Of a stretch of DNA of 64,000 nt, positions 1 through 64,000 are shown piece by piece. Below the pieces are notes generated by a model. The model searched no databases. It was not told the DNA's origin and saw nothing but the letters and a program-made list of their open reading frames with translations. The position numbers and the translations under genes were made by a program. Numbering within the stretch: position 1 is the first letter of the stretch; every line of letters begins with the position of its first letter. The stretch comes from Pseudomonadota bacterium. GTDB taxonomy: Bacteria; Pseudomonadota; Gammaproteobacteria; Xanthomonadales; Ahniellaceae. Where the stretch lies: NCBI GenBank assembly GCA_022843465.1, contig JALHNO010000006.1, forward strand, positions 62,001 to 126,000. The letters run 5' to 3'.

Positions 1-1
1 C

Positions 2-3000
2 TCTACCATCCAAATCCCCGGCTATGAGTTGATCCGCGAGCTGGGTGTCGGCGGGATGGCGACTGTGCATCTGGCGCTGCAGACCTCGCTCGATCGCAAG
101 GTGGCGCTGAAGGTGATGCGTCGCAATATCGACGACGCCGAGAAGTTCGAGAAGCGCTTCCTGGTCGAGGGGCGCACCCTCGCCAAGTTGCCCCACCGCA
201 ACATTGTTGCCGTCTACGACATCGTCAAGAGTGAGAGCGCCACCTATATCTCGATGGAGTACCTCGAGGGCGGCACCCTGCATGACCAGATGGCGTCGGG
301 ATTGTCGCTGGGCGAAGCGGTCGCCATCGTGGTGCAGATCGCCGGCGCGCTGCAGTTCGCCCATGACCACAACGTGGTCCATCGCGATCTGAAGCCGGCG
401 AACATCATGTTCCGCGATCCCACGACGCCGGTGCTCACCGACTTCGGCATCGCGCGCCAGCAGGATGCGCAGTCGACGCGACTGACCCAGACCGGCATGC
501 TGGTCGGTACTCCGACCTATATGAGTCCCGAGCAGATCAACGCGCTCGAGGTCGATGGCCGCTCCGATCTGTACAGCCTGGGCGTCATGTTCTTCGAACT
601 GCTGACCGGCAAGCCACCGTTCCAGGGCGACTCGCCCATCGCGGTCCTGATGGCGCACCTGACCACGCCGCCGCCGCCGCTGCCTTTGCCCTACCAGGAT
701 TTCCAGCCGGTACTTGATCGCATGCTGGCGAAGAACCGGGAGGAGCGTTTCGATGACCTCAAGGAGTTCACCAAGGCGCTCAAGGCGGTCGTGGTCAACA
801 ACGAAACCCTGTGGTCGCGGCTGCAGGCTGATCCCAATCAGAGCTCTTCGGAACAGCTGCGCGCGCTCGGCTTTTCCGTCTCGCAGACCGTTGGCGACGC
901 GCTGCAGTCGCCGGGGTCGCTGCGCCGCAGTCAGCAATCGATACCGGGTTTTCGCGAGCTTCCCACCCAGGGTGGCAAGTTGCCTGGTGTTTCCGCCGAA
1001 CTGCCGGCGCCGCCTGCAACCTCCACCATCAGCGGGCCGCCGAGTCAGCAGACTGCCCTTTCGCGTGGCCCGCTACTGCCGCCAGCGCCTGCACCGACCG
1101 CCCCGCGCAGTCGCCCGGCCTGGCTGCTGCCGGGGGCAATCGGATTTGTCGCGGTGCTGCTGTTGGCGATCGGCTGGGTAGCCCTGCGGCCGGGCGCGGA
1201 GATTGATCCCCGGATCAAGGCAGATGTCGATCTGCGCCTGCGTGCGGTGGATCAGCTGATCATCGATGGCAAGCTGATCGTGACCGACGACACCAGCAGC
1301 AATGCGCTCGATATTTTCCGCGGCGAGCAGGCGCGTGCGCCCAAATATTCCGGCATCGTGCAACGTGGCGAGGTGCTGCTGGCGGCGCTCAAGCAACGCA
1401 TCGATTCCCAGATCAAGCAGGGTCAGTTCGATGACGCCCTGATCACCCAGGGCGTGGTCGCCGGCATCTGGCCGGACGACGCCGAGATTGCGGTTCTGCC
1501 CGAATCGATCGAGGCGGCGCGCAAGCTGGCACAGCAGGCACGGGAACTGGAGCAGTTGCTGAAGGATGCACGCGCGGCCCAAAGCGAGGGGCGCGACACC
1601 GGCGCGACCGGCACCTACGCCCTGCTTGCCAGGGCCGCCAATGTCGCACCCGGCGACAAGCGCGTGCAGGAAATGCGTGAGGCGCTGATGCAGCGATTGC
1701 TCAAACCGGTTGAGGCCGCACTGCAGGCGGGCAATCTGGACGAGGCGGATCGCCGGCTCGAGGCGCTGGGTTCGCAGTTGCGCGCGGATCCGGCATGGGT
1801 CGCGATGCGCGGGCGCGTGCAGGAAGCCGGCAAGCGGCGTGATCTGGAGCAGCGACTCGCGGCCCTGTACGCGCGTTTCGATGGCGAGATCAACAAGGGC
1901 CAGCTGACCGATCCGGCTTCCGACAACGCATTGCAGACGCTGGAGCAGATCCGCGAGTTGGACCCGCGCCATCCGCAATTGCCGGGGCGGACGGCACGGC
2001 TTGCCGATGCGCTGGTTCAGAACGCGCGGCGCAGTCTGGCCGCTGGAAATCCGAGCGCCGCGCTGCAGCAGATTGACGTGGCCTTGCGGGTGGTTCCGGA
2101 GCAGAGTGCGGCGACGGCGTTGAAGACCGAAGCCGAGGGCCAGCTCAGTGCGGATCAGCGCAAGCTGGTCAAGCTGATCGGCGATGCCCGCCAGGCCCTG
2201 GTCGATCGGCGCTTTGTTGCCCCAGTCGGCAGCAATGCCCGCGAGTTGCTCGAGGAGATCCTGCGGCTCGACCCCGGCAACGCCGATGCGCTGGCGATGC
2301 GAACCAGTATTCCGCAGCGTATTGCCGAAGCAGCACGCACGCTGGCCGAGGAGGCCAGACTTCCCGAGGCCATCGCCCTGGTCCGCGAGGCGCGCCCGCT
2401 CTATCCGACCGACAGTGCGCTGATGCGACTGTCGCAGGAGCTGGATCAGCAACTTGCCGGCGCCCAGCGTGAGCAGCGCCGGCGCGACCAGATCGAGCGA
2501 ATCCAGCGCGCTGCCGATCAGCGTCCACTGGTCGAGGCCGAGGTGATCGCCGCAATCGATCTTGCCGGCGCCCTGCTAAGCGCCAATCCGCGCGATGTCG
2601 ACGTGCTGACCGCGCGTCACAGTCTTGCCGACGCCTTGAACGAGTCCCTGCTTGGTGCCAGCAGCAGTACCGAGTTGCAGGCCTTGAGCAAGATGAGTGA
2701 GGGTTTCCGTGCGCGTTTTTCGGGCGACCCTCTGTCCGACAAGCTGGCTGGCGAGCTCCAGCGTGCTGCCGACCGCGTCAAGCTGGCCGAGCAGACGAGG
2801 CTTGAAGCAAGCGCCGGCGATCTGATCCTGATCGCCTATCCCTGGGGCAGGGTGGAGTCCATAACCGATAGCACGCGCGCCGCTGTCGCGTTGCCGGCCG
2901 ATGCGACCACGCCTTTGCAACTCCGTCTGCCCTCAGGCGTTTACCGGGTCGTGTTCAGTCATCCCGAGGGCGGTCGTTCGAGCGAGAAAATGGTGCAGGT

Positions 3001-3082
3001 CAAGGCGGGTGCGCGCGCTTCGGTCTCGGCCAGCTTCAGCCAGCTCAATGCCAGGGAGTACGCACGTCGTGCCGGGCTTTGA
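2..3082 (+). CDS. Membrane-anchored Ser/Thr protein kinase with large C-terminal extracytoplasmic region (5' truncated)
   Basis: The frame is open to the left edge, where it reads IPGYELIRELGVGGM, the usual start of a bacterial Hanks-type kinase, so the true start lies outside the window. Counting from base 29, the glycine-rich loop is followed by the VALK lysine (about residue 28), HRDLKPAN (about 118), DFG (about 138) and GTPTYMSPEQ, so all catalytic elements are present. A proline-rich linker (about 290-360) leads to one transmembrane helix (about 366-388). The remaining 630 residues are helical, charged and TPR-like, with recurring AxxxLxxGxxxxA patterns, and should lie in the periplasm. 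The kinase probably phosphorylates cytoplasmic proteins in response to an envelope signal. The ligand cannot be read from sequence. The next gene overlaps its end by 14 bases. Confidence 0.93.
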   Translation, partial: STIQIPGYELIRELGVGGMATVHLALQTSLDRKVALKVMRRNIDDAEKFEKRFLVEGRTLAKLPHRNIVAVYDIVKSESATYISMEYLEGGTLHDQMASGLSLGEAVAIVVQIAGALQFAHDHNVVHRDLKPANIMFRDPTTPVLTDFGIARQQDAQSTRLTQTGMLVGTPTYMSPEQINALEVDGRSDLYSLGVMFFELLTGKPPFQGDSPIAVLMAHLTTPPPPLPLPYQDFQPVLDRMLAKNREERFDDLKEFTKALKAVVVNNETLWSRLQADPNQSSSEQLRALGFSVSQTVGDALQSPGSLRRSQQSIPGFRELPTQGGKLPGVSAELPAPPATSTISGPPSQQTALSRGPLLPPAPAPTAPRSRPAWLLPGAIGFVAVLLLAIGWVALRPGAEIDPRIKADVDLRLRAVDQLIIDGKLIVTDDTSSNALDIFRGEQARAPKYSGIVQRGEVLLAALKQRIDSQIKQGQFDDALITQGVVAGIWPDDAEIAVLPESIEAARKLAQQARELEQLLKDARAAQSEGRDTGATGTYALLARAANVAPGDKRVQEMREALMQRLLKPVEAALQAGNLDEADRRLEALGSQLRADPAWVAMRGRVQEAGKRRDLEQRLAALYARFDGEINKGQLTDPASDNALQTLEQIRELDPRHPQLPGRTARLADALVQNARRSLAAGNPSAALQQIDVALRVVPEQSAATALKTEAEGQLSADQRKLVKLIGDARQALVDRRFVAPVGSNARELLEEILRLDPGNADALAMRTSIPQRIAEAARTLAEEARLPEAIALVREARPLYPTDSALMRLSQELDQQLAGAQREQRRRDQIERIQRAADQRPLVEAEVIAAIDLAGALLSANPRDVDVLTARHSLADALNESLLGASSSTELQALSKMSEGFRARFSGDPLSDKLAGELQRAADRVKLAEQTRLEASAGDLILIAYPWGRVESITDSTRAAVALPADATTPLQLRLPSGVYRVVFSHPEGGRSSEKMVQVKAGARASVSASFSQLNAREYARRAGL

Positions 3083-3902
3083 TTGTCGCGGGTTGCTGCT
3101 TCTTGTTGCGCTGATGTGTGCAGCTGCGCCGGTGCGCGCGGACTACAAGCAGGACTATGCGCGTGGCACCAAGGCGGCCCAGGCGGAGAACTGGTCGGAA
3201 GTCGAGGCGCGGATGCGCGAGGCGCTGAAGGGTTCGGCCCAGCCGTTGGCGCGCACGCGACTCTATGGGCAGGTGTTCATGCCCTACGCACCGCAGTATT
3301 ACCTTGGGCTGGCGGCCTACCGCCAGGACAATTGCAGCGAGGCGCTACGCTGGTTCAACGATCCCGCAGCCGCCGAGGTGATCGCCGGCAACAGCGAGTT
3401 TCGCGGCATCGCCGACGAAGCACGGCAGACCTGCAAGGCGCGACTCGCGGAGGCGAAGCCGGCAGCAAAGCCCAATCCTGCACCGGTCGCGATCCCGGCC
3501 AAGCCGGTGGCAACCGTGCCCGAGGCGAAACCCAGGCCACCGGCGCAAACCGCACCGAAGCCGACGCCGGTACCCAGCCAGCCAGCGGTGACGGCGCAGG
3601 TCAGCGCACCGACGCTGCCCGCTGCCTTGCAGAGTCTGCTGGACGATTATCTGGCGGGTCGGTTCAGTGAGGCGGCGCGTGCCGATGCCAACAGCTACAG
3701 TGGCAATACCCGCTTTCACGCCCTGCTGCTGCGGGCCGCGGCCCGCCATGCCTTGTCGGAACTGCAGGCTGCCGAGGGCGCGGCCCAACGATCGGCTGCC
3801 GAGGCCGATATCCGCATCGCAAAGACGCTGACGCCGGGAAAATCTCCCGACGCAGCCTTCTACTCGCCGCGGTTCCGCAAACTGTTTGCCGAGACGCGAT
3901 AG
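3069..3902 (+). CDS. Secreted hypothetical protein, co-transcribed with the kinase
   Basis: The chosen start is a GTG at 3069, overlapping the kinase stop, with an AGGGAG ribosome binding site at 3053-3058. It gives the start MPGFDCRGLLLLVALMCAAAPVRA, an export signal with an AxA-type cleavage site before DYK. Residues about 25-130 look like two TPR-like helices (GTKAAQAENWSEVEARMREAL and YYLGLAAYRQDNCSEALRWF). A long Pro/Ala/Lys linker follows (about 140-180), then a second short helical domain. The family is not recognised. The overlap with the kinase suggests translational coupling and a partner role for its periplasmic region; that is inference. A longer in-frame start at 2901 would lie deep inside the kinase gene and was not used. 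Confidence 0.8.
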   Translation: MPGFDCRGLLLLVALMCAAAPVRADYKQDYARGTKAAQAENWSEVEARMREALKGSAQPLARTRLYGQVFMPYAPQYYLGLAAYRQDNCSEALRWFNDPAAAEVIAGNSEFRGIADEARQTCKARLAEAKPAAKPNPAPVAIPAKPVATVPEAKPRPPAQTAPKPTPVPSQPAVTAQVSAPTLPAALQSLLDDYLAGRFSEAARADANSYSGNTRFHALLLRAAARHALSELQAAEGAAQRSAAEADIRIAKTLTPGKSPDAAFYSPRFRKLFAETR

Positions 3903-4063
3903 CGCGGCCTGCCTTGCATCGGCTGGCCGCCGCCGCGACAGCGTGACCCTGTATTACTTCGTTAACGCATCTGACCCGCGTCAGCCTGCGCCGTCGCAGG
4001 GGCGAGGTGCCGTCCGAACCATCCAGGGCTGCGAAGCCGCAGCCCGTTGCAAGCCAGTCAAGT

Positions 4064-6160
<2,097 letters not shown>

Positions 6161-6261
6161 TCACCATTGGCCGATGCGTCGCGCGCGGAGCGAACTGCCA
6201 TCGAGTGCCAATATGGCGACGCTGTCCCGCCTGCCCGGGTGCGCCGTCGTGGCGGCCGTGG

Positions 6262-6900
6262 CTACAGCTGGTAGGAGCGCTTGGATTCTCCAGCGCCGCT
6301 CACGAATTCAAGTTCGATTCGTGCTACGCCTTGCCAACGTGCCGGTACGACGAAGGTGACGAAGCCGTCAGCCGCAACCACTGGCGTCGGCAATTGAATG
6401 CTCCGTCCCGCCACAATGGCCGAGGCGCGCTTGATCTGCTGATTGGATGGCGTGGCAATATCGACGATCAGCAGGGGAGATTGGCTGTCGCCCTGGCTTA
6501 TCGCGGCGGTGGTTTCGCCGCGCATCGTGTCGAAGACGACCCTCTGCGGGCTGGCCACAATGGAATCATTCCTGCCCTGGAATGCCGGGATTGCAATGCC
6601 AACCAGTACACCGGCCAGCAGGCCGAAGCCGGCAACCATCGCGGGTCGCCGTGGCGGACGAATTGCCGCCGCACGCAGTTGCGAAGCCGGCAGCGCTGAC
6701 GTCGGCGGCGCACTCCTGGCCACTGCGAGCGACGCCCCCAGTCTGGTGTCGGCATCGACTTGTTCAAGCAGCCGGGGCTTGTCGAGCATATAGGCCTCGA
6801 ACCATTCCAGTTCCGCCTCGTCGAGCTGGCGGTCCAGGTAGCGATTGAGCCAGGCTTCTTCCAACCATGGGGCCATCGGTGTGTTTCCGGGCGTGTTCAT
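6262..6900 (-). CDS. Anti-sigma-factor-like membrane protein
   Basis: The protein has 212 residues. The ATG at 6900 is preferred over an upstream GTG at 6915 because GGAG lies 9 bases before it. The cytoplasmic N-terminus reads WLNRYLDRQLDEAELEWFEAYM, the helix pattern of anti-sigma N-terminal domains, but without the His-x3-Cys-x2-Cys zinc motif. One transmembrane helix (VAGFGLLAGVLVGIAIPAF, about 90-110) precedes a roughly 100-residue periplasmic beta-rich domain. It follows an ECF sigma gene on the same strand with a gap of about 70 bases, which is the usual sigma/anti-sigma arrangement. The call rests on this context and topology. No direct family match can be claimed. Confidence 0.65.
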   Translation of the reverse strand: MNTPGNTPMAPWLEEAWLNRYLDRQLDEAELEWFEAYMLDKPRLLEQVDADTRLGASLAVARSAPPTSALPASQLRAAAIRPPRRPAMVAGFGLLAGVLVGIAIPAFQGRNDSIVASPQRVVFDTMRGETTAAISQGDSQSPLLIVDIATPSNQQIKRASAIVAGRSIQLPTPVVAADGFVTFVVPARWQGVARIELEFVSGAGESKRSYQL

Positions 6901-6973
6901 GCGATGTGACTCCACAGGAAGTCCTCAGCTGCGCGCCCTTGATCAAGCAGGAGTGGTAGCGGCGGCATCTGTC

Positions 6974-7588
6974 TCATTCCTTGTCCGGGCCGAGTCCGGC
7001 GCGGTTCAGGATTTCGCGGAACCGGCTGCGGGCGCGGTGTATCACGCGGCGGAAGTGTTCGGGATCGATTTCGAGTTCTGCACAAATCTGTGCGCAGTCC
7101 TGCTCCTGCAGATAGAAGCGCGTCAGCACTTCGCGATCGCGCGCGACCGGCATCTCGGCCAGCAGTTCACGGATCTGCCTGGACTTGCGCGCGGCATCCA
7201 GTTCGTCCGCCGGTCCGCGGTCGCTGGCAACCAGCCGCGGGTCTTCGGCCTCGACGCGCTCATGGCTGCGCTGAGTGGCCTGGCTCGCGCGTTGCTCGGC
7301 ATGCAACCGGTGCATCGCGCTGGTGCGAATGTAGGCGGGCAGCGCAGCGGCTTCGCGCAGCCCGCCCTTGCGCAGCTGTTCCAGCACCGCGGTCAACACG
7401 TCCTGGGCGAGATCGTCGACATCGATGGCCGCGCCACGCGCATGTCGGCGCAGGATGACACGCACACCAAAGGCAAACCGGGAGAGCACCTCGGCCTCGG
7501 CCTGGGCGTCGCCGCCACGGATGCGCGCGACCAGTCCCACCAGATCGGGTGCAACCTGCTCATCGGTCAGATCGGGGCTGGCGGACAT
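6974..7588 (-). CDS. RNA polymerase sigma factor, ECF subfamily
   Basis: The protein has about 204 residues when started at the ATG at 7588 (MSASPDLTDEQ). Longer starts exist up to 7648. Region 2 is visible as IDVDDLAQDVLTAVLEQL with the following LPAYIRTSAMHRL. Region 4 is the C-terminal helix-turn-helix MPVARDREVLTRFYLQEQ...CAELEIDPEHFRRVIHRARSRFREIL. These replace the housekeeping sigma to direct RNA polymerase to a small regulon. The adjacent downstream gene encodes a likely membrane anti-sigma partner, so activity is probably controlled by an envelope signal. The regulon cannot be inferred from the window. Confidence 0.88.
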   Translation of the reverse strand: MSASPDLTDEQVAPDLVGLVARIRGGDAQAEAEVLSRFAFGVRVILRRHARGAAIDVDDLAQDVLTAVLEQLRKGGLREAAALPAYIRTSAMHRLHAEQRASQATQRSHERVEAEDPRLVASDRGPADELDAARKSRQIRELLAEMPVARDREVLTRFYLQEQDCAQICAELEIDPEHFRRVIHRARSRFREILNRAGLGPDKE

Positions 7589-7737
7589 CGGTGTCTCATG
7601 CGGGCGAGTCTGGATCGTATCGAAGGATCGCGGAATGGCAAGTCGCAATCGGCATTTCCTGCGTTGACCCGATGCCTCGGATGCGCGCCTGCGGGATTTG
7701 GCCTATTCTGGAAACTCTACCGAATGGAATCCTGTCC

Positions 7738-8166
7738 ATGCGCGCCGTCGATCAAATGCTGGGCGAATACTCCGAATCGCATCGCAATCCCACCAACAAG
7801 CGCATCCACTGGGTCTGCGTGCCGCTGATCCAGTTTTCGACCCTGGGCCTGCTCTGGTGGGTCCATCCGTATGTTGCGCTGGGACTGATCGTCTTCAGCC
7901 TGATCTGGTATCTGCGGCTGTCGATTCCACTGGCGGCGGGCATGCTGCTGATCAGTGCCGCCATGGTGGCGGTGCTGTGGAAAATTCCGCGTGATCTGCT
8001 GCTCTGGGTTTCGGCCAGCGTCTGGATAGCCGCCTGGATCGCGCAGTTTGTCGGGCACAAGCTCGAAGGGAAGAAGCCGTCCTTCTTTCGCGACATCTTC
8101 TTCCTGCTGGTCGGACCGATGTGGATACTCGCCGCGCTGTACCGGCGCTGGAAGCTCGCCTACTAG
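7738..8166 (+). CDS. DUF962/Mpo1-like membrane protein
   Basis: The protein has 142 residues and starts MRAVDQMLGEYSESHRNPTNKRIHWVCVPL. The H-x2-N-P-x-N-K-x2-H-x5-P signature and four hydrophobic segments match the DUF962/Mpo1-like family, as does the late GHKLEGKKPSF motif. Yeast Mpo1 is an iron-dependent dioxygenase in phytosphingosine alpha-oxidation. The role of bacterial members is not established. The conserved histidines of the metal site are present. panE follows 8 bases downstream, so the two are probably co-transcribed. A second, shorter member of the family lies at 17088-17396. Confidence 0.85.
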   Translation: MRAVDQMLGEYSESHRNPTNKRIHWVCVPLIQFSTLGLLWWVHPYVALGLIVFSLIWYLRLSIPLAAGMLLISAAMVAVLWKIPRDLLLWVSASVWIAAWIAQFVGHKLEGKKPSFFRDIFFLLVGPMWILAALYRRWKLAY

Positions 8167-8174
8167 GATCCAGC

Positions 8175-9206
8175 ATGCGCTCCGTCGGAATCCTCGGCGC
8201 CGGCAGCATCGGCTGCTATCTCGGCGCGCACCTGATCCACTCCGGCATTGCGACCGTGTTGATCGGACGCCAGCGATTGCAGGACGAGGTCGCAGTGCAT
8301 GGTCTGCACGCCACTGGCGGCGAACTCGGTTCAATTGACTTGCCCGCCGATCGGGTGAGAGTGGCGACCGACGCGGCGGAACTCGCATCCTGCGGCCTGA
8401 TCCTGGTAACGGTAAAAAGTGCCGACACAGCTGCGGCCGCCCTGGCGATCGCGGGCTTGCCGATCATGCATCCGCAGCGCATTGTGGTCAGCTTCCAGAA
8501 CGGCGTGCGCAATGCCGACGACTTGCGCGAACGCCTGCCCGGGGTCCAGGTTCTGGCAGGCATGGTGCCGTGGAACGTGGTGTGGAAACCTGGCGCGTCA
8601 TTCCACCGGGGCACGGCTGGCGAACTGATGATTCAACGCCAGGGTGACACCGCTGATCGCATCAAGCAGCTGCTCGATGACGCCGGGCTGGATACCCTGC
8701 TGCATCGAAATCTGACGGGCGTGCTGTGGGGAAAGCTTCTGCTCAATCTCAACAACCCGATCAATGCGCTGTCGGGTCTGCCATTGCGTGATCAGCTGTC
8801 GCAGCGGGGCTTTCGCCGGATCCTCGCGGCGATGATGCGCGAAGCGCTCCAGGTCATGCAGCGGGCCGGTGTCAAGCCGGTGAAGGCGGCACGACTGCCA
8901 CCGTGGCTGATTCCGTGGGTGCTGGATCTGCCTGATCGGATTTTTCTCATGGTTGCCAGCTCGATGCTGCGGATCGACCCGCAGGCACGCAGTTCGATGT
9001 GGGAAGACCTGCAGCGCGGTCGCGCCACCGAGATCGACTACATCAATGGCGAGATCGTCCGGCTGGCGGAGTCGATGGCCGGCACGGCGCCGAGGAATCG
9101 CGCGATGCTGGAACTGGTGCACAGGATCGAGCACCTGCCGCATCCGCTGCCGGTGTCGATGTCGGCGCAGGAGCTCGCTGCCGCTCTGGAACGCCGTCTG
9201 GATTGA
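8175..9206 (+). CDS. panE: 2-dehydropantoate 2-reductase (ketopantoate reductase)
   Basis: The protein has 343 residues. The N-terminal Rossmann fold starts VGILGAGSIGCYLGAHL, and the conserved NADP/substrate lysine is in ILVTVKSAD (about residue 81). NGV in VVSFQNGVRN, and KLLLNLNNPINALSG in the helical C-terminal domain, are family hallmarks. The enzyme reduces ketopantoate to pantoate with NADPH in pantothenate and coenzyme A synthesis. The start at 8175 is 8 bases after the DUF962 gene. Related 2-hydroxyacid reductases of the ApbA/PanE superfamily with other substrates cannot be excluded, since no other pan genes are nearby. Confidence 0.85.
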   Translation: MRSVGILGAGSIGCYLGAHLIHSGIATVLIGRQRLQDEVAVHGLHATGGELGSIDLPADRVRVATDAAELASCGLILVTVKSADTAAAALAIAGLPIMHPQRIVVSFQNGVRNADDLRERLPGVQVLAGMVPWNVVWKPGASFHRGTAGELMIQRQGDTADRIKQLLDDAGLDTLLHRNLTGVLWGKLLLNLNNPINALSGLPLRDQLSQRGFRRILAAMMREALQVMQRAGVKPVKAARLPPWLIPWVLDLPDRIFLMVASSMLRIDPQARSSMWEDLQRGRATEIDYINGEIVRLAESMAGTAPRNRAMLELVHRIEHLPHPLPVSMSAQELAAALERRLD

Positions 9207-9217
9207 CCGTGCTGCGT

Positions 9218-10003
9218 TTAATCCCACTGCAGCGCATGCATCGCCAAGGATCCGTGGACGAAGCCGGGTGCGATCACCGATGTTGCGCAGCCGGTTCGCG
9301 CCGCACCCCACGCCACGAACAAGGGAAGCAGATGTTCGCTGGTCGGGTGATTGCGCCTCGCCTCGGGCGCGGTCTGTTGCCATTCCAGCAGTTCATCGAC
9401 CGCGTGTGTCTGTAGACGGCCGACAAACCAGTCAACAAAATTCGCGGCCCAACTCACGGGGTTGCCGCCGCCCACATGCCAGTCCAGCGCGCCGAGGTTA
9501 TGCGTCAGGCCTCCAGAACCAAGGATCAGGACACCGCGCTCACGCATTGGGGCAAGCGCCCGCCCGAGTTCGTAGTGCCAGCGGGCATCGCGCGCTGGAT
9601 TCACCGACAGCGATACGACCGGAACATCGGCTTGCGGGTACATGTGACGCAGCGGCACCCAGACGCCATGGTCGATGCCGCGCGTGGCGTCCAGGCCGGC
9701 GCTGGCGAATCCTGCGTCCTGCAGCAGGCGCTGCGCGTCCTCGGCGACTTCGGGGCTGCCGGGTGCAGGATATTGCAGCTCGTAGAGCGCCGGCGGAAAG
9801 CCACCGAAATCATGGATGGTCGCCGGATCGGGATGCGCGGTAAGCGTCGGATTGCAGGCGTGATGGTGTGCCGACACCACAAGCACGCCGCGCGGGCGCG
9901 GATACTGGCTGCCGAGCGCTCGCCATGCGCGCGTAGTCTCGCTGTCGGTCAGCGCCATCGTCGGCGCGCCATGAGAAAGGAACAGTGTCGGAAGGCTGGG
10001 CAT
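9218..10003 (-). CDS. ygiD: DODA-type extradiol aromatic ring-opening dioxygenase (4,5-DOPA dioxygenase family)
   Basis: The 261-residue protein begins MPSLPTLFLSHGAPTMAL. The metal-binding histidines of class III extradiol dioxygenases are seen in FLSHGAP, VVSAHHHACNPTLTAHP and IDHGVWVPLRHMYP, and HDFGGFPPALYELQYPAPG is the usual family core. Members such as E. coli YgiD open the ring of DOPA-like catechols in vitro, but the natural substrate is generally unknown. The start at 10003 excludes an upstream open frame reaching 10795 inside the lysR gene. The gene is divergent from lysR across a 231-base region holding a perfect palindrome. This suggests control by that regulator. Confidence 0.88.
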   Translation of the reverse strand: MPSLPTLFLSHGAPTMALTDSETTRAWRALGSQYPRPRGVLVVSAHHHACNPTLTAHPDPATIHDFGGFPPALYELQYPAPGSPEVAEDAQRLLQDAGFASAGLDATRGIDHGVWVPLRHMYPQADVPVVSLSVNPARDARWHYELGRALAPMRERGVLILGSGGLTHNLGALDWHVGGGNPVSWAANFVDWFVGRLQTHAVDELLEWQQTAPEARRNHPTSEHLLPLFVAWGAARTGCATSVIAPGFVHGSLAMHALQWD

Positions 10004-10122
10004 TGATGACCTGGTTTGGGCGGCAAAAGCGATCGAGACGCGCTCAGCGCGCCATGAACCGTGCAGCTTCATTCTGCTGGGCGGACGTGCGGCTGTACAT
10101 TCGCTGTGCCTGCATGACAACG

Positions 10123-10136
10123 TTGCAGCGCTGCAA
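10123..10136. promoter_or_regulatory. Perfect 14-bp palindrome, candidate LysR operator
   Basis: TTGCAGCGCTGCAA is a perfect palindrome near the middle of the divergent region between the dioxygenase (start 10003) and lysR (start 10235). It contains two overlapping T-N11-A arrangements, the general form of LysR-type recognition sites. Binding is inferred from position and symmetry only. Confidence 0.5.
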
Positions 10137-10234
10137 GCGGTCGCCAGATCAACGCCAGCGTCGCCGAACCTGATCATCGTGGTGACCCGGTTCCGGTCGT
10201 ACAATCGCCGTCCGAGTGGCCATGGCAGCTGATC

Positions 10235-11128
10235 ATGTTCGACTGGAATGACTTGCAGGTATTCCTCGCGATCGCGCGCGGCGGCAGCCTCGCCGCTGCC
10301 TCGCGTCAGCTCGCGGTCAATCACTCCACCGTGTTCCGACGGCTGAACAATTTTGAGGAAACCCTGGGCGTGCGCCTGTTCGATCGGCTGCCCACGGGCT
10401 ATGCACTCACGGCAGAAGGTGCCTCGATCCGACCGCAGGCCGAACAGGTCGAGGCCAGCGTGCTGGCGATCGAACGCGGGGTAGCCGGTCGTGATGTGGC
10501 GATGGAGGGCGATGTCAGATTGACCACGCCGGGCAACCTGGCGATCGAATTCCTGGCCCCGTTGCTGCCCGAGCTGTACCGACGATTCCCCCGTGTCCGA
10601 CTCGAAATCGCCGCCTCCGACAGCGATTTCGATCTGGCCCGACGCGAGGCCGATATCGCGCTGCGCGCAACCCAGGCACCTCCGGATTGGCTGGTGGGTC
10701 GCGAACTGCTGCGGATCCGCTGGTGGGCCTGCGCCAGCGCGGAATACATCCAGGTGCGCGGCAGCCCGCAGTCGTCCGCTGACCTGGCACAGCACGCGTT
10801 GATCGGGGCCGATCCCGGCTTCCAGCGATTGCCGGTGTTTTCCTGGCTGCGTGATCTGGTGCCTGATGCCTGCATCCGCGCCCGCGCCAGTGATCTGCAG
10901 ACCATGGCGGCATTGGCCGAAGCCGGCATTGGTGTAGCCCTGCTGCCCGGCGACCGTTACTCGCCGCGGTTGCAGCGCCTGTTCGAGCTGGATTCACGCT
11001 TCGAGGCCGGACTCTGGCTGCTCACCCACCCGGATCTTCGTCACGTCGGCCGGATCAAGGCGGTGATGGATTTCCTCAGCGAGAAACTTCGTGCAGATCC
11101 GCGGCTGCGTGCCAGCAACGGCGTCTAG
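10235..11128 (+). CDS. LysR family transcriptional regulator
   Basis: The protein has 297 residues. The N-terminal winged helix-turn-helix reads WNDLQVFLAIARGGSLAAASRQLAVNHSTVFRRLNNFEETLGVRLFDR, a textbook LysR DNA-binding domain (about 3-60). A periplasmic-binding-protein-like effector domain follows (about 90-290). It is transcribed away from the DODA-type dioxygenase gene, and the shared intergenic region carries a palindrome at 10123-10136. LysR regulators commonly control the divergent neighbour and themselves. The effector is unknown but could be a catechol-type compound if the neighbour is the target. Confidence 0.92.
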   Translation: MFDWNDLQVFLAIARGGSLAAASRQLAVNHSTVFRRLNNFEETLGVRLFDRLPTGYALTAEGASIRPQAEQVEASVLAIERGVAGRDVAMEGDVRLTTPGNLAIEFLAPLLPELYRRFPRVRLEIAASDSDFDLARREADIALRATQAPPDWLVGRELLRIRWWACASAEYIQVRGSPQSSADLAQHALIGADPGFQRLPVFSWLRDLVPDACIRARASDLQTMAALAEAGIGVALLPGDRYSPRLQRLFELDSRFEAGLWLLTHPDLRHVGRIKAVMDFLSEKLRADPRLRASNGV

Positions 11129-11216
11129 CGACACGTTCCGCCACGGCTATGCCAGAGGGTCCACAGCCGCTGATCTGCCACAATAGGTGTTCCCTTATCT
11201 CCCTCCCGAGGTTCCC

Positions 11217-12668
11217 ATGTCGCATTTCGACGTCCGTTCCGCCAAGCGCCCAGACCCCGATCAGCCGATGGTCGACATCGCCAACTATGTGTCGGATTAC
11301 CACATAAGTTCAGCGGAAGCTTTCGAGACCGCGCGCTACATGTTGATGGATTCGCTGGCCTGTTCGATGCTCGCCATGCGCTTTCCGGAGTGCGTGAAGC
11401 ATCTCGGCCCCGTCGTGCCGGGTGCCGACATGAAAGACGGCGTCAAGATTCCAGGCACCTCGCATCGGCTCGATCCGGTGCAGGCCGCGTTCGCCATCGG
11501 CACCCAGGTGCGCTGGCTGGATTTCAATGACACCTGGCTGGCTGCCGAATGGGGTCATCCCTCGGACAATCTGGGCGCCATCCTGGCGGTCGGCGACTAC
11601 CTTTCGCGCCGCGCTGTTGCCCGTGGCGACAAGCCGCTGACGGTGCGCGATATCCTGGGCTTCGCGATCAAGGCCCACGAGATCCAGGGCTGCTACGCGC
11701 TGAAAAACAGCTTCAATCGGGTCGGCCTTGATCATGTGATCCTGGTGCGTCTGGCCTCCACGGCGGTCGCTGCCCACATGCTGGGTGCCAGCAAGGAAGA
11801 GATCATCACGGCGGTTTCCCACAGCTGGATCGACAATGGTGCCTTGCGTACCTATCGGCACGCACCCAATACCGGTCCGCGCAAGAGCTGGGCAGCGGGC
11901 GATGCCTGCCGTCGCGCCGTCATCCACGCACTGAACGCGGTCGACAAGGGGGTGGTTGGCTATCCCTCGGCGCTGAGTGCCAAGACCTGGGGTTTCTACG
12001 ATGTGGCGTTCAAGGGCAAGGCATTCGAGTTCGAGCGTCCCTTTGGCAGCTATGTCATGGAGAATGTCCTGTTCAAGATCAGCTTCCCGGCAGAATTCCA
12101 CGCCCAGACTGCCGTCGAGTGCGCCATGCAACTGCATCCACAGGTTGCTGGCCGGCTCGATCAGATCGAGCGCATTGCCATCGAAACCCAGGAAGCCGGC
12201 GTCCGCATCATCGACAAGACCGGCCCGCTGTCCAACTACGCCGATCGCGATCATTGCATCCAGTACATGGTGGCCATCCCGCTGATCTTCGGTGGCCTCA
12301 ACGCGGATCATTACAACGACGACGTCGCTGCCGATCCGCGCATCGATGCGCTGCGCGACAAGATGACGGTCAGCGAGAATCCGCAGTTCACCAAGGACTA
12401 TTTCGACTCCGACAAGCGCTACATCGGCAACTCGGTTCAGGTGTTCTTCAAGGACGGCAGCAAGACCGACAAGGTCTCGATCGATTATCCGATCGGCCAT
12501 CGCAAGCGTCGTGGCGAGGGCATCCCGGTGCTGGTGAAAAAGTTTGAATCGGCAATTGGCGCGCAGTTCGGCGCCAAGCGGGCAAAGCAGATCGTCGACA
12601 TCTGTGCTGATGCGGCGCGCATGGAAGCAATGCCGATCCACGAGTGGATGGACCTGTTCGCCGTCTGA
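11217..12668 (+). CDS. prpD: 2-methylcitrate dehydratase (MmgE/PrpD family)
   Basis: The protein has 483 residues, the same length as E. coli PrpD. The start at 11217 has GAGG 5 bases upstream; a longer frame from 11187 is rejected. Recognisable blocks are IANYVSDYHISSAEAFETARY, WLDFNDTWLAAEWGHPSDNLGAIL, HEIQGCYALKNSFNRVGLDHV, APNTGPRKSWAAGDACRRAV and the late RDHCIQYMVAIPLIFG. The enzyme dehydrates 2-methylcitrate in the methylcitrate cycle that oxidises propionyl-CoA to pyruvate. The other two cycle genes, prpB and prpC, are about 47 kb away at 59830-61928 rather than adjacent. No AcnD or PrpF partner is seen, which fits the AcnD-independent PrpD type. Confidence 0.94.
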   Translation: MSHFDVRSAKRPDPDQPMVDIANYVSDYHISSAEAFETARYMLMDSLACSMLAMRFPECVKHLGPVVPGADMKDGVKIPGTSHRLDPVQAAFAIGTQVRWLDFNDTWLAAEWGHPSDNLGAILAVGDYLSRRAVARGDKPLTVRDILGFAIKAHEIQGCYALKNSFNRVGLDHVILVRLASTAVAAHMLGASKEEIITAVSHSWIDNGALRTYRHAPNTGPRKSWAAGDACRRAVIHALNAVDKGVVGYPSALSAKTWGFYDVAFKGKAFEFERPFGSYVMENVLFKISFPAEFHAQTAVECAMQLHPQVAGRLDQIERIAIETQEAGVRIIDKTGPLSNYADRDHCIQYMVAIPLIFGGLNADHYNDDVAADPRIDALRDKMTVSENPQFTKDYFDSDKRYIGNSVQVFFKDGSKTDKVSIDYPIGHRKRRGEGIPVLVKKFESAIGAQFGAKRAKQIVDICADAARMEAMPIHEWMDLFAV

Positions 12669-12766
12669 GTGCCCGGATCGAGCGCAGGCCCATCGCTGCC
12701 TGCGCTTCGGTACGCCAGCACACATCCAGGTGTCGCGGTTTAGCAGTGGTTCAATCGGGACGTTGT

Positions 12767-12838
12767 CAAATTGCTCACCGAATCAGGGACTTGAATTCGC
12801 GCAATTTGCCCTGATCTTGGCGTCGTCTGACTTATAAT
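12767..12838 (+). promoter_or_regulatory. Promoter region of the OmpA-like gene with inverted repeat
   Basis: A perfect TATAAT hexamer lies at 12833-12838, about 58 bases before the ATG. No good -35 is seen; CTGATC at 12811-12816 is the only candidate with 16-base spacing. An 8-bp inverted repeat, CAAATTGC (12767-12774) and GCAATTTG (12801-12808), lies just upstream and could bind a regulator. The stretch is A+T-rich compared with its surroundings. Confidence 0.5.
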
Positions 12839-12896
12839 CCCGGTTGCGCCATCTCCCGGCGCAGCGGCCGCAAGAAAAATCACAATGGAGATCCCG

Positions 12897-13988
12897 ATGA
12901 ACCGTAAAACACTGTGTGCATTGATTGCACTGTCTCTGGGCGGCGTTTCGGTCCAGGCGCAGGACTATCCCACCAATTGGTACGTGGCCCCGTCGCTGGG
13001 TGTTTCGCTCAATGACAACGAGCGCTACGTCGATGACGATGAGACCGTTCTTTTCGGCGTTGGCCTGGGTCGCTACATCGCGCCGAACAGCTCGCTCGAG
13101 TTCGCGGTTGACTACACCACGCGTGATTTTGGCAGCCAGTTCAACTATGTCGGCGACTCCAGCTCGCTGGATGTCACCGCAACCCTGCGTCACTTCTTCA
13201 CCGACTGGGCCTGGCGCCCGTACGTCTTCGGTGGCATCGGCATGGGTTACCACCAGGCTGACCGTCAGGTCGGTGGCGAAGTCGAAGTCGATGGCTGGGA
13301 TCCTGTTGCCCAGTTCGGCCTCGGCGTGCAGCGTGCATTCGGCGGCAACAAGGCGTTCCGCACCGAACTCGGCTACCGCGCTGATTACGACAACCGCACG
13401 GTTCCGGGCCAGACCGAATTCGGCGATGTGTTCCTGACTGCAGCAGTATTGTTCAATGTCGGCAGCAGCTCGGCTCCCGAAGAACCGGCCGCGATGGATC
13501 CGGCCGATGTTCCGGCCGAACCCGCAGCGCCGACTCCGCCGCCGCAGCCGACCGACGGTGACAACGACGGCGTGCTCGATGCCGACGACAAGTGCCCGGA
13601 TTCGGCAGCCGGTGAAGTCGTGGGTCCGGATGGCTGCCCGCAGGCGATCGTGATTGATCTGCGCGGCGTCAACTTTGCCTTCGACAAGTCGGACCTTACG
13701 CCTGAGTCGATCGCGATCCTGGACCAGGCTGTTGACGTGCTCAATCGCTACCCGGCGATGAAGGTTGAAGTTGCCGGTCATACCGATTCGGTCGGTACCG
13801 ATGCCTACAACCAGGGCCTCTCCGAGCGTCGCGCCAAGGTGGTGTACAAGTACCTGACCGACAAGGGCATCGATGCCTCGCGTCTGTCCGGTCCGAATGG
13901 CTACGGCGAAACCCGTCCAATCGACAGCAACGACAATGCCGACGGCCGCGCCCGCAACCGTCGCACCGAGTTGGTCAAGCAGAAGTAA
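12897..13988 (+). CDS. OmpA-like outer membrane protein (beta-barrel, TSP3 linker, peptidoglycan-binding domain)
   Basis: The protein has 363 residues. The ATG at 12897 has GGAG 6 bases upstream, and MNRKTLCALIALSLGGVSVQA is a signal peptide. Residues about 22-190 alternate in beta-barrel fashion and end in aromatic strands (FGDVFLTAAVLFNVG). A Pro/Ala hinge and a calcium-binding thrombospondin type 3 motif follow (DGDNDGVLDADDKCPDS). The OmpA C-terminal domain has VEVAGHTDSVGTDAYNQGLSERRA and ARNRRTEL, the diaminopimelate-contacting residues. It should tie the outer membrane to peptidoglycan and is probably abundant, given the strong -10 element and the downstream terminator. It is not orthologous to E. 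coli OmpA in its barrel, so no symbol is given. Confidence 0.93.
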   Translation: MNRKTLCALIALSLGGVSVQAQDYPTNWYVAPSLGVSLNDNERYVDDDETVLFGVGLGRYIAPNSSLEFAVDYTTRDFGSQFNYVGDSSSLDVTATLRHFFTDWAWRPYVFGGIGMGYHQADRQVGGEVEVDGWDPVAQFGLGVQRAFGGNKAFRTELGYRADYDNRTVPGQTEFGDVFLTAAVLFNVGSSSAPEEPAAMDPADVPAEPAAPTPPPQPTDGDNDGVLDADDKCPDSAAGEVVGPDGCPQAIVIDLRGVNFAFDKSDLTPESIAILDQAVDVLNRYPAMKVEVAGHTDSVGTDAYNQGLSERRAKVVYKYLTDKGIDASRLSGPNGYGETRPIDSNDNADGRARNRRTELVKQK

Positions 13989-14027
13989 TCAGCTTGCGGC
14001 TTGATGCCGCAGTTGCGCAGAATGAAG

Positions 14028-14053
14028 AGCCCGGCCTCGTGCCGGGCTTTTTC
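14028..14053 (+). terminator. Rho-independent terminator of the OmpA-like gene
   Basis: The stem is AGCCCGGC / GCCGGGCT with a CTCGT loop, followed by TTTTT. It lies 40 bases after the stop codon and just before the convergent histidine kinase gene. Confidence 0.9.
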
Positions 14054-14075
14054 TTTGCCGTTTCGCCGGCGGCGT

Positions 14076-15428
14076 CTAGGCGTTCGCTGTCGTCACCGTC
14101 ACTGCATCCGGCAAGCGGATGCGGGCGCGTGTGCCACGGCCAAGCTCGCTCTCTATGCTGACTGGCCACTGGAAGCGGTCTGAAAGCCGCTTGACGATCG
14201 TCAGTCCCACGCCATGGCCGCCGCGATCCGAGCGTCGGCCGCGGTAGAACGGGTCGAAAGCATGTGCGGCATCTTCGGACGACATGCCGCTCCCGCTGTC
14301 CTCGACTTCGACGTAGTCCGCACCCAGGCGCACCGTGATGGTGCCGACCTCGGTGTACTGCGCGGCGTTGCGCAGCAGATTGGACAGCATCACCGAAAGT
14401 ACGCGCGCCGAGCCATTGAGCACGACGGACGCGGCAATTTCCGAGCGGATCTCGATCGGCTTGCCGGTGATCAGTACGGCGGCGCGCTCGGTCTCTTCGG
14501 CGACGAGATCGTTGACACTGAACTGCTCGCTGGGCAGACCGACGTCGGCCTCGCGGGCGAGGATCAGAAAGGCTTCGATCAGTGCCTCCATATCTCCGGT
14601 GGCGCGCCGAATGCGATTCAGTGACTTTTCGATCAGGGCGCTGGGTTCGGCGTCGCTCAGCATCACGTCGGTGGCGATCTTGATGATCGTCAGAGGGGTA
14701 CGGAGTTCATGGCTGGCATCGCGGGTGAAATTGCGTTCGCGTTCGACAAAGTGTTCGTTGCGCCTGGCAAACACCGCGATGGATTCGGCGAGCGTCTGCA
14801 CCTCTTCGTCGCTGTTGGAGGAACGCCTGATTTCCTCGACGGCCTTGAGGTCAGGTTTGTGCGGGTCAAGCGCACTGACGCTCTGTGCCAGCTGGATGAT
14901 CGGCGAGACTGCGCGGCGCGAGACGCGATAGGTGAAAAAGGACACCAGATACACCGCACCAAGTACGAAGCTGAGTGGAATCAGGCCGAACCAGAGTGCG
15001 AGGCTGCGCAGTTGTTCCTGATGGAAGATCAGCCAGAGGCGGTCATCGCCATGCTGATCGACATAGACCAGTTCATCGGCACCGGCCAGGCTCAGCGCGT
15101 GGAACCCCGGCGGCAAGGCGCGCAGGCTGGCCGGCACGGCCGGATTGTCGATATCTCCGATGCTCAGATAACCCTGCATGTTGTAGGTGTCGGGCACCGG
15201 CCAGGAGGGGTCGCGTTTGCGACCTTCCCAGAAATGCGTGGCTTCGTCCGTCAGCGCGCGGTGGATCAGCACGTCGCGCAATACGACCATCGCGGCGTAG
15301 ACCCCCAGCAAGGTGGCCAGCGCGATGGATACGGTCTGCAGTACGAACGCGATCCACAGTTTGCCGCGCAGGCCGCGCGTCGGCGCGTTGGCTCTATCCG
15401 GCTTTCGCACTGTTCGCCAACTCGGCAT
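14076..15428 (-). CDS. Two-component sensor histidine kinase
   Basis: The protein has 450 residues. Two transmembrane helices (about 24-50 and 145-168) enclose a sensor domain of about 95 residues. A HAMP-like stretch leads to the dimerisation helix with the phosphoacceptor in RDASHELRTPLT (His240). The ATP-binding domain shows the N box LLRNAAQYT, the G1 box DSGSGMS and the G2 box GGHGVGLTIVKRL. The gene overlaps the end of the response regulator gene by 35 bases, so the pair is translationally coupled. The signal is unknown. Alternative starts inside the overlap cannot be ruled out. Confidence 0.92.
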   Translation of the reverse strand: MPSWRTVRKPDRANAPTRGLRGKLWIAFVLQTVSIALATLLGVYAAMVVLRDVLIHRALTDEATHFWEGRKRDPSWPVPDTYNMQGYLSIGDIDNPAVPASLRALPPGFHALSLAGADELVYVDQHGDDRLWLIFHQEQLRSLALWFGLIPLSFVLGAVYLVSFFTYRVSRRAVSPIIQLAQSVSALDPHKPDLKAVEEIRRSSNSDEEVQTLAESIAVFARRNEHFVERERNFTRDASHELRTPLTIIKIATDVMLSDAEPSALIEKSLNRIRRATGDMEALIEAFLILAREADVGLPSEQFSVNDLVAEETERAAVLITGKPIEIRSEIAASVVLNGSARVLSVMLSNLLRNAAQYTEVGTITVRLGADYVEVEDSGSGMSSEDAAHAFDPFYRGRRSDRGGHGVGLTIVKRLSDRFQWPVSIESELGRGTRARIRLPDAVTVTTANA

Positions 15429-16125
15429 CGAGGTCGGTGAGTCGGTAGCCAGCGCTGTGGATCGTGTGCAGCAGCGGTTTGTCGAACGGCTTGTCGATCA
15501 CTTTTCGCAGATTGTAGAGATGGCTGCGCAGGGTGTCGGAATCGGGCAGCAGATCGCCCCAGACTTCGCGTTCGATGTCGCGTCGACTGACCACGCGAGG
15601 GGATTCTCGCATCAGGATCGTCAACAGGCGGATGCCGATCGGTGACAACAGCAGGTCGCGACCGGCGCGGGTAGCACGCAGGGTGGCGGTGTCCAGCACC
15701 AGATCGGCGACGCGCAACACCTCGGTAGATACCTGGCGGCGGTCGCGGCGGATAAGCGCGCGGACGCGGGCCTCGAGTTCACGAATCTCGAACGGCTTGA
15801 CCAGGTAATCGTCGGCGCCAGCGTCCAGCCCCACCAGTTTGTCATCCAGAGTGTCGCGCGCGGTCAGCATCAGCACCGGTGTGGCGCGTTTGGCGTCATG
15901 CCGCAGCTTGCGACAGACCTCCAGCCCGTCCATGCCGGGCAGCATCAGGTCCAGCACGATCACGTCGTAGCTATTGCTTACCGCCAGGTGCAGGCCGGTG
16001 ACGCCATCGCTGGCATAATCAACGCTGAAGCCGCGGCGTTCCAGGAACTCGCCGACCATCTCGGCAATGCCGCGGTTGTCTTCGATCAACAGAATCAGGC
16101 CGGGGGTGTCTTCTCTTACGGTCAT
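15394..16125 (-). CDS. OmpR-family response regulator
   Basis: The protein has 243 residues. The receiver domain has the acidic pair in IEDNRG, the phosphoacceptor Asp59 in VLDLMLPGMDG, the conserved Thr in MLTARD and Lys in YLVKPFE. The C-terminal winged helix (about 140-230) carries RDIEREVWGD and SDTLRSHLYNLRKVIDKPF. AAGGAG precedes the ATG. It is the partner of the overlapping kinase gene. A short inverted repeat lies immediately upstream at 16137-16150. Confidence 0.93.
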   Translation of the reverse strand: MTVREDTPGLILLIEDNRGIAEMVGEFLERRGFSVDYASDGVTGLHLAVSNSYDVIVLDLMLPGMDGLEVCRKLRHDAKRATPVLMLTARDTLDDKLVGLDAGADDYLVKPFEIRELEARVRALIRRDRRQVSTEVLRVADLVLDTATLRATRAGRDLLLSPIGIRLLTILMRESPRVVSRRDIEREVWGDLLPDSDTLRSHLYNLRKVIDKPFDKPLLHTIHSAGYRLTDLDAELANSAKAG

Positions 16126-16136
16126 GGCAGGCTCCT

Positions 16137-16150
16137 TTCACAAGTGTGAA
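16137..16150. promoter_or_regulatory. Inverted repeat upstream of the response regulator gene
   Basis: TTCACA and TGTGAA form a perfect 6-bp inverted repeat around AG, 12-25 bases before the response regulator start codon and abutting its ribosome binding site. It could be an autoregulatory operator. Its half-sites point opposite to a CRP site. Evidence is symmetry and position only. Confidence 0.35.
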
Positions 16151-16281
16151 GATTAGAAAGGATCGGCTGTGACGATAAAGTGAATTTCTGGAATTTTGTG
16201 AATGCAGGCTGTGTCACGCTGGAACTGCCAGTGGCACGTACCCTGCTTGGGGCTCATCGGATCCGGAGCATTGGGGGAATC

Positions 16282-16608
16282 ATGGAAGCGAGCGAGAAGA
16301 GACTGCATCCGCGCAAGGACGTGTTCACAGCCGCCATGCTGGTGCTGGGCGAGGAAGGCTATCTTTCGGAAGTCTGGGACATTTCTCAGGGCGGCGCGCG
16401 ACTGGGCCGCCCCAAGCGCTGGCCGGCCTCGGGTTCGGAACTGGCGCGGGTTTTCTTCATGCTCGATCAGGACACCGTCATCAGCCTGGCTGTGCGCGTC
16501 GTGCGCTCGGGCGAAGACCACATCGGCCTGAAATTTGTCGAGGGTCAGGAAGAGCGCATCCAGCAACTGATGTACGAGGCTCGGTTTCTGGAGTCGGAAA
16601 CGACCTGA
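16282..16608 (+). CDS. PilZ domain protein (probable cyclic-di-GMP binding)
   Basis: The protein has 108 residues and is a single PilZ domain. The two ligand-binding elements are visible: the RLHPRK arginine cluster near residue 7 and DISQGGARL near residue 33. The ATG at 16282 follows a GGGGGA ribosome binding site. Such stand-alone PilZ proteins act as cyclic-di-GMP effectors for motility, pili or exopolysaccharide. Which output this one controls is not visible. A GGDEF cyclase lies at 53380-55521, but no direct link is evident. Confidence 0.87.
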   Translation: MEASEKRLHPRKDVFTAAMLVLGEEGYLSEVWDISQGGARLGRPKRWPASGSELARVFFMLDQDTVISLAVRVVRSGEDHIGLKFVEGQEERIQQLMYEARFLESETT

Positions 16609-16731
16609 GCTGGTTTTGGGGCAGCAGCCCAAGAGCTTGGTGCGCGACGGAGCGGGCTTCAGTGTGCCGGTATGCTCAGGCGCGCGCCAACCTGTGTACT
16701 GTTTCCGCGTGTCGCTCTGAGGAGGGGTTCA

Positions 16732-17070
16732 ATGCATGCCTGGTTGACGCCGATCATTCTGCTGCTGGCATCCAATGTGTTCATGACCTTCGCCTGGTAT
16801 GGGCATTTGCGCCACAAGCACGTCGCGATCACCACCGTGATTCTGCTCAGCTGGGGCATTGCCTTTTTCGAGTACTGCCTGCAGGTCCCGGCCAATCGGA
16901 TCGGGCATGCTGTCTACACCGCAGCACAACTGAAGGTGATCCAGGAGGTGCTGTCACTGTCGGTGTTTGCAGTGTTCTCGGTCTGGTATCTCGGCGAGAC
17001 GCTGAGCTGGAATCATCTTGCCGGCTTTTGCCTGATCGCAGCGGGCGCGGCTCTGGTGTTCATGGGCTGA
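16732..17070 (+). CDS. DUF486 (DMT superfamily) small membrane protein
   Basis: The protein has 112 residues with four predicted transmembrane helices, starting MHAWLTPIILLLASNVFMTFAWYGHL. The motifs SWGIAFFEYCLQVPANRIGH and SLSVFAVFSVWYLGE are typical of DUF486, a small relative of drug/metabolite transporters of unknown substrate. GAGGAGG precedes the ATG by about 6 bases. It ends 17 bases before the convergent DUF962 gene. Confidence 0.88.
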   Translation: MHAWLTPIILLLASNVFMTFAWYGHLRHKHVAITTVILLSWGIAFFEYCLQVPANRIGHAVYTAAQLKVIQEVLSLSVFAVFSVWYLGETLSWNHLAGFCLIAAGAALVFMG

Positions 17071-17087
17071 ACACGGCGTGCTCGTGG

Positions 17088-17396
17088 TCAGAACGGAATC
17101 CTGCCGGTCAGCATGTCCCTGAACATTACCCAGTCGCCGGCGAGGCTGTAGAAGGGATGCTTGAAGGTCGCCGGCCGATTCTTCTCGAAACCGAAGTGTC
17201 CGAGCCAGGCGAAGCCGTAGCCGATCAGTGGCAGGCTCAGCAACCACCATGGCGTCAGCCAGCGCAGCAACACCGCGAGTACGACCAGCACAATCAATGA
17301 GCTGCCAACAAAATGCAGACGGCGGCAGGTCGCATTGCGATGTTCGCCCAGGTAGTAGGGGTAGAACGCGCGGAAGCTGTCGAACTTCGTATCCAC
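17088..17396 (-). CDS. DUF962/Mpo1-like membrane protein (second copy)
   Basis: The protein has 102 residues if the GTG at 17396 is used (MDTKFDSFRAFYPYYLGEH). That start fits the family N-terminus and has AGAGG upstream. A frame back to 17465 adds residues not typical of the family. The conserved FYPYYLGEHRN, CRRLHFVGS, WLGHFGFEKNRPATFKHPFYSLAGDW and two or three hydrophobic stretches define DUF962. This is the short bacterial type, while the copy at 7738-8166 is a longer variant. Bacterial function is not established. Confidence 0.85.
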   Translation of the reverse strand: MDTKFDSFRAFYPYYLGEHRNATCRRLHFVGSSLIVLVVLAVLLRWLTPWWLLSLPLIGYGFAWLGHFGFEKNRPATFKHPFYSLAGDWVMFRDMLTGRIPF

Positions 17397-17501
17397 GTAT
17401 CGCACCTCTTCGCTGGCTGTTGCGTGCACAGAACTGGCTGCCAACACTGGCGACAAGCCGGGCACGACGTCATTGCATCGCGCCCCGGCTTACGCGGGAT
17501 T

Positions 17502-20147
17502 CTAGTCCTCGAATCCGTCGCCGAACATGCCGCTGGCATCGGCATCGACAGCAGTGTTGTTGACCTGGTCGGGATCGCCGACACCGGCGCCGGTCGCTAC
17601 TGTGGCCGTATTGCTGATGCCGGATTCCGAAGTGATGCGGACAGGCGCAGTCACCGTGAGGGTGACGCTGCTGGCTGCCGGGAGATCGACCATCAGGCTG
17701 ATGTCGCCCATGCCCGAAGCGGTCGAGCAACTGGAGTTGCCATCGTTGACGCAGGTCCAGCTGGTGGCGGCCTCGTCGAACAGGGCGTCGTCAATGTCGT
17801 CGCTGACCAGGGCGCCGACGGTGGCGGACGGGCCGGCATTGCTGACGATGATGGTGTAGACCGTGGTCGCGCCGCTCTGCACCATGTCCTCGCCATTCTC
17901 CTTGCTGATCGACAGATCGGCAGCAGGAATCACCTCATGATTGGGCGAGTTGTCGGTGGTGAAACCGTGATTGGCGTCGCCGGTGTAAAAGGCCTGGAAG
18001 ACATAGGTACCCAGACTCAGCGGCGCTGTATTGATCGTGGCCACGCCATTGACAATGGCGGCATTGCCGACCGGGCCCGGGCTCGGTGAAACGATCTGGA
18101 ACGCGACCGTGCCCACCGGAATGCCGCCGGTCAGTGTCGCCGTCAGCGTCGCGCTGTTGCCTTCAAGACTGGGATTGGGTGAGGACGTCAGTTCCATCAC
18201 CACGGCGGCCTGGGTGATCTCCTGCGAGATCGGTCCGGCGGCACTGCCGAGGTAATTTGCGGTCTGCGCGTAGGCAGCGGTGATCGGATGGGTTCCGACG
18301 TTGAGATTGTTGATCGTTAGCTGGGCTGTCCCAGCGACCAGGGCCACGGTACCGATCGGTGTTCCGTTGTCGCTGAATACGACATTGCCGCTTGGCGTGC
18401 CGCCGCCAGGCGGGGTGACCGACATGCTTGCGGTAAACGTCACGGCCTGTCCGTAGGGCGCCGAAATCGCCGACGAGTTCAACGTCATCGTGGTGGTGGC
18501 GCGGGCAACGGTAACCGCGCTTGCCGCAGATGCGCTCGGCAGATGTTCGCTGTCGCCAAGGTAGTTCGCGGTGATGCTGTAGCTGCCGGCATTGGGGCTG
18601 CTCAGGATCAGCTGTGCCTGACCACTGCCGTTGACGGCGACCGAGCCGAGCGAGGCGGCTCCATTGAGGAAGCTCACCGTGCCGGTGGGGGTGCCGCCAG
18701 TGACTTGGGCCGTCAACGTCAGGCTCTGTCCGAACACGATGCTGTTGCTGCTGACATTGAGCGTGGTGGTGGTGCCGGTGCCATTGTTGAACACATAGGC
18801 CGAGCCGGAGTTGTTGCCGACGCCCGCGACATCATCCATGGGTGCGCCGACAATCGCGGTGCCACCTGCCAGCGCAACGCCAAAGCCGAAGTTGTCATTC
18901 AATGCCGCATCGCTCGCGATGTACTTGTCGAGCTGGGCCCAGCTGCTGCCGGTACGCCGGTAGACATAGGCAGAGCCCGCATTCACCACGGCCGTCAGGT
19001 CATCCACATAGGCGCCGACGACGGCGAGATCGCCCGAGATTGCCACCGAGTGACCGAAGAAGTCATCAGCGGCTCCATCCGAGGCCAGCAGATGCGCCTG
19101 GAAGTTCCAGGTGCCGGTGGTCTCCAGGAACACCGATGCCCGGCCGGAGTTGCTTCCGGCCACGCCGTTGAAGAACGGTTGCCCAATGATGGCCGAAGTT
19201 CCGTTGATCGCTACGCTGGTGCCGAATTCGTCCTCGGAGGTGCCGGTGGGTGGCGACAGCTTGGTGGTCTGCGTCCAGACGCCGGTATTGCGGGTGAAGG
19301 CATAGGCGCCGCCGGCCTGATTGCCAAAGGCATTGGTGTCCTTGGGCGCACCGACGACCACGCGTTCGCCAGAAATCGACACGGCGGTGCCGAACTGGTC
19401 TCCGGTAGCGGCGTCGGACGCGATCAGGCGCTGTTGCTGGGACCAGGTGCCGGCACTGCGGGTGAATACATAGGCCGAGCCGGTATTCAGTGTGGGCGTG
19501 CTGTCCAGGCTGGCGCCGGCAACCAGCGTGTTGCCATCCAGCGACACCGAGATACCGAAATTGTCGCCGGGCTGGATATCAGTGGACACCACGCGTTGCT
19601 GCAACGTCCAGACGCCCGCGCTTCGTGTGTAGACGTAGACCGCTCCGCTGCCACCTTCGAACGGCGCGCCGACCGCGAGCGTATCGCCCGAGATGGTGAC
19701 CGCATAACCGTAGTTGGCATTGACCGTAGGCGTCGAGGCCACCAGGCGCTGTTGCCGTGTCCAGCTGGTGCCGCCGCTGCGGACGAACACGTACGCCGAA
19801 CCCGCATCCGCTGCGGCAGCTTCGTCGTTGAGGTAAGCGCCCACCACGGCAGTATCGCCAGAGACCGCCACCGAATAACCCATATTGTCTTCGGCTGCGC
19901 CTTCGCCGGGATTGGGCAAAAGTTTGAATGACTCGCTGATATCGGCGAGGCGGATGCCGATCCGGGCCACCGGCAGCACCTTGCCGTCTGCCGTTGCGGC
20001 CTTGCCGGAACTGGCGGGCTGGGTCGCCGCGGTGGCGGACTGAGTGATGAGGCAGGCGGCCAGCAGGGCGGCCCCGAATACACTTGCGGCGGTTCTGAAA
20101 ACGGTCACTCCATCACTCCTTGCAGGGCGAAGCTCTGTAGGCTTCAT
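17502..20147 (-). CDS. Large exported FG-GAP / Ig-like / DUF11 surface protein with GFE tail
   Basis: The protein has about 881 residues from the ATG at 20147; a longer start at 20195 exists. The signal peptide ends LLAACLITQSATA and also contains a lipobox-like LAAC, so lipoprotein processing is possible. Seven FG-GAP repeats (about 60-460; pattern FGxSVAISGDxAVVGA...GSAYVFxR) should form an integrin-like propeller. Three bacterial Ig-like domains follow (about 465-745), starting for example at TLNVSSNSIVFGQSLTL. One DUF11 domain comes next (ADLSISKENGED), then the tail SGMFGDGFED. FG-GAP and Ig modules suggest adhesion or matrix binding. The C-terminal tail closely resembles that of the nuclease at 30582-33752. 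Confidence 0.85.
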   Translation of the reverse strand: MKPTELRPARSDGVTVFRTAASVFGAALLAACLITQSATAATQPASSGKAATADGKVLPVARIGIRLADISESFKLLPNPGEGAAEDNMGYSVAVSGDTAVVGAYLNDEAAAADAGSAYVFVRSGGTSWTRQQRLVASTPTVNANYGYAVTISGDTLAVGAPFEGGSGAVYVYTRSAGVWTLQQRVVSTDIQPGDNFGISVSLDGNTLVAGASLDSTPTLNTGSAYVFTRSAGTWSQQQRLIASDAATGDQFGTAVSISGERVVVGAPKDTNAFGNQAGGAYAFTRNTGVWTQTTKLSPPTGTSEDEFGTSVAINGTSAIIGQPFFNGVAGSNSGRASVFLETTGTWNFQAHLLASDGAADDFFGHSVAISGDLAVVGAYVDDLTAVVNAGSAYVYRRTGSSWAQLDKYIASDAALNDNFGFGVALAGGTAIVGAPMDDVAGVGNNSGSAYVFNNGTGTTTTLNVSSNSIVFGQSLTLTAQVTGGTPTGTVSFLNGAASLGSVAVNGSGQAQLILSSPNAGSYSITANYLGDSEHLPSASAASAVTVARATTTMTLNSSAISAPYGQAVTFTASMSVTPPGGGTPSGNVVFSDNGTPIGTVALVAGTAQLTINNLNVGTHPITAAYAQTANYLGSAAGPISQEITQAAVVMELTSSPNPSLEGNSATLTATLTGGIPVGTVAFQIVSPSPGPVGNAAIVNGVATINTAPLSLGTYVFQAFYTGDANHGFTTDNSPNHEVIPAADLSISKENGEDMVQSGATTVYTIIVSNAGPSATVGALVSDDIDDALFDEAATSWTCVNDGNSSCSTASGMGDISLMVDLPAASSVTLTVTAPVRITSESGISNTATVATGAGVGDPDQVNNTAVDADASGMFGDGFED

Positions 20148-20210
20148 GCTTACTGGCTGGGGCAGAATGACCTCTGGAAATATCCGCCACGCCAATCTCT
20201 GAGCACACGA

Positions 20211-20231
20211 TACGCCGATTCTATCGGCGTA
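20211..20231. promoter_or_regulatory. Inverted repeat upstream of the FG-GAP protein gene
   Basis: TACGCCGA and TCGGCGTA form a perfect 8-bp inverted repeat separated by TTCTA. It lies 64-84 bases before the start codon of the minus-strand FG-GAP gene, in a relatively A+T-rich gap. On the minus strand the spacer reads TAGAA within TAGAAT, a possible -10, so a bound repressor could cover the promoter. Confidence 0.4.
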
Positions 20232-20393
20232 CTGTGGTGCATTTTGACTAGCCGCCGTTGAATTTTGGTTATTTCAGCCGGCGTTCATCTCTGCAGCGCG
20301 GCTCGCAGGCGCGGCATCGGCGCGGCAAACCATTGCGAGCGCGATGGCGACAGCATGCAAGGCCAGCAAGGTCGCGGCACAACAATCCGGCGA

Positions 20394-21188
20394 TCAGCCG
20401 CGCTCGCTTTGCTTGGCGATATCCCACAGCGCATCCTGTGCCGCCAGATCGAGCGCCTCGAGCGGCGTGCCCTTGGCCAGTGCGCTGGTTTCCATCTGTC
20501 GAAAGCGTCTCTCGAATTTGCGATTGGCCGTACGCAGCGCGTGCGAGAAATCCACCTTGGCATGGCGGGCAAGATTGACGCAGACAAACAGCACATCGCC
20601 GATCTCGTCGGTGAGCCGATCATGATCGCTGCCATTGGCCAACTCGGCGCGGACCTCGTCGAGTTCCTCGTGGAGTTTTTCGAACACCGGTGTGACGTCG
20701 GGCCAGTCAAAGCCAACGGTTGCCGCCCGCTTCTGCAGTTTCAGCGCGCGCTGCCATTCCGGCATGCCATGACTGATTCCGGCCAGTACGCTGGTATCGC
20801 TGTCCGGTTTTTCGACGCGCTTCTGCTGTTCCCAGAGCCGGGTCTGTTCCTCGGCGCTGCGCGTTTCGGCGTCCCCGAATACGTGCGGATGCCGGCGCAG
20901 CATCTTGTCGCAGATGGCGGTAACGACGTCATCGAAGCCGAAGTGGCCGGCTTCACGCGCGAGCTGGCTATGAAACACCACCTGCAGCAGCAGGTCGCCG
21001 AGTTCATCACGCAGGTCCGCGAAGTCCTTGCGGTCGATGGCATCGGCGACTTCGTAGGCTTCCTCGATCGTGTACGGTGCGATGCTGTCGAAGTTCTGCT
21101 TCACATCCCACGGACAGCCACGCTCCGGATCGCGCAGCCGCCGCATGATCTCGAGCAACTGCTGCATGGCCGAAGCGGCATCAGTCAT
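20394..21188 (-). CDS. mazG: Nucleoside triphosphate pyrophosphohydrolase MazG
   Basis: The protein has 264 residues and two MazG domains. The first has CPWDVKQNFDSIAPYTIEEAYEV and DELGDLLLQVVFHSQLA; the second has HEELDEVRAEL and DEIGDVLFVCVNLARH. These EExxE/ExxD clusters bind magnesium. The family hydrolyses NTPs to NMP and pyrophosphate, and in E. coli affects nucleotide pool sanitation and survival under starvation. The start at 21188 overlaps the stop of cysQ by 8 bases, so the two are coupled in a mazG-cysQ-nudE operon. Confidence 0.94.
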   Translation of the reverse strand: MTDAASAMQQLLEIMRRLRDPERGCPWDVKQNFDSIAPYTIEEAYEVADAIDRKDFADLRDELGDLLLQVVFHSQLAREAGHFGFDDVVTAICDKMLRRHPHVFGDAETRSAEEQTRLWEQQKRVEKPDSDTSVLAGISHGMPEWQRALKLQKRAATVGFDWPDVTPVFEKLHEELDEVRAELANGSDHDRLTDEIGDVLFVCVNLARHAKVDFSHALRTANRKFERRFRQMETSALAKGTPLEALDLAAQDALWDIAKQSERG

Positions 21189-22008
21189 TGCGTGGCCGCC
21201 CGGGGTTGTCGCCCAGCCACTGCGCCCACGGCGCCGAGGTGTCTGCGTAGGCCATGAAATCCGGATTGAGCAAGGTCTCGCGCTGGTTGTAGCGCAGCGG
21301 TTGCAGCGCCATATCGGTAACCCGGCCGCCGGCTGCCTCCACGACTGCCTGCCCGGCTGCGGTATCCCATTCGCTGGTCGGACCGAAGCGGAAGTAGACA
21401 TCGGCCTCGCCCTCGGCCACCAGGCAGAATTTGAGCGCCGAGCCCATCGGCCGCAATTCGTGTGCACCGATTTTGTCGAGGACCCCGAGCAGGCGCGCAT
21501 CTGCGTGCGAGCGGCTGCCGGCAACGCGCAAGACCTCGCCGCGTTGTCCGCTGACGCTGATGGCGCGCACGCTGCCGTCGCGATCGAATCGTCGTGCGCC
21601 GAGATCGCGGGCACCGACGCAGGAATAGCCAGGTACCGGTGCATGGACGACACCGAGCACGCTTTCGTGGTGCTCGATCAAGGCGATGTTGACGCTGAAC
21701 TCGCCGTTGCGCTTGATGAATTCGCGGGTGCCATCGAGCGGATCAACCAGCCAGTAGATCGGCCATTGCCGGCGCTGCCCGGTATGGGCGGCCGCCGATT
21801 CTTCCGACAGCACCGGAATCTCCGGGGTGAGGAGTGTCAGTTCGCTGACGATCAGTCGATGCGCGGCCATGTCGGCTGCGGTCAGCGGTGAACGGTCTTC
21901 CTTGAGCTCGACGGCAAAGGCGCTGTTGTAGACGTCGAGGATGGCGTGGCCGGCGCGTTCGGCGATGCCGCGCACCGCGGCGAGCAGTTCAGCACGATGG
22001 TGCGACAT
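21181..22008 (-). CDS. cysQ: 3'(2'),5'-bisphosphate nucleotidase CysQ
   Basis: The protein has 275 residues. Metal-binding motifs of the inositol-phosphatase superfamily are present: KEDRSPLTAADMAAH, PVLSEESAAA, WLVDPLDGTREFI and SEWDTAAGQAVVEAAGG. The REFIKRNGEFSVNIALIE segment is the CysQ type. It dephosphorylates 3'-phosphoadenosine 5'-phosphate from sulfate assimilation. Its start shares one base with the nudE stop (TGATG) and its stop overlaps mazG, so all three are one transcript. Confidence 0.93.
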   Translation of the reverse strand: MSHHRAELLAAVRGIAERAGHAILDVYNSAFAVELKEDRSPLTAADMAAHRLIVSELTLLTPEIPVLSEESAAAHTGQRRQWPIYWLVDPLDGTREFIKRNGEFSVNIALIEHHESVLGVVHAPVPGYSCVGARDLGARRFDRDGSVRAISVSGQRGEVLRVAGSRSHADARLLGVLDKIGAHELRPMGSALKFCLVAEGEADVYFRFGPTSEWDTAAGQAVVEAAGGRVTDMALQPLRYNQRETLLNPDFMAYADTSAPWAQWLGDNPGRPRND

Positions 22009-22565
22009 CAGGCTTCCCGCGCCCGTTGCTGCAGGTACTCGCGGGTGACGAACAGCGCGGCGATCGAACGGCCATCGGTGACATCCTCGCGACCGACCAG
22101 CTTGTTGAGTTCGTCCAGGCGCCAGGGCACGACTTCCAGCTCTTCGGGCTCATCGCCTTCCAGGCGTTCCGGATAAAGATCCTCGGCCAGCACCACATGA
22201 ATCATGTTGGCCATATAGGTCGGCGCCAGCGCGAGCTTGGTCAGCAGAGTCAGGCGGCGCGCGCCGACGCCGACCTCTTCCTTCATCTCGCGATTGGCGC
22301 CTTCCAGTACATCCTCGCCTCGCTCCAGCCGGCCCTTGGGCAGGCCCAGCTCATAGGCGTGCAAGCCAGCCGCATATTCCCGGACCAGCAGTACGGTCTC
22401 GGCATCCTGCATCGGCACCACCATTACCGAGCCGCGACCGGATCCCGGCATGCGCTCGAAGGTACGGCGGGCGCCATTGCCGAATTCCAGATCGATCTGC
22501 TCCAGTTGGAAGCGGGTACCCTCGTTGAGAATGCGGCGTTCGTGAATGATCGGGAGTTTTCGCAT
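22008..22565 (-). CDS. nudE: ADP compounds hydrolase NudE (Nudix)
   Basis: The protein has 185 residues from the ATG at 22565 (MRKLPIIHERRILNEG). An ATG 9 bases further upstream is equally possible, since neither has a clear ribosome binding site. The Nudix box is GLPKGRLERGEDVLEGANRE followed by MKEEVGVG, with the REVGxEE-type acidic residues intact. NudE cleaves ADP-ribose, NADH and related ADP compounds. It heads the nudE-cysQ-mazG cluster, a set of small-molecule clean-up enzymes. Confidence 0.9.
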   Translation of the reverse strand: MRKLPIIHERRILNEGTRFQLEQIDLEFGNGARRTFERMPGSGRGSVMVVPMQDAETVLLVREYAAGLHAYELGLPKGRLERGEDVLEGANREMKEEVGVGARRLTLLTKLALAPTYMANMIHVVLAEDLYPERLEGDEPEELEVVPWRLDELNKLVGREDVTDGRSIAALFVTREYLQQRAREA

Positions 22566-22690
22566 AAGCGCCATTGTAGCGCTGGGGCATGACGGTCGCT
22601 GCGGACCGGGCGCACGGATGCGCGAACTTTTGCATCGGGCCGGAAAAACGCCCGCAACTGCGTGCGCCAAGCCATGGCGAGCCAGCAGCC

Positions 22691-23473
22691 TCAGCCCAGG
22701 CGGGACAGCAGTTCCGCGTGCAGGTTCGGTCGTGCCGCCAGCATGGAGGCGGTCTGCAGCCCGATTTCCTGACCGGCAAGATCGGTCATTACGGCACCTG
22801 CCTCGCGGCCGATCACGGTGAGCGCCGCGATATCGAGGATGTTGAGGTCCGACTCGATCACCGCGTCGACCGCGCCGCTGGCGAGCAGGTGATAGTGCAG
22901 AAAATCACCGTAGCCGCGGATCCGGTTGCAGTCGCGGATCACACTGCCAAGCGCCGACCAGCGCCGACGGTCGGCGGCGAGGCTGCGGATGTTTCCGGTC
23001 GAAATCTGCGCCGCCGACAGCGCGCGTTGCGGGCCGATGTCGACACGCGCACCATTGATCCAGGCGCCGCCGCCGCGGCGGGCCCAGGCGCATTCACCGT
23101 ACTGCATCGCGCTGGAGACGCCGACCACGAGTGCATCGTCAACCATCAGCGCGATCTGGGTGGAAAACATCGGATAGCGGCGTACGAACGACTTGGTGCC
23201 GTCGATCGGATCGATCAGCCAGAGCAGCCGCCCTGCGCCGGATCGGCCATATTCTTCGCCATAGTAGGCATGGTCGGGAAATTCACCGCGCAATACCGCC
23301 AGAATCGCCTGCTCGCATTCGCGATCGGCAATGGTGACCGGCGATTCGTCGGATTTGGTTTCGACATCGATCGGCGCCCGGTAGTAGCGCGCCACAACCG
23401 CTTCGGCAGCGTCGGCGGCGCGGCGGGCGACCGCCAGTGCGTGATCGAGAAATTCGTTGTCCAGATTCGCCAT
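22691..23473 (-). CDS. Inositol-monophosphatase-family phosphatase, HisN-like
   Basis: The protein has 260 residues. Metal-binding motifs are TKSDESPVTIADRECE, YYGEEYGRS, LWLIDPIDGTKSFVRR and ESDLNILDIAAL. The region GYGDFLHYHLLASGAVDAV resembles the histidinol-phosphatase (HisN) branch more than inositol-1-phosphatase, but substrate assignment from sequence is uncertain. The start at 23473 is 7 bases after the gspN stop, so it may be the last gene of the secretion operon transcript. It is the second phosphatase of this superfamily within 1.5 kb, after cysQ. Confidence 0.85.
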   Translation of the reverse strand: MANLDNEFLDHALAVARRAADAAEAVVARYYRAPIDVETKSDESPVTIADRECEQAILAVLRGEFPDHAYYGEEYGRSGAGRLLWLIDPIDGTKSFVRRYPMFSTQIALMVDDALVVGVSSAMQYGECAWARRGGGAWINGARVDIGPQRALSAAQISTGNIRSLAADRRRWSALGSVIRDCNRIRGYGDFLHYHLLASGAVDAVIESDLNILDIAALTVIGREAGAVMTDLAGQEIGLQTASMLAARPNLHAELLSRLG

Positions 23474-23480
23474 GACGGGC

Positions 23481-24257
23481 TCAGTAGATCCTGTTGATGG
23501 TGCCCTCGACGCGCAGCAGTGAGCCGCCGTCGAGGGTGCGTTCGCCGACATACATCAGGGCTTCGCGAATATGCTCGTGACCGGGGCGCGCATGCAGCAG
23601 GACCTCGGCGTTGAAGGCAAGGCCGCGCAGTTCGACCATGCCACGTGCCTGCAGCGGGCCGCCATCATCACGCACGCGGCCCTCGACCGAGCCATCGGCA
23701 CGCGGCGAGAAATCGATCACGATTCTTCCGAACCGGGCCTCGGCGGCACCGCTGACACCGACTTCGTCCCAGATCATCTGGCCAATCGCGAGGCGCACCA
23801 TGCCGTCTTCGATCACCACATCATCCATCCTGACGCGGATGTCGCCGAGCAGCCTCAGTGATGGAATATCCAGCGCGGGTTCCAGCATGCTGGCAGGAAA
23901 CTCGGCACTTGCCGCGGCGAGTTCGACGCGGGGACCACGCAGCAGGAAATCGGACTCGGCTTTCCACTCCGGGCCGCTGACATTCAGATGGCCGCGCGCT
24001 GAACCACGCAGCGCCGTCCACGGGTCCAGGCGCCAGTGCACGGGGCCGACCGGGCGTGCGGCGTAGCTGAGCATCGCGGCCTTGCCCTGCCAAAGGGTGC
24101 CTTCGATGCCCTGCAGCCGCAGCGGCTGCGCGCGCGCGCCGTAGCGATCGTAGACAAAGCGTGCCGGCACCGAGAGCACGAGCGCTGCCGCGATGCCGAT
24201 CAGGAACAACAGGAACAGCAGCAGGCCAGGCCAGCGGCGTTTCTTGGTTTGAGTCAT
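23481..24257 (-). CDS. gspN: Type II secretion system protein N
   Basis: The protein has 258 residues. A single N-terminal transmembrane helix (PGLLLFLLFLIGIAAALVLS, about 10-29) is followed by a periplasmic beta-rich region with RLQGIEGTLWQGKAA, the most recognisable GspN signature. GspN is an inner-membrane accessory subunit. It is the last gsp gene of the G-to-N series, 88 bases after gspM, and no gspD follows. A GspC-like function has been suggested for GspN in some systems; this is not testable here. Confidence 0.85.
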   Translation of the reverse strand: MTQTKKRRWPGLLLFLLFLIGIAAALVLSVPARFVYDRYGARAQPLRLQGIEGTLWQGKAAMLSYAARPVGPVHWRLDPWTALRGSARGHLNVSGPEWKAESDFLLRGPRVELAAASAEFPASMLEPALDIPSLRLLGDIRVRMDDVVIEDGMVRLAIGQMIWDEVGVSGAAEARFGRIVIDFSPRADGSVEGRVRDDGGPLQARGMVELRGLAFNAEVLLHARPGHEHIREALMYVGERTLDGGSLLRVEGTINRIY

Positions 24258-24345
24258 GGCGGATCAATACCGTTCAGAAGCGCCGGCTGAAAGCCGGGCG
24301 CCTGGGTGACGTGATGGATGAATCTTGCGCAAGCTGAAAGAGCGT

Positions 24346-24837
24346 TCAAGTTCCCGATTCGACCAGACCGATCCGGCCCTCGACTGTGCCGAGCGCAGGA
24401 CCGCGTTGCAGGGAGTACTCGTCGACCCTGACGCCATAGGCCGCGTTCAGGCGTTCCAGCCAGAGTGCCAGCTGGTCGAATTCGGCAGCCTCGATGAAGA
24501 CGTTGACGCGGCCGCCAGAAACCGGTTCGATACGTTTGATCGCATGGCCCAGACGCGCCTCACGGGCGCTGCCATCGGCAAGCGCCAGCAAGGATCGGCC
24601 GCCGCGCTCGAACACGCTCGCGCTGCCGCCGGCGCCGAGCGCCTGCAACTGCGCTGAAGCCTGGTGCATGTAGGCGAGGTCGGCCTCGGCCTGGCTGGCC
24701 TGGCTGAGCAATGAGCGCCGCGAGCGCTGGGTCGGATCCCACAAGAAGGCCCAGAACAGCAGGATCGCGATCGGCACCGCGGCGAATCGCAGGATGCGGC
24801 GGTCGCGCTCGCTGAGTGACTGCCACCAGGCCTTCAT
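24346..24837 (-). CDS. gspM: Type II secretion system protein M
   Basis: The protein has 163 residues: a short cytoplasmic start (MKAWWQSLSERDRRILRFA), one transmembrane helix (about 18-34), a coiled-coil stretch and a ferredoxin-like periplasmic domain (about 80-160). This is the standard GspM plan. It binds GspL in the inner-membrane platform. ATG and the gspL stop overlap as ATGA. Confidence 0.88.
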   Translation of the reverse strand: MKAWWQSLSERDRRILRFAAVPIAILLFWAFLWDPTQRSRRSLLSQASQAEADLAYMHQASAQLQALGAGGSASVFERGGRSLLALADGSAREARLGHAIKRIEPVSGGRVNVFIEAAEFDQLALWLERLNAAYGVRVDEYSLQRGPALGTVEGRIGLVESGT

Positions 24838-25991
24838 GCGCGCGCCTCCAGCTTGATGCGGCCTTCGACCGCCTCACCCTGGGTTTCAGCGGTCTCCAGG
24901 GTGGCTTTCAGCCCGGGCGTTGCGGCCAGGCTCTCGCGCAGACCATCGAGCGCTTCGATGCTGGGTGCCGACAGTCGCAGCGACAGCACGCCGGCGCGAT
25001 ACTCGACGCCTTGCAGACTGATCTGGGCCTGGCTGGCCAGCACCGGCGCGCTGAGGCTCAGCAAATCGAGGCCGGCACCGGCATTGCCACTGCCGCCAGT
25101 GGCGGCCTTGACGGCGTTGCGCATCTGCGCGAGTGGGTTGGGAACGCTTTGCGCTTCCGGAAAGCGCGCACGATAGACCCGTTCCATCTCGGCATTGAGG
25201 GCCTGCACGCGACGATCCAGGCGGACCTCGTCGAGCTTCAGATGCACCAGGGCGAGCACCAGCGCGGCCGCCGCGATCCAGCCGATGCGAGCCCAGCGCT
25301 GGCGCAGATCGGCACCACGATGTGCCGGCGCAAAGCCTCCAGTCAGCAGGTTCAGTTCGCCGGCGCGCGCCGCCCCGGCGGCCAGCACGCTGAGCGCCGA
25401 GCCGCCGGCTTCCACGTGGCGGCGTTCGATGTGCAGTTCCGACTCATCGGGCAACACGCTATCGAGCAGTTCGCTGTCGACCACGAAGGCGCGGTCGCCG
25501 GGCAGGGCCACCAGGGCACGATCGCCATCGACCAGGACCGAGCCGTGTTCACGACCGGCACGCAGGGCCAGAACATCGGGGCTGATGCAGTCCGGCACGA
25601 TGCCGCGGGCTGCGAGTGCGGCCAGCCATTGCTGCAGCAGTGCCGGCTCGGCCGCTGCCACGCACCAGGTTCCGGGCCCGCGTGCGGCCACCGCAAAATG
25701 CAGGGCATCGACATTGCCGGCGATTTGCTCTTCGACCGCAAACGGTGCCGCCTGCAGGGCCTGCTCGGCATTGCGTGCGGGCAGGTTGCAGGTCAGCAGC
25801 GAGATCGATTCGCTGGGAGCCAGAACCAGAATCTGGCGGACGGCGGCAAGCACCGATGCGGGCGGCGCGTGTTCGCGCTGCGACAGGCCGATGCGGCCGG
25901 CGCCATCGACGCGCAGCCAGTCAAGCGCTTGCTGATCGCCGCGCCAGTGGATCAGCAGGGTGTCGCGCAGGGAGGGGGAGACGGTAGTCAT
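24834..25991 (-). CDS. gspL: Type II secretion system protein L
   Basis: The protein has 385 residues. The cytoplasmic actin-like domain (about 1-235) includes LLTCNLPARNAEQALQAAPFAVEEQ, the GspL hallmark that contacts the GspE ATPase. A transmembrane helix (WIAAAALVLALVHLKL) and a periplasmic ferredoxin-like domain (about 300-385) follow. It couples the ATPase to the pseudopilus platform. The gspE partner is not in the window. Confidence 0.92.
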   Translation of the reverse strand: MTTVSPSLRDTLLIHWRGDQQALDWLRVDGAGRIGLSQREHAPPASVLAAVRQILVLAPSESISLLTCNLPARNAEQALQAAPFAVEEQIAGNVDALHFAVAARGPGTWCVAAAEPALLQQWLAALAARGIVPDCISPDVLALRAGREHGSVLVDGDRALVALPGDRAFVVDSELLDSVLPDESELHIERRHVEAGGSALSVLAAGAARAGELNLLTGGFAPAHRGADLRQRWARIGWIAAAALVLALVHLKLDEVRLDRRVQALNAEMERVYRARFPEAQSVPNPLAQMRNAVKAATGGSGNAGAGLDLLSLSAPVLASQAQISLQGVEYRAGVLSLRLSAPSIEALDGLRESLAATPGLKATLETAETQGEAVEGRIKLEARA

Positions 25992-26005
25992 TCCTGCGAT
26001 CTTAC

Positions 26006-26926
26006 TCAGAACGAGCCGCGACTGCGCGCGACCACCTGCAGGGGCTGGGCAGGCTTGCGCTCGATCACGCTGAAATAGGCGATCTCGATGCCGTCCATGT
26101 CGATCACCGACTCGGCCAGGAACCGGCTGCTGGCGACGCTCAGTCCGCTGCCATCACCCGGGTCCAGCCCGGCTTCGCGCAGCTGGCTCAGCAGCATGTC
26201 CACCGAGTCGTAGCGGGCGCGGCCTTCGTTGTAGAGCCGGCGCGCCACCACCTCGCTCATCTCGGGGGCCAGGCTCATCAGCACCTGCAGGCTCGCCGTA
26301 TTCACATTCAACGCGGAATCCGCCGGCGCTGCGCAGACGTGGGGTTCAAGCGCGGCGAATACCTCGGCGTCGATGCCACGCACTAGGCGCAGTTCCGAGA
26401 CATGACGCATCGGCTGGTTGCCGGCACGATAGGGCGGTGTCAACAGCAGATAGCTGAGATCCTCGGCACCGCGCGGCAGCGGCGTGCTGTCGCTGTCGAC
26501 CCAGTCGATGATGGCCTCGGTCAGCCCGATGTCGAGCTTGAGGATCTGCAGCAGGCGATCCCAGCGCTGACGCTCCACCGCGTTGACATCGCTGCCCTGG
26601 ACCAGCCGGTTGACATTGAGGCAACCATTCATGTCGCTGAGACGACCGGCGATCTTGCCGCCCGGCACATCAGTCGGCGGCAGCGCATTCGCCCACACGT
26701 CCTGACGCGAATCGACCGGATCGCCGTCGGCCTGGTCGCGGCGCAGGACCTCGATCGCATAGGCCTCCAGGCCGCGCGCATAGCTATAGGCCTGCTGCTC
26801 ACGCAACAGATTGCGCGTGCGCGCCATCGCCATCTCACCATCATCGATCATCGCGGCGACCACCAGGGTGCCGATCGCCACCAGCAGCAGGGCGATGATC
26901 AGGGCGACACCCCGATGGCGCCTCAT
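26006..26926 (-). CDS. gspK: Type II secretion system minor pseudopilin K
   Basis: The protein has 306 residues. The N-terminus MRRHRGVALIIALLLVAIGT is a prepilin-type leader cleaved at the glycine, and it lacks Glu at +5 (mature VALII), as is typical for GspK. SDMNGCLNVNRL and ALNVNTASLQVLMSLAP match the calcium-binding alpha domain. With GspI and GspJ it forms the pseudopilus tip. Start and gspJ stop overlap as ATGA. Confidence 0.93.
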   Translation of the reverse strand: MRRHRGVALIIALLLVAIGTLVVAAMIDDGEMAMARTRNLLREQQAYSYARGLEAYAIEVLRRDQADGDPVDSRQDVWANALPPTDVPGGKIAGRLSDMNGCLNVNRLVQGSDVNAVERQRWDRLLQILKLDIGLTEAIIDWVDSDSTPLPRGAEDLSYLLLTPPYRAGNQPMRHVSELRLVRGIDAEVFAALEPHVCAAPADSALNVNTASLQVLMSLAPEMSEVVARRLYNEGRARYDSVDMLLSQLREAGLDPGDGSGLSVASSRFLAESVIDMDGIEIAYFSVIERKPAQPLQVVARSRGSF

Positions 26927-27567
26927 GGACTTGCGGCGCCGGCTGCTGCGGGCAGGGCGCCTGCCAGTTCCACCACGCGCCGCAGCTCACCGTATTCGCG
27001 GGTGGCGATCACCACGGCAATCGCGCGCGGCAGGCCGGCATCGATGCCCTCGCGGGCGTTCGCTCGTGGCCACTGGTTGCTCCACTGACCGCCATCGAGA
27101 TAGCGGAACTCCAGCCGCGTCACCGAATCCAGCATCGGCGTGATCGTTGGGCGGCTGTCAATCGCGCGATCGAGCACCGCAAAACTGACCCGGTTGATCT
27201 GCTGGTCAGCCAACGCCCACTGCACGCGCTCCAGCCGCGACCGGGTCGCGCCGAGCGGATTGGCGAGTCCGGCGCGGGTCAGTTCGAGCGCGACGCCGTC
27301 ACCACGCAACATCTCGGCGCGATCGCCATAGCCCTCACGCACGCCGCGATCGATCGCCTGGCGCAGATCGCGTTCCAGGCGGCCGATGGTGGTCTGCAAC
27401 TGGCGCAGGGTCTCGGCACGTGCGTGCAGATTCTCGCGGGCGCGCAGCAGGGTATCGACCGCGGCATAGGCGGCAGCCGACATCAGCGCAAAGATCACCA
27501 CCGCGACCAGGACCTCGATCAGGGTGAACCCCGATCGGCGACGATCTGAAGGGCGCGGCATGCTCAT
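26923..27567 (-). CDS. gspJ: Type II secretion system minor pseudopilin J
   Basis: The protein has 214 residues from the ATG at 27567, which overlaps the gspI stop by 4 bases. The prepilin motif is RRSGFTLIEVLVAVVIFALM with Glu at +5 of the mature protein. It is a pseudopilus tip subunit. The longer frame to 27690 runs into gspI and is not used. Confidence 0.9.
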   Translation of the reverse strand: MSMPRPSDRRRSGFTLIEVLVAVVIFALMSAAAYAAVDTLLRARENLHARAETLRQLQTTIGRLERDLRQAIDRGVREGYGDRAEMLRGDGVALELTRAGLANPLGATRSRLERVQWALADQQINRVSFAVLDRAIDSRPTITPMLDSVTRLEFRYLDGGQWSNQWPRANAREGIDAGLPRAIAVVIATREYGELRRVVELAGALPAAAGAASP

Positions 27568-27950
27568 TGACCGGCAAACCCGACCAGGCTGATCGACGGT
27601 GCCGCAGCGGCCTTGGCATCCGCCGGGAACACATGCAGGTCCATGCGACGGATTGCTGGTTCCGGTGTCGCCTGCACCACCAGGGTCCATTTGAAATCGT
27701 AGGGACCGGCGCGGCCCTGGCCCTCGCGCTTGCCGACGCGCGGAAACGATTCACGCAGGCGCAGCTCGGTCATTGTGGTGTCGGCCAGCCAGCTGGCGAA
27801 ACTGAGTTGCTCGAGCTGCGCCTGGCGCTGCGCCATGCGTGCCGTCGAGGCCAGCAGGGCGGTCATCGCAACGGCGATCACGGCCAGTGCAGCGAGTACC
27901 TCGATCAGGCTGAAGCCGAAAGCGTTGCGCTGATAGCCGGCACGGCTCAT
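27564..27950 (-). CDS. gspI: Type II secretion system minor pseudopilin I
   Basis: The protein has 128 residues. The prepilin leader and helix read NAFGFSLIEVLAALAVIAVA, and the family core LASTARMAQRQAQLEQLSFASWLADTTM follows. The start at 27950 overlaps the gspH stop as ATGA. GspI is the nucleus of the pseudopilus tip. Confidence 0.9.
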   Translation of the reverse strand: MSRAGYQRNAFGFSLIEVLAALAVIAVAMTALLASTARMAQRQAQLEQLSFASWLADTTMTELRLRESFPRVGKREGQGRAGPYDFKWTLVVQATPEPAIRRMDLHVFPADAKAAAAPSISLVGFAGQ

Positions 27951-28462
27951 GGCGCGGCTTTCCAGTCGATCCATTCGCGGCTGTCGGGCAGGCGTCGTTG
28001 CACACGGCTGCTGCCGACAGGATCGACCACGAGCCGGTACGCAGGATCGCTGCTGGCGGCCAGCAGATCGAGCAGCAGGGCAGTGCGCTCGCCCGAAGCG
28101 AAGCACAGCATCAGCGGGTCTTCGGAAACCACGGGGCCGAGCTCAGGTTCATCCAGCTGCAGGCGGATATCGGCCGGCAACTGGTACGGCGCCAGCGGCG
28201 CCTCGGTCTGCAGTTCGAAATCTTCGCCGCGACGCTTGCTGAAGGCATAGCTGCCCTCGCCAAGGTGCAGGCCTAGATCGCGGCCGCTCAACTCGGCGCG
28301 CTCGCAGGCGGCATCGATGCGTGCCTGCAGACGTTCGGCCTCGCGACGCAGTCGCGGCTCATTGCCGGCCCCCGCCATCGACATCACCAGCACGCCCGCA
28401 ATCACCACCAGGATGGCCAGGGCGACCAGCATTTCGATCAGCGTGAAGCCGCGTGTGGACAC
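27947..28462 (-). CDS. gspH: Type II secretion system minor pseudopilin H
   Basis: The protein has 171 residues and starts at a GTG 2 bases after gspG. The leader MSTRGFTLIEMLVALAILVV is a prepilin cleavage site with Glu at +5, and EAERLQARIDAACERAELSGRDLGL is the GspH pattern. It joins the tip complex to the major pseudopilin. Confidence 0.9.
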   Translation of the reverse strand: MSTRGFTLIEMLVALAILVVIAGVLVMSMAGAGNEPRLRREAERLQARIDAACERAELSGRDLGLHLGEGSYAFSKRRGEDFELQTEAPLAPYQLPADIRLQLDEPELGPVVSEDPLMLCFASGERTALLLDLLAASSDPAYRLVVDPVGSSRVQRRLPDSREWIDWKAAP

Positions 28463-28464
28463 GA

Positions 28465-28893
28465 TTACCAGTTGCCAATGTCGGCGTTCTCGCCTTCGCC
28501 ACCCAGCTGACCATCCTTGCCCAGCGAATAGACATCGAATTCGCCGTGCTGGCCGGGGCTCAGGTACTGGTAGTCACGATTCCACGGATCTTTCTGCAGA
28601 CGATCGATATAGCCGCCGGTCTGCCAGTTGGGCGCCTCCGGCTGGCCCGAGGGCTTCTCGATCAGGGCACGCAGGCCCTGATCGGTGCTCGGATAGGTGA
28701 AGTTGTTGAGCTTGTACATGTTCAGCGCGCTGGACAGCGACTGCACATCGGACTTGGCCCTGGCGACCAGCGCGGTTTCGACATTGCCGATCACCTTGAA
28801 GGCGATGATCGACGACAGGATCGCCAGGATGGCGACCGCGACCACGATTTCGATCAGGGTGAAGCCGCGTTCATGAGGACGGGATGGGGACAT
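28465..28893 (-). CDS. gspG: Type II secretion system major pseudopilin G
   Basis: The protein has 142 residues. The leader RGFTLIEIVVAVAILAIL is a prepilin cleavage motif. The calcium-binding C-terminus is typical: TYPSTDQGLRALIEKPSG, GGYIDRLQKDPWNRDYQY and DVYSLGKDGQLGGEGENADIGNW. It polymerises into the pseudopilus that pushes folded exoproteins through GspD. It is the first gene of the G-to-N operon; gspE and gspF, usually upstream in Xanthomonas, are replaced here by the divergent bioA. A TATGAT -10-like element lies on the minus strand at 28933-28938. Confidence 0.95.
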   Translation of the reverse strand: MSPSRPHERGFTLIEIVVAVAILAILSSIIAFKVIGNVETALVARAKSDVQSLSSALNMYKLNNFTYPSTDQGLRALIEKPSGQPEAPNWQTGGYIDRLQKDPWNRDYQYLSPGQHGEFDVYSLGKDGQLGGEGENADIGNW

Positions 28894-28975
28894 GACTTCA
28901 AGCCTGCTGCTGGTGAGTAGAGGATGGGCGCCATCATACTGAGGGACCCCGCCCGCGCCGAGAGCTGATGCCCCC

Positions 28976-30325
28976 ATGTCGATGAACAAGGAACTTGCCG
29001 AGCGCGATCTGCGTGTGCTGTGGCATCCCTGCACCCAGATGCATGACCACGAAAGCCTGCCGATGGTTCCCATTGCACGCGGGGAAGGCGCCTGGCTGGT
29101 CGATCACGACGGCAAGCGCTATCTCGATGCCATTTCCAGCTGGTGGGTCAACCTGTTCGGGCATGGTCATCCCGGGATCCGAGCGGCCATCGCGGCCCAG
29201 CTCGAGCGGCTTGAACACGTGATCCTGGCCGGCTTCACGCACGAGCCGGCCGTCCAGTTGGCTGAGGGCTTGCTGCGGCTGGCGCCGCCCGGGCTGGCCC
29301 GCGTGTTCTATGCCGACAATGGTTCCAGCGCCATCGAAGTCGCGCTGAAGATGAGCTTCCATGCCTGGCGCAACGCCGGCAATACCCGCAAGCAAAGATT
29401 CGTCGCGCTCAGCGGCAGCTATCACGGCGAGACCCTGGGTGCGCTCTCGGTCACCGATGTGCCGCTCTATCGCGAGACCTATGCACCCCTGCTGATGCAG
29501 CCGATCTTTGTGCCCTCACCCGATAGCTATGCGCGCGCCGACGGTGAATCACCAGCGGCCTACGCTGCGCGGTGCGCCGATGTGCTGGATGCGACCCTGG
29601 CCGAGCATGCCGAAGACATCTCGGCGCTGATTCTGGAGCCGCTGGTGCAGGGCGCCGCCGGCATGCGGATGTACCCGCCCGAATATCTGCGCCGTGCCCG
29701 CCAGGCCTGCGACCGCCATGGTGTGCATCTGATCGCCGACGAGATCATGGTCGGCTTCGGCCGCACCGGCACCCTGTTTGCCTGCGAACAGGCCGCCATC
29801 ACGCCGGATTTTCTCTGTCTGTCCAAGGGCATCACCGGCGGCTTTCTGCCGCTGGCCGCGGTGCTCACCACGCAATCGATCTATGACGCCTTCTACGCCG
29901 AGTACCAGGCGCGCCGCGCGTTCCTGCATTCGCACAGCTATACCGGCAATCCGCTGGCCTGCGCAGCGGCCTGCGCGGTGGTCGAAATGTTCGAGCGCGA
30001 GGACTGGATCGCGCGCAATCGCGGCACCGCGCAGCAGCTGGCCAACGCGATTGCGCCATTGCGCGATCATCCGAATGTCGCCGATGTCCGCCAGACCGGC
30101 ATGATCGCCGCGGTGGAACTGGTGCGCGATCGGGCGTCGCGGACGCCGTTCGACTGGCGCGAGCGGCGTGGCCTGAAGGTGTACCGGCATGGTTTGCAGC
30201 GTGGTGTGCTGCTGCGTCCGCTCGGTGACGTGGTGTATTTCCTGCCGCCCTATTGCATCAGCCCCGACGAGATCGCGTTGATGCTGAAGGTGGCGACGGA
30301 GGCCATCAACAACGCCGTCGAATGA
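28976..30325 (+). CDS. bioA: Adenosylmethionine-8-amino-7-oxononanoate aminotransferase
   Basis: The protein has 449 residues. BioA motifs are LWHPCTQMHDHE, LDAISSWWVNLFGHGHP, FYADNGSSAIEVALKM, LSGSYHGETLGALSV, LIADEIMVGFGRTG and the PLP lysine in LSKGITGGFLPLA. It makes 7,8-diaminopelargonic acid with S-adenosylmethionine as amino donor in biotin synthesis. Two in-frame ATGs (28976 and 28982) differ by two residues. No other bio genes are near, and it is divergent from gspG across 82 bases. Confidence 0.95.
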   Translation: MSMNKELAERDLRVLWHPCTQMHDHESLPMVPIARGEGAWLVDHDGKRYLDAISSWWVNLFGHGHPGIRAAIAAQLERLEHVILAGFTHEPAVQLAEGLLRLAPPGLARVFYADNGSSAIEVALKMSFHAWRNAGNTRKQRFVALSGSYHGETLGALSVTDVPLYRETYAPLLMQPIFVPSPDSYARADGESPAAYAARCADVLDATLAEHAEDISALILEPLVQGAAGMRMYPPEYLRRARQACDRHGVHLIADEIMVGFGRTGTLFACEQAAITPDFLCLSKGITGGFLPLAAVLTTQSIYDAFYAEYQARRAFLHSHSYTGNPLACAAACAVVEMFEREDWIARNRGTAQQLANAIAPLRDHPNVADVRQTGMIAAVELVRDRASRTPFDWRERRGLKVYRHGLQRGVLLRPLGDVVYFLPPYCISPDEIALMLKVATEAINNAVE

Positions 30326-30332
30326 TCCGATT

Positions 30333-30490
30333 CCTTCTCCCGCTGGGCGGGAGAAGGTGGCCGCAGGCCGGATGAGGGAAAACCTGCGACACCGCCAGCG
30401 ATTTCCTTCACCGCGCCGTTGCTCGCGAACGCCAAACACCTCGCCGGTTTCCGCTCAGTAGCCCTCTCCCGCAAGCGGGCGCGGGGAAGA
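30333..30490. repeat. Intergenic palindromic repeat elements
   Basis: The first unit is a perfect 11-bp stem CCTTCTCCCGC / GCGGGAGAAGG with loop TGG (30333-30357), followed by GTGGCCGCAGGCCGGATGAGGG, which itself contains GGCC-GCA-GGCC. A second, related unit at 30461-30490 contains CTCTCCCGCAAGCGGG and lies just upstream of the nuclease gene. Elements of this wording are frequent between genes in Xanthomonadales and related bacteria. The first could also act as an end-of-transcript hairpin for bioA, though it has no T-run. Confidence 0.7.
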
Positions 30491-30581
30491 GCGATGCGCG
30501 CCTTTGCTGCGACGGCACATGCAACCGTCATCTGCTGGCGCTAGAGTGCCCGGTTCAATAAACGGTCCGGGGTAGCAAGGC

Positions 30582-33500
30582 ATGTCGTCGAATTGGATGA
30601 AGCCAGCGAAGGCGCTGGTGGGTGTCGTATTCTTTGGTCTCTCCGCGAGCGTCAGCGCTCAGAGCGTTGTAATCAGCTCAGGCGTGCCCGCGGTCCAAAC
30701 TTTCGATTCGCTGGCCACCAGCGGAACCGCCAACACCAGCGTCCCAAGTGGATGGTATTTCGTCGAGAATGACGCGCCCGGGCAATACTCGGCGGGTGAC
30801 GGAACCGGCGCGACTCTGAGTGGTGGCGTCTGGTCATTCGGCACAGGCGCTTCTACTGAGCGTGCACTTGGTCAAGTGCGGTCCGGGAGCACTACGCCGA
30901 AGATCGGCGCGCAGCTCCAGAATGGTACAGGTGCGGTACTCCCTGACATCCTGGTCAGCTATACGGGAGAACAGTGGCGCATCGGCACCGCAAACCGGGT
31001 TCCGCCTGATCGTCTGGATTTTCAGTACAGCCTGGATGCGACTTCGCTTTCGAGCGGCACCTGGGTAGATGTCGACTCGCTCGATTTTGTTTCCCCCAAT
31101 CCAAACGTTGCGGTCGGTGGCTACGACGGCAATTTGGCGATCAATCGCACGGCGATTTCTGCGGTAATCAGTGGTCTGAATATCGCACCGGGCGCAACTC
31201 TTTGGGTCCGCTGGTCGGATCCGGATGCTGCAGGGGGAGCTGACGACGGCCTGGCCGTCGATGACATCAGCTTCGGCGTAACGGCAGATTTGCCCCCCGT
31301 CGTCGCCAGCACGTCGCCCCTCCCCGGCGCCAGCGGCGTAGCGGTCAACAGCAATCTCGTCGTGAACTTCTCCGAGCAGGTCACCACGGCCGCCGGCGCG
31401 TTCACACTCAACTGCACATCGAACAGCAATTACCCGATCACGGTCAGTGGCAGCGGTGCGACGCGCACCATCAACCCCGATGTCGACTTCGCATTCGGCG
31501 ACAATTGCACGGCCACCGTGGTCGCGGCCCATGTCAGCGATCTCGACGGCACGCCCGATGCGATGGCGTCCAACCATATGTGGTCGTTCAGCACGGTGGT
31601 CGATACCGCGCCGACGATCACATCGACCCAGCCGGCTTCCGGCGCCACCGGTGTCGCGGTCAACGCGGTCGTGGTGATCAATTTCTCCGAGCCGGTCAGC
31701 CCGACCATTCCGTGGATCACCCTGACCTGCAACAGCATCGTCTACAACGGTAGCCTGGTCGGCAGCAATGGCAATGCCACCTGGACCCTCGATCCGGATA
31801 CCAACTTCAACAACAACGACAGCTGCACGGTCAATATCACCGGTGCCAATGTGGTCGATGTTGACGGTACACCGCATCCGGTAGCGGGCAATCCCTCGTT
31901 CGGCTTCACGGTTGCAGCCGATATCGCGCCGACGATCCTGAGTACCTATCCGATCCATATGGACGTCAACGTCCCGGCGGCGAGCAATCTGACCGTGGTG
32001 TTCTCCGAGCCGGTCACCGTCCAGGCCGGTGCCTTCAGCATCAACTGCGCCGGCAGTGGTGGTCATCCCTTCGTACAGACCGACAGTAACCTGACCAGTT
32101 ACACGCTGAATCCGGATACGGACTTCACTGCCGGCGAAGCCTGCACCTTTGATATCACCGCGAACCTGATCACCGATATCGATGGCGCCGCCGATCCGCT
32201 TGCTGCCAATGCGCGCATCGATTTCACTGTCGGTGCCGGCATTGCCGGCTATTACGAGCGCGTCGATACCAGCAGTTGCCGCGCGCTGCGGGCGACCCTG
32301 CACGGCGTGATCGATGATCACTCGGCGGTGGTGTATTCCGACAGCGGCAATGACTGGACGCCGGGCGACCCCAGTACCTACGACGTCTGGGAAATCCTCA
32401 ATCTCGCCGATGAAGATCCGCTCGATCCCAGCAAGATTCTTGATGTGTATCGCAATGAGAGCTACACCAAGATCGCGGGTGGTACCGGCGTCTACAACCG
32501 CGAACATGTCTGGCCGAATTCGCAGGGCTTCAACAATCTCGACGTGCTGGACGGATTTCCCAACCCGCCGTACACCGACACTCATATGCTGATGGCCTCG
32601 AACACCGTCTACAACGCCAATCGGGGAAGCAGGGTGTTCGCCACTTGCAATCCTGCTGTGACCGGAACCTGTACCGTGGATGCGACGATTTCCAATCCAT
32701 CCAATGGTGCCGGCGGCGGCGCCACCGGCTACACCACGCCGCCGGGCCACAACTGGTATACCTCGGGCCAGGATGGCAACAGCGGCTCGTATGAGCCCTG
32801 GAGCTTCCGTCGCGGCGACCTTGCGCGGGCGATGCTGTACATGGACGTGCGGTTCGAAGGCGGTCGCAACAGTCGCAATTTCCAGCGCGAGCCCGACCTG
32901 ATCCTGACCGACAACCGTTCGCTGATCACGGTGACCAGCGGATTTGTCGCACAGGGATACTCCGGCCTGCTGACGCCGCTGCTGGCCTGGCACAACGCTG
33001 ACCTGCCGACCGTGCGCGAGGGCCTCCGCAACGCGGTGGTCGAAAGCGTGCAGGGCAATCGCAATCCCTTTGTCGACCATCCGGAATGGGCCGACGTATT
33101 GTTTGCAGGCGCCTGCAACGGACCCGCCTTCGTTGCAGTGGATGATGATTTCGCCGCGATCGAAGACACCGTGCTGAATCGCAATTCGGTCAATGATATT
33201 GGCGTGCTCAATGATGACCGCGTCTTCGAAGGCGCTGCGCTGACGGTCAGTACGCTGCCGGTCAGTCTGCCCGTGCACGGCACGGTCAGCCTTAGCAGCA
33301 ATGGCCAGTTCGTCTACACACCGACCACGGCCAATTTCTGCGGCAAGGACAGCTTCATCTACCAGGTCGGCAATGGCACGCTCAACGACACCGCGACCGC
33401 AAACATCCATATCGCCTGCGTGAATGATCTGCCGACCACGGTGGGCTCGATCAGCAATGTCTCCACCAACGCTGGCGCGCCACTCAGCATCAACACGGCG

Positions 33501-33752
33501 CAGGCCTTTATCGATGTCGATGGTGACGATCTGGTCTACAGTGTCAGCAGCGTGCCCGCCTTGCCGGCCAGTCTGTCGATCGATGGCGTATCCGGTGTCA
33601 TCAGTGGCACGCCGACCGTGCCGCAGGCGGGTGTCTACACGGTAACGGTCCGCGCCACCGAGCCCAGCCCGCTGACCGGTTTTGCCGAGCAGACGTTCAC
33701 GCTGACGATCAACGCTGACAGCAACACGATATTCGGCAACGGCTTCGAATAA
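30582..33752 (+). CDS. Secreted endonuclease I-family nuclease with Ig-like domains and GFE tail
   Basis: The protein has 1056 residues with a signal peptide ending SVSAQS. Residues about 25-230 form a beta-sandwich-like domain. Three Ig-like domains of the Big_5/SbsA type follow (about 235-550; each begins like STxPxxGAxGVAVNxxxVVNFSEPV). Residues about 555-845 are an endonuclease I domain with VYNREHVWPNSQGFN (catalytic His), TDTHMLMASNTVYNANRGSR and the C-terminal LAWHNADLP...VQGNRNPFVDHPEWADVLF. A cadherin-like domain and a putative Ig domain (about 855-1040) precede the tail DSNTIFGNGFE. It probably degrades extracellular DNA for nutrients or biofilm remodelling. The type II secretion operon lies nearby, which makes that route plausible but unproven. 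Confidence 0.92.
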   Translation: MSSNWMKPAKALVGVVFFGLSASVSAQSVVISSGVPAVQTFDSLATSGTANTSVPSGWYFVENDAPGQYSAGDGTGATLSGGVWSFGTGASTERALGQVRSGSTTPKIGAQLQNGTGAVLPDILVSYTGEQWRIGTANRVPPDRLDFQYSLDATSLSSGTWVDVDSLDFVSPNPNVAVGGYDGNLAINRTAISAVISGLNIAPGATLWVRWSDPDAAGGADDGLAVDDISFGVTADLPPVVASTSPLPGASGVAVNSNLVVNFSEQVTTAAGAFTLNCTSNSNYPITVSGSGATRTINPDVDFAFGDNCTATVVAAHVSDLDGTPDAMASNHMWSFSTVVDTAPTITSTQPASGATGVAVNAVVVINFSEPVSPTIPWITLTCNSIVYNGSLVGSNGNATWTLDPDTNFNNNDSCTVNITGANVVDVDGTPHPVAGNPSFGFTVAADIAPTILSTYPIHMDVNVPAASNLTVVFSEPVTVQAGAFSINCAGSGGHPFVQTDSNLTSYTLNPDTDFTAGEACTFDITANLITDIDGAADPLAANARIDFTVGAGIAGYYERVDTSSCRALRATLHGVIDDHSAVVYSDSGNDWTPGDPSTYDVWEILNLADEDPLDPSKILDVYRNESYTKIAGGTGVYNREHVWPNSQGFNNLDVLDGFPNPPYTDTHMLMASNTVYNANRGSRVFATCNPAVTGTCTVDATISNPSNGAGGGATGYTTPPGHNWYTSGQDGNSGSYEPWSFRRGDLARAMLYMDVRFEGGRNSRNFQREPDLILTDNRSLITVTSGFVAQGYSGLLTPLLAWHNADLPTVREGLRNAVVESVQGNRNPFVDHPEWADVLFAGACNGPAFVAVDDDFAAIEDTVLNRNSVNDIGVLNDDRVFEGAALTVSTLPVSLPVHGTVSLSSNGQFVYTPTTANFCGKDSFIYQVGNGTLNDTATANIHIACVNDLPTTVGSISNVSTNAGAPLSINTAQAFIDVDGDDLVYSVSSVPALPASLSIDGVSGVISGTPTVPQAGVYTVTVRATEPSPLTGFAEQTFTLTINADSNTIFGNGFE

Positions 33753-33764
33753 GCACTGCGTCCC

Positions 33765-33794
33765 ATTCGCCCCGGTGATTGCGCCGGGGCGAAT
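33765..33794. terminator. Hairpin after the nuclease gene
   Basis: ATTCGCCCCGG and CCGGGGCGAAT form a perfect 11-bp stem around an 8-base loop, 12 bases after the stop codon. There is no T-run, so it may stabilise the transcript end or assist termination rather than be a classical terminator. Confidence 0.6.
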
Positions 33795-33973
33795 CGGCGC
33801 CCATCCGCACAGCATTCAGCGCGTTCCGCCCACTGCTGGCGCCCGGCATGGCCTGGGACGCCGCGGGCCTGACATAATCCCGGTAGTTCCCCGGTCCTGT
33901 TGCTCATGCAGGAACTTGCAGCGGCCTCCCGCGGTCGATGCAGGGCATCGCCTTTCGTCAATCTGGAATCCCC

Positions 33974-36262
33974 ATGTCGCTGATGAACTCCGCTTTCCGC
34001 ACACCGCTGCGGTGCTGCGCCATCGCCCTGCTGTCGGCCCTGGCCACGGCAGCGCCCGCGCAGGGCATCGACGAATCGCAGTTGTTGCCGGTAGAGGAAG
34101 CTTTCCAGGTCGAGGCGCAGGCGGTATCGCGGGGCTGGATCGAGTTTCATTTCAAGGTGACACCGGGCTATTACCTGTATCGCGATCGCATCAAGATCAC
34201 GCCCGCTGATGCCGCATTCAAGTTCAATCCGCTGCACACGCCGCCCGGTGAGTTCAAGGAAGATCCCAACTTCGGACGGATGGAGGTCTATCACAATGAC
34301 TTCACCGCCAAGCTGACCGGTGCCGCCGCTGATGGTGTGACCGCGGTCACTTTCAACCTGAGTTATCAGGGCTGTGCCGACATCGGCATCTGCTATCCGC
34401 CGCAGCGCACACGGATGCTGGTCAATCTGCCGGCCGCCGATGCCGGTCTGCCGGCCGAGCCATCGGCCGCCGATGCCAGCGTCCCGCTGAGTGGTGCTGC
34501 AGCTCCGACCAGCCTGCTGTCCGGCACGGCAGCCCAGCCCGCTCTGCTGGGGCCCGGCGGTGCCAGTATTGCGGGCGCGACCGATGGCTTGCCGCTGCCA
34601 CCCGAGCAGGCTTTCGTATTCGAGGCTATTGCCGGTTCGCCCGACGAGCTGCTGCTGCGCTTCTCGATGCCTCCGGGTTACTACCTATATCGCGATCATT
34701 CGAGTTTTGCACTGGCCGATGCCGCTGCCGGCACCCTCGGCGTGCCGCGCTGGCCAGAAGCGCGCACCGTGGACGATCCGGAATTCGGGCCGGTGCCGGT
34801 GTTCTTCGATCTGGTGGAAGTGCCGCTGACGCTGGCGCGCGGCTCGTCGGCCGCGCAGCAGATCGACCTGATCGCCAAGTTCCAGGGTTGCGAAGATGGT
34901 GGTGTCTGCTATCCGCCGATGACCCGTCTGGTTCCGGTCGCGCTGCCTGCTTCGAACACGGAATCGATGAAACGGGCGGCGGCCACCGTCGAGCGTGAGC
35001 TGGCCGGAGATTCAGCAGACGCCAAGGAAGCTGGAGCGCCGGCCAATGCGGGCATCGAGCGCACCACCCTGTGGGGCGCCCTGTTGCTCGCCTTGCTGGG
35101 CGGTCTGATCCTCAATCTGATGCCCTGCGTGCTGCCGGTGCTGTCGCTGAAAGCACTCAGCCTGGCCGAGACCAGCGAGAGTCCGCAGAGCGCGCGCCAT
35201 CACGCGCTCTGGTACACCGCCGGCGTGATGAGTTCGTTCGCGATCGTTGGCCTGCTGGTGATCGGCCTCAGCAGCGGCGGCAAGATGCTGGGCTGGGGCG
35301 TGCAACTGCAGCAGCCGGTGATTGTCGCCGTGCTCGCCTATGTGATGGTGGTGCTTGGACTGAGTCTGTCCGGGGTCTTCACGCTTGGCGCCGGGCTCAG
35401 CAATATCGGCGGCAGTCTTGCCAGTGCCAGTGGCGCGCGCGGCGATTTCTTCACCGGCGTGCTCGCCGTAGTCGTCGCCAGCCCCTGCACGGCGCCGTTC
35501 ATGAGTACAGCCCTGGCGTTCGCCTTTGCGCAGCCGGCCTGGATCGCCTTGATGGTGTTCCTCGTCATGGGCCTGGGCCTGGCCTTGCCGTTCCTGATCA
35601 TCGGATTTGTGCCCGGTCTTGCCCATCGTCTGCCGCGGCCCGGCGCCTGGATGGAGACCCTCAAGCAGATTCTGGCCTTCCCGCTTTATCTGACCGCGGT
35701 CTGGCTGGCCTGGGTGCTCGGCCAGCAGCGCGGCGCCGATGCGATGGCGCTGTGGATGGCCGGCGCCCTGGCGCTGGCGGCCGGACTGTGGTGGTGGGAG
35801 CGCGGCAGATACCGCGACGCCGGCATCGCGCGCTGGCTGGTTTCGCTGCTGCTGGTCGTGCTCAGTGTGTTCGCGGTGTACAACATCCATCAGATCAAGA
35901 CCAGCTCGGGTATTGCCCAGACAAACGGAATCAGCACGCCGTACAGCCCGGAAACGCTGGCGCGGCTGCGCGCGGAGGGCAGGCCGGTCTTGGTCAACAT
36001 GACCGCCGACTGGTGCCTGAGTTGCAAGGTCAATGAGCGGACGACGCTGAGCACCGATGCCTTTGTCAAGCTGTTGCGGTCAACCGGAACCGTCTATATG
36101 AAGGGCGACTGGACCAACGAAGATCCCGCGATCACCGATTTTCTGAAGGCGCACCAGGCAGTCGGCGTGCCGCTCTACGTGTATTTCCCGGCCGATGGTG
36201 GCAGTGCCGAGAAACTGCCGGCGATCCTGACCCCCGAGATTGTCGCCAAGGCGCTGCGCTGA
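33974..36262 (+). CDS. dsbD: Thiol:disulfide interchange protein DsbD with duplicated N-terminal domain
   Basis: The protein has 762 residues from the ATG at 33974. The signal peptide ends TAAPAQG. Two DsbD-alpha domains are seen. The first is at about 30-150 with CADIGICYPP (Cys134/Cys140); the second is at about 205-325 with CEDGGVCYPP (Cys306/Cys312). Both have the GYYLYRD strand. The transmembrane beta domain (about 350-620) carries NLMPCVLPV and VASPCTAPF. The gamma domain (about 640-762) is thioredoxin-like with WCLSCK (Cys681/Cys684). DsbD carries electrons from cytoplasmic thioredoxin to periplasmic DsbC-like and cytochrome-maturation proteins. E. coli DsbD has one alpha domain, so the doubled output domain is notable. 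Confidence 0.93.
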   Translation: MSLMNSAFRTPLRCCAIALLSALATAAPAQGIDESQLLPVEEAFQVEAQAVSRGWIEFHFKVTPGYYLYRDRIKITPADAAFKFNPLHTPPGEFKEDPNFGRMEVYHNDFTAKLTGAAADGVTAVTFNLSYQGCADIGICYPPQRTRMLVNLPAADAGLPAEPSAADASVPLSGAAAPTSLLSGTAAQPALLGPGGASIAGATDGLPLPPEQAFVFEAIAGSPDELLLRFSMPPGYYLYRDHSSFALADAAAGTLGVPRWPEARTVDDPEFGPVPVFFDLVEVPLTLARGSSAAQQIDLIAKFQGCEDGGVCYPPMTRLVPVALPASNTESMKRAAATVERELAGDSADAKEAGAPANAGIERTTLWGALLLALLGGLILNLMPCVLPVLSLKALSLAETSESPQSARHHALWYTAGVMSSFAIVGLLVIGLSSGGKMLGWGVQLQQPVIVAVLAYVMVVLGLSLSGVFTLGAGLSNIGGSLASASGARGDFFTGVLAVVVASPCTAPFMSTALAFAFAQPAWIALMVFLVMGLGLALPFLIIGFVPGLAHRLPRPGAWMETLKQILAFPLYLTAVWLAWVLGQQRGADAMALWMAGALALAAGLWWWERGRYRDAGIARWLVSLLLVVLSVFAVYNIHQIKTSSGIAQTNGISTPYSPETLARLRAEGRPVLVNMTADWCLSCKVNERTTLSTDAFVKLLRSTGTVYMKGDWTNEDPAITDFLKAHQAVGVPLYVYFPADGGSAEKLPAILTPEIVAKALR

Positions 36263-36339
36263 GCGCGCTAACCGAAACAGGTTGCGCTGAAGTGGGCGAT
36301 GCCGCCAGCATTTGTCCGCTACCAAGGGGGCGACCCGCC

Positions 36340-36714
36340 ATGGACAAGATCGCACAACCCGCACGCGCCGCCGCGGCCCTGACCGAGCTCTGGTCACCGC
36401 GGGTGATTGCACAACTGGAAGATTCCTACGTCAAGGTCGCCAAGGTGCAGGGCACCTTGGGCTGGCATGCCCATGCCGACGAGGACGAACTGTTCTACAT
36501 CCTGCACGGGCGCCTGCGCATCGAGATGGAAGCCGGCGCCATCGAGATCGGTGCCGGTGAACTCTACGTCGTGCCCAAGGGCGTGCGCCACAACCCGATC
36601 GCCGAACACGAATGCCACATCATGCTGATCGAGCGCAAAAGCACCCTGCATACGGGCGGCGAAGTTACATCCCACACGCGATCACTGACTGAGCAATTGC
36701 GCCCGCTGGATTGA
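36340..36714 (+). CDS. Small cupin-domain protein
   Basis: The protein has 124 residues and a single cupin barrel. The first cupin motif is WHAHADEDELFYILHGRL, with two His and a Glu metal ligand. The second, GELYVVPKGVRHNPIAEHE, holds the remaining His. A metal site is therefore likely. Small single-cupin proteins cover many functions (isomerases, dioxygenases, sugar binding), and none can be chosen here. The ATG at 36340 has AAGGGGG 8 bases upstream. Confidence 0.82.
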   Translation: MDKIAQPARAAAALTELWSPRVIAQLEDSYVKVAKVQGTLGWHAHADEDELFYILHGRLRIEMEAGAIEIGAGELYVVPKGVRHNPIAEHECHIMLIERKSTLHTGGEVTSHTRSLTEQLRPLD

Positions 36715-36769
36715 CTCCAGCACCTGCACCCTGACAGTACGATTCTGGAGTTCGGAGCCGACTGCGGGT

Positions 36770-36801
36770 CCGGAAGGATGGCTCGCGGGCCATCCTTCCG
36801 G
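36770..36801. terminator. Hairpin between convergent cupin and giant surface protein genes
   Basis: CCGGAAGGATGGC and GCCATCCTTCCGG make a perfect 13-bp stem with a 6-base loop, 56 bases after the cupin stop and 26 bases after the end of the minus-strand gene. It probably serves both transcripts. No strong T-run is present on either side. Confidence 0.6.
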
Positions 36802-36826
36802 TCCTCACGAATTGCCTTGCCTGGTG

Positions 36827-39800
36827 TCAGGCGACGCGGGCGCGTCGCAGCGCGACGCCCATCATCAGCAACATCAAGCTGAACAGCGCAATGCGGTCCA
36901 GTGTTGGTACCGGCACACTGTCGACGCCAACCACCACAAAGGGCGTGCCGTCGCTTGCGCCGCCTTGATTCGGGTCATCCGTCAGCGCCGTCGCTTCGTT
37001 GCTGCCATTGCCGTCACCGTCGAACATGATGCTGCCCTGATTGACGATGGTGCCACTGGCATTGGCATCGATGGTGGCCGTGATCGTGATGGTGACGTTG
37101 CCGGCTGCTGCGATGCTGCCATTCCAGTGCACGATATTGCCTGTCGTGCTGGCGGTACCCGAGGTCGCACTGGCACCCGTAAGCGTGAGACCCGCGGGCA
37201 GGGTGTCGACAAACTCGTCGCCCGGGTTGTCAGCCTGTACACCAGTACCGCTGTTGGATAGGACAACCGAGTAGGTCACGGTTGAGCCGGGGACGAAGGT
37301 CCCGGCGACCGACTTGGTGCCCGACACGCTCGCGCCACTCACGATGGTGTCTGTGTCCGTGGCCGAGTTGTTGCCGGGGACCGGATCGGTCACGCCGCCA
37401 GATCCTGTCACGGTAGCGGTGTTGACCAGGCTGCCGGTGGCAGCTGCCGAGATCGCGCAACTAGCGGTGTAGGTGACGCTGCCACCGCTGGGCAGATTGA
37501 CCGCGTCATTGATATTGCCCGCGCCCGCTGCGGTACAGGTGCCGCCGCCTGCGCCGGCACAGGTCCAGGTGCAGGTGAGCGACGCCGGGAAGGTGTCGGC
37601 GACGGTGCTGCCGGGGGCATTGCTCGGTCCGCTGTTCGACGCCGTGATCGTGTAGGTCGTCGTGCCGCCCGCGGTCACGGTCGTCACGCCGTCTGTCTTG
37701 GTGATCGCGAGATCCGCACTCGCACCCAGCGTGTCGGTGTCGGTCGCCGAGTTGTTGCCGGGCACTGGATCGGTCACGCTGGCTGGCTCGGTGACCGTCG
37801 CGGTGTTGACTAGGCTGCCGGTGGCGGCTGCCGAGATCGTGCAACTAGCGGTGTAGGTCACGCTGCCGCCGCTGGGCAGGTTGACCGTGTCATTGATGCT
37901 ACCCGCGCCTGCTGCGGTACAGGTGCCGCCGCCTGCGCCGGCACAGGTCCAGGTGCAGGTCAGCGATGCGGCAAAGGTGTCCGCCACGGTGCTGCCACTT
38001 GCAGCGCTGGGTCCCGCATTCGCAGCAGTGATCGTGTAGGTCACGCTACCGCCAGGGGTTGCTGAAGTGACGCCATCGGTCTTGGTGATCGACAGATCAG
38101 CGCTTGCACCGAGTGTGTCGGTGTCGGTCGCCGAGTTGTTGCCGGGCATCGGATCGGTCACGCCGGCTGGCTCGGTGACCGTCGCGGTGTTGACCAGGCT
38201 GCCGGTGGCGGCTGCCGAGATCGTGCAACTAGCGGTGTAGGTCACGCTGCCGCCGCTGGGCAGGTTGACCGTGTCATTGATGCTACCCGCGCCTGCTGCC
38301 GTACATGTGCCGCCGCCTGCGCCGGCACAGGTCCAGGTGCAGGTCAGCGATGCGGCAAAGGTGTCCGCCACGGTGCTGCCACTTGCAGCGCTGGGTCCTG
38401 CATTCGCAGCAGTGATCGTGTAGGTCACGCTACCGCCAGGGGTTGCTGAAGTGACGCCATCGGTCTTGGTGATCGACAGATCGGCGCTTGCACCGAGTGT
38501 GTCGGTGTCGGTCGCCGAGTTGTTGCCGGGCGTCGGATCGGTCACGCCGGCAGGCTCGGTGACCGTCGCGGTGTTGACCAGGCTGCCGGTGGCGGCTGCC
38601 GAGATCGTGCAACTAGCGGTGTAGGTGACGCTGCCACCGCTGGGCAGATTGACCGCGTCATTGATATTGCCCGCGCCCGCCGCGGTACATGTGCCGCCGC
38701 CTGCACCGGCACAAGTCCAGGTGCACGTCAGCGAGGCCGCAAAGGTATCGGCGACGGTACTGCCAGGCGCATTGCTCGGGCCGCTATTGGATGCCGTGAT
38801 CGTGTACGTCACGCTGCCACCGGGCGTCGCCGAGGTGACGCCATCGGTCTTGGTGATCGCCAGATCCGCTGTCGCGCCGATGGTGTCGGTATCTGTGGCT
38901 GAATTGTTGCCCGGCACGGGGTCCGTGACGCCGCTTGCCACCGTCGCCGTATTGACCAGAGTGCCGGTGGCTGAGGCCGAAATCGCGCAGCTCGCGATGT
39001 AGGTCACGCTGCCACCAGCAGGCAGGTTGACGGGATCATTGATATTGCCCGCGCCCGCTGCCGTGCAGGTACCACCGCCGGCCCCGGAACACGTCCAGGT
39101 GCATGTCAGCACGGCGGGAAAGGTATCCGCCACGGTGGAGCCGGGTGCATTGCTCGGCCCGGGGTTGGACGCTGTGATCGTATATGTCGTCGAGCCACCC
39201 GCGGTAACGCTGGCAACGCCGTCGGTCTTGGTGATGGAAAGGTCAGCGGAAGTGGTCACCGTGTCAGCGTCGGTCGCCAAGTTGTTGCCGGGCACCGGAT
39301 CGCTCACACCACCGGGTGCGGTCACGGTCGCAGTGTTGCTCAACATGCCAGTGGCTGCAGCCGAAATCGTGCAACTGGCGGTATAGGTCACGCTGCCACC
39401 CGCAGGCAGATTGACCGAGTCATTGATATTGCCCGCGCCCGCCGCCGTGCAGGTGCCGCCGCCGGCGCCGACGCAGGTCCAACTGCAGGTCAAGGATGCC
39501 GGGAACGTATCCGCTACCGTCGCGCCTGTGGCGGAACTGGGCCCGGCGTTCGATGCAGTGATCGTGTAGGTCGTCGAACCACCCGCCGTCACGGTGGCGA
39601 CACCGTCGGTCTTGGTTATCGACAGGTCAGCGCTGGCGCCGAGCCCGTCGACATCAGTCGCAGAGTTGTTGGCATTGTCGAAATCGACGATGGCGCCGCC
39701 GGAGACCGTTGCGGTATTGCTCAGTGAACCCGTCGCGGCACCCGATATCGCGCACACCGAGGTATAAGTTGCCGATCCCCCCGATGGAAGATTGGCGCTG

Positions 39801-42800
39801 TCATTGATGTTTCCGGCGAACGGGCCGGCGGTACAGGTACCGCCTCCTGCCCCCAGGCACGTGGTCGAGCAGGTCAATTCGGCCGGGAACATGTCGACGA
39901 CATTGGCCGTCGGATTGGCCACGGTGCCACCATTGGTCGCAGTGATCGTATAGGTCACGGAACCGCCGGGTGTTGCCGACGTGACGCCGTCGGTTTTGGT
40001 AATGGCAAGGTCGGCTACGGCCTCGCCGAGTGTCCAATCCGAGAAACTGGTGATGCCGGTTACCGTATGCGAGTTGGCGCCGGGATTCACTGTGCCGCCC
40101 TGGTCGCTGTAGTCCGCAGGATTCGCGGCCTCGTGGCGCAGCGCGCGCAGATTTGCTTCGGTCACCGTGCCGGGAATGTCGGTCGGGTCCAGATAGTTGA
40201 AGGTGACATCGGCGGTGATGCCGGTGGCGGTCAGGCGCCAGTGGCGGTTGAGCACTTTGCTCAGAGGCTGCGCGCCGGGCGCGGCTGTCTGCACAGCGGC
40301 CACCGTCACATCGGTCGGGAACGTGCCCGCGGTAGCATTGAAATCGACCGGTGTGTAGCCGTTCGCGGTTCCGACCTCGAATGTTCTCGGGCCCGCGGCC
40401 GCGAACGACTTGCGGAGGTTGCCATCGACATAGCCGGTTGTGCGCACCACCGTGCCGGCGGCGGAGTTGAAGTAGAGAGTGTTGGCTGCAGTGATGAGGC
40501 GGCCGCCACTGAGCGTCAGCGCGCCGGCGCCAGCCCCATTCACCGTGATGTCTCCGCCGGTGATGGTGATGTCATTGGGGTTGGTGACGCTGAGCAGGTT
40601 CAGGACGCGCGTCGGCGGAATTTCAGGGCCGGTGCTGCGACCGGTGAGTTCGGGCGCGTACAGCATGTTCACGCCCCCAGTACCCGGATTGAAGACCGGC
40701 GCCACATCCAGGCCGTTGACAGGCAAGGTCGGGCCTGCAACTCCGAACTGGATGATCGCTGTAGTTGCAGCCCCATTGCCAAGGGTCAGCTTGTTGGCAT
40801 TGATCACACCACCACCAAAGAGATTGACTCGATTGGCGATGAACTGGTTGGTCGAGGTGAAGCTGACATTGCCTGTGTTCTGCACGCTCATCGACGTTAC
40901 CGGGGCGGTGGTGACGCCAGTGCCCTGATAGGTCTGCGGCAGTGCGCCGCCGACATCGAACCAGAGGAAGTTGCTGCTCGCTCCGTTCGCGGTCAGCGTG
41001 CCGTTGTTCGTCATCGTGGTCCCGCCCATCAGAAACACGACATTTCCCGAATTGAACGTGGCGCCGGTGTTGATGGTGATGTTGCGCGAAATGTTGTTGT
41101 AATTGACCAGGGTGGTGGACATCACCCCTGAGTGTCCGGCCGAGGTGTTGGTGACCACGACGTTCGGCAACACACCGCGCAGGTTGAAGGTCTTCGCGGC
41201 GCCTGAAGCAGCATTGCCGAGTTGCAGGGTACCGCTGGTGACGCCAGCAATACCGCTGCCGGCCTGATTGCGATAGTCGATCGCCGTCGCCGCCACCTGG
41301 GTCACGATCGTTCCGCCACTCACGTTGATCGTGGAGGCGAGCGATGTACCGAGATCGAAGCTGCCCAGGGTGGCCGATGCGTTGCCTACCGTGCAAACGG
41401 TAATCGTGCCACCGCTCTGGGTATAGGAGATGGCGTTAGCGGCTGCACTGACGCCAAACCGGCCCGTGGCATTCACCGAGCCGCCTTCGACGATGATCCG
41501 GCTGCCCGTCAGCAGGCCCATCGAATTGCCGGTGCCGGTGCCAACATTCAAGGTGCCCTGGGTGAGCCGCAACAGTCCGCTGGTGGTGGGCGAACCGTTT
41601 TGGCCCGCTACGGTGTAGTTTGGATTGTTCAGCCAGAACCCAGCGGTGGCCGGAATCGAGTAGGCGGCGACCGCGAACACACGGCTGGTGCCGGCGAACG
41701 TGCCCGACAGCTTCAGGGTTCCGTTGGTCAACACCAGCCAGCCGCCGACAACGGTGTCCGTGGTGACGCCGCGCACCGTGAAGTTGCTCGGCATCAGCTC
41801 CAGCACCGCGGTTGAGGTCGTCCCCTTGTTGACGGTGACAGTGCGCACATCCGTGGTCGCACCGGTGCCGCTGAAGCTGGTATCGACGGTGCCGGTAAAG
41901 CTGATGCCGGCGCCAGCGGTGTCGGTATTGGTCGAGAAATCCAGAATGCCGTTGTTGCTCAGGCTTCCACCGAGACTCAGTACATGTCCGGTCTGGGTGC
42001 CCGCCGGGTTCGACGCGAAACTGCCACCAGGCAGAATGCTGACGTCGGTGCCCACCGTGAGCGTGCGTGCGGTGGTCTGCTCGAACTGCAAGACGCCGCC
42101 GGACACTGAAACCGAATACGCGATCGCCGCGGTATCGATGGTGACGGTAGCGCCGGGCGCGATGGACACTGCGTCGTTCGCGGCTGGCACGATGCCCGTA
42201 GACCAGGTACCGGGCGCACTCCAGAGGCCGGTAGAACCCGTGTTCGCGATGGCTGCCGCGGTCGTCTGCATGCCGGACAGCGTGCCGGTGCTGCCTTCGT
42301 TGACCGCCAGAACCCGCCAGGAATAGCTGGTCGATGCCAACAGGCCGCCGGCAACAAAGCTGGTCGCGTTCTGTGCTGCAGTATTCACGAAGCTGTAGTT
42401 CACTGCATCCGTCGAAACGTAGATTGCGTACCCGGTTTCGTTCGGTGAATCTGTCCAGTTGAGTGTCATGCCGGTTGCCGATACGCCGGTAAATGTCAGC
42501 GGGCCGCCCGGGGCGGTGACCACAGGCGGCGCCAGCAGGAATGACCGACGCATTCCATCGGCAGCGGAAGTCAGTACCGGAATGGCGCCGGCGACGTAGA
42601 GATTGTTCACTGGAATTGCCGAGGCTCCGTTGTAGGTCGGCGCTGGCGCACCGCTTTGCGCCGCGGTGATCGAGCCGACTGTGCCGGCTGCGTTGTTCGA
42701 AGACAGTCCGAACTGTGGGCTCTGCGAGTTCGCATCGGCAGCCGCGGCAGCGCTCAGTGACATGGCGCCGTAGACGAATTCGATGGTGCCGGTGGTCTCC

Positions 42801-43294
42801 GTGAGACGCACCTGGTAGGTCAGGTCGGCCGTGCCACCGGCATTGAAGTCCGACTGCATGTTCAGCCATTCAATCACGGCCACGCGATTCGGCGCTGCGC
42901 CGATGACCTTGAAGTGGACTCGGCCAGTAGTGGCGCGCGTGCGCTGATCCGCACCATAGGCAGTCAACAATGACTGAGTTGCCTGGGCAAGCGGATCGTA
43001 AAGTGTGTTCGAGATGGTGGTGGCGCCAAACCGCAGCGTACCGTTCGAGTTCACACTGAAGCGGTCCTGGCGGACCCCCATGAAATAGAAATCGAACCCC
43101 AGAAGATTCACAGTGGACGCCGTATCGTCCTGGTCTGCGGCAACCAGCGTGGTGGTACCGCTGCTCATGTCGGTCAGCGATGCTGTAGTCGTAGTGCTGA
43201 GGGCATAGTTCGCAGTATTGGCCTGCGCCTGCAGCGTGTGACTGCCCAGCAGCGAGCCGATCACAAAGACGGCACGCAGAAAGTTAGACTTCAT
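36827..43294 (-). CDS. Giant surface protein: FN3 / right-handed-helix-like region / tandem DUF11 repeats / IPTL-CTERM-like tail
   Basis: The protein has 2155 residues from the ATG at 43294, with a signal peptide ending GSHTLQA. The N-terminal beta domain (about 25-255) reads LGFDFYFMGVRQDRFSVNSNGTLRFG. A fibronectin type III domain follows (about 265-350; LNWTDSPNETGYAIYVSTD). A G8-like start WSAPGTWSTGIVPAANDAVSI then opens a long T/S/G-rich repetitive beta region (about 360-1080). Seven DUF11 domains of mostly 128 residues (about 1090-1980; ADLSITKTDGV and GPSNAPGSTVADTFPASLTC) and one divergent DUF11-like unit come next. The tail VPTLDRIALFSLMLLMMGVALRRARVA matches the IPTL-CTERM layout of Pro-Thr-Leu, one helix and terminal arginines. 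It is probably a fibrous cell-surface adhesin or matrix protein. Confidence 0.88.
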   Translation of the reverse strand: MKSNFLRAVFVIGSLLGSHTLQAQANTANYALSTTTTASLTDMSSGTTTLVAADQDDTASTVNLLGFDFYFMGVRQDRFSVNSNGTLRFGATTISNTLYDPLAQATQSLLTAYGADQRTRATTGRVHFKVIGAAPNRVAVIEWLNMQSDFNAGGTADLTYQVRLTETTGTIEFVYGAMSLSAAAAADANSQSPQFGLSSNNAAGTVGSITAAQSGAPAPTYNGASAIPVNNLYVAGAIPVLTSAADGMRRSFLLAPPVVTAPGGPLTFTGVSATGMTLNWTDSPNETGYAIYVSTDAVNYSFVNTAAQNATSFVAGGLLASTSYSWRVLAVNEGSTGTLSGMQTTAAAIANTGSTGLWSAPGTWSTGIVPAANDAVSIAPGATVTIDTAAIAYSVSVSGGVLQFEQTTARTLTVGTDVSILPGGSFASNPAGTQTGHVLSLGGSLSNNGILDFSTNTDTAGAGISFTGTVDTSFSGTGATTDVRTVTVNKGTTSTAVLELMPSNFTVRGVTTDTVVGGWLVLTNGTLKLSGTFAGTSRVFAVAAYSIPATAGFWLNNPNYTVAGQNGSPTTSGLLRLTQGTLNVGTGTGNSMGLLTGSRIIVEGGSVNATGRFGVSAAANAISYTQSGGTITVCTVGNASATLGSFDLGTSLASTINVSGGTIVTQVAATAIDYRNQAGSGIAGVTSGTLQLGNAASGAAKTFNLRGVLPNVVVTNTSAGHSGVMSTTLVNYNNISRNITINTGATFNSGNVVFLMGGTTMTNNGTLTANGASSNFLWFDVGGALPQTYQGTGVTTAPVTSMSVQNTGNVSFTSTNQFIANRVNLFGGGVINANKLTLGNGAATTAIIQFGVAGPTLPVNGLDVAPVFNPGTGGVNMLYAPELTGRSTGPEIPPTRVLNLLSVTNPNDITITGGDITVNGAGAGALTLSGGRLITAANTLYFNSAAGTVVRTTGYVDGNLRKSFAAAGPRTFEVGTANGYTPVDFNATAGTFPTDVTVAAVQTAAPGAQPLSKVLNRHWRLTATGITADVTFNYLDPTDIPGTVTEANLRALRHEAANPADYSDQGGTVNPGANSHTVTGITSFSDWTLGEAVADLAITKTDGVTSATPGGSVTYTITATNGGTVANPTANVVDMFPAELTCSTTCLGAGGGTCTAGPFAGNINDSANLPSGGSATYTSVCAISGAATGSLSNTATVSGGAIVDFDNANNSATDVDGLGASADLSITKTDGVATVTAGGSTTYTITASNAGPSSATGATVADTFPASLTCSWTCVGAGGGTCTAAGAGNINDSVNLPAGGSVTYTASCTISAAATGMLSNTATVTAPGGVSDPVPGNNLATDADTVTTSADLSITKTDGVASVTAGGSTTYTITASNPGPSNAPGSTVADTFPAVLTCTWTCSGAGGGTCTAAGAGNINDPVNLPAGGSVTYIASCAISASATGTLVNTATVASGVTDPVPGNNSATDTDTIGATADLAITKTDGVTSATPGGSVTYTITASNSGPSNAPGSTVADTFAASLTCTWTCAGAGGGTCTAAGAGNINDAVNLPSGGSVTYTASCTISAAATGSLVNTATVTEPAGVTDPTPGNNSATDTDTLGASADLSITKTDGVTSATPGGSVTYTITAANAGPSAASGSTVADTFAASLTCTWTCAGAGGGTCTAAGAGSINDTVNLPSGGSVTYTASCTISAAATGSLVNTATVTEPAGVTDPMPGNNSATDTDTLGASADLSITKTDGVTSATPGGSVTYTITAANAGPSAASGSTVADTFAASLTCTWTCAGAGGGTCTAAGAGSINDTVNLPSGGSVTYTASCTISAAATGSLVNTATVTEPASVTDPVPGNNSATDTDTLGASADLAITKTDGVTTVTAGGTTTYTITASNSGPSNAPGSTVADTFPASLTCTWTCAGAGGGTCTAAGAGNINDAVNLPSGGSVTYTASCAISAAATGSLVNTATVTGSGGVTDPVPGNNSATDTDTIVSGASVSGTKSVAGTFVPGSTVTYSVVLSNSGTGVQADNPGDEFVDTLPAGLTLTGASATSGTASTTGNIVHWNGSIAAAGNVTITITATIDANASGTIVNQGSIMFDGDGNGSNEATALTDDPNQGGASDGTPFVVVGVDSVPVPTLDRIALFSLMLLMMGVALRRARVA
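37347..40028 (-). repeat. Tandem 384-bp coding repeats (DUF11 array)
   Basis: The marker sequence GTGTCGGTGTCGG, or a variant, recurs at 37347, 37731, 38115, 38499, 38883, 39261 and about 39645. Spacing is 384 bases (128 codons) except once 378. The units at 37731-38114 and 38115-38498 are nearly identical, differing at only a few bases, while the outer units have diverged. This points to recent duplication inside the array by unequal recombination. Copy number may vary between strains or be miscounted in assemblies. Confidence 0.9.
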
Positions 43295-43758
43295 CGGAGT
43301 GGCCCCGGTATGCAGAATTGGTGTGCAGAATAGGAAGGTGCGCAACGGCAAGACCGACCAGCAATGCTTGGCGTCACTCGCTATACCTTGGCCACCGGCT
43401 ACGGTATGCGGTTCATCCGGCACGCGGATTGAATCCCCAAAAGCACAACCGGCTTGGGCCGGGCGCTGGACGGAACGCTACACCCATGCGACGGTCTCGT
43501 CCACGGGATTTTCAGCTGGGCACAGGTGTGGGCGTGCGCAGAAGGAGCTGCCCAGGTAGACCCGGCCTTCGCTCTGGCCGGGCGGGTCAGCACAAGGACA
43601 CCATACAGTGCCATACGGCCGGTCATCCGCCAGATACGGGTGACAAATCTGCTGCCACTGGATTTGCGCTGGCCCGTCGCATGGGCGGGGTGGTCCGACA
43701 AAAAAACCCGCACGGATGCGGGTCTTTGAGTGCGCAGGACGCCGCTGCAACGAGCGGA
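43295..43758. other. 464-base gene-free region between the giant surface protein gene and ssb
   Basis: No coding region is supported here. The left end is the leader of the giant gene and carries two direct copies of TGCAGAAT (43311-43318 and 43324-43331), 17-37 bases before its start codon. The right end holds the ssb terminator at 43700-43723. The middle is ordinary G+C-rich sequence without repeats I can see. Confidence 0.6.
43700..43723 (-). terminator. Rho-independent terminator of ssb
   Basis: Read on the minus strand, ACCCGCA and TGCGGGT form a 7-bp stem with a 4-base loop, followed by seven T residues. It starts 35 bases after the ssb stop codon. Confidence 0.92.
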
Positions 43759-44265
43759 TCAGAAAGGAATTTCGTCGTCCTCGAACGGCGCGCTGGACGG
43801 CTGCGCAGCAGGGCGGCCCGAACTGGGCGCTGCGCGGCTGTCGCTGCGTCCACCGCCACCGCCACCGCCGTCACTGGCGCGGCTGCCGGTGCTGCGGGCC
43901 GGGCGTTCGCCACCGCCTTCGGAGCCCGGTCGACTGCCGAGCATCTGCATTTCATCGGCGATGATGTCGGTCGAATAGCGGTCGACGCCTTCCTTGTCGG
44001 TGTATTTGTCGGTGCGCAGCTTGCCCTCGACATAGACCTGGGAGCCCTTGCGCAGGTATTCACCGGCGATCTCGGCCAGGCGGCCAAAGAACTTCACCCG
44101 GTGCCATTCGGTGTGTTCCTTGTTTTCGCCAGTCTGCTTGTCCTTCCACTGCTCGCTGGTGGCGACGCTCAGGGTGGTGATGGCCGCTCCACCCGCGGTG
44201 TAGCGGGTTTCCGGGTCCTTGCCCACATTGCCGACGATGATGACCTTGTTGATGCCGCGTGCCAT
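43759..44265 (-). CDS. ssb: Single-stranded DNA-binding protein
   Basis: The protein has 168 residues. The OB-fold (about 1-110) contains [40 protein letters not shown] and [13 protein letters not shown] Gly/Ser/Arg-rich flexible linker follows, then the acidic tip DDEIPF, which recruits replication and repair proteins. This is the standard form for replication, recombination and repair. It is monocistronic with its own terminator and divergent from ispB. Confidence 0.96.
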
Positions 44266-44456
44266 GGGATGCCTCGTACTTGGGTTGGTGTGCCGTTGGG
44301 GCTGTGAAGAAGATTACCACGCCGACTTTGCCGGCCCGCCACGGACGGGAGCGCAATCCTGCCTGCGAGAAATCCCAGAGGCTGCGACCCGGCGGCCAAG
44401 ACCGCCGACTGCGGCAGTCGGCTCATGCAGTGCAGCGATCCGGCTGCGCCTGCCCG

Positions 44457-44462
44457 TATAAT
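44457..44462 (+). promoter_or_regulatory. -10 element upstream of ispB
   Basis: A perfect TATAAT lies 28 bases before the GTG start of ispB. No clear -35 is seen at 16-18 base spacing (AGCGAT at the 17-base position), so assignment is tentative. Confidence 0.4.
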
Positions 44463-44489
44463 CCAGTCACCCTCTACACCGGATCTGCC

Positions 44490-45491
44490 GTGAATCTGTC
44501 CGTACAGCGCGCTCCCGAGTCGATCAGCTTTGCCGATGTCCAGGCCCTGGTGCGTGAGGACATGCAGAAGGTTGATGCCCTGATCCGCCGCCGGCTGGGC
44601 TCGGACGTCATGCTGGTCAATCAGGTCGCCGAGCATATTGTGGCTGCCGGCGGCAAACGCCTGCGCCCGATGCTGGTGCTGCTGGCAGCGCGGGCGGCTG
44701 GTTACCAGGGCGTGCAGCACTATCAGGCAGCGGCAATCATCGAGTTCATCCATACCGCGACCCTGCTGCATGACGATGTCGTCGATGAGTCGGGCCTGCG
44801 CCGCGGTCGCGAGACGGCCAACGCCCTGTTCGGCAATGCCGCCAGTGTGCTGGTTGGCGATTATCTGTATTCGCGTTCGTTCCAGTTGATGGTCGAACTG
44901 GATCGCATGCGGATCATGCAGGTGCTTGCCGACACCACCAATGCCATTGCCGAAGGCGAAGTCCTGCAATTGATGCATGTCGGCAACCCCGATACCGACG
45001 AGGCGGCGTATTTGCGGGTGATCGAGCGCAAGACGGCGGTACTGTTCTCGGCCGCATGCCGCATTGGGGCCATTCTTGCCGATGCACCCGAGGCCATCGA
45101 GAAGGCGCTCGCCGACTATGGAATGGCGCTCGGATACGCCTTCCAGATTGCCGATGACGTGCTCGATTACACTTCCGATGCGCAGACCATGGGCAAGAAC
45201 GTCGGCGATGATCTCGCCGAGGGCAAGCCGACCTTGCCCCTGATCCACGCGCTGCGGCATGCGCCCGCGGATCAGGCACAGGCACTGCGCCGGGTGATCG
45301 AGACCGGTGGGCTGGAGTCGCTCGATCTGGTGATTGCCGCGATCCGCGGCTCGGGCGCACTGGACTACACCCTCAGGCGTGCCACCGATTACGCGCAGCA
45401 GGCGCTTACGGCGCTGGCACCGATTGCGCCCGGCGCGGAGACCAGCGCGCTCGAGCTGCTGGCCGAGTACGCGATCTCGCGGTCGAGCTGA
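44490..45491 (+). CDS. ispB: Polyprenyl diphosphate synthase (octaprenyl type)
   Basis: The protein has 333 residues from the GTG at 44490 (MNLSVQRAPESIS); an open frame back to 44259 has no family support. The two aspartate-rich motifs are LLHDDVVDE and QIADDVLDYTSDA, and GGKRLRPMLVLLAARAAGY and AEGEVLQLMHVGNPD are typical of E. coli-type IspB. It lengthens farnesyl diphosphate to the side chain of ubiquinone. The short residue before the first motif that sets chain length is not read here, so octaprenyl is inferred from overall likeness. Confidence 0.93.
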   Translation: MNLSVQRAPESISFADVQALVREDMQKVDALIRRRLGSDVMLVNQVAEHIVAAGGKRLRPMLVLLAARAAGYQGVQHYQAAAIIEFIHTATLLHDDVVDESGLRRGRETANALFGNAASVLVGDYLYSRSFQLMVELDRMRIMQVLADTTNAIAEGEVLQLMHVGNPDTDEAAYLRVIERKTAVLFSAACRIGAILADAPEAIEKALADYGMALGYAFQIADDVLDYTSDAQTMGKNVGDDLAEGKPTLPLIHALRHAPADQAQALRRVIETGGLESLDLVIAAIRGSGALDYTLRRATDYAQQALTALAPIAPGAETSALELLAEYAISRSS

Positions 45492-45616
45492 CCCGGCAAG
45501 AGGTTCGACGGACGCGCCATTCCCCGCCTCCATTGCCGCCCTGCATGACCACCGGCGCTTGGACGCGGTAGCGCCGAACCAATACCATGCTGCTTTCCCC
45601 TGCACGGAGTGTTGTC

Positions 45617-47677
45617 ATGCGCCTGTTGTTTGCATCGGCCTTCAGCCTGCTTCTGGCCTCGTCCGCGATGGCGGATCCTCGCGGTTTCACCGTCAACGAC
45701 CTGGTCAATCTCGATCGCGTTGCCGATCCGCAGCTGTCGCCTGACGGCCGCTGGGTTTCGTTCCAGTTGCGCGAAACCGACTTCGACGCCAACAAGGGTG
45801 TGCAGAGCCTGTGGCTGGTCGCCGCGGACGGTTCGGCCGCGCCGCGCCGTCTCACGGCCCAAGGTCAGAGCTCGGTATCCGGTCGCTGGTCGGTGGACGG
45901 AAAGTCCTTGTATTTCATGTCCAGCCGCAGCGGTTCGATGCAGGTCTGGAGGCTTCCGCTCGGCGGTGGCGAGGCGGCGCCGGTAACGGCGTATTCGCTC
46001 GATGTCGGCAGTTTTCTGCTGTCGCCGGATGGCAGCCAGATCGCGGTCAGCATGGAGGTATTCAATGACTGCGGCAGCGCCGACCAGAGCGTGATCGAAT
46101 GCAGCAGGAAGCGGCTCGATGACGCCGCGGCATTGAAGACCACTGGCAAGGTGTTCGACAAGCTCTTCATCCGTCACTGGGACAGCTGGGCGGATGGCCG
46201 CCGTTCCCAATTGTTCATCGCCAGGCTCGGTGCCGACGGCAAGGCCGACGCGACACCTGTCTGGGTCAGCAAGGGTATCGATGGCGATGTACCGTCCAAG
46301 CCATTCGGTGACCTCGGTGAAGCAGCGTTTTCTCCCGATGGCAAGACCATCACGTTTGCCGCCCGCATAGCCGGCAGGACCGAGGCATGGTCGACCAATT
46401 TCGATCTCTACAGCGCCAACGTCGACGGTACTGGTGCGCCGCGCAATCTGACCGCAGCCAATGAGGCGATGGATTCCTACCCGCTGTATTCGCGGGATGG
46501 CAAGTACCTCTACTACCAGGCGATGAAGCGGCCGACCTTCGAGGCCGACCGCATGTGGATCCAGGAACTGCGGCTCAGCGATGGCAGCAGCCGGGAGATC
46601 GCGGCCGATTGGGATCGCTCGCCAGGTCCCATGAGTCTTTCGGCCGATGGCGGGACGCTCTACGCGACCGCCAATGACAATGGCCAGAACCCGCTGTTCG
46701 CCATCGACATCGCCAGCGGCAAGGTGCGCAATGTTTCGGGCGAAGGCCATATCGGTGGTTTTTCGATTGCGGGCAAGCGCATCGTGGTGGCCCGCGATAC
46801 CTTGCAGGCCCCCGCCGATCTGTATGTGCTCGGCAACAAGGAGCTGCGCCTGACCCGGTTCAACGAGGATCGGCTGCAGGATGTGCGCTTTGGCGCTCCC
46901 GAGTTTTTCACCTTCAAGGGTTGGAACGACGAGAGCGTGCAGGGCTATGTGGTCAAGCCCTGGAACTTCGAGCCGGGCAAGACCTACCCGATCGCCTTCC
47001 TGATCCATGGCGGGCCGCAGGGCGCATTCGGCAACGACTTCCACTATCGCTGGAATCCGCAGACCTACGCCGGTCAGGGATTCGCCGTGATCGCGATCAA
47101 TTTTCATGGCTCGACAGGCTATGGACAGGCCTTCACCGACTCGATTTCGGGTGACTGGGGTGGCAAGCCGCTGGAAGATCTGCGGAAGGGCATGGCCGCG
47201 GCATTGAAAAAATACCCATGGCTGGACGGCACCCGCGCCTGCGCGCTGGGCGGCAGCTACGGCGGCTACATGGTCAACTGGATCGCGGGCAACTGGGCCG
47301 ACCAGTTCGACTGCATCGTCAGCCATGCCGGCATCTTCGACAACCGTTTCATGGGGTATTCGACGGAAGAGCTCTGGTTCGACGAGTGGGAAATGCAGGG
47401 CACTCCGTACGAAAAGCCTGAGAATTACGAGCGCCACAACCCGTTGAACTTCGTCAAGGACTGGAAGGTGCCGGTTCTCGTGGTGCACGGTGCGCTCGAC
47501 TTCCGTGTTCCGGTCGAACAGGGCATCAGTCTGTTCACCGCGCTGCAGCGGCGCGGCATCGAGTCGAAGTTCCTGTACTTTCCGGACGAGAACCACTGGA
47601 TCCTGAAGCCGCACAATTCGGTGCAGTGGCACAACGAGGTCAACGCCTGGCTGAAGCGCTGGACCAGCGCGGACTGA
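45617..47677 (+). CDS. Secreted S9-family prolyl-oligopeptidase-like peptidase
   Basis: The protein has 686 residues. The ATG at 45617 has GGAG 8 bases upstream and opens the signal peptide MRLLFASAFSLLLASSAMA. An N-terminal beta-propeller (about 25-420) shows repeated LSPDGxxVSF and SxDGKxLYF blades. The alpha/beta hydrolase domain (about 430-686) has the oxyanion LIHGGPQGAFG, nucleophile Ser in ALGGSYGGYMVNW, Asp in HGALDFRVPVEQG and His in ENHWIL. This is the dipeptidyl-peptidase/acylaminoacyl-peptidase type (S9C-like), probably periplasmic peptide breakdown. In Xanthomonadales such peptidases are common in protein-eating species. Confidence 0.93.
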   Translation: MRLLFASAFSLLLASSAMADPRGFTVNDLVNLDRVADPQLSPDGRWVSFQLRETDFDANKGVQSLWLVAADGSAAPRRLTAQGQSSVSGRWSVDGKSLYFMSSRSGSMQVWRLPLGGGEAAPVTAYSLDVGSFLLSPDGSQIAVSMEVFNDCGSADQSVIECSRKRLDDAAALKTTGKVFDKLFIRHWDSWADGRRSQLFIARLGADGKADATPVWVSKGIDGDVPSKPFGDLGEAAFSPDGKTITFAARIAGRTEAWSTNFDLYSANVDGTGAPRNLTAANEAMDSYPLYSRDGKYLYYQAMKRPTFEADRMWIQELRLSDGSSREIAADWDRSPGPMSLSADGGTLYATANDNGQNPLFAIDIASGKVRNVSGEGHIGGFSIAGKRIVVARDTLQAPADLYVLGNKELRLTRFNEDRLQDVRFGAPEFFTFKGWNDESVQGYVVKPWNFEPGKTYPIAFLIHGGPQGAFGNDFHYRWNPQTYAGQGFAVIAINFHGSTGYGQAFTDSISGDWGGKPLEDLRKGMAAALKKYPWLDGTRACALGGSYGGYMVNWIAGNWADQFDCIVSHAGIFDNRFMGYSTEELWFDEWEMQGTPYEKPENYERHNPLNFVKDWKVPVLVVHGALDFRVPVEQGISLFTALQRRGIESKFLYFPDENHWILKPHNSVQWHNEVNAWLKRWTSAD

Positions 47678-47691
47678 TGCACGCCCAGGTC

Positions 47692-47721
47692 TGATCCGGC
47701 GTCCGTCGCGACGCCGGATCA
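47692..47721. terminator. Bidirectional hairpin between S9 peptidase and corA
   Basis: TGATCCGGCGTC and GACGCCGGATCA form a perfect 12-bp stem with a 6-base loop between convergent genes, 14 bases after the peptidase stop. There is no T-run on either side. Confidence 0.65.
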
Positions 47722-47740
47722 GATGGTCAAAGGGTTGGGT

Positions 47741-48748
47741 TCAGAGCCACTTCACGCGTTTGAGCAGGGCATAGGTGGTGGCGATCACCACCGCTGTCAC
47801 GCCGGTGAAAATGTAGTAGCTGTAGGGGCCGCTCAGCTCGGGCATGTGCTTGTAGTTCATGCCATACCAGCTGGTCATCAGGGTGGGAATACCGAGCAGT
47901 CCGGCCCAGCCGGCGAGCCGCTTGACTACTTCGCCCTGGCCGACCGTGACCATCGCAAGATTCACGCTCATCGCCGCCGACAGCATTTCGCTCATCGTGT
48001 CCGAGGCTTCCTTCACCCGCACCGCGTGATCGAAGATATCGCGGAAGTAGGGGCGCACTTCCTCGCGGATCAGGGTGGGGTGAAAGCGCACCAGCTGATT
48101 GAGGATATCCTGCATGGGCGCCACTGCGAGCCGCAGGTTCACCAGTTCGCGCTTGAGGTTGTAGAGGCTGCGGATCGTTTCGCGCTTGTAGTTGGAATCG
48201 AATACGTCCACTTCGAGTTCGGCGAGTTCGCTCTGGAACTCGCGCACGATCGGCAGGAAGTTGTCGACGATGTAGTCCATCACCGAGTACAGCGCATAGC
48301 TCGGTCCGATCGACAGCAGATCGGGCTCCTTTTCGCAGCGTGAGCGCGCTGGCTGGTAGGACAGCGAGGCGCCGTGGCGCACCGTCACCAGATAGCGGGG
48401 TCCAAGAAAGATGTGGGTCTCGCCGAAGCGGATGTTTCCCGACACGAACTGGGCGGTATGCAGCACGATGAACAGCGAGTCGCCGTAGACCTCGATTTTC
48501 GGCCGCTGGTGCGCGTGGTGGGCGTCCTCGACAGCCAGATCGTGCAGGGAAAATTCTTCCTGCAGTTTGTCGAGCAGTTCCTCATTGGGCTCCTGCACGC
48601 CGACCCAGACAAAGGCATCCGGGCTCTGCAGGGCATCGCTGATCTGATCGACGCTGATTTCCGGAAGCCGTGTGCCGTCGCTGTGATACGCCACGCAGTT
48701 GACGACCATTGGCGGCGGCGGCGCCGTGTATTCCACGTTCAAGCTCAT
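47741..48748 (-). CDS. corA: Magnesium/cobalt transporter CorA
   Basis: The protein has 335 residues. A cytoplasmic domain (about 1-270) with a long helix before the membrane is followed by two transmembrane helices at the C-terminus and the invariant YGMN selectivity motif (SWYGMNYKHMPEL). The C-terminal cytoplasmic tail is short and basic (LLKRVKWL). It forms a pentameric divalent-cation channel. It is the last gene on the minus strand after corC and the DUF4105 gene, separated by 99 bases, so it may have its own promoter. Confidence 0.95.
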   Translation of the reverse strand: MSLNVEYTAPPPPMVVNCVAYHSDGTRLPEISVDQISDALQSPDAFVWVGVQEPNEELLDKLQEEFSLHDLAVEDAHHAHQRPKIEVYGDSLFIVLHTAQFVSGNIRFGETHIFLGPRYLVTVRHGASLSYQPARSRCEKEPDLLSIGPSYALYSVMDYIVDNFLPIVREFQSELAELEVDVFDSNYKRETIRSLYNLKRELVNLRLAVAPMQDILNQLVRFHPTLIREEVRPYFRDIFDHAVRVKEASDTMSEMLSAAMSVNLAMVTVGQGEVVKRLAGWAGLLGIPTLMTSWYGMNYKHMPELSGPYSYYIFTGVTAVVIATTYALLKRVKWL

Positions 48749-48847
48749 GCGCGCCTCCCGGCTTCACCAAGGTGGCGCATGATGCGCGTGCGTCGGTGCA
48801 ATGCGCAACCCGCTGCGATACATCCGCTGGCGGGCAAAGGGCCCCTG

Positions 48848-50092
48848 CTATCTGGGCAAGGCCGCGTGTGCTGACAGTCGATGCCAGACCGCCAGATGCC
48901 AGGGAAGCAGCAACGCAAGCCATGCCGACTGCGCCTGGGTGTTGAGCTTCAGCAGACCGGCGACCAGGGCCAGCAAGGCCACAACCAGCACCAACGCAGC
49001 AAGGTGGCGCGCGCCCGCAAAAATGACGCTGTCGGCGTTGCGAAGTCGCCAGACTGGCCATGCCAGCAGCAGGCACAACGGTGAGAACAGCCAGAGATTG
49101 GCATTGCGCCAGGCGATCTGGTGGTCGGTGCCGAGCCAGAGACCCAGCAGTCCAAGGCCGATCAAGCCCAGCAGCAGGCTGATTGCGGCGCCGGTGCCCG
49201 CTGCCAGGGCACGCAGGCCAGGCCGCATGCTGCGCAAACCCTTTTCAAGCACGGCACTCGATGCCAGGCCGATGATCAGAAAGATCCAGAACCACTGTGG
49301 TGGCGCCGGAACCTGATCCGCGCGTGCGGCGTCGACGACCAGCCGCTGTTGCGGAGCGAGAGGTCGTGTCCCCGATTCGCCGTCGCGGATCTGGGCCTCT
49401 GCAACCAGATCACGCAGGCGCAGCGGCAGGAATGCCTCTTCCCAGAAATTGATCCGGCGGTCCGCGGCTGGCCCCAGTCCGAGATGGATGCCGACCGCCA
49501 GCCAGGGATTTTCACGGGCGTAGGCGAGCGACAAGGATCGATAGGTCTCGCCGCGGCCGCGCGCCACCGAGGCCGCCTTCAGCTGGCCACCGAGGACGCT
49601 GTCGAGTGCATCGCGGACTTTTGTCGAGCAGTTGTTGAGGTAATAGTCGTAGCGGTATTCGTCGTGACCAGGCTGGGCGTGCTGATTGAGCAGGTCGGCC
49701 AGTGCACGCTTCTGGGTCGCGTCGAGGTCGAGCTCCTGCAGCCAGACCGAGCGGCCGTCCTCCCGGTAGCCGGCGATGTCGTAGTCGGGATCGCTGACCG
49801 CCAGGCGGTACAACATTCGCCCACGCACAAAATTCAGCATGAAGTTTTCCTGCTGAAAATCGAACCAGCCGAAGTTGTACAGACGGCGACTGCCGTCGCG
49901 GCGGTCTTCGATGAGGATGGCGTTGTGGCCAAAGCGCTCCCAGTAGAGGGCACCGGGTGCCGCCGTGATCAGAGCGACGCGCAGTGGGTCCTGCATGGCG
50001 TCGGCAACTGCCTCGGTCACAGCCTGCGCCGTCGACTTCGCGCACAGCCCGAGCAGCAGGAAAAACGCAGCCCGCCGCAGAAAGGCGATCAC
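48848..50092 (-). CDS. DUF4105 / Lnb-like N-terminal domain membrane protein
   Basis: The protein has 414 residues with a signal peptide (about 1-24). The periplasmic domain (about 35-275) has a papain-like Cys/His pair: His56 in WERFGHNAILIED and Cys155 in YYLNNCSTKVRD. At least four transmembrane helices follow (about 285-400), including FWIFLIIGLASSAVLEKG and LLLGLIGLGLLGLWLG. The domain corresponds to DUF4105, also named after Lnb, a lipoprotein N-acyltransferase reported in Bacteroides. The gene overlaps corC by 4 bases (ATGA). In E. coli lnt, the unrelated apolipoprotein N-acyltransferase gene, occupies this position after ybeX/corC. A role in lipoprotein acylation is therefore an attractive inference, not shown. 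Confidence 0.82.
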   Translation of the reverse strand: MIAFLRRAAFFLLLGLCAKSTAQAVTEAVADAMQDPLRVALITAAPGALYWERFGHNAILIEDRRDGSRRLYNFGWFDFQQENFMLNFVRGRMLYRLAVSDPDYDIAGYREDGRSVWLQELDLDATQKRALADLLNQHAQPGHDEYRYDYYLNNCSTKVRDALDSVLGGQLKAASVARGRGETYRSLSLAYARENPWLAVGIHLGLGPAADRRINFWEEAFLPLRLRDLVAEAQIRDGESGTRPLAPQQRLVVDAARADQVPAPPQWFWIFLIIGLASSAVLEKGLRSMRPGLRALAAGTGAAISLLLGLIGLGLLGLWLGTDHQIAWRNANLWLFSPLCLLLAWPVWRLRNADSVIFAGARHLAALVLVVALLALVAGLLKLNTQAQSAWLALLLPWHLAVWHRLSAHAALPR

Positions 50093-50949
50093 GCCGCGGC
50101 GCCGGCCATGGGTCGCACCAGCAGCTGCTGAATCCGGCGGGCGTCGGCCTGGGTCACCAGGAAGTGAAAGCCCTCGCTCTCGATCTCCTCGCCGGCACTG
50201 GGTACGTAGCCAAACGCCGCGGTCACCATACCGCCGACGGTGTCAAATTCCTCATCGGAAACCTTGCAGCCAAAGCGATGATTGAACTCGCCAATCGGGG
50301 TCAGCGCATCGACCGAAAAGCCGCCGCCGGCGTCAGCGCGTATGTGCTGGTCGGGATTGGCCTCGTCGTCATGCTCGTCGTCGATCTCGCCGACGATCAC
50401 CTCAAGCACATCCTCGATCGTCACCAGACCGGATACTCCGCCGTATTCGTCCACGACCACGGCCATATGGCTGCGCCGCGTGCGGAATTCCTTCAGCAGG
50501 AGATTGAGCGGCTTGCTTTCGGGGATCAGGCTGACCGGCCGGATCAGGGCGGCGATGCTGCAAGGCATGGTCTCGTCAGCCAGACAACGCAGCAGATCCT
50601 TGGCGAGCAGGATACCCAGCACTTCGTCGCGGTGTTCGCCGGTAACCGGAAAGCGGGAATGCCCCGATTCGATCACCAGTTCCAGTACCTGACGGATTTC
50701 GGCATTGACCGGCACCGTGACCATCTGCGGGCTGGGCACCATGACATCACTGACCTGCTGGTCGGAGACATTGATGGCGCCTTCGACCATGGCCAGCGTG
50801 TCGGCGCTGATCAGGCCATTGGCTTGTGCGGTGCGAAGTTCTTCCAGCAGTTCGACGCGATTGCGTGCATCGCCGGAAATCATGTGGCCCAATCGATCTA
50901 GCCAGCTGCGAGGCGCGGGCACGCCACTACTGGGAGGTTCGTCGTTCAT
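50089..50949 (-). CDS. corC: CorC/YbeX-type CBS-domain protein
   Basis: The protein has 286 residues from the ATG at 50949 (MNDEPPSSG); a frame to 51009 is not supported. Two CBS domains (about 65-190) include VSDVMVPSPQMVTVP, HSRFPVTGEHRDEVLGILLAKDLL and AVVVDEYGGVSGLVTIEDVLEVIVGEIDDEHD. The C-terminal CorC_HlyC transporter-associated domain (about 205-280) follows. No DUF21 membrane domain is present, matching YbeX. YbeX is linked to magnesium and cobalt handling and, in E. coli, to ribosome maturation with YbeY and YbeZ. The neighbouring ybeY supports this identity. Confidence 0.92.
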   Translation of the reverse strand: MNDEPPSSGVPAPRSWLDRLGHMISGDARNRVELLEELRTAQANGLISADTLAMVEGAINVSDQQVSDVMVPSPQMVTVPVNAEIRQVLELVIESGHSRFPVTGEHRDEVLGILLAKDLLRCLADETMPCSIAALIRPVSLIPESKPLNLLLKEFRTRRSHMAVVVDEYGGVSGLVTIEDVLEVIVGEIDDEHDDEANPDQHIRADAGGGFSVDALTPIGEFNHRFGCKVSDEEFDTVGGMVTAAFGYVPSAGEEIESEGFHFLVTQADARRIQQLLVRPMAGAAA

Positions 50950-51114
50950 TACATCTTGGAAATCGCCCTGTGGGGCAAGGCATCCAGTGTAGCGAGAACC
51001 AGGGTGCACGCGGAATGGCCGGAAAATAATCGTTTATAATCAACTTGTTACCGGAATTCTGAAGACCCGGGCGGGCGTCCGCTGCGCCCTGCCGGCGGCA
51101 ATCTGCGCATTTGC

Positions 51115-51567
51115 TCAACGGTACGGGTCTGCGATCCCGAGTCGTGCAAGTATGCGTCGCTCCAGCCGTTCCATGCGCTCCGCTTCAATATCCTCGATGT
51201 GGTCGTGGCCGAGCAGATGCAGGCAGCCATGGACGACCATGTGCGCGTAATGATGCGCCAATGGCTTGTGTTGTTCGTCGGCTTCGCGCGCAATCACGGG
51301 TGCGCAGATCACCAGATCGCCGAGCAGTGGCGAGCGGATGCCTGCCGGCAGCTCTACCGGAAAGGACAGTACATTGGTTGCATAGTCGCGCGCCCGGTAT
51401 CGCTGGTTCAGCGCACGAGCCTCGGCTTCGTCAACCAGGACAATGCTGAGCTCGCCGCTGCGTCGGCGCGTGCTGCGCAGGGCTGCCTCTGCCCAGTCAC
51501 GAAAGCGCGCGGCCGAAGGCAGCCCCTTGCGGGGCGTATGGAAGCTGGTGTGAATGGCAAAGTTCAT
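51115..51567 (-). CDS. ybeY: Endoribonuclease YbeY (16S rRNA maturation)
   Basis: The protein has 150 residues. The zinc motif is [15 protein letters not shown] (H-x3-H-x5-H), and the family core [20 protein letters not shown] and [11 protein letters not shown] are present. YbeY trims the 3' end of 16S rRNA and takes part in ribosome quality control. Its ATG overlaps the stop of the HAD phosphatase gene by 4 bases. A 165-base gap with an A+T-rich block (about 51030-51050) separates it from corC, which could hold an internal promoter. Confidence 0.95.
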
Positions 51568-52238
51568 GCAGGGGAAGGCCCGCCGAGTCGATGCACGATC
51601 AGGTTCGGCAGCCGCGAAAGCACGCGGCCGGGGGTCGCCGAGCCCGTGCTGACCCAGTGCGCCTCGCGTGCTGACGTCAGCAGGGGAAGGTCGCTCGCGC
51701 TGTCACTCCAGGCCACCGCAAAGGGCGGATGCAGGCCACACTCGGCCATGCGTCTGAGTTTGTTGTCGCCGTTGGCCTGGATGCGCGAGACCCAACCGCC
51801 CGCCAGCGGCTGGATGGTGGATCCGATCACCAGGGGCTGGCCGCGCAGTTGCAGGCCCGCGACCATCCGCTCGGCCAGGGTCTGACCGGCGCCGGTGGCT
51901 ACTGCGACCGGTTGACCAAGGTCCAGTGCCTCCTGCAAGGCCGCAATGACGGGTTCGATGCGCAAGGGCGGATGGCGACGGACGAAATCGTCGAGCAGAC
52001 GCTCGTACTCGCTGTCGCTCAGGCCAAAGGTGGCGATCCAGAAGAACAGCGAGACACCGACGCGGCGGGTGGCCAGCATGGCCATCAGCGGAAACCCCAG
52101 CGGGGCGACCAGGACGGCCAGCAGGCGGCGCCAGTAGTGACGCCGGATCAGTGAGCGGATCAACTGGGCGCCGCAGTCGCCATGCATCAGGGTGCCGTCC
52201 ATATCGAACACGACCCAGGCCTGGTCTGCTGGCTGCAT
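51564..52238 (-). CDS. HAD-superfamily phosphatase, PgpC/SerB-like
   Basis: The protein has 224 residues. HAD motif I is [13 protein letters not shown] (nucleophile in DMDGT), and the C-terminal motif [11 protein letters not shown] supplies the magnesium aspartates. The hydrophobic cap segment [21 protein letters not shown] and [25 protein letters not shown] resemble phosphatidylglycerophosphatase C more than phosphoserine phosphatase. It may dephosphorylate phosphatidylglycerophosphate. The gene is inserted between ybeZ and ybeY, which are usually adjacent, and overlaps ybeY by 4 bases. Confidence 0.82.
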
Positions 52239-52244
52239 GACCGA

Positions 52245-53243
52245 CTACCTTTCTGTCGTCGCCTGCGCCGCATCGAATAGTTCGTAGGCACTGACGATGC
52301 GCTGCACGAGCGGGTGGCGCACGACATCGCGCGCGCCAAAGAAGGTGAAGCTGATGCCTTCGACATTGCGCAACACCTCGATGGCGTGGCGCAGACCAGA
52401 CGCAATGTGTCGCGGCAGATCGGTCTGGGTAATGTCGCCGGTAATCACGGCGGTGGAGCCGAAGCCGATTCGGGTCAGGAACATCTTCATCTGTTCCAGC
52501 GTGGTGTTCTGCGCCTCGTCCAGAATCACGAAGGCGTCATTCAGCGTGCGGCCGCGCATATAGGCGAGCGGGGCAATCTCGATGACATTGCGTTCGATCA
52601 GTTTGGATACGCGCTCGACGCCGAGCATCTCGTACAGGGCGTCGTAGAGCGGGCGCAGATAGGGATCCACCTTCTGCGAGAGATCGCCGGGCAGGAAGCC
52701 GAGTTTCTCACCGGCTTCCACCGCCGGGCGCGCGAGGATGATGCGCTGGACCCGATTGTCCTCAAGCGCCTGCACGGCGCTGGCAACCGCGAGATAGGTC
52801 TTGCCGGTGCCGGCTGGGCCGATGCCGAAGCTGATGTCGTGGCGGGCTACCGCATGCAGGTAGAGCTGCTGATTGTCGCCGCGACCGCGGATGGTGCCGC
52901 GCTTCACCCGAATGGCGATTTCCTGCGGCACCACATCCTGGGTCCTGCCGCTGGCCGGCTTGGCACTGCCGGCACCTGCCTCGGCGAGGGCTAGATGGAT
53001 CTGGTCCGGGCCCAGCACGGAATCGGCGGTGGCCGCGTACAGCGTCTCCAGCAGCTTGCGCGCCTTGAGCGCATTGCTTGCTTCTCCGCTGACACGGAAC
53101 ACATTGCTGCGATTGGCGATTTCCACCGTGAGCGCGCGTTCGATCTGGCGCAGGTGGGCATCAAGCGCACCGCAGAGATTGCCCAGGCGCTCGGCGTTCT
53201 CGGGTTCAAGGGTAAAGTCTTTGATCGGGGCAGGTTTTTTCAT
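52245..53243 (-). CDS. ybeZ: PhoH-like ATPase YbeZ
   Basis: The protein has 332 residues. An N-terminal KH-like region (about 1-100) precedes the PhoH ATPase with Walker A GIGPAGTGKTYLAVA and Walker B FVILDEAQNTT. ILARPAVEAGEKLGFLPGDL and SFTFFGARDVVRHPLVQ are standard. YbeZ partners YbeY in rRNA processing. It heads the minus-strand series ybeZ, HAD phosphatase, ybeY, corC, DUF4105 with short gaps or overlaps. Confidence 0.94.
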   Translation of the reverse strand: MKKPAPIKDFTLEPENAERLGNLCGALDAHLRQIERALTVEIANRSNVFRVSGEASNALKARKLLETLYAATADSVLGPDQIHLALAEAGAGSAKPASGRTQDVVPQEIAIRVKRGTIRGRGDNQQLYLHAVARHDISFGIGPAGTGKTYLAVASAVQALEDNRVQRIILARPAVEAGEKLGFLPGDLSQKVDPYLRPLYDALYEMLGVERVSKLIERNVIEIAPLAYMRGRTLNDAFVILDEAQNTTLEQMKMFLTRIGFGSTAVITGDITQTDLPRHIASGLRHAIEVLRNVEGISFTFFGARDVVRHPLVQRIVSAYELFDAAQATTER

Positions 53244-53379
53244 GGGGCGCGAAGATTAGCGCGGAACTTCGCATCTGCGGAATTTCGCCGTCTCGGTCTG
53301 AGCCGGAGGATCGCTGCCCGTTCAGGCGGGAATTCAATTCAAGGCCGGCAGCAGGCAGTCGTATGAAACGCCCGGTCGA

Positions 53380-55521
53380 CTATTTTCGGCTGGTGACTGC
53401 TTCGCCGAGACGGGCCAGCTCGACGCGGTCACGCCCCTCGCGTTTGGCGCGATAAAGCGCTCGGTCCGCCGCGGCAATCCACTCGTCGAGATTGCCGTAG
53501 CGGCTCTTGTCCAGCATCGAGACACCGATGCTGGCACTGATTGCGATATCTCCGGTCTGCCAGGGTACCGGTGTGTCGCCCAGTTGCCGGCGCAGGCGTT
53601 CGGCGAAATCCAGGCTGCGCGCCTGGTCGGTGGATTCGATCACGACAATGAACTCTTCGCCGCCCCAGCGACCCAGCATCGCGGTTTCCGGCAGCATCGA
53701 TTGCATGCGCTGTGCAGCGGCGCGCAGCACCGCGTCGCCGGCCTGGTGGCCGTGGCGGTCATTGACCTGCTTGAAATGGTCCAGATCAATCAATTGCATG
53801 CAGACCGAGTCCGGCACGGCAGCGCGCTGCCAGGTCAGTTCCAGTCGGCGCATCACCGCGTGGCGGTTCGAGAGCCCGGTCAGGGCATCGGTACTGGCCA
53901 TGCGTTCCAGTTGCTCGGTGCTGCCGAGCAGGGCGTAATGCAGTTCGACCAGCTGATCGCTGCTCGCTTTCAATTCGGCGTTCTTCTGGCGCATCCCGCG
54001 CACCCGCCAATAGAGCAGGCCGAGCACCGATGCCAATGCAAAAATACCGGCGATCAGGGCGAGTCCGAGATAGCGTTGGCGCAGGATGCGCAGATCCTTG
54101 ATCTGGCTGTCGCGCTCCAGCAGTCCGCGTTCCATGTCGGCGCGTTCCTTCTCCAGGCTGGCCTCGAGCACGGCGATCCGGCGCCCGGCCATATCCATCG
54201 CCAGCACCTTGTCAAGCTGTTGATGGGCCTTGCGGGTGGCGTAGGCGCTGGCGGCATCGCCGAGACCAAGTTCCAGATCGGCGACAACATCTAGCGCAGC
54301 ACGTTCAAGAATGCGGTCGCCGATCTTGCGGGTGCCTTCCAGGGTGATGCGCGCCTCGGCCAGCGCCTCGGGGCTTGGCCCCTTGGCCGCCCATACCCGG
54401 ACTCGGGTCAGCCGCAGCAAGACCTGATCGCGGATCGCGACCTTGTCGAATTCGCGGTAGGCGCGGTCGGCCCAGCGGCGCGCCTCGTCCCAGTTGCCGC
54501 GCGCAAGCTGCAGATCGGCCATGCGGCTGTAGGCATTCACCTTGTTCGGCGAATTACCCGAAACCGCCGCCATTGCCGCGGCCTTTTCGATATAGCCGGC
54601 GGCCTCGTCGAAGCGCTCAAGCTGCATCAGGGCGATGCCGACCTCGGCATTGAGGATGATCGCCTCGCGGCGGTTGCGCTCCTGGATATGGTTCAGGGCT
54701 TCACGCAGATATTCACTGCCCTGTTCCTCGTCGTCGAGGTTGCGGTAGAGGATGCCGAGCAGGCGCAGACTGCGGGCAATCTCGGGCTGGTCATTTGTCT
54801 TTTTCGAGATTTCTAGCGCTTCCTTGTGCACCAGGGCAGCATCCGAAAAGCGTCCGGTGCGCCCATGCAGCATGCCGATCGAATTGAGTTCATGGGCCAG
54901 TTGCGGCATTCCGGGGATCTCGCGGTTGAGCTTCTCCGCCACCTCGAACTGTTTCAATGCATCCTCAAATCTACCGAGTTTGCGGAACAGCACGCCACGA
55001 TCGTGTGCGACCTGGGCGCGCCAGACCAGATTGCCGCTCGCTTCGGCCAGCTCTTGCATGCGTGCGATGGCACGTTCGGCCTTCTCGGGGCGGCCGCGAT
55101 TGACATTGACCACATTGACCAGGGTCTGCACCGCGAATTCCAGATCCGGCAGTGCAAGCGTCTGCACTGAGCGTTCCATTTCATCGAGCAGGGCAAAAGT
55201 TTCCGGCTCGTGTTCCAGTTCGTTTTCGAACTCGGCAAGTGCCAGGGTGGCCCAGGTCCGGCTGACTGGATCGCCAGCGGATTGCCGCAAGGCCTCGGCG
55301 CGATCGCGCAGGACCTCGGTCCTGTCCTCGAAGCGGGCCCGCAATTGCCGGACTTCTGGCGGTTGCGACACATCGCCAGGCCCGGTCCGCGCCGTTTCCT
55401 GAGCGCAGACCGTGCCGGCCGCTACGGCCAGCAGGGCGGCGATGAGCAGGACGCGGCCAATCAGCATGATGGCCCAATGGTATGCGATCGTGCGCGGCTT
55501 TTGGTGCACGGATTTCGTCAT
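53380..55521 (-). CDS. TPR-containing membrane diguanylate cyclase (GGDEF)
   Basis: The protein has about 713 residues from the ATG at 55521; the ATG at 55467 (MLIGRVLLIAALLAVAAGTVCA) would give a tighter signal peptide. A periplasmic TPR region (about 60-480) is seen in repeats such as FRKLGRFEDALKQFEVAEKLN and LHGRTGRFSDAALVHKEALE. A coiled coil and one transmembrane helix (YLGLALIAGIFALASVLGLLYW) lead to a C-terminal GGDEF domain (about 550-705). Its active site is GRWGGEEF, so cyclase activity is likely. An RxxD inhibitory site was not evident. It would make cyclic-di-GMP in response to a periplasmic signal, with PilZ proteins such as the one at 16282 as possible readers. Confidence 0.9.
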   Translation of the reverse strand: MTKSVHQKPRTIAYHWAIMLIGRVLLIAALLAVAAGTVCAQETARTGPGDVSQPPEVRQLRARFEDRTEVLRDRAEALRQSAGDPVSRTWATLALAEFENELEHEPETFALLDEMERSVQTLALPDLEFAVQTLVNVVNVNRGRPEKAERAIARMQELAEASGNLVWRAQVAHDRGVLFRKLGRFEDALKQFEVAEKLNREIPGMPQLAHELNSIGMLHGRTGRFSDAALVHKEALEISKKTNDQPEIARSLRLLGILYRNLDDEEQGSEYLREALNHIQERNRREAIILNAEVGIALMQLERFDEAAGYIEKAAAMAAVSGNSPNKVNAYSRMADLQLARGNWDEARRWADRAYREFDKVAIRDQVLLRLTRVRVWAAKGPSPEALAEARITLEGTRKIGDRILERAALDVVADLELGLGDAASAYATRKAHQQLDKVLAMDMAGRRIAVLEASLEKERADMERGLLERDSQIKDLRILRQRYLGLALIAGIFALASVLGLLYWRVRGMRQKNAELKASSDQLVELHYALLGSTEQLERMASTDALTGLSNRHAVMRRLELTWQRAAVPDSVCMQLIDLDHFKQVNDRHGHQAGDAVLRAAAQRMQSMLPETAMLGRWGGEEFIVVIESTDQARSLDFAERLRRQLGDTPVPWQTGDIAISASIGVSMLDKSRYGNLDEWIAAADRALYRAKREGRDRVELARLGEAVTSRK

Positions 55522-55645
55522 GGCGGCCAGTCGCACGAAGCCCGCTATTGCCCGATGGCGCGCCGCAGCATGATGCCGCCACGTGATAGAATCCAGCGGC
55601 TCGCCCGCACTCGGGCGTGCCTTTGAACCGTCTCGGAGTCCGTCG

Positions 55646-56842
55646 ATGCTCAAGCTCGCCGACCGTATGGGCCGCGCCAAGCCCAGTGCGATCATGGTGG
55701 TGGCCGACAAGGCCAAGAAACTCAAGGCCGAAGGCCGTGACATCATCAGTTTCTCGATTGGTGTGCCCAATTTCTTGCCAGGTGAACACGTCTACCAGGC
55801 CGGTGCCGACGCGCTGAAGCATGACTCCGGCAGCTACGGGTCAAATCGTGGCCCGGAGGCCCTGCTCGATGCCTTCATCAAGCATCTCGATGCCGGCGGC
55901 CTGACTGGCTACACCCGCGCCAACATCGCTACTGGAATCGGTGCCAAGCAGGTGCTGTTCAATGTGATGTATGCCTTGCTCGAAGAAGGCGACGAGATCC
56001 TGATCCCGACGCCCTACTGGACCAGCTATGTCGATATCGCCGACATCCTCGGTGCCAAGTCGACACTGATTTACTGCAGTCCCGAGCAGGAATACAAATT
56101 GACGCCCGAGCAGTTGCGGGCGGCGATCAAGCCGACCACCAAGGCCATCCTCTTCAATAATCCGTCCAACCCGACGGGCATGGTCTACAGCGAAGCCGAA
56201 ATCCAGGCGTTGGCCGACGTGCTGGTGGAGCACCAGATCTGGATTCTGTCGGACGACATCTACAACCGGATGATCTTCGATGGTCAGTCGTACGCGCATC
56301 TGCTGAAGGCCAGGCCGGAACTTCGCGACCGGCTGATCCTGATCGACTCGCTGTCAAAAACCTACGGCATGCCGGGCTGGCGGCTCGGATTTGTCGCTGC
56401 CTCGCCGATGCTGGCGCAGGCGATCGTTACGCTCAATTCCAACCACATCACCAATGTCCCCGAGGTCGTCAACGCGGCGGGCACAGCGGCACTCGCAGGC
56501 CCGCAGGATATTCCGACGCAGAAGTGCAAGGAATTCCAGGCCAAGCGCGATGAAGTGATGGCGACGATGCGGTCGATTCCGGGGCTGAACTGCCCCTTGC
56601 CGGGTGGCGCGTTCTATGTGTTTCCGGATATCAGTTTTGCATTCGGCAAGCGCCATGGAGATGTTGCGATTGGCAACGATGTCGATTTCTGCAGCGCCTT
56701 GCTCGACAGCAAGGGCGTCGCCATCGTGCCGGGTTCGGCCTTCGGCGAGCCCAGGGCCATCCGCATCTCGTATTCCTGCAAGCCGGCCGAGTTGACGGAA
56801 GGCCTGCGCCGATTTGCCGAGTTCTGTTCCGAGTTGAGCTGA
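55646..56842 (+). CDS. Class I pyridoxal-phosphate aminotransferase (aspartate type)
   Basis: The protein has 398 residues. The ATG at 55646 has GGAG 8 bases upstream. The PLP lysine is in DSLSKTYGMPGWRLGF, the Asn/Asp/Tyr cofactor contacts are in NNPSNPTGMVYS and SDDIYNRMIFDG, and the substrate arginine is in AIRISYSC. This is the AspAT-Ibeta-like fold type found in many bacteria that interconverts aspartate and oxaloacetate, or acts on prephenate-type substrates. mdh follows 63 bases downstream, so the pair handles oxaloacetate together. A 6-bp hairpin lies in its leader at 55602-55617. Confidence 0.92.
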   Translation: MLKLADRMGRAKPSAIMVVADKAKKLKAEGRDIISFSIGVPNFLPGEHVYQAGADALKHDSGSYGSNRGPEALLDAFIKHLDAGGLTGYTRANIATGIGAKQVLFNVMYALLEEGDEILIPTPYWTSYVDIADILGAKSTLIYCSPEQEYKLTPEQLRAAIKPTTKAILFNNPSNPTGMVYSEAEIQALADVLVEHQIWILSDDIYNRMIFDGQSYAHLLKARPELRDRLILIDSLSKTYGMPGWRLGFVAASPMLAQAIVTLNSNHITNVPEVVNAAGTAALAGPQDIPTQKCKEFQAKRDEVMATMRSIPGLNCPLPGGAFYVFPDISFAFGKRHGDVAIGNDVDFCSALLDSKGVAIVPGSAFGEPRAIRISYSCKPAELTEGLRRFAEFCSELS

Positions 56843-56905
56843 TCCGGGGTGCAGTCGCGCCCAAATTCCCAAATGCACAGCGTGCCGAAATCAGGAGTCG
56901 ATACC

Positions 56906-57892
56906 GTGAAAGCCCCCATTCGTGTTGCCGTTACCGGCGCTGCCGGCCAGATTGGCTATTCCCTGCTGTTCCGCATCGCCTCCGGCGAGATGCTCGGCAA
57001 GGATCAGCCGGTGATCCTGCAGATGCTGGAACTGCCAATGGAAAAAGCCCAGGCGGCGCTGCGCGGCTGCATGATGGAGCTTGAGGACTGCGCGTTTCCC
57101 CTGCTCGCCGGAATGATCGGCAGCGATGATCCGATGGTCGCCTTCAAGGATGCCGATGTCGCCATCCTGGTCGGCGCGATGCCGCGCGGACCGGGCATGG
57201 AGCGCAAGGATCTGCTGCTCAAGAACGCGGAAATCTTTACGGTGCAGGGTCGTGCGCTCAATGCCGTTGCCTCGCGCAATGTGAAGGTGCTGGTGGTCGG
57301 CAATCCGGCCAATACCAATGCCTACATCGCGATGAAGTCGGCGCCCGATCTGCCGGCGAAGAATTTCACCGCCATGCTGCGCCTTGATCACAATCGCGCG
57401 CTGAGCCAGCTGGCGGCCAAGGCCAACGTCGCTGTTGGCGATATCGAAAAGCTGATCGTCTGGGGCAACCACAGCCCGACCATGTATCCGGATTATCGCT
57501 TCGCCACGGTTGCCGGCGCCTCATTGAAGGACAAGATCAATGACGCCGAGTGGAACAGCGGCAGCTTCATCCCGCAGGTCGGCAAGCGTGGTGCCGCCAT
57601 CATCGAAGCGCGCGGCCTGTCCTCGGCGGCGTCCGCAGCGAACGCAGCGATCGATCACATCCATGACTGGATGCTCGGCAGCAAGGGCAAGTGGGTGACC
57701 ATGGGCGTGCCATCCGATGGCAGCTACGGCATCCCCGAAGGCGTGATGTACGGCGTGCCGGTCACTACCGAGAACGGCGAGTACACGCGCGTCAGCGGCC
57801 TGGAAATCGACACGTTCTCCCGCGAGCGCATGGACAAGACCCTGGCAGAGCTGGAAGAAGAACGTGCTGGTGTGGCGCATTTGTTGGCATAG
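56906..57892 (+). CDS. mdh: Malate dehydrogenase
   Basis: The protein has 328 residues, the common length for this non-mitochondrial-type Mdh. The GTG at 56906 has AGGAG 9 bases upstream; a longer frame from 56849 is rejected. The NAD fold starts [25 protein letters not shown], and catalytic residues lie in [14 protein letters not shown] and [13 protein letters not shown]-like [12 protein letters not shown] (His). It interconverts malate and oxaloacetate in the TCA cycle. A 15-bp hairpin follows at 57916-57955. Confidence 0.96.
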
Positions 57893-58359
57893 CAACTTTT
57901 TGGCAGCGCCGGTATCCACTGATACCTCTCTGGAGGCACGGAGAGGTACCAGTGGAGCGACCTCTGGTCACCGACGTGGGAAGGGTTGTTTCCAAGGATG
58001 CGCTTGGCGACTTCAAGATGGTTTTGCTCGAACATCCAGAGGGCCCGAGACTACATTCAGTCGCTCCGCAATTACAGCCAACGAGATTGGCCGGATTGTG
58101 GAAGTGTGTTTGACCGCGATTTCAAGAATTGCTGATCTGACAGGGGTCGAAGCGCATCCTGACTTGTCCGAAGAGCTGCGCACCCGTGAGCAACTGGCGC
58201 GCTCCGATACGGCACGGGTCATCGATACGCTCGCCGCGCTTGTGCCTGTGGCGCGGAGCCCCGGTTCGGAGTGAGTTGAGAGGTATTCCGGTCGTCACTG
58301 CAGGCGTAGGCTCTGCGATTTCCGCCAATGCGCGATGGTGTTGTTGTAGGATTTTTCGC
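57893..58359. other. 467-base region without a recognised gene between mdh and the antitoxin
   Basis: Only the mdh hairpin (57916-57955) is clear. A frame from about 58060 to 58274 reads ITANEIGRIVEVCLTAISR and on to DLSEELRTREQLARSD, which looks protein-like, but it has no good start and no family I recognise. It could be the remains of a lost gene. Coding potential here differs from the flanking core genes. Confidence 0.4.
57916..57955. terminator. Long hairpin after mdh
   Basis: CCACTGATACCTCTC and GAGAGGTACCAGTGG form a 15-bp stem with one A/C mismatch and a 10-base loop, 24 bases after the mdh stop. There is no T-run. It may be a transcript-stabilising element or part of a repeat family. 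Confidence 0.6.
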
Positions 58360-58584
58360 ATGAGCCGATCTGCTGAAAGTTTCATCGACCTTCCCATCTC
58401 CGAGCGCATCCATCTCGTCGAAGACATCTGGGATAGCATTGCGGCGGAGACGCCCGGCGTCCTCCAGCTTTCGCCTGAAGAACGTGCCGAACTGCATCGC
58501 CGCTACGCGATGCACCAGGCAGACCCTTCCAGTAGCGTTCCCTGGGAGCAGGTTCGAGCTGCTTTATTTGCGAGCAAGCGTTGA
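58360..58584 (+). CDS. Addiction-module antitoxin (ParE/RelE-associated, TIGR02574-like)
   Basis: The protein has 74 residues, starting MSRSAESFIDLPISERIHLVEDIWDSIAAE and ending PWEQVRAALFASKR. The pattern LPxxERixLvediWDSI...LSPEERAELxRR is that of short antitoxins partnered with ParE/RelE-type toxins. Its stop shares a base with the ATG of the downstream toxin reading frame (TGATG), the usual coupling. That toxin is broken (next entry), so the antitoxin is now an orphan or may protect against related toxins. Confidence 0.85.
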   Translation: MSRSAESFIDLPISERIHLVEDIWDSIAAETPGVLQLSPEERAELHRRYAMHQADPSSSVPWEQVRAALFASKR

Positions 58585-58884
58585 TGCGTTTGGTGTTCGG
58601 TTCGGAAGCGTTGCAGGAGCTTCTGCACGGACGCGCAGGCCTGGTAGGAGGAGCGTTCGCTCGGTCTGGGATTCGAATTCGCTCGTGCCGTTGATGCAGC
58701 GGTTGCCCGTGCCATGCGTGCGCCATTCACATTTCCGCGCATCGAAGCGGAATTTCGTCACGTCATCATGCGCAAGTTTCCGTAGTCCGTCATTTACATT
58801 GCGACCGAGTCCGAACTCGTCGTTGTCTCGTGCTTTCACCATCGACGCAAGCCCGGTACTTGGACGCCAAAGGGCGACGACTGA
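58584..58884 (+). pseudogene. Decayed ParE/RelE-family toxin gene
   Basis: The frame begins MRLVFGSEALQEL at 58584. An apparent one-base insertion near 58620 then shifts it. The continuation reads DAQAW-stop-EERSLGLGFEFARAVDAA, RIEAEFRHVIMRKFP-stop-SVIYIATE and CFHHRRKPGTWTPKGDD, ending TGA at 58882-58884. These match the ParE/RelE core (WYEER, RFPYxVIY, HxRRxPxxW). The two in-frame stops are both TAG (58645-58647 and 58783-58785), and both fall exactly where the family has tyrosine. The gene is therefore inactivated by a frameshift plus two nonsense codons, unless amber readthrough and a sequencing error are invoked. Confidence 0.85.
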
Positions 58885-59030
58885 ACTGTTCGTGGGCGTA
58901 CAGTGTCGGTTTCGATGGCCTGCAATCTCTGACCACTGATCCACGCTCAGCCCGAATTGGGCGGGCGCCTTGCGTTGCTGACATCCAGTCCTCAGATCAA
59001 TGGCCGTGCATCAGTCAGTTGCCATAGTCG

Positions 59031-59441
59031 CTATTGCCAAGGATTGACGATTACCACGCCGCAATCTCTGAAGTCATCGGTGTTGCGGGTAGCAATTTTT
59101 AACCCGCGTGCAGCTGCGATCGCAACGATAAGTCCATCAAATCCGTGCAGCGGACGCCCCAATCGATGGCGCGCGGCGATGATCGGGCCATATGCAGCGG
59201 AGGCGGGCTGATCGAAGCCGTAGGTTCGCGCGCTCAACGAATTAAGGCCTTGCCACATTCGGCCTTGGATGTCGTCGCGGCGAGCGCCTTCGGGAAGTAG
59301 CGCGATGCCGGCAAGGATCTCAGCGACATTGATGGTGGTAGTCGCCAGCTGCGTTGAGGGCTGTGCCCGCAGCCATGCCAGAACATTGGGGTCTGGTTTC
59401 GCGCGGGCCAGTTCGGAAATCACATTGGTATCGAGAATCAT
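59031..59441 (-). CDS. fitB: PIN-domain toxin, FitB/VapC type
   Basis: The protein has 136 residues. The PIN-domain acidic residues are seen in MILDTNVISELARAKPDP (Asp4), NVAEILAGIALLPEG (Glu) and HGFDGLIVAIAAARGLKIATRNTDDF (Asp pair). The IAGIxxLPEGxRR wording and paired FitA-like antitoxin point to the FitB branch of VapC ribonucleases. These cut RNA, often tRNA, when the antitoxin is lost. The ATG overlaps the antitoxin stop by 4 bases. All catalytic residues appear intact. Confidence 0.9.
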   Translation of the reverse strand: MILDTNVISELARAKPDPNVLAWLRAQPSTQLATTTINVAEILAGIALLPEGARRDDIQGRMWQGLNSLSARTYGFDQPASAAYGPIIAARHRLGRPLHGFDGLIVAIAAARGLKIATRNTDDFRDCGVVIVNPWQ

Positions 59442-59683
59442 GGCAATTCCGGCAATGGGCGCGCTTCGGTGCGCGCCGGTATGGCCAACTCGACGCCATG
59501 CTCGCTACCGAACAACTGCGCCATGACGTCGGCGAAATGAGGCTCGATGACATCGGCGCCCGTCAATGCTTCCGCAAGAATGGCGCGTGCCTCCGCTTCG
59601 AGCGAGCGCTGATGCTTGGCGGCGCGCAGGTGCAGGCGTGCCTTGAGTTCGGGACTGAATTTTCGGATCAAAAGGCTGGTCAT
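59438..59683 (-). CDS. fitA: Antitoxin, FitA/VapB type
   Basis: The protein has 81 residues. The N-terminal ribbon-helix-helix reads LLIRKFSPELKARLHLRAAKHQRSLEAEARAILAEAL, the FitA form of DNA-binding antitoxins. The C-terminal part (about 45-80) should wrap the toxin. It is first in the fitA-fitB operon and would repress its own promoter; a candidate operator lies upstream at 59706-59720. Confidence 0.9.
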   Translation of the reverse strand: MTSLLIRKFSPELKARLHLRAAKHQRSLEAEARAILAEALTGADVIEPHFADVMAQLFGSEHGVELAIPARTEARPLPELP

Positions 59684-59705
59684 AATCTCAGTTCAGCTAG
59701 GTTAC

Positions 59706-59720
59706 GATATCAATGATATC
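59706..59720. promoter_or_regulatory. Candidate FitA operator
   Basis: GATATCAATGATATC is an inverted repeat made of two GATATC palindromes spaced by AAT, 23-37 bases upstream of the fitA start. It is strikingly A+T-rich for this genome. Toxin-antitoxin operons of this family are repressed through such repeats. Confidence 0.55.
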
Positions 59721-59829
59721 ATCGCTGCGACGGATTGTAAGGCCGTGCGCGAGCTTCTGCTGTGGCCGTGGTGCCTGGGAGGGTGTAGCGATTATTCCGC
59801 TAGAATGGGCGCTTTGGCAGGGAGCGAGC

Positions 59830-60717
59830 ATGAATCAATCGTCACCCGGCGCGCAGTTTCGCGGCGCCGTTGCAACGGAACAGCCGCTGCAGGTCATGGG
59901 TGCCATCACCGCGTATGCCGGCCTGATGGCCAAGCGCGTTGGCTACAAGGCGCTGTATCTCTCTGGGGGTGGCGTGGCAGCCAACTCGCTGGGCATTCCC
60001 GATCTCGGCATCAGCACGATGGAAGACGTCTTGACCGACGCGCGCCGAATTGTCGACGCCACCGGCATGCCCCTGCTGGTCGATATCGATACCGGCTGGG
60101 GCGGCGCCTTCAATATCGCGCGCACCATCAAGGCGTTTCAGCGCATCGGCGTGGCCGCTGTGCATATGGAAGATCAGGTCGGTCAGAAGCGATGCGGACA
60201 TCGCCCTGGCAAGGACGTTGTGCCTACCGCCGAAATGGTCGACCGCATCAAGGCCGCGGTGGACGCGCGTTCCGACCCCGGTTTCGTCATCATGGCGCGC
60301 ACCGATGCTGCTGCAGTCGAGGGGCTCGATGCGGCAATCGATCGCGCCGCTGCCTACGTTGAAGCCGGTGCCGACATGATCTTTCCGGAGGCGATGAGTT
60401 CGCTGGATGATTATCGTCGGGTGAAGGCTGCGGTCCGCGTGCCGATCCTGGCCAATCTCACCGAGTTCGGTTCGACACCGTTTTTCACTACTGATGAACT
60501 TCGCAGTGCGGGTGTCGATATTGCGCTTTATTGCTGCGGTGCCTATCGCGCGATGAACAAGGCGGCATTGAATTTCTACGAGACGGTGCGTCGTGAGGGT
60601 ACCCAGAAGGGCATCATCGACACCCTGCAGACACGCGCCCAGTTGTACGACTTTCTCGGCTATCACGCCTACGAGGAAAAGCTCGATGCACTGTTCGCGG
60701 CGTCGAAGGCAGACTGA
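59830..60717 (+). CDS. prpB: 2-methylisocitrate lyase
   Basis: The protein has 295 residues. AGGGAG lies 5 bases before the ATG. The isocitrate-lyase superfamily TIM barrel shows [32 protein letters not shown], the magnesium-binding [17 protein letters not shown] with the catalytic KRCGH, and MARTDA. It splits 2-methylisocitrate into pyruvate and succinate. prpC follows 56 bases downstream, so they form one operon; prpD is far away at 11217. No PrpR-type regulator is seen next to it. Confidence 0.95.
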
Positions 60718-60773
60718 TCAACCTGGTCGCGACCTGTTTGCACTGCGACCACCGAAATCCTGGAGCAATAGTC

Positions 60774-61928
60774 ATGAGTGATACCCCGAGCATTCTGCCG
60801 AAGCCGAAGAAGTCGGTTGCGCTCTCTGGCGTGGCCGCCGGCAATACCGCCCTCTGCACGGTGGGTCGTACCGGCAATGATCTGCACTACCGCGGCTACG
60901 ACATTCTCGACATGGCGGATGACTGCGAGTTCGAGGAGATCGCCCATCTGCTGGTGCACGGCAAATTGCCCAACCGCGTCGAACTCGATGCCTACAAGGC
61001 CAAGCTGCGCTCCCTGCGTGGATTGCCGGCGCAAGTCAAACAGGTGCTGGAGTCGCTTCCGGCCTCCGCGCATCCGATGGATGTGATGCGTACCGGGGTC
61101 TCTGCGCTCGGCTGCGTGCTGCCAGAGAAGGATGATCACGGTGCGCCGGGTGCCCGTGATATTGCCGATCGCCTGATGGCCTCATTGGGTTCGATGCTGC
61201 TGTACTGGTATCACTATGCCTGCAATGGCCGCCGGATCGAAGTCGAAACCGACGACGATTCGATCGGCGGGCACTTTCTGCATCTGCTGCATGGCCGCAA
61301 GCCGAGCGAGAGTTGGGTGCGCGCGATGCACATCTCGCTGAATCTCTATGCCGAGCACGAGTTCAATGCCAGCACGTTCGCCGCTCGGGTAATTGCCGGA
61401 ACCGGATCGGACATGCATTCCGCCATCGCCGGCGCGATTGGCGCCCTGCGTGGGCCCAAGCACGGCGGCGCCAACGAAGTCGCCTTCGAAATCCAGAAGC
61501 GCTACGAAACCCCTGATGATGCCGAGGCCGATATCCGTGCCCGCGTCGAGCGCAAGGAAGTCGTGATCGGCTTCGGGCACCCGGTGTATACGGTTTCCGA
61601 TCCGCGCAACAAGGTCATCAAGGCAGTTGCCCACAAGCTGTCGAAAGAGGCCGGTACGACGCGCATGTTCGATATCGCCGAGCGCCTGGAGACGGTGATG
61701 TGGGACATCAAGAAAATGTTCCCCAACCTCGACTGGTTCAGCGCGGTCAGCTACCACATGATGGGCGTGCCGACCGCGATGTTCACGCCGCTGTTCGTGA
61801 TTGCGCGCACCAGTGGCTGGAGCGCGCACGTGATCGAGCAGCGCATCGACAACAAGATCATCCGGCCGAGCGCCAACTATGTAGGCCCGGAAGACCGCGT
61901 ATTCGAGCCGATCGACCAGCGATCCTGA
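60774..61928 (+). CDS. prpC: 2-methylcitrate synthase
   Basis: The protein has 384 residues. GGAG lies 10 bases before the ATG. The citrate-synthase fold has [24 protein letters not shown], the catalytic His in [13 protein letters not shown] and [15 protein letters not shown], and [15 protein letters not shown], which is the PrpC-type wording. It condenses propionyl-CoA with oxaloacetate to 2-methylcitrate. It is second in the prpBC operon. The oxaloacetate-linked genes mdh and the aminotransferase are about 3 kb upstream, probably by chance. Confidence 0.95.
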
Positions 61929-61985
61929 CGGCGGCACGCTGCAAGGCGGCCGCGCCTGAGTGAGCGCGGCGCCAGCGGCAGCGGC

Positions 61986-63509
61986 TTACCAGGTATAGCG
62001 GACCGTGTAGCTGAACTTGGCTTCGCCATCGGCCGGAATGTTCAGGTTGAAGTCGATGGTCTCGGCATCGCGCTTGACGTAGTCGCGACTCGAGCTCTTG
62101 ATGGACCAGCCGCTCCAGCGGTAGAGGTACTCGCGCGCCACCACCGTAGTGGCCTCCTGCTTGCGATTGCGCACGCTGACTTCGAAGCTCTCCTCGATCC
62201 ACTTGGCATTGATGTCGACCTTGAAGTCGGTCTGCTTGCGCTCGCCGACCACGTCGAAACTCTCGCCCAGCTTGATGCGAAGATTTTCGTTGCGCGGTGT
62301 GTGCTTGATCAGGTCCTCGCCGATGAACTCCAGACTGCCATCGGTCTTGCTCGCCTGGTTGACGCGCACTCGACCCGCCGGCAGTGGAATGCCGAGGCCA
62401 TTGCTCTTGTCGTTCTTGAACTCGAGGTAGGCGCCGACCGTGCCGGGCTGGGTGGCCCCAAAGCCCTGATCGGTTACCGGTGCGCCATACCAGCGCCAGG
62501 GTCCCGGCCCGGCGGTGAACACCAGTTCACGTTTGCAACCGACACCGATCGCCGACGGAAACAGCTCCAGTTGCTTGGTCGAGTTGTTGGGCAGGTCGGT
62601 CCGACGACCCAGGGTATACATGTGGTACTCGAACAATGAGGACTCCTGGAAGCCATCACTGACGGCCTCGGCGACCCGCATCGTTTTCATCATTGGAGCC
62701 GCCGCTGCCATCGGTGCCGCTGGTGCGCGATTGACCTCGCCAGCGACCAGTTTCAGCTGGGTTGCCGGAAAACTGCCGCCGCTCTGGTTGACGATGGTGA
62801 CCCAGGCCGCCAGATTCATCGTGCAGCGTTCGGAATCCGAGCCCAGCGTGACGTTGTAGTCGCTCCACCAGGTCACGCCCTGGGTCTGGTAACTCACCAC
62901 CGCATCATGTTCGCCGCCCTTGCGCGCATTGACCAGCCAGACCAGGGTCGGGCGTGTGATCAGACCACCCGGCAGCGAGGGAAACTGGATGCTGGAATAG
63001 CTGCTCAGTGTCACCACCTCGCCGGATTCCTTCATCAGGATCAGGCCATTGCTGGCCGACAGCAGGGTGCCGCTGATCTCGGTGAATTTCTGCGCCTGGA
63101 TCTGTCCGACGATCACCTGCTCGCCGATATAGCGTTGCAGAAGTTTCAGTCCATCGACCAGGTCGAACTGGTAATTCTGTTCGACGACGCGGGTACCGTC
63201 GGGATCCGTGAGTGAGGCAAAGCTCACCGTGGTCGGATCGATGCGGGTGGCGACATCGGTGAAGCGCACCTCGCCGCTGCCATTGGGCAAGGTCAGTGGA
63301 CGCCGATCACGGACCAGGGCATAGCCGGGCAGTGCACTGCCGTAATTCTGCAGGGCCTCCGGGCTGAGCTGGCCCGGCTGCGCCGAGCTGTAGATCGTCA
63401 GGGCGTACTGCGGATCGGCGGCGCGGACTTCGTTCATGGTGGTGCTCAGACTCAGGCTAAGGGCGATCGACAGACCAAGGGCACTGGGTGTCAGGGTTCG
63501 ATGCGTCAT
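61986..63509 (-). CDS. DUF4139 domain-containing exported protein
   Basis: The protein has 507 residues. A signal peptide ends TTMNEVRA. Beta-rich sequence includes GGLITRPTLVWLVNARKGGEHDAVVSYQTQGVTWWSDYNVTL and the late DNAKWIEESFEVSVRNRK-like INAKWIEESFEVSVRNRK, which match the DUF4139 C-terminal domain. It is probably periplasmic or surface-exposed. Function is not known. It is convergent with prpC, 57 bases apart, with no clear terminator in the gap. Confidence 0.85.
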   Translation of the reverse strand: MTHRTLTPSALGLSIALSLSLSTTMNEVRAADPQYALTIYSSAQPGQLSPEALQNYGSALPGYALVRDRRPLTLPNGSGEVRFTDVATRIDPTTVSFASLTDPDGTRVVEQNYQFDLVDGLKLLQRYIGEQVIVGQIQAQKFTEISGTLLSASNGLILMKESGEVVTLSSYSSIQFPSLPGGLITRPTLVWLVNARKGGEHDAVVSYQTQGVTWWSDYNVTLGSDSERCTMNLAAWVTIVNQSGGSFPATQLKLVAGEVNRAPAAPMAAAAPMMKTMRVAEAVSDGFQESSLFEYHMYTLGRRTDLPNNSTKQLELFPSAIGVGCKRELVFTAGPGPWRWYGAPVTDQGFGATQPGTVGAYLEFKNDKSNGLGIPLPAGRVRVNQASKTDGSLEFIGEDLIKHTPRNENLRIKLGESFDVVGERKQTDFKVDINAKWIEESFEVSVRNRKQEATTVVAREYLYRWSGWSIKSSSRDYVKRDAETIDFNLNIPADGEAKFSYTVRYTW

Positions 63510-63647
63510 GTCAGCTCCATTCGTCGGTAGTGGAAACGGTACAACGAATGCACGGCATCGTCGGGGTTCCAGCGCACGATCGGGTTCAGTTGCGGTTGCG
63601 ACCCGCCTCGGCCTCGGTCTCCATCCCGACCCAGCGAACGGCGGCGG

Positions 63648-64000
63648 TCAGCCAGGTTCGCGCAGCCGCGGTTTCAGCGTCACCAGGTTGCAGGGCCGCG
63701 TACGGGCATCCAGTTGCGCCGCGAGTATCTGCTCCCAGGCCAGGCGGCAGGCGCCGGTCGAACCCGGAAGGCAGAAGATGAAGACTGCATTGGCCAGTCC
63801 GGCGAATGCGCGTGACTGCAGTGCCGAGGTGCCGATGTCGTCCACGCTGAGGGCGCGGAACAGTTCGCCGAAGCCGGGCATTTCCTTGTCGAGCAGGGGC
63901 CGGATCGCCTCGGGGGTCGAATCGCGGCCGGTGAATCCGGTGCCGCCGGTGATCAGAATGCCGTCGATCGCTGCGTCCGCAATCCAGGCCGACACGACGG
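63648..64000 (-). CDS. moaB: Molybdenum cofactor biosynthesis protein B (5' truncated by window edge)
   Basis: About 117 C-terminal residues are visible. [21 protein letters not shown] is the MoaB/MogA molybdopterin-binding loop with the GGTG signature, followed by [21 protein letters not shown] and the [18 protein letters not shown] dimer segment. In the family, this binds or adenylylates molybdopterin. The frame is open to the window edge, so the start lies beyond 64000. MoaB and MogA cannot be separated firmly here, but the wording favours MoaB. Confidence 0.9.

Follow-up and report, generated by a model that had tools for sequence, protein, structure and literature searches.

A short C-terminal tail on unrelated exported proteins of Xanthomonadales and its association with a classical type II secretion system

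Introduction

It is not settled how substrates are chosen by the type II secretion system (T2SS), a question that a 64,000-nucleotide stretch of DNA from a genome of the Ahniellaceae, order Xanthomonadales (here the window), raises directly. Two large exported proteins encoded there end in nearly the same few residues, with genes of a T2SS lying between them. What does such a tail do? Our first-pass annotation took a terminal peptide common to different secreted proteins as the mark of a sorting signal, and it may indeed have a role in export or surface attachment. The tail resembles a brief address label, one that would direct proteins out of the cell or onto its surface, because it recurs on unrelated exported proteins and does so almost only in species keeping one particular T2SS. 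A shared tail also lets substrate choice be probed by cutting or moving seven residues.

Results

The first of the two proteins is encoded on the reverse strand (17502 to 20195), with its likely start at an internal Met at about 20147 and a signal-peptide-like start at MKPTELRPARSDGVTVFRTAASVFGAALLAACLITQSATA; translation and Pfam give FG-GAP_2 repeats, three Big_3_5 Ig-like domains and DUF11. Its C-terminal end reads ...DADASGMFGDGFED in translation, where the tag F-G-D-G-F-E (17508 to 17525, reverse strand; pattern match 17509 to 17525) is followed by D and then by the stop codon (17502 to 17504). The second protein, on the forward strand (30582 to 33752), carries Big_5 Ig-like, Endonuclease_1, Big_9 and He_PIG domains by the same means and ends in ...NADSNTIFGNGFE, its tag F-G-N-G-F-E (33732 to 33749, forward strand; translation and pattern match 33732 to 33748) standing directly before the stop codon (33750 to 33752). 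The domain sets found by Pfam differ, which bears out the annotated picture of two large exported proteins with a common tail and unrelated upstream parts. The pattern TTYNNNRAYGGNTTYGA has two matches in the window, exactly these two proteins, where 100 shuffles average 0.02.

Between the tagged genes lies a type II secretion operon, as annotated, along with mazG, cysQ, nudE, a hisN-like gene and bioA. The operon, which defines what we call T2SS-A, the native classical T2SS of this order, is on the reverse strand throughout. It comprises gspG, the major pseudopilin (28465 to 29073; TIGR01710, 165.1 bits against a cut-off of 88.85), and the minor pseudopilins gspH (27947 to 28462; named partly from operon position, as its 73.3 bits to TIGR01708 fall below the NCBIfam cut-off of 80), gspI (open frame 27564 to 28106, protein start inside; TIGR01707, 60.6 bits against 44.35), gspJ (open frame 26923 to 27690, protein start inside; TIGR01711, 160 bits against 64.85) and gspK (26006 to 26926; NF037980, 257.7 bits against 130). 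These are followed by gspL of the classical type (24834 to 25991; TIGR01709, 205.4 bits against 65), which served as marker for the phyletic test, a putative gspM-like frame named from position and sequence (24346 to 24837), and gspN (23481 to 24257; Pfam T2SSN PF01203, E 9.7e-31). The flanking of the operon by tagged genes did not hold up as an arrangement: only 6 of 36 gspL regions from tag-bearing genomes, the window's own included and five of the 36 shortened by contig ends, show a tagged gene at a distance of up to about 8.5 kb. The placement is mostly coincidence, and we dropped it as evidence for a link with the T2SS.

The earlier observation is confirmed, and its extent is far greater than first noted. 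Across the window's genome, the codon pattern F-x-[DN]-G-F-[DE] has 88 matches, compared with 2 for the reversed control pattern, and 76 of the 88 fall within 12 residues of the end of the open frame, where an even spread along frames would place 2.8; the motif is thus far from random frequency. The conserved stretch reads [L/V/I]-F-x-[N/D]-G-F-E; at the third position ahead of F, D is mildly favored (25 of 76). Nothing follows the final E in 56 tails, the other 20 having 1, 2 or 6 residues of various kinds, so that 75 of 76 carry 0 to 2 residues after the motif. The short acidic or Ser-rich spacer first described before the tail is not general among the 76. In alignment, only the last residues are conserved, together with a single column in which G reaches at least 90%. 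The tagged proteins form 55 BLAST clusters and carry 85 Pfam families, each in at most 6 members (scan of no more than 660 C-terminal residues per protein), the domain sharing including six S8 peptidases and four InhA-like MAM proteins. Of the tag 18-mers, 69 of 76 are distinct and synonymous codons vary, which indicates that selection acts on the protein. No model for the tail was found in Pfam or NCBIfam, in line with the annotation's remark that no named family was known for it; NCBIfam "choice-of-anchor" models match a few tails (3 and 1 of 76).

As expected of T2SS substrates, a signal-peptide-like start was found in 63 of 73 scorable tagged proteins, compared with 41 of 209 neighboring control frames, by a crude, home-made score and with controls that may include non-genes. 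The expectation that all tagged proteins carry a signal peptide therefore stands for most of them and not for every one scored. Protein L052 has the motif directly after its signal peptide.

The tag extends to other families of the order. All 20 matches fetched from four genomes in three other families are C-terminal and in frame, and 14 of 19 scorable matches in these four genomes have a signal-peptide-like start by the same crude score. Outside the order, none of 317 genomes of the same class reaches three tags, and the samples searched show the tag in this order alone. Among 397 genomes of the order, classical GspL was found in 73 of the 76 with at least three tags, leaving 3 without it, and in 72 of the 321 with fewer, leaving 249, the GspL negatives being less certain with at most four candidates scored per genome; five negatives rechecked in full were still negative. 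Within the group f12, classical GspL is present in 22 of 23 tag-bearing genomes versus 7 of 127 others (22/1/7/120), and within f2, the same table for at least two tags reads 5/0/39/108. The prediction that tag count follows gsp genes fails for gsp genes in general, as GspD was found in 120 of 121 relatives, and holds for one T2SS lineage, that of the window's gspG-N.

On a GspL tree, none of the 8 Xcs-like rows carries the G-tag, and 41 of the 52 other rows have the tag in its G or R form; where Xcs-like systems were regained, tags were not restored. Exceptions run both ways. Three complete-looking genomes have tags without classical GspL (G096 with 4, G459 with 22, G625 with 4), and nine have few or no tags though they lie on the native side of the tree (G081, G027, G118, G113, G065, G505, G643, G532 and G610). 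On a gyrB tree of 30 genomes, three well-supported independent pairs differ in the tag (five on all branches), with GspL differing in the same direction in 2.1 of the three on average and never in the opposite one; in the four supported pairs with a GspL difference, the tag accompanies it in just 0.8. These pairs are too few for the sign test to reach significance, and the test is underpowered. Genomes with the tag fall largely within the set that has a classical T2SS, a link that is correlational and comes with few independent losses.

The endonuclease of the window provides a closer view of loss, from a comparison that covered 54 of 80 loci and left aside 26, mostly Xanthomonas, then Planctomycetota and others. 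In Dokdonella, Tahibacter, Pseudofulvimonas and Pseudomarimonas, the enzyme has the tail added, whereas in 12 of 12 inspected homologues from Xanthomonas, Luteimonas, Pseudoxanthomonas, Lysobacter and Thermomonas the protein ends just before it. Lineages without the native T2SS have thus kept the endonuclease and not the tail. Untagged paralogues also occur in tag-bearing species (Tahibacter soli L257, Pseudomarimonas L247). A longer version, FxDGFESGDxxxWS, which presumably resembles the first strand of a jelly-roll domain, forms the end of endonucleases belonging to other phyla (L250, L262, L264, L276).

Wenzhouxiangella-like genomes have FxDRFE in place of FxDGFE across one lineage and on many proteins at once. 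Two of them show 98 (G042) and 53 (G017) matches, each against 3 for the control, and 0 G-tags; 22 of 30 fetched loci have FxDRFE within 6 residues of the stop. An impression that f9 genomes have a T2SS and no tags was overturned, as many carry this R form. Because the change reached many unrelated proteins of one lineage together, the concerted G-to-R switch in these sequences suggests a cognate receptor.

Discussion

C-terminal position, unrelated passengers mostly with signal peptides, and nesting in genomes with a classical T2SS agree with the first proposal, that the tail may be a sorting signal connected with type II export. We tentatively favor the reading that [L/V/I]-F-x-[N/D]-[G/S/R]-F-E, at the C terminus or a few residues from it, is a linear sorting tag for T2SS-A, and give it a little less than an even chance. 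Tagged proteins would cross the inner membrane by means of the N-terminal signal peptide and then fold, the exposed tail would dock the folded protein on a periplasm-facing component of T2SS-A, and the docked protein would leave through its secretin. We infer that the T2SS itself may read the tag and that export may require it. With rather more reserve, we entertain a broader possibility, that of a linear, transferable, terminal T2SS signal, a general label of seven residues whose tag and reader co-evolve, as from G to R. In one review, linear T2SS signals are stated to be excluded (PMC9251779). Should such a signal exist, substrates could be recognized and retargeted by sequence alone. Whether the tag serves export or retention, the large exported proteome of an environmental group becomes predictable from sequence, and a portable export tag could follow. 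Phrase searches of open-access papers, weak as a sign of absence, found no earlier description of the tag.

The same observations could reflect events after export. A tag bound by an outer-membrane or cell-surface receptor or a processing enzyme once the T2SS has exported the protein, and so not selecting for export, as happens with the GlyGly-CTERM/rhombosortase pair for T2SS substrates in Vibrio, would likewise be nested in T2SS-bearing genomes and would switch in concert with its receptor. According to work on V. cholerae (PMC13393428), GlyGly-CTERM passengers (the DNase Xds, the Ves proteases) are of the same kinds as those here, and such proteins need a separate T2SS signal. We interpret the few choice-of-anchor matches, from the model name, as proteins with other anchors in other taxa. 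However, the tails have no membrane helix with a basic end, the motif of L052 directly after a signal peptide ill suits C-terminal cleavage and attachment, and neither receptor nor enzyme was identified in the families searched, namely T2SS parts and gyrB. Surface retention is somewhat unlikely to us, and if true it would place the tail among C-terminal sorting tags as one with a new and soluble architecture. Less likely again is a dedicated receptor unrelated to the T2SS, such as an outer-membrane or vesicle-sorting protein. The association with the T2SS would then be a side effect of lineage history and lifestyle, tag and T2SS having been lost in the same few ancestors. The small number of independent co-losses, the tree-based test without significance and the exceptions in both directions (G096, G459 and G625; G081, G532 and G610) all suit this account, as does the fact that the families profiled were T2SS parts, with gyrB for the tree. 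It sits poorly with the contrast inside f12 (22 of 23 versus 7 of 127), with regained Xcs-like systems that bring back no tags, and with an endonuclease that stays while its tail vanishes where the native system is lost.

A reading of the tail as a structural cap, or a recurrent domain end inherited with its passengers and no signal at all, is already hard to hold and very improbable. Some passengers do share domains, as the S8 peptidases and InhA-like MAM proteins do, and the longer FxDGFESGDxxxWS does end endonucleases from other phyla. Against this stand the 55 clusters among 76 proteins, the 85 Pfam families, each limited to 6 members or fewer, the fixed C-terminal position (56 of 76 with nothing after E) and the G-to-R switch common to unrelated proteins of one lineage.

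Comparison with known systems sharpens what is particular to this tail. PEP-CTERM and MYXO-CTERM occur in many copies per genome on diverse signal-peptide proteins, and were found by C-terminal pattern and phyletic profile. The tail here resembles them in copy number and passengers, and, as in tripartite CTERM systems generally, a short C-terminal motif marks many unrelated exported proteins (76 of 88 matches, 55 clusters, 63 of 73 with signal-peptide-like starts), but it lacks the tripartite architecture and an NCBIfam model. No membrane helix follows the motif; in 2 of 76 proteins the last 35 residues include a hydrophobic run of 17, which lies before the motif, and none of the 76 has two or more K/R in its last 8 residues, the mean net charge being -1.4. 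Like GlyGly-CTERM on VesB and Xds, the tail is a brief tag at the C terminus of several exported enzymes that are unrelated to one another, an extracellular DNase among them, and the GlyGly-CTERM tag is co-distributed with T2SS core genes and preceded by a linker (PMC13393428); unlike it, the tail has no glycine-rich motif, membrane helix and basic end, usually has nothing after the motif (56 of 76) and is found on dozens of proteins per genome. Loop 3 of PelI in Dickeya offers a further comparison: a flexible, exposed segment some nine residues long, it can serve as a specific signal for recruitment to the T2SS and makes contact with GspC and GspD (PMC7949064). That signal and the Ig fold of VesB in Vibrio are internal, structural and specific to one or few substrates, whereas the tag here is linear, terminal and common to dozens of unrelated proteins. 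The C-terminal domains of T9SS substrates in Bacteroidota are also a C-terminal address on many unrelated exported proteins, yet these substrates require a folded domain, according to the same review (PMC9251779), and the tail is of about 7 residues, conserved only at the last residues plus the one G column. A Type I secretion signal, C-terminal and without signal peptide, does not fit either, as most tagged proteins have a signal-peptide-like start.

If T2SS-A reads the tag, the obvious candidate receptor would be the PDZ domain of GspC, because this domain binds some substrates in other species. VesB requires the PDZ domain of EpsC (PMC12369372). GspC of T2SS-A has a PDZ domain, and in the window genome's other T2SS (Xps-like, L120), the GspC-like protein ends in a coiled-coil-like stretch with no PDZ shown. 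GspC of tag-less f9 and f7 systems and of Xcs-like systems (G063) also looks PDZ-bearing, and the PDZ as proven reader was set aside, as its presence alone does not split tag-bearing from tag-less systems. The tails do not have the free hydrophobic C-terminal residue of a classical PDZ ligand, with 56 of 76 ending in E and 20 in various extra residues; the tag could still act as an internal-type ligand. An acidic residue (LF[AS]D), common to all six R-tag GspC sequences, which come from one genus, and found in G066 too, may be taken as a lead only. The length of the PDZ hairpin (ENGKxVGVRL versus GGGFRVRP) tracks lineage and not tag form, G116, G066 and G078 having G-tags together with the short form.

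A short C-terminal tag on unrelated exported proteins

Translation and pattern matching show that two large exported proteins of the window, an FG-GAP/Ig/DUF11 protein (17502-20195, minus strand) and an endonuclease (30582-33752, plus strand), end in MFGDGFED and IFGNGFE, and Pfam domains bear out the claim of the first-pass annotation that their upstream domains are unrelated. Genome-wide, this ending is not random at C-termini. Across 5.18 Mb in 45 contigs, the codon pattern TTYNNNRAYGGNTTYGAN has 88 matches versus 2 for the reversed pattern, and when all 88 are read in frame, 76 run into a stop only a few codons further on, where an even spread along frames would place 2.8 of the 88 in the last 12 residues. 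The motif is strictly terminal in 56 of these tails; 9 tails have one further residue, 10 have two, and 1 has six. In 67 of the 76, F is preceded by L, V, or I. A or G predominates at the variable position, N (50) or D (26) comes next, and G, F, and E then follow invariably in all 76. Synonymous codon choice differs at every position, and 69 of the 76 18-base stretches are distinct, so it is the protein that is conserved, not the DNA. The 12 remaining matches comprise several chance-looking frames, a few close to the end but not terminal, and one locus (L052, contig 3, 241793, minus strand) where LFSDGFE directly follows a signal peptide in a protein of about 340 mature residues, the only case among fetched loci with the motif at the mature start.

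The passengers are diverse, with the 76 proteins forming 55 BLAST clusters, 45 of them singletons, and matching 85 Pfam families, of which the S8 peptidase is most frequent (6 members). They include proteases, sugar dehydrogenase-like propellers, FG-GAP proteins, PKD and Ig-like repeats, a glycosidase, and a nuclease. By a home-made score, 63 of 73 tagged proteins (excluding three cut frames) have a signal-peptide-like start versus 41 of 209 other long frames of the same loci, so that the expectation of signal peptides on all tagged proteins holds for most and not for all. In four genomes of families f1, f5, and f8, all 20 fetched matches lie in frame at the C terminus, and 14 of the 19 with a closed 5' end are signal-peptide-like by a home-made score. 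The flanking of the gsp operon by tagged genes, at first thought meaningful, proved ordinary, as a tagged gene lies near gspL in 6 of 36 tag-bearing gspL regions, the window's region having two. Downstream of the tagged endonuclease lies a DsbD-like disulfide reductase gene (33938-36262, plus strand).

As anticipated, no named family was found for the tail in NCBIfam: at E values up to 10, no model matches more than three of the 76 forty-residue tails. The matches obtained (choice-of-anchor Q, 3; rhombosortase-dependent M36, 2; nine other models, 1 each) are read as passenger hits and not tag models, and six homologous endonuclease tails, including a long form, gave no NCBIfam match. The tag system is real and large, and apparently undescribed.

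Distribution and association with type II secretion

Of 121 relatives, 65 carry an FxDNGFE-stop tag, which has 56 copies in the window's genome and occurs at least once in 96 of 397 genomes of the order. In other orders of the class, matches number one or two in 25 of 317 sampled genomes and never reach three, near the reversed-control level.

The window's genome holds two type II secretion systems (T2SSs). The Xps-like system is complete on contig 9 (L120), and its GspL is not recognized by TIGR01709; the classical system, T2SS-A, is split, with gspG-N in the window (20394-30439) and gspC, D, and E on contig 20 (L119), and its gspF was not located. Whether tag counts track gsp genes depends on the gene. 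GspD is useless as a marker because 120 of 121 relatives possess one, but classical GspL (TIGR01709), our marker for T2SS-A, is present in 73 of the 76 genomes of the order with at least three tags (absent from 3), versus 72 with and 249 without among those with fewer. With the cut at two or more tags, family f12, which includes Dokdonella and Tahibacter, has 22 genomes with tag and GspL, 1 with the tag only, 7 with GspL only, and 120 with neither; the corresponding numbers in f2 are 5, 0, 39, and 108. Classical GspL was still absent from the three exceptions after a re-search with all candidates scored; G459 and G625 are drafts in 360 and 120 contigs, while G096 (f7, genus g50) is 98% complete and has four FxDNGFE-stop matches.

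Genome counts overstate this link because of shared descent. In a gyrB tree of 30 genomes, deliberately including xenologous systems, rows bearing the tag lie dispersed close to the base, and the tag and native GspL are jointly absent in large f12 and f2 clades, an f7 pair, and G026. Independent pairs differing in the tag number 3 on well-supported branches and 5 on all, too few for significance; GspL goes along in 2.1 of the 3 on average and the opposite way never. In the 4 supported pairs differing in GspL, also too few for significance, the tag follows in 0.8 and is unchanged in 3.2, partly because of the purposeful sampling of xenologous systems.

In a tree built from 60 classical GspL proteins, eight Xcs-like rows (f2 and f12) stand apart, each with at most one G-tag (FxDGFE type); of the 52 rows on the native side, 36 belong to genomes with at least two G-tags and five more to genomes with the R form (FxDRFE). 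A G or R tag thus accompanies 41 of 52 native-side rows versus 0 of 8 Xcs-like rows, with R/S forms (R or S at the G position) searched in only four of the eight (5, 3, 3, and 1 matches versus controls of 0, 1, 5, and 4). Native-side rows without tags include those of several small genomes (G065, G505, and G643), of G081, G027, G118, and G113, and of the pair G532 and G610, whose cross-family grouping in the tree suggests transfer. The link between tag and T2SS, though good, is correlational, and any receptor for the tag is putative.

Variation and proposed recognition of the tag

Wenzhouxiangella endonucleases end in FSDRFEAAP or FSDRLEAAP, and we therefore searched 64 genomes for F-x-[DN]-[RS]-F-[DE]. 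Genomes of f9 with classical GspL and no G-tag are rich in this form, with matches versus control of 98/3 (G042), 60/2 (G098), 56/5 (G440), 53/3 (G017), 51/2 (G455), 41/2 (G083), 41/3 (G093), and 37/0 (G103). GspL-less genomes are mostly near control, some having 10 to 16 (G062, 10/2; G064, 16/4; G026, 14/5); G002 and G012 have 46/4 and 40/5, with the S form predominating among the matches listed for G002. In 22 of 30 loci of G042 and G017 the motif lies at most six residues from the stop, nearly always as FxDRFE, and mixed f9 genomes occur (G465, 7 G and 15 R/S; G072, 3 G and 17 R/S). Such a concerted change of one residue in the tails of many unrelated proteins of one lineage would be expected if a shared partner reads the tag. 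Six GspC PDZ domains of R-tag genomes (L132, L142-L144, L146, and L147; f9, genus g14) have a common acidic helix residue, LF[AS]D, absent from most G-tag GspC proteins; they represent one genus only, and G066 also has the residue.

Scanning with the endonuclease domain of the window yielded 80 loci, with ends read in 54, and these ends indicate that the tail is an add-on to the domain. Proteins from Xanthomonas, Luteimonas, Pseudoxanthomonas, Lysobacter (yr284 and aestuarii), and Thermomonas end tagless shortly past the domain (12 of 12 loci), and a short linker and tag follow in Dokdonella, Tahibacter soli (L243), Pseudofulvimonas, Pseudomarimonas (L235), two Rhodanobacteraceae bins, and others, some tags reading NGFD, SGFE, or NGFG. 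Untagged paralogues also exist in Tahibacter soli (L257) and Pseudomarimonas arenosa (L247), so both kinds occur in one cell, and such pairs would offer a ready-made natural comparison of enzymes with and without the tag. A long form, FxDGFE[SGT]G...W[ST], extends about 15 residues beyond GFE in endonuclease homologues (L250, L262, L264, and L276) from Acidobacteriota, Holophagae, Thermoanaerobaculia, and a deltaproteobacterium, and is possibly a wider family containing the short tag.

We favor the proposal that the tail would recruit tagged proteins to T2SS-A. Accounts of other systems describe recruitment of Dickeya PelI by a flexible nine-residue loop via GspC and GspD (PMC7949064) and a requirement of Vibrio VesB for the PDZ domain of EpsC (PMC12369372). 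The GspC of T2SS-A bears a PDZ domain and its Xps-like counterpart ends in a coiled-coil-like stretch; PDZ-bearing GspC occurs in tagless systems too, and the tag lacks the terminal hydrophobic residue of a classical PDZ ligand. A third explanation is that the tag is read by a receptor outside the T2SS, the families profiled across genomes being T2SS parts, plus gyrB for the tree. The close rival to recruitment, by analogy with GlyGly-CTERM, is that the tail may serve surface retention after export; the V. cholerae GlyGly-CTERM set includes the DNase Xds (PMC13393428). Known CTERM tags have a membrane helix and a basic end, whereas the tails here lack both, a hydrophobic 17-residue stretch occurring in the last 35 residues of 2 of 76 and a basic end in none.

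A 2,198-residue DUF11-repeat protein of the window (36827-43423, minus strand) ends in VPVPTLDRIALFSLMLLMMGVALRRARVA, with a PTL-like motif, a hydrophobic stretch, and a basic end, an arrangement resembling an IPTL-type CTERM tag; NCBIfam reported no IPTL-type hit for this protein. Given the hydrophobic and basic end, the genome seems to use a second kind of tail too, and two kinds may be in use.
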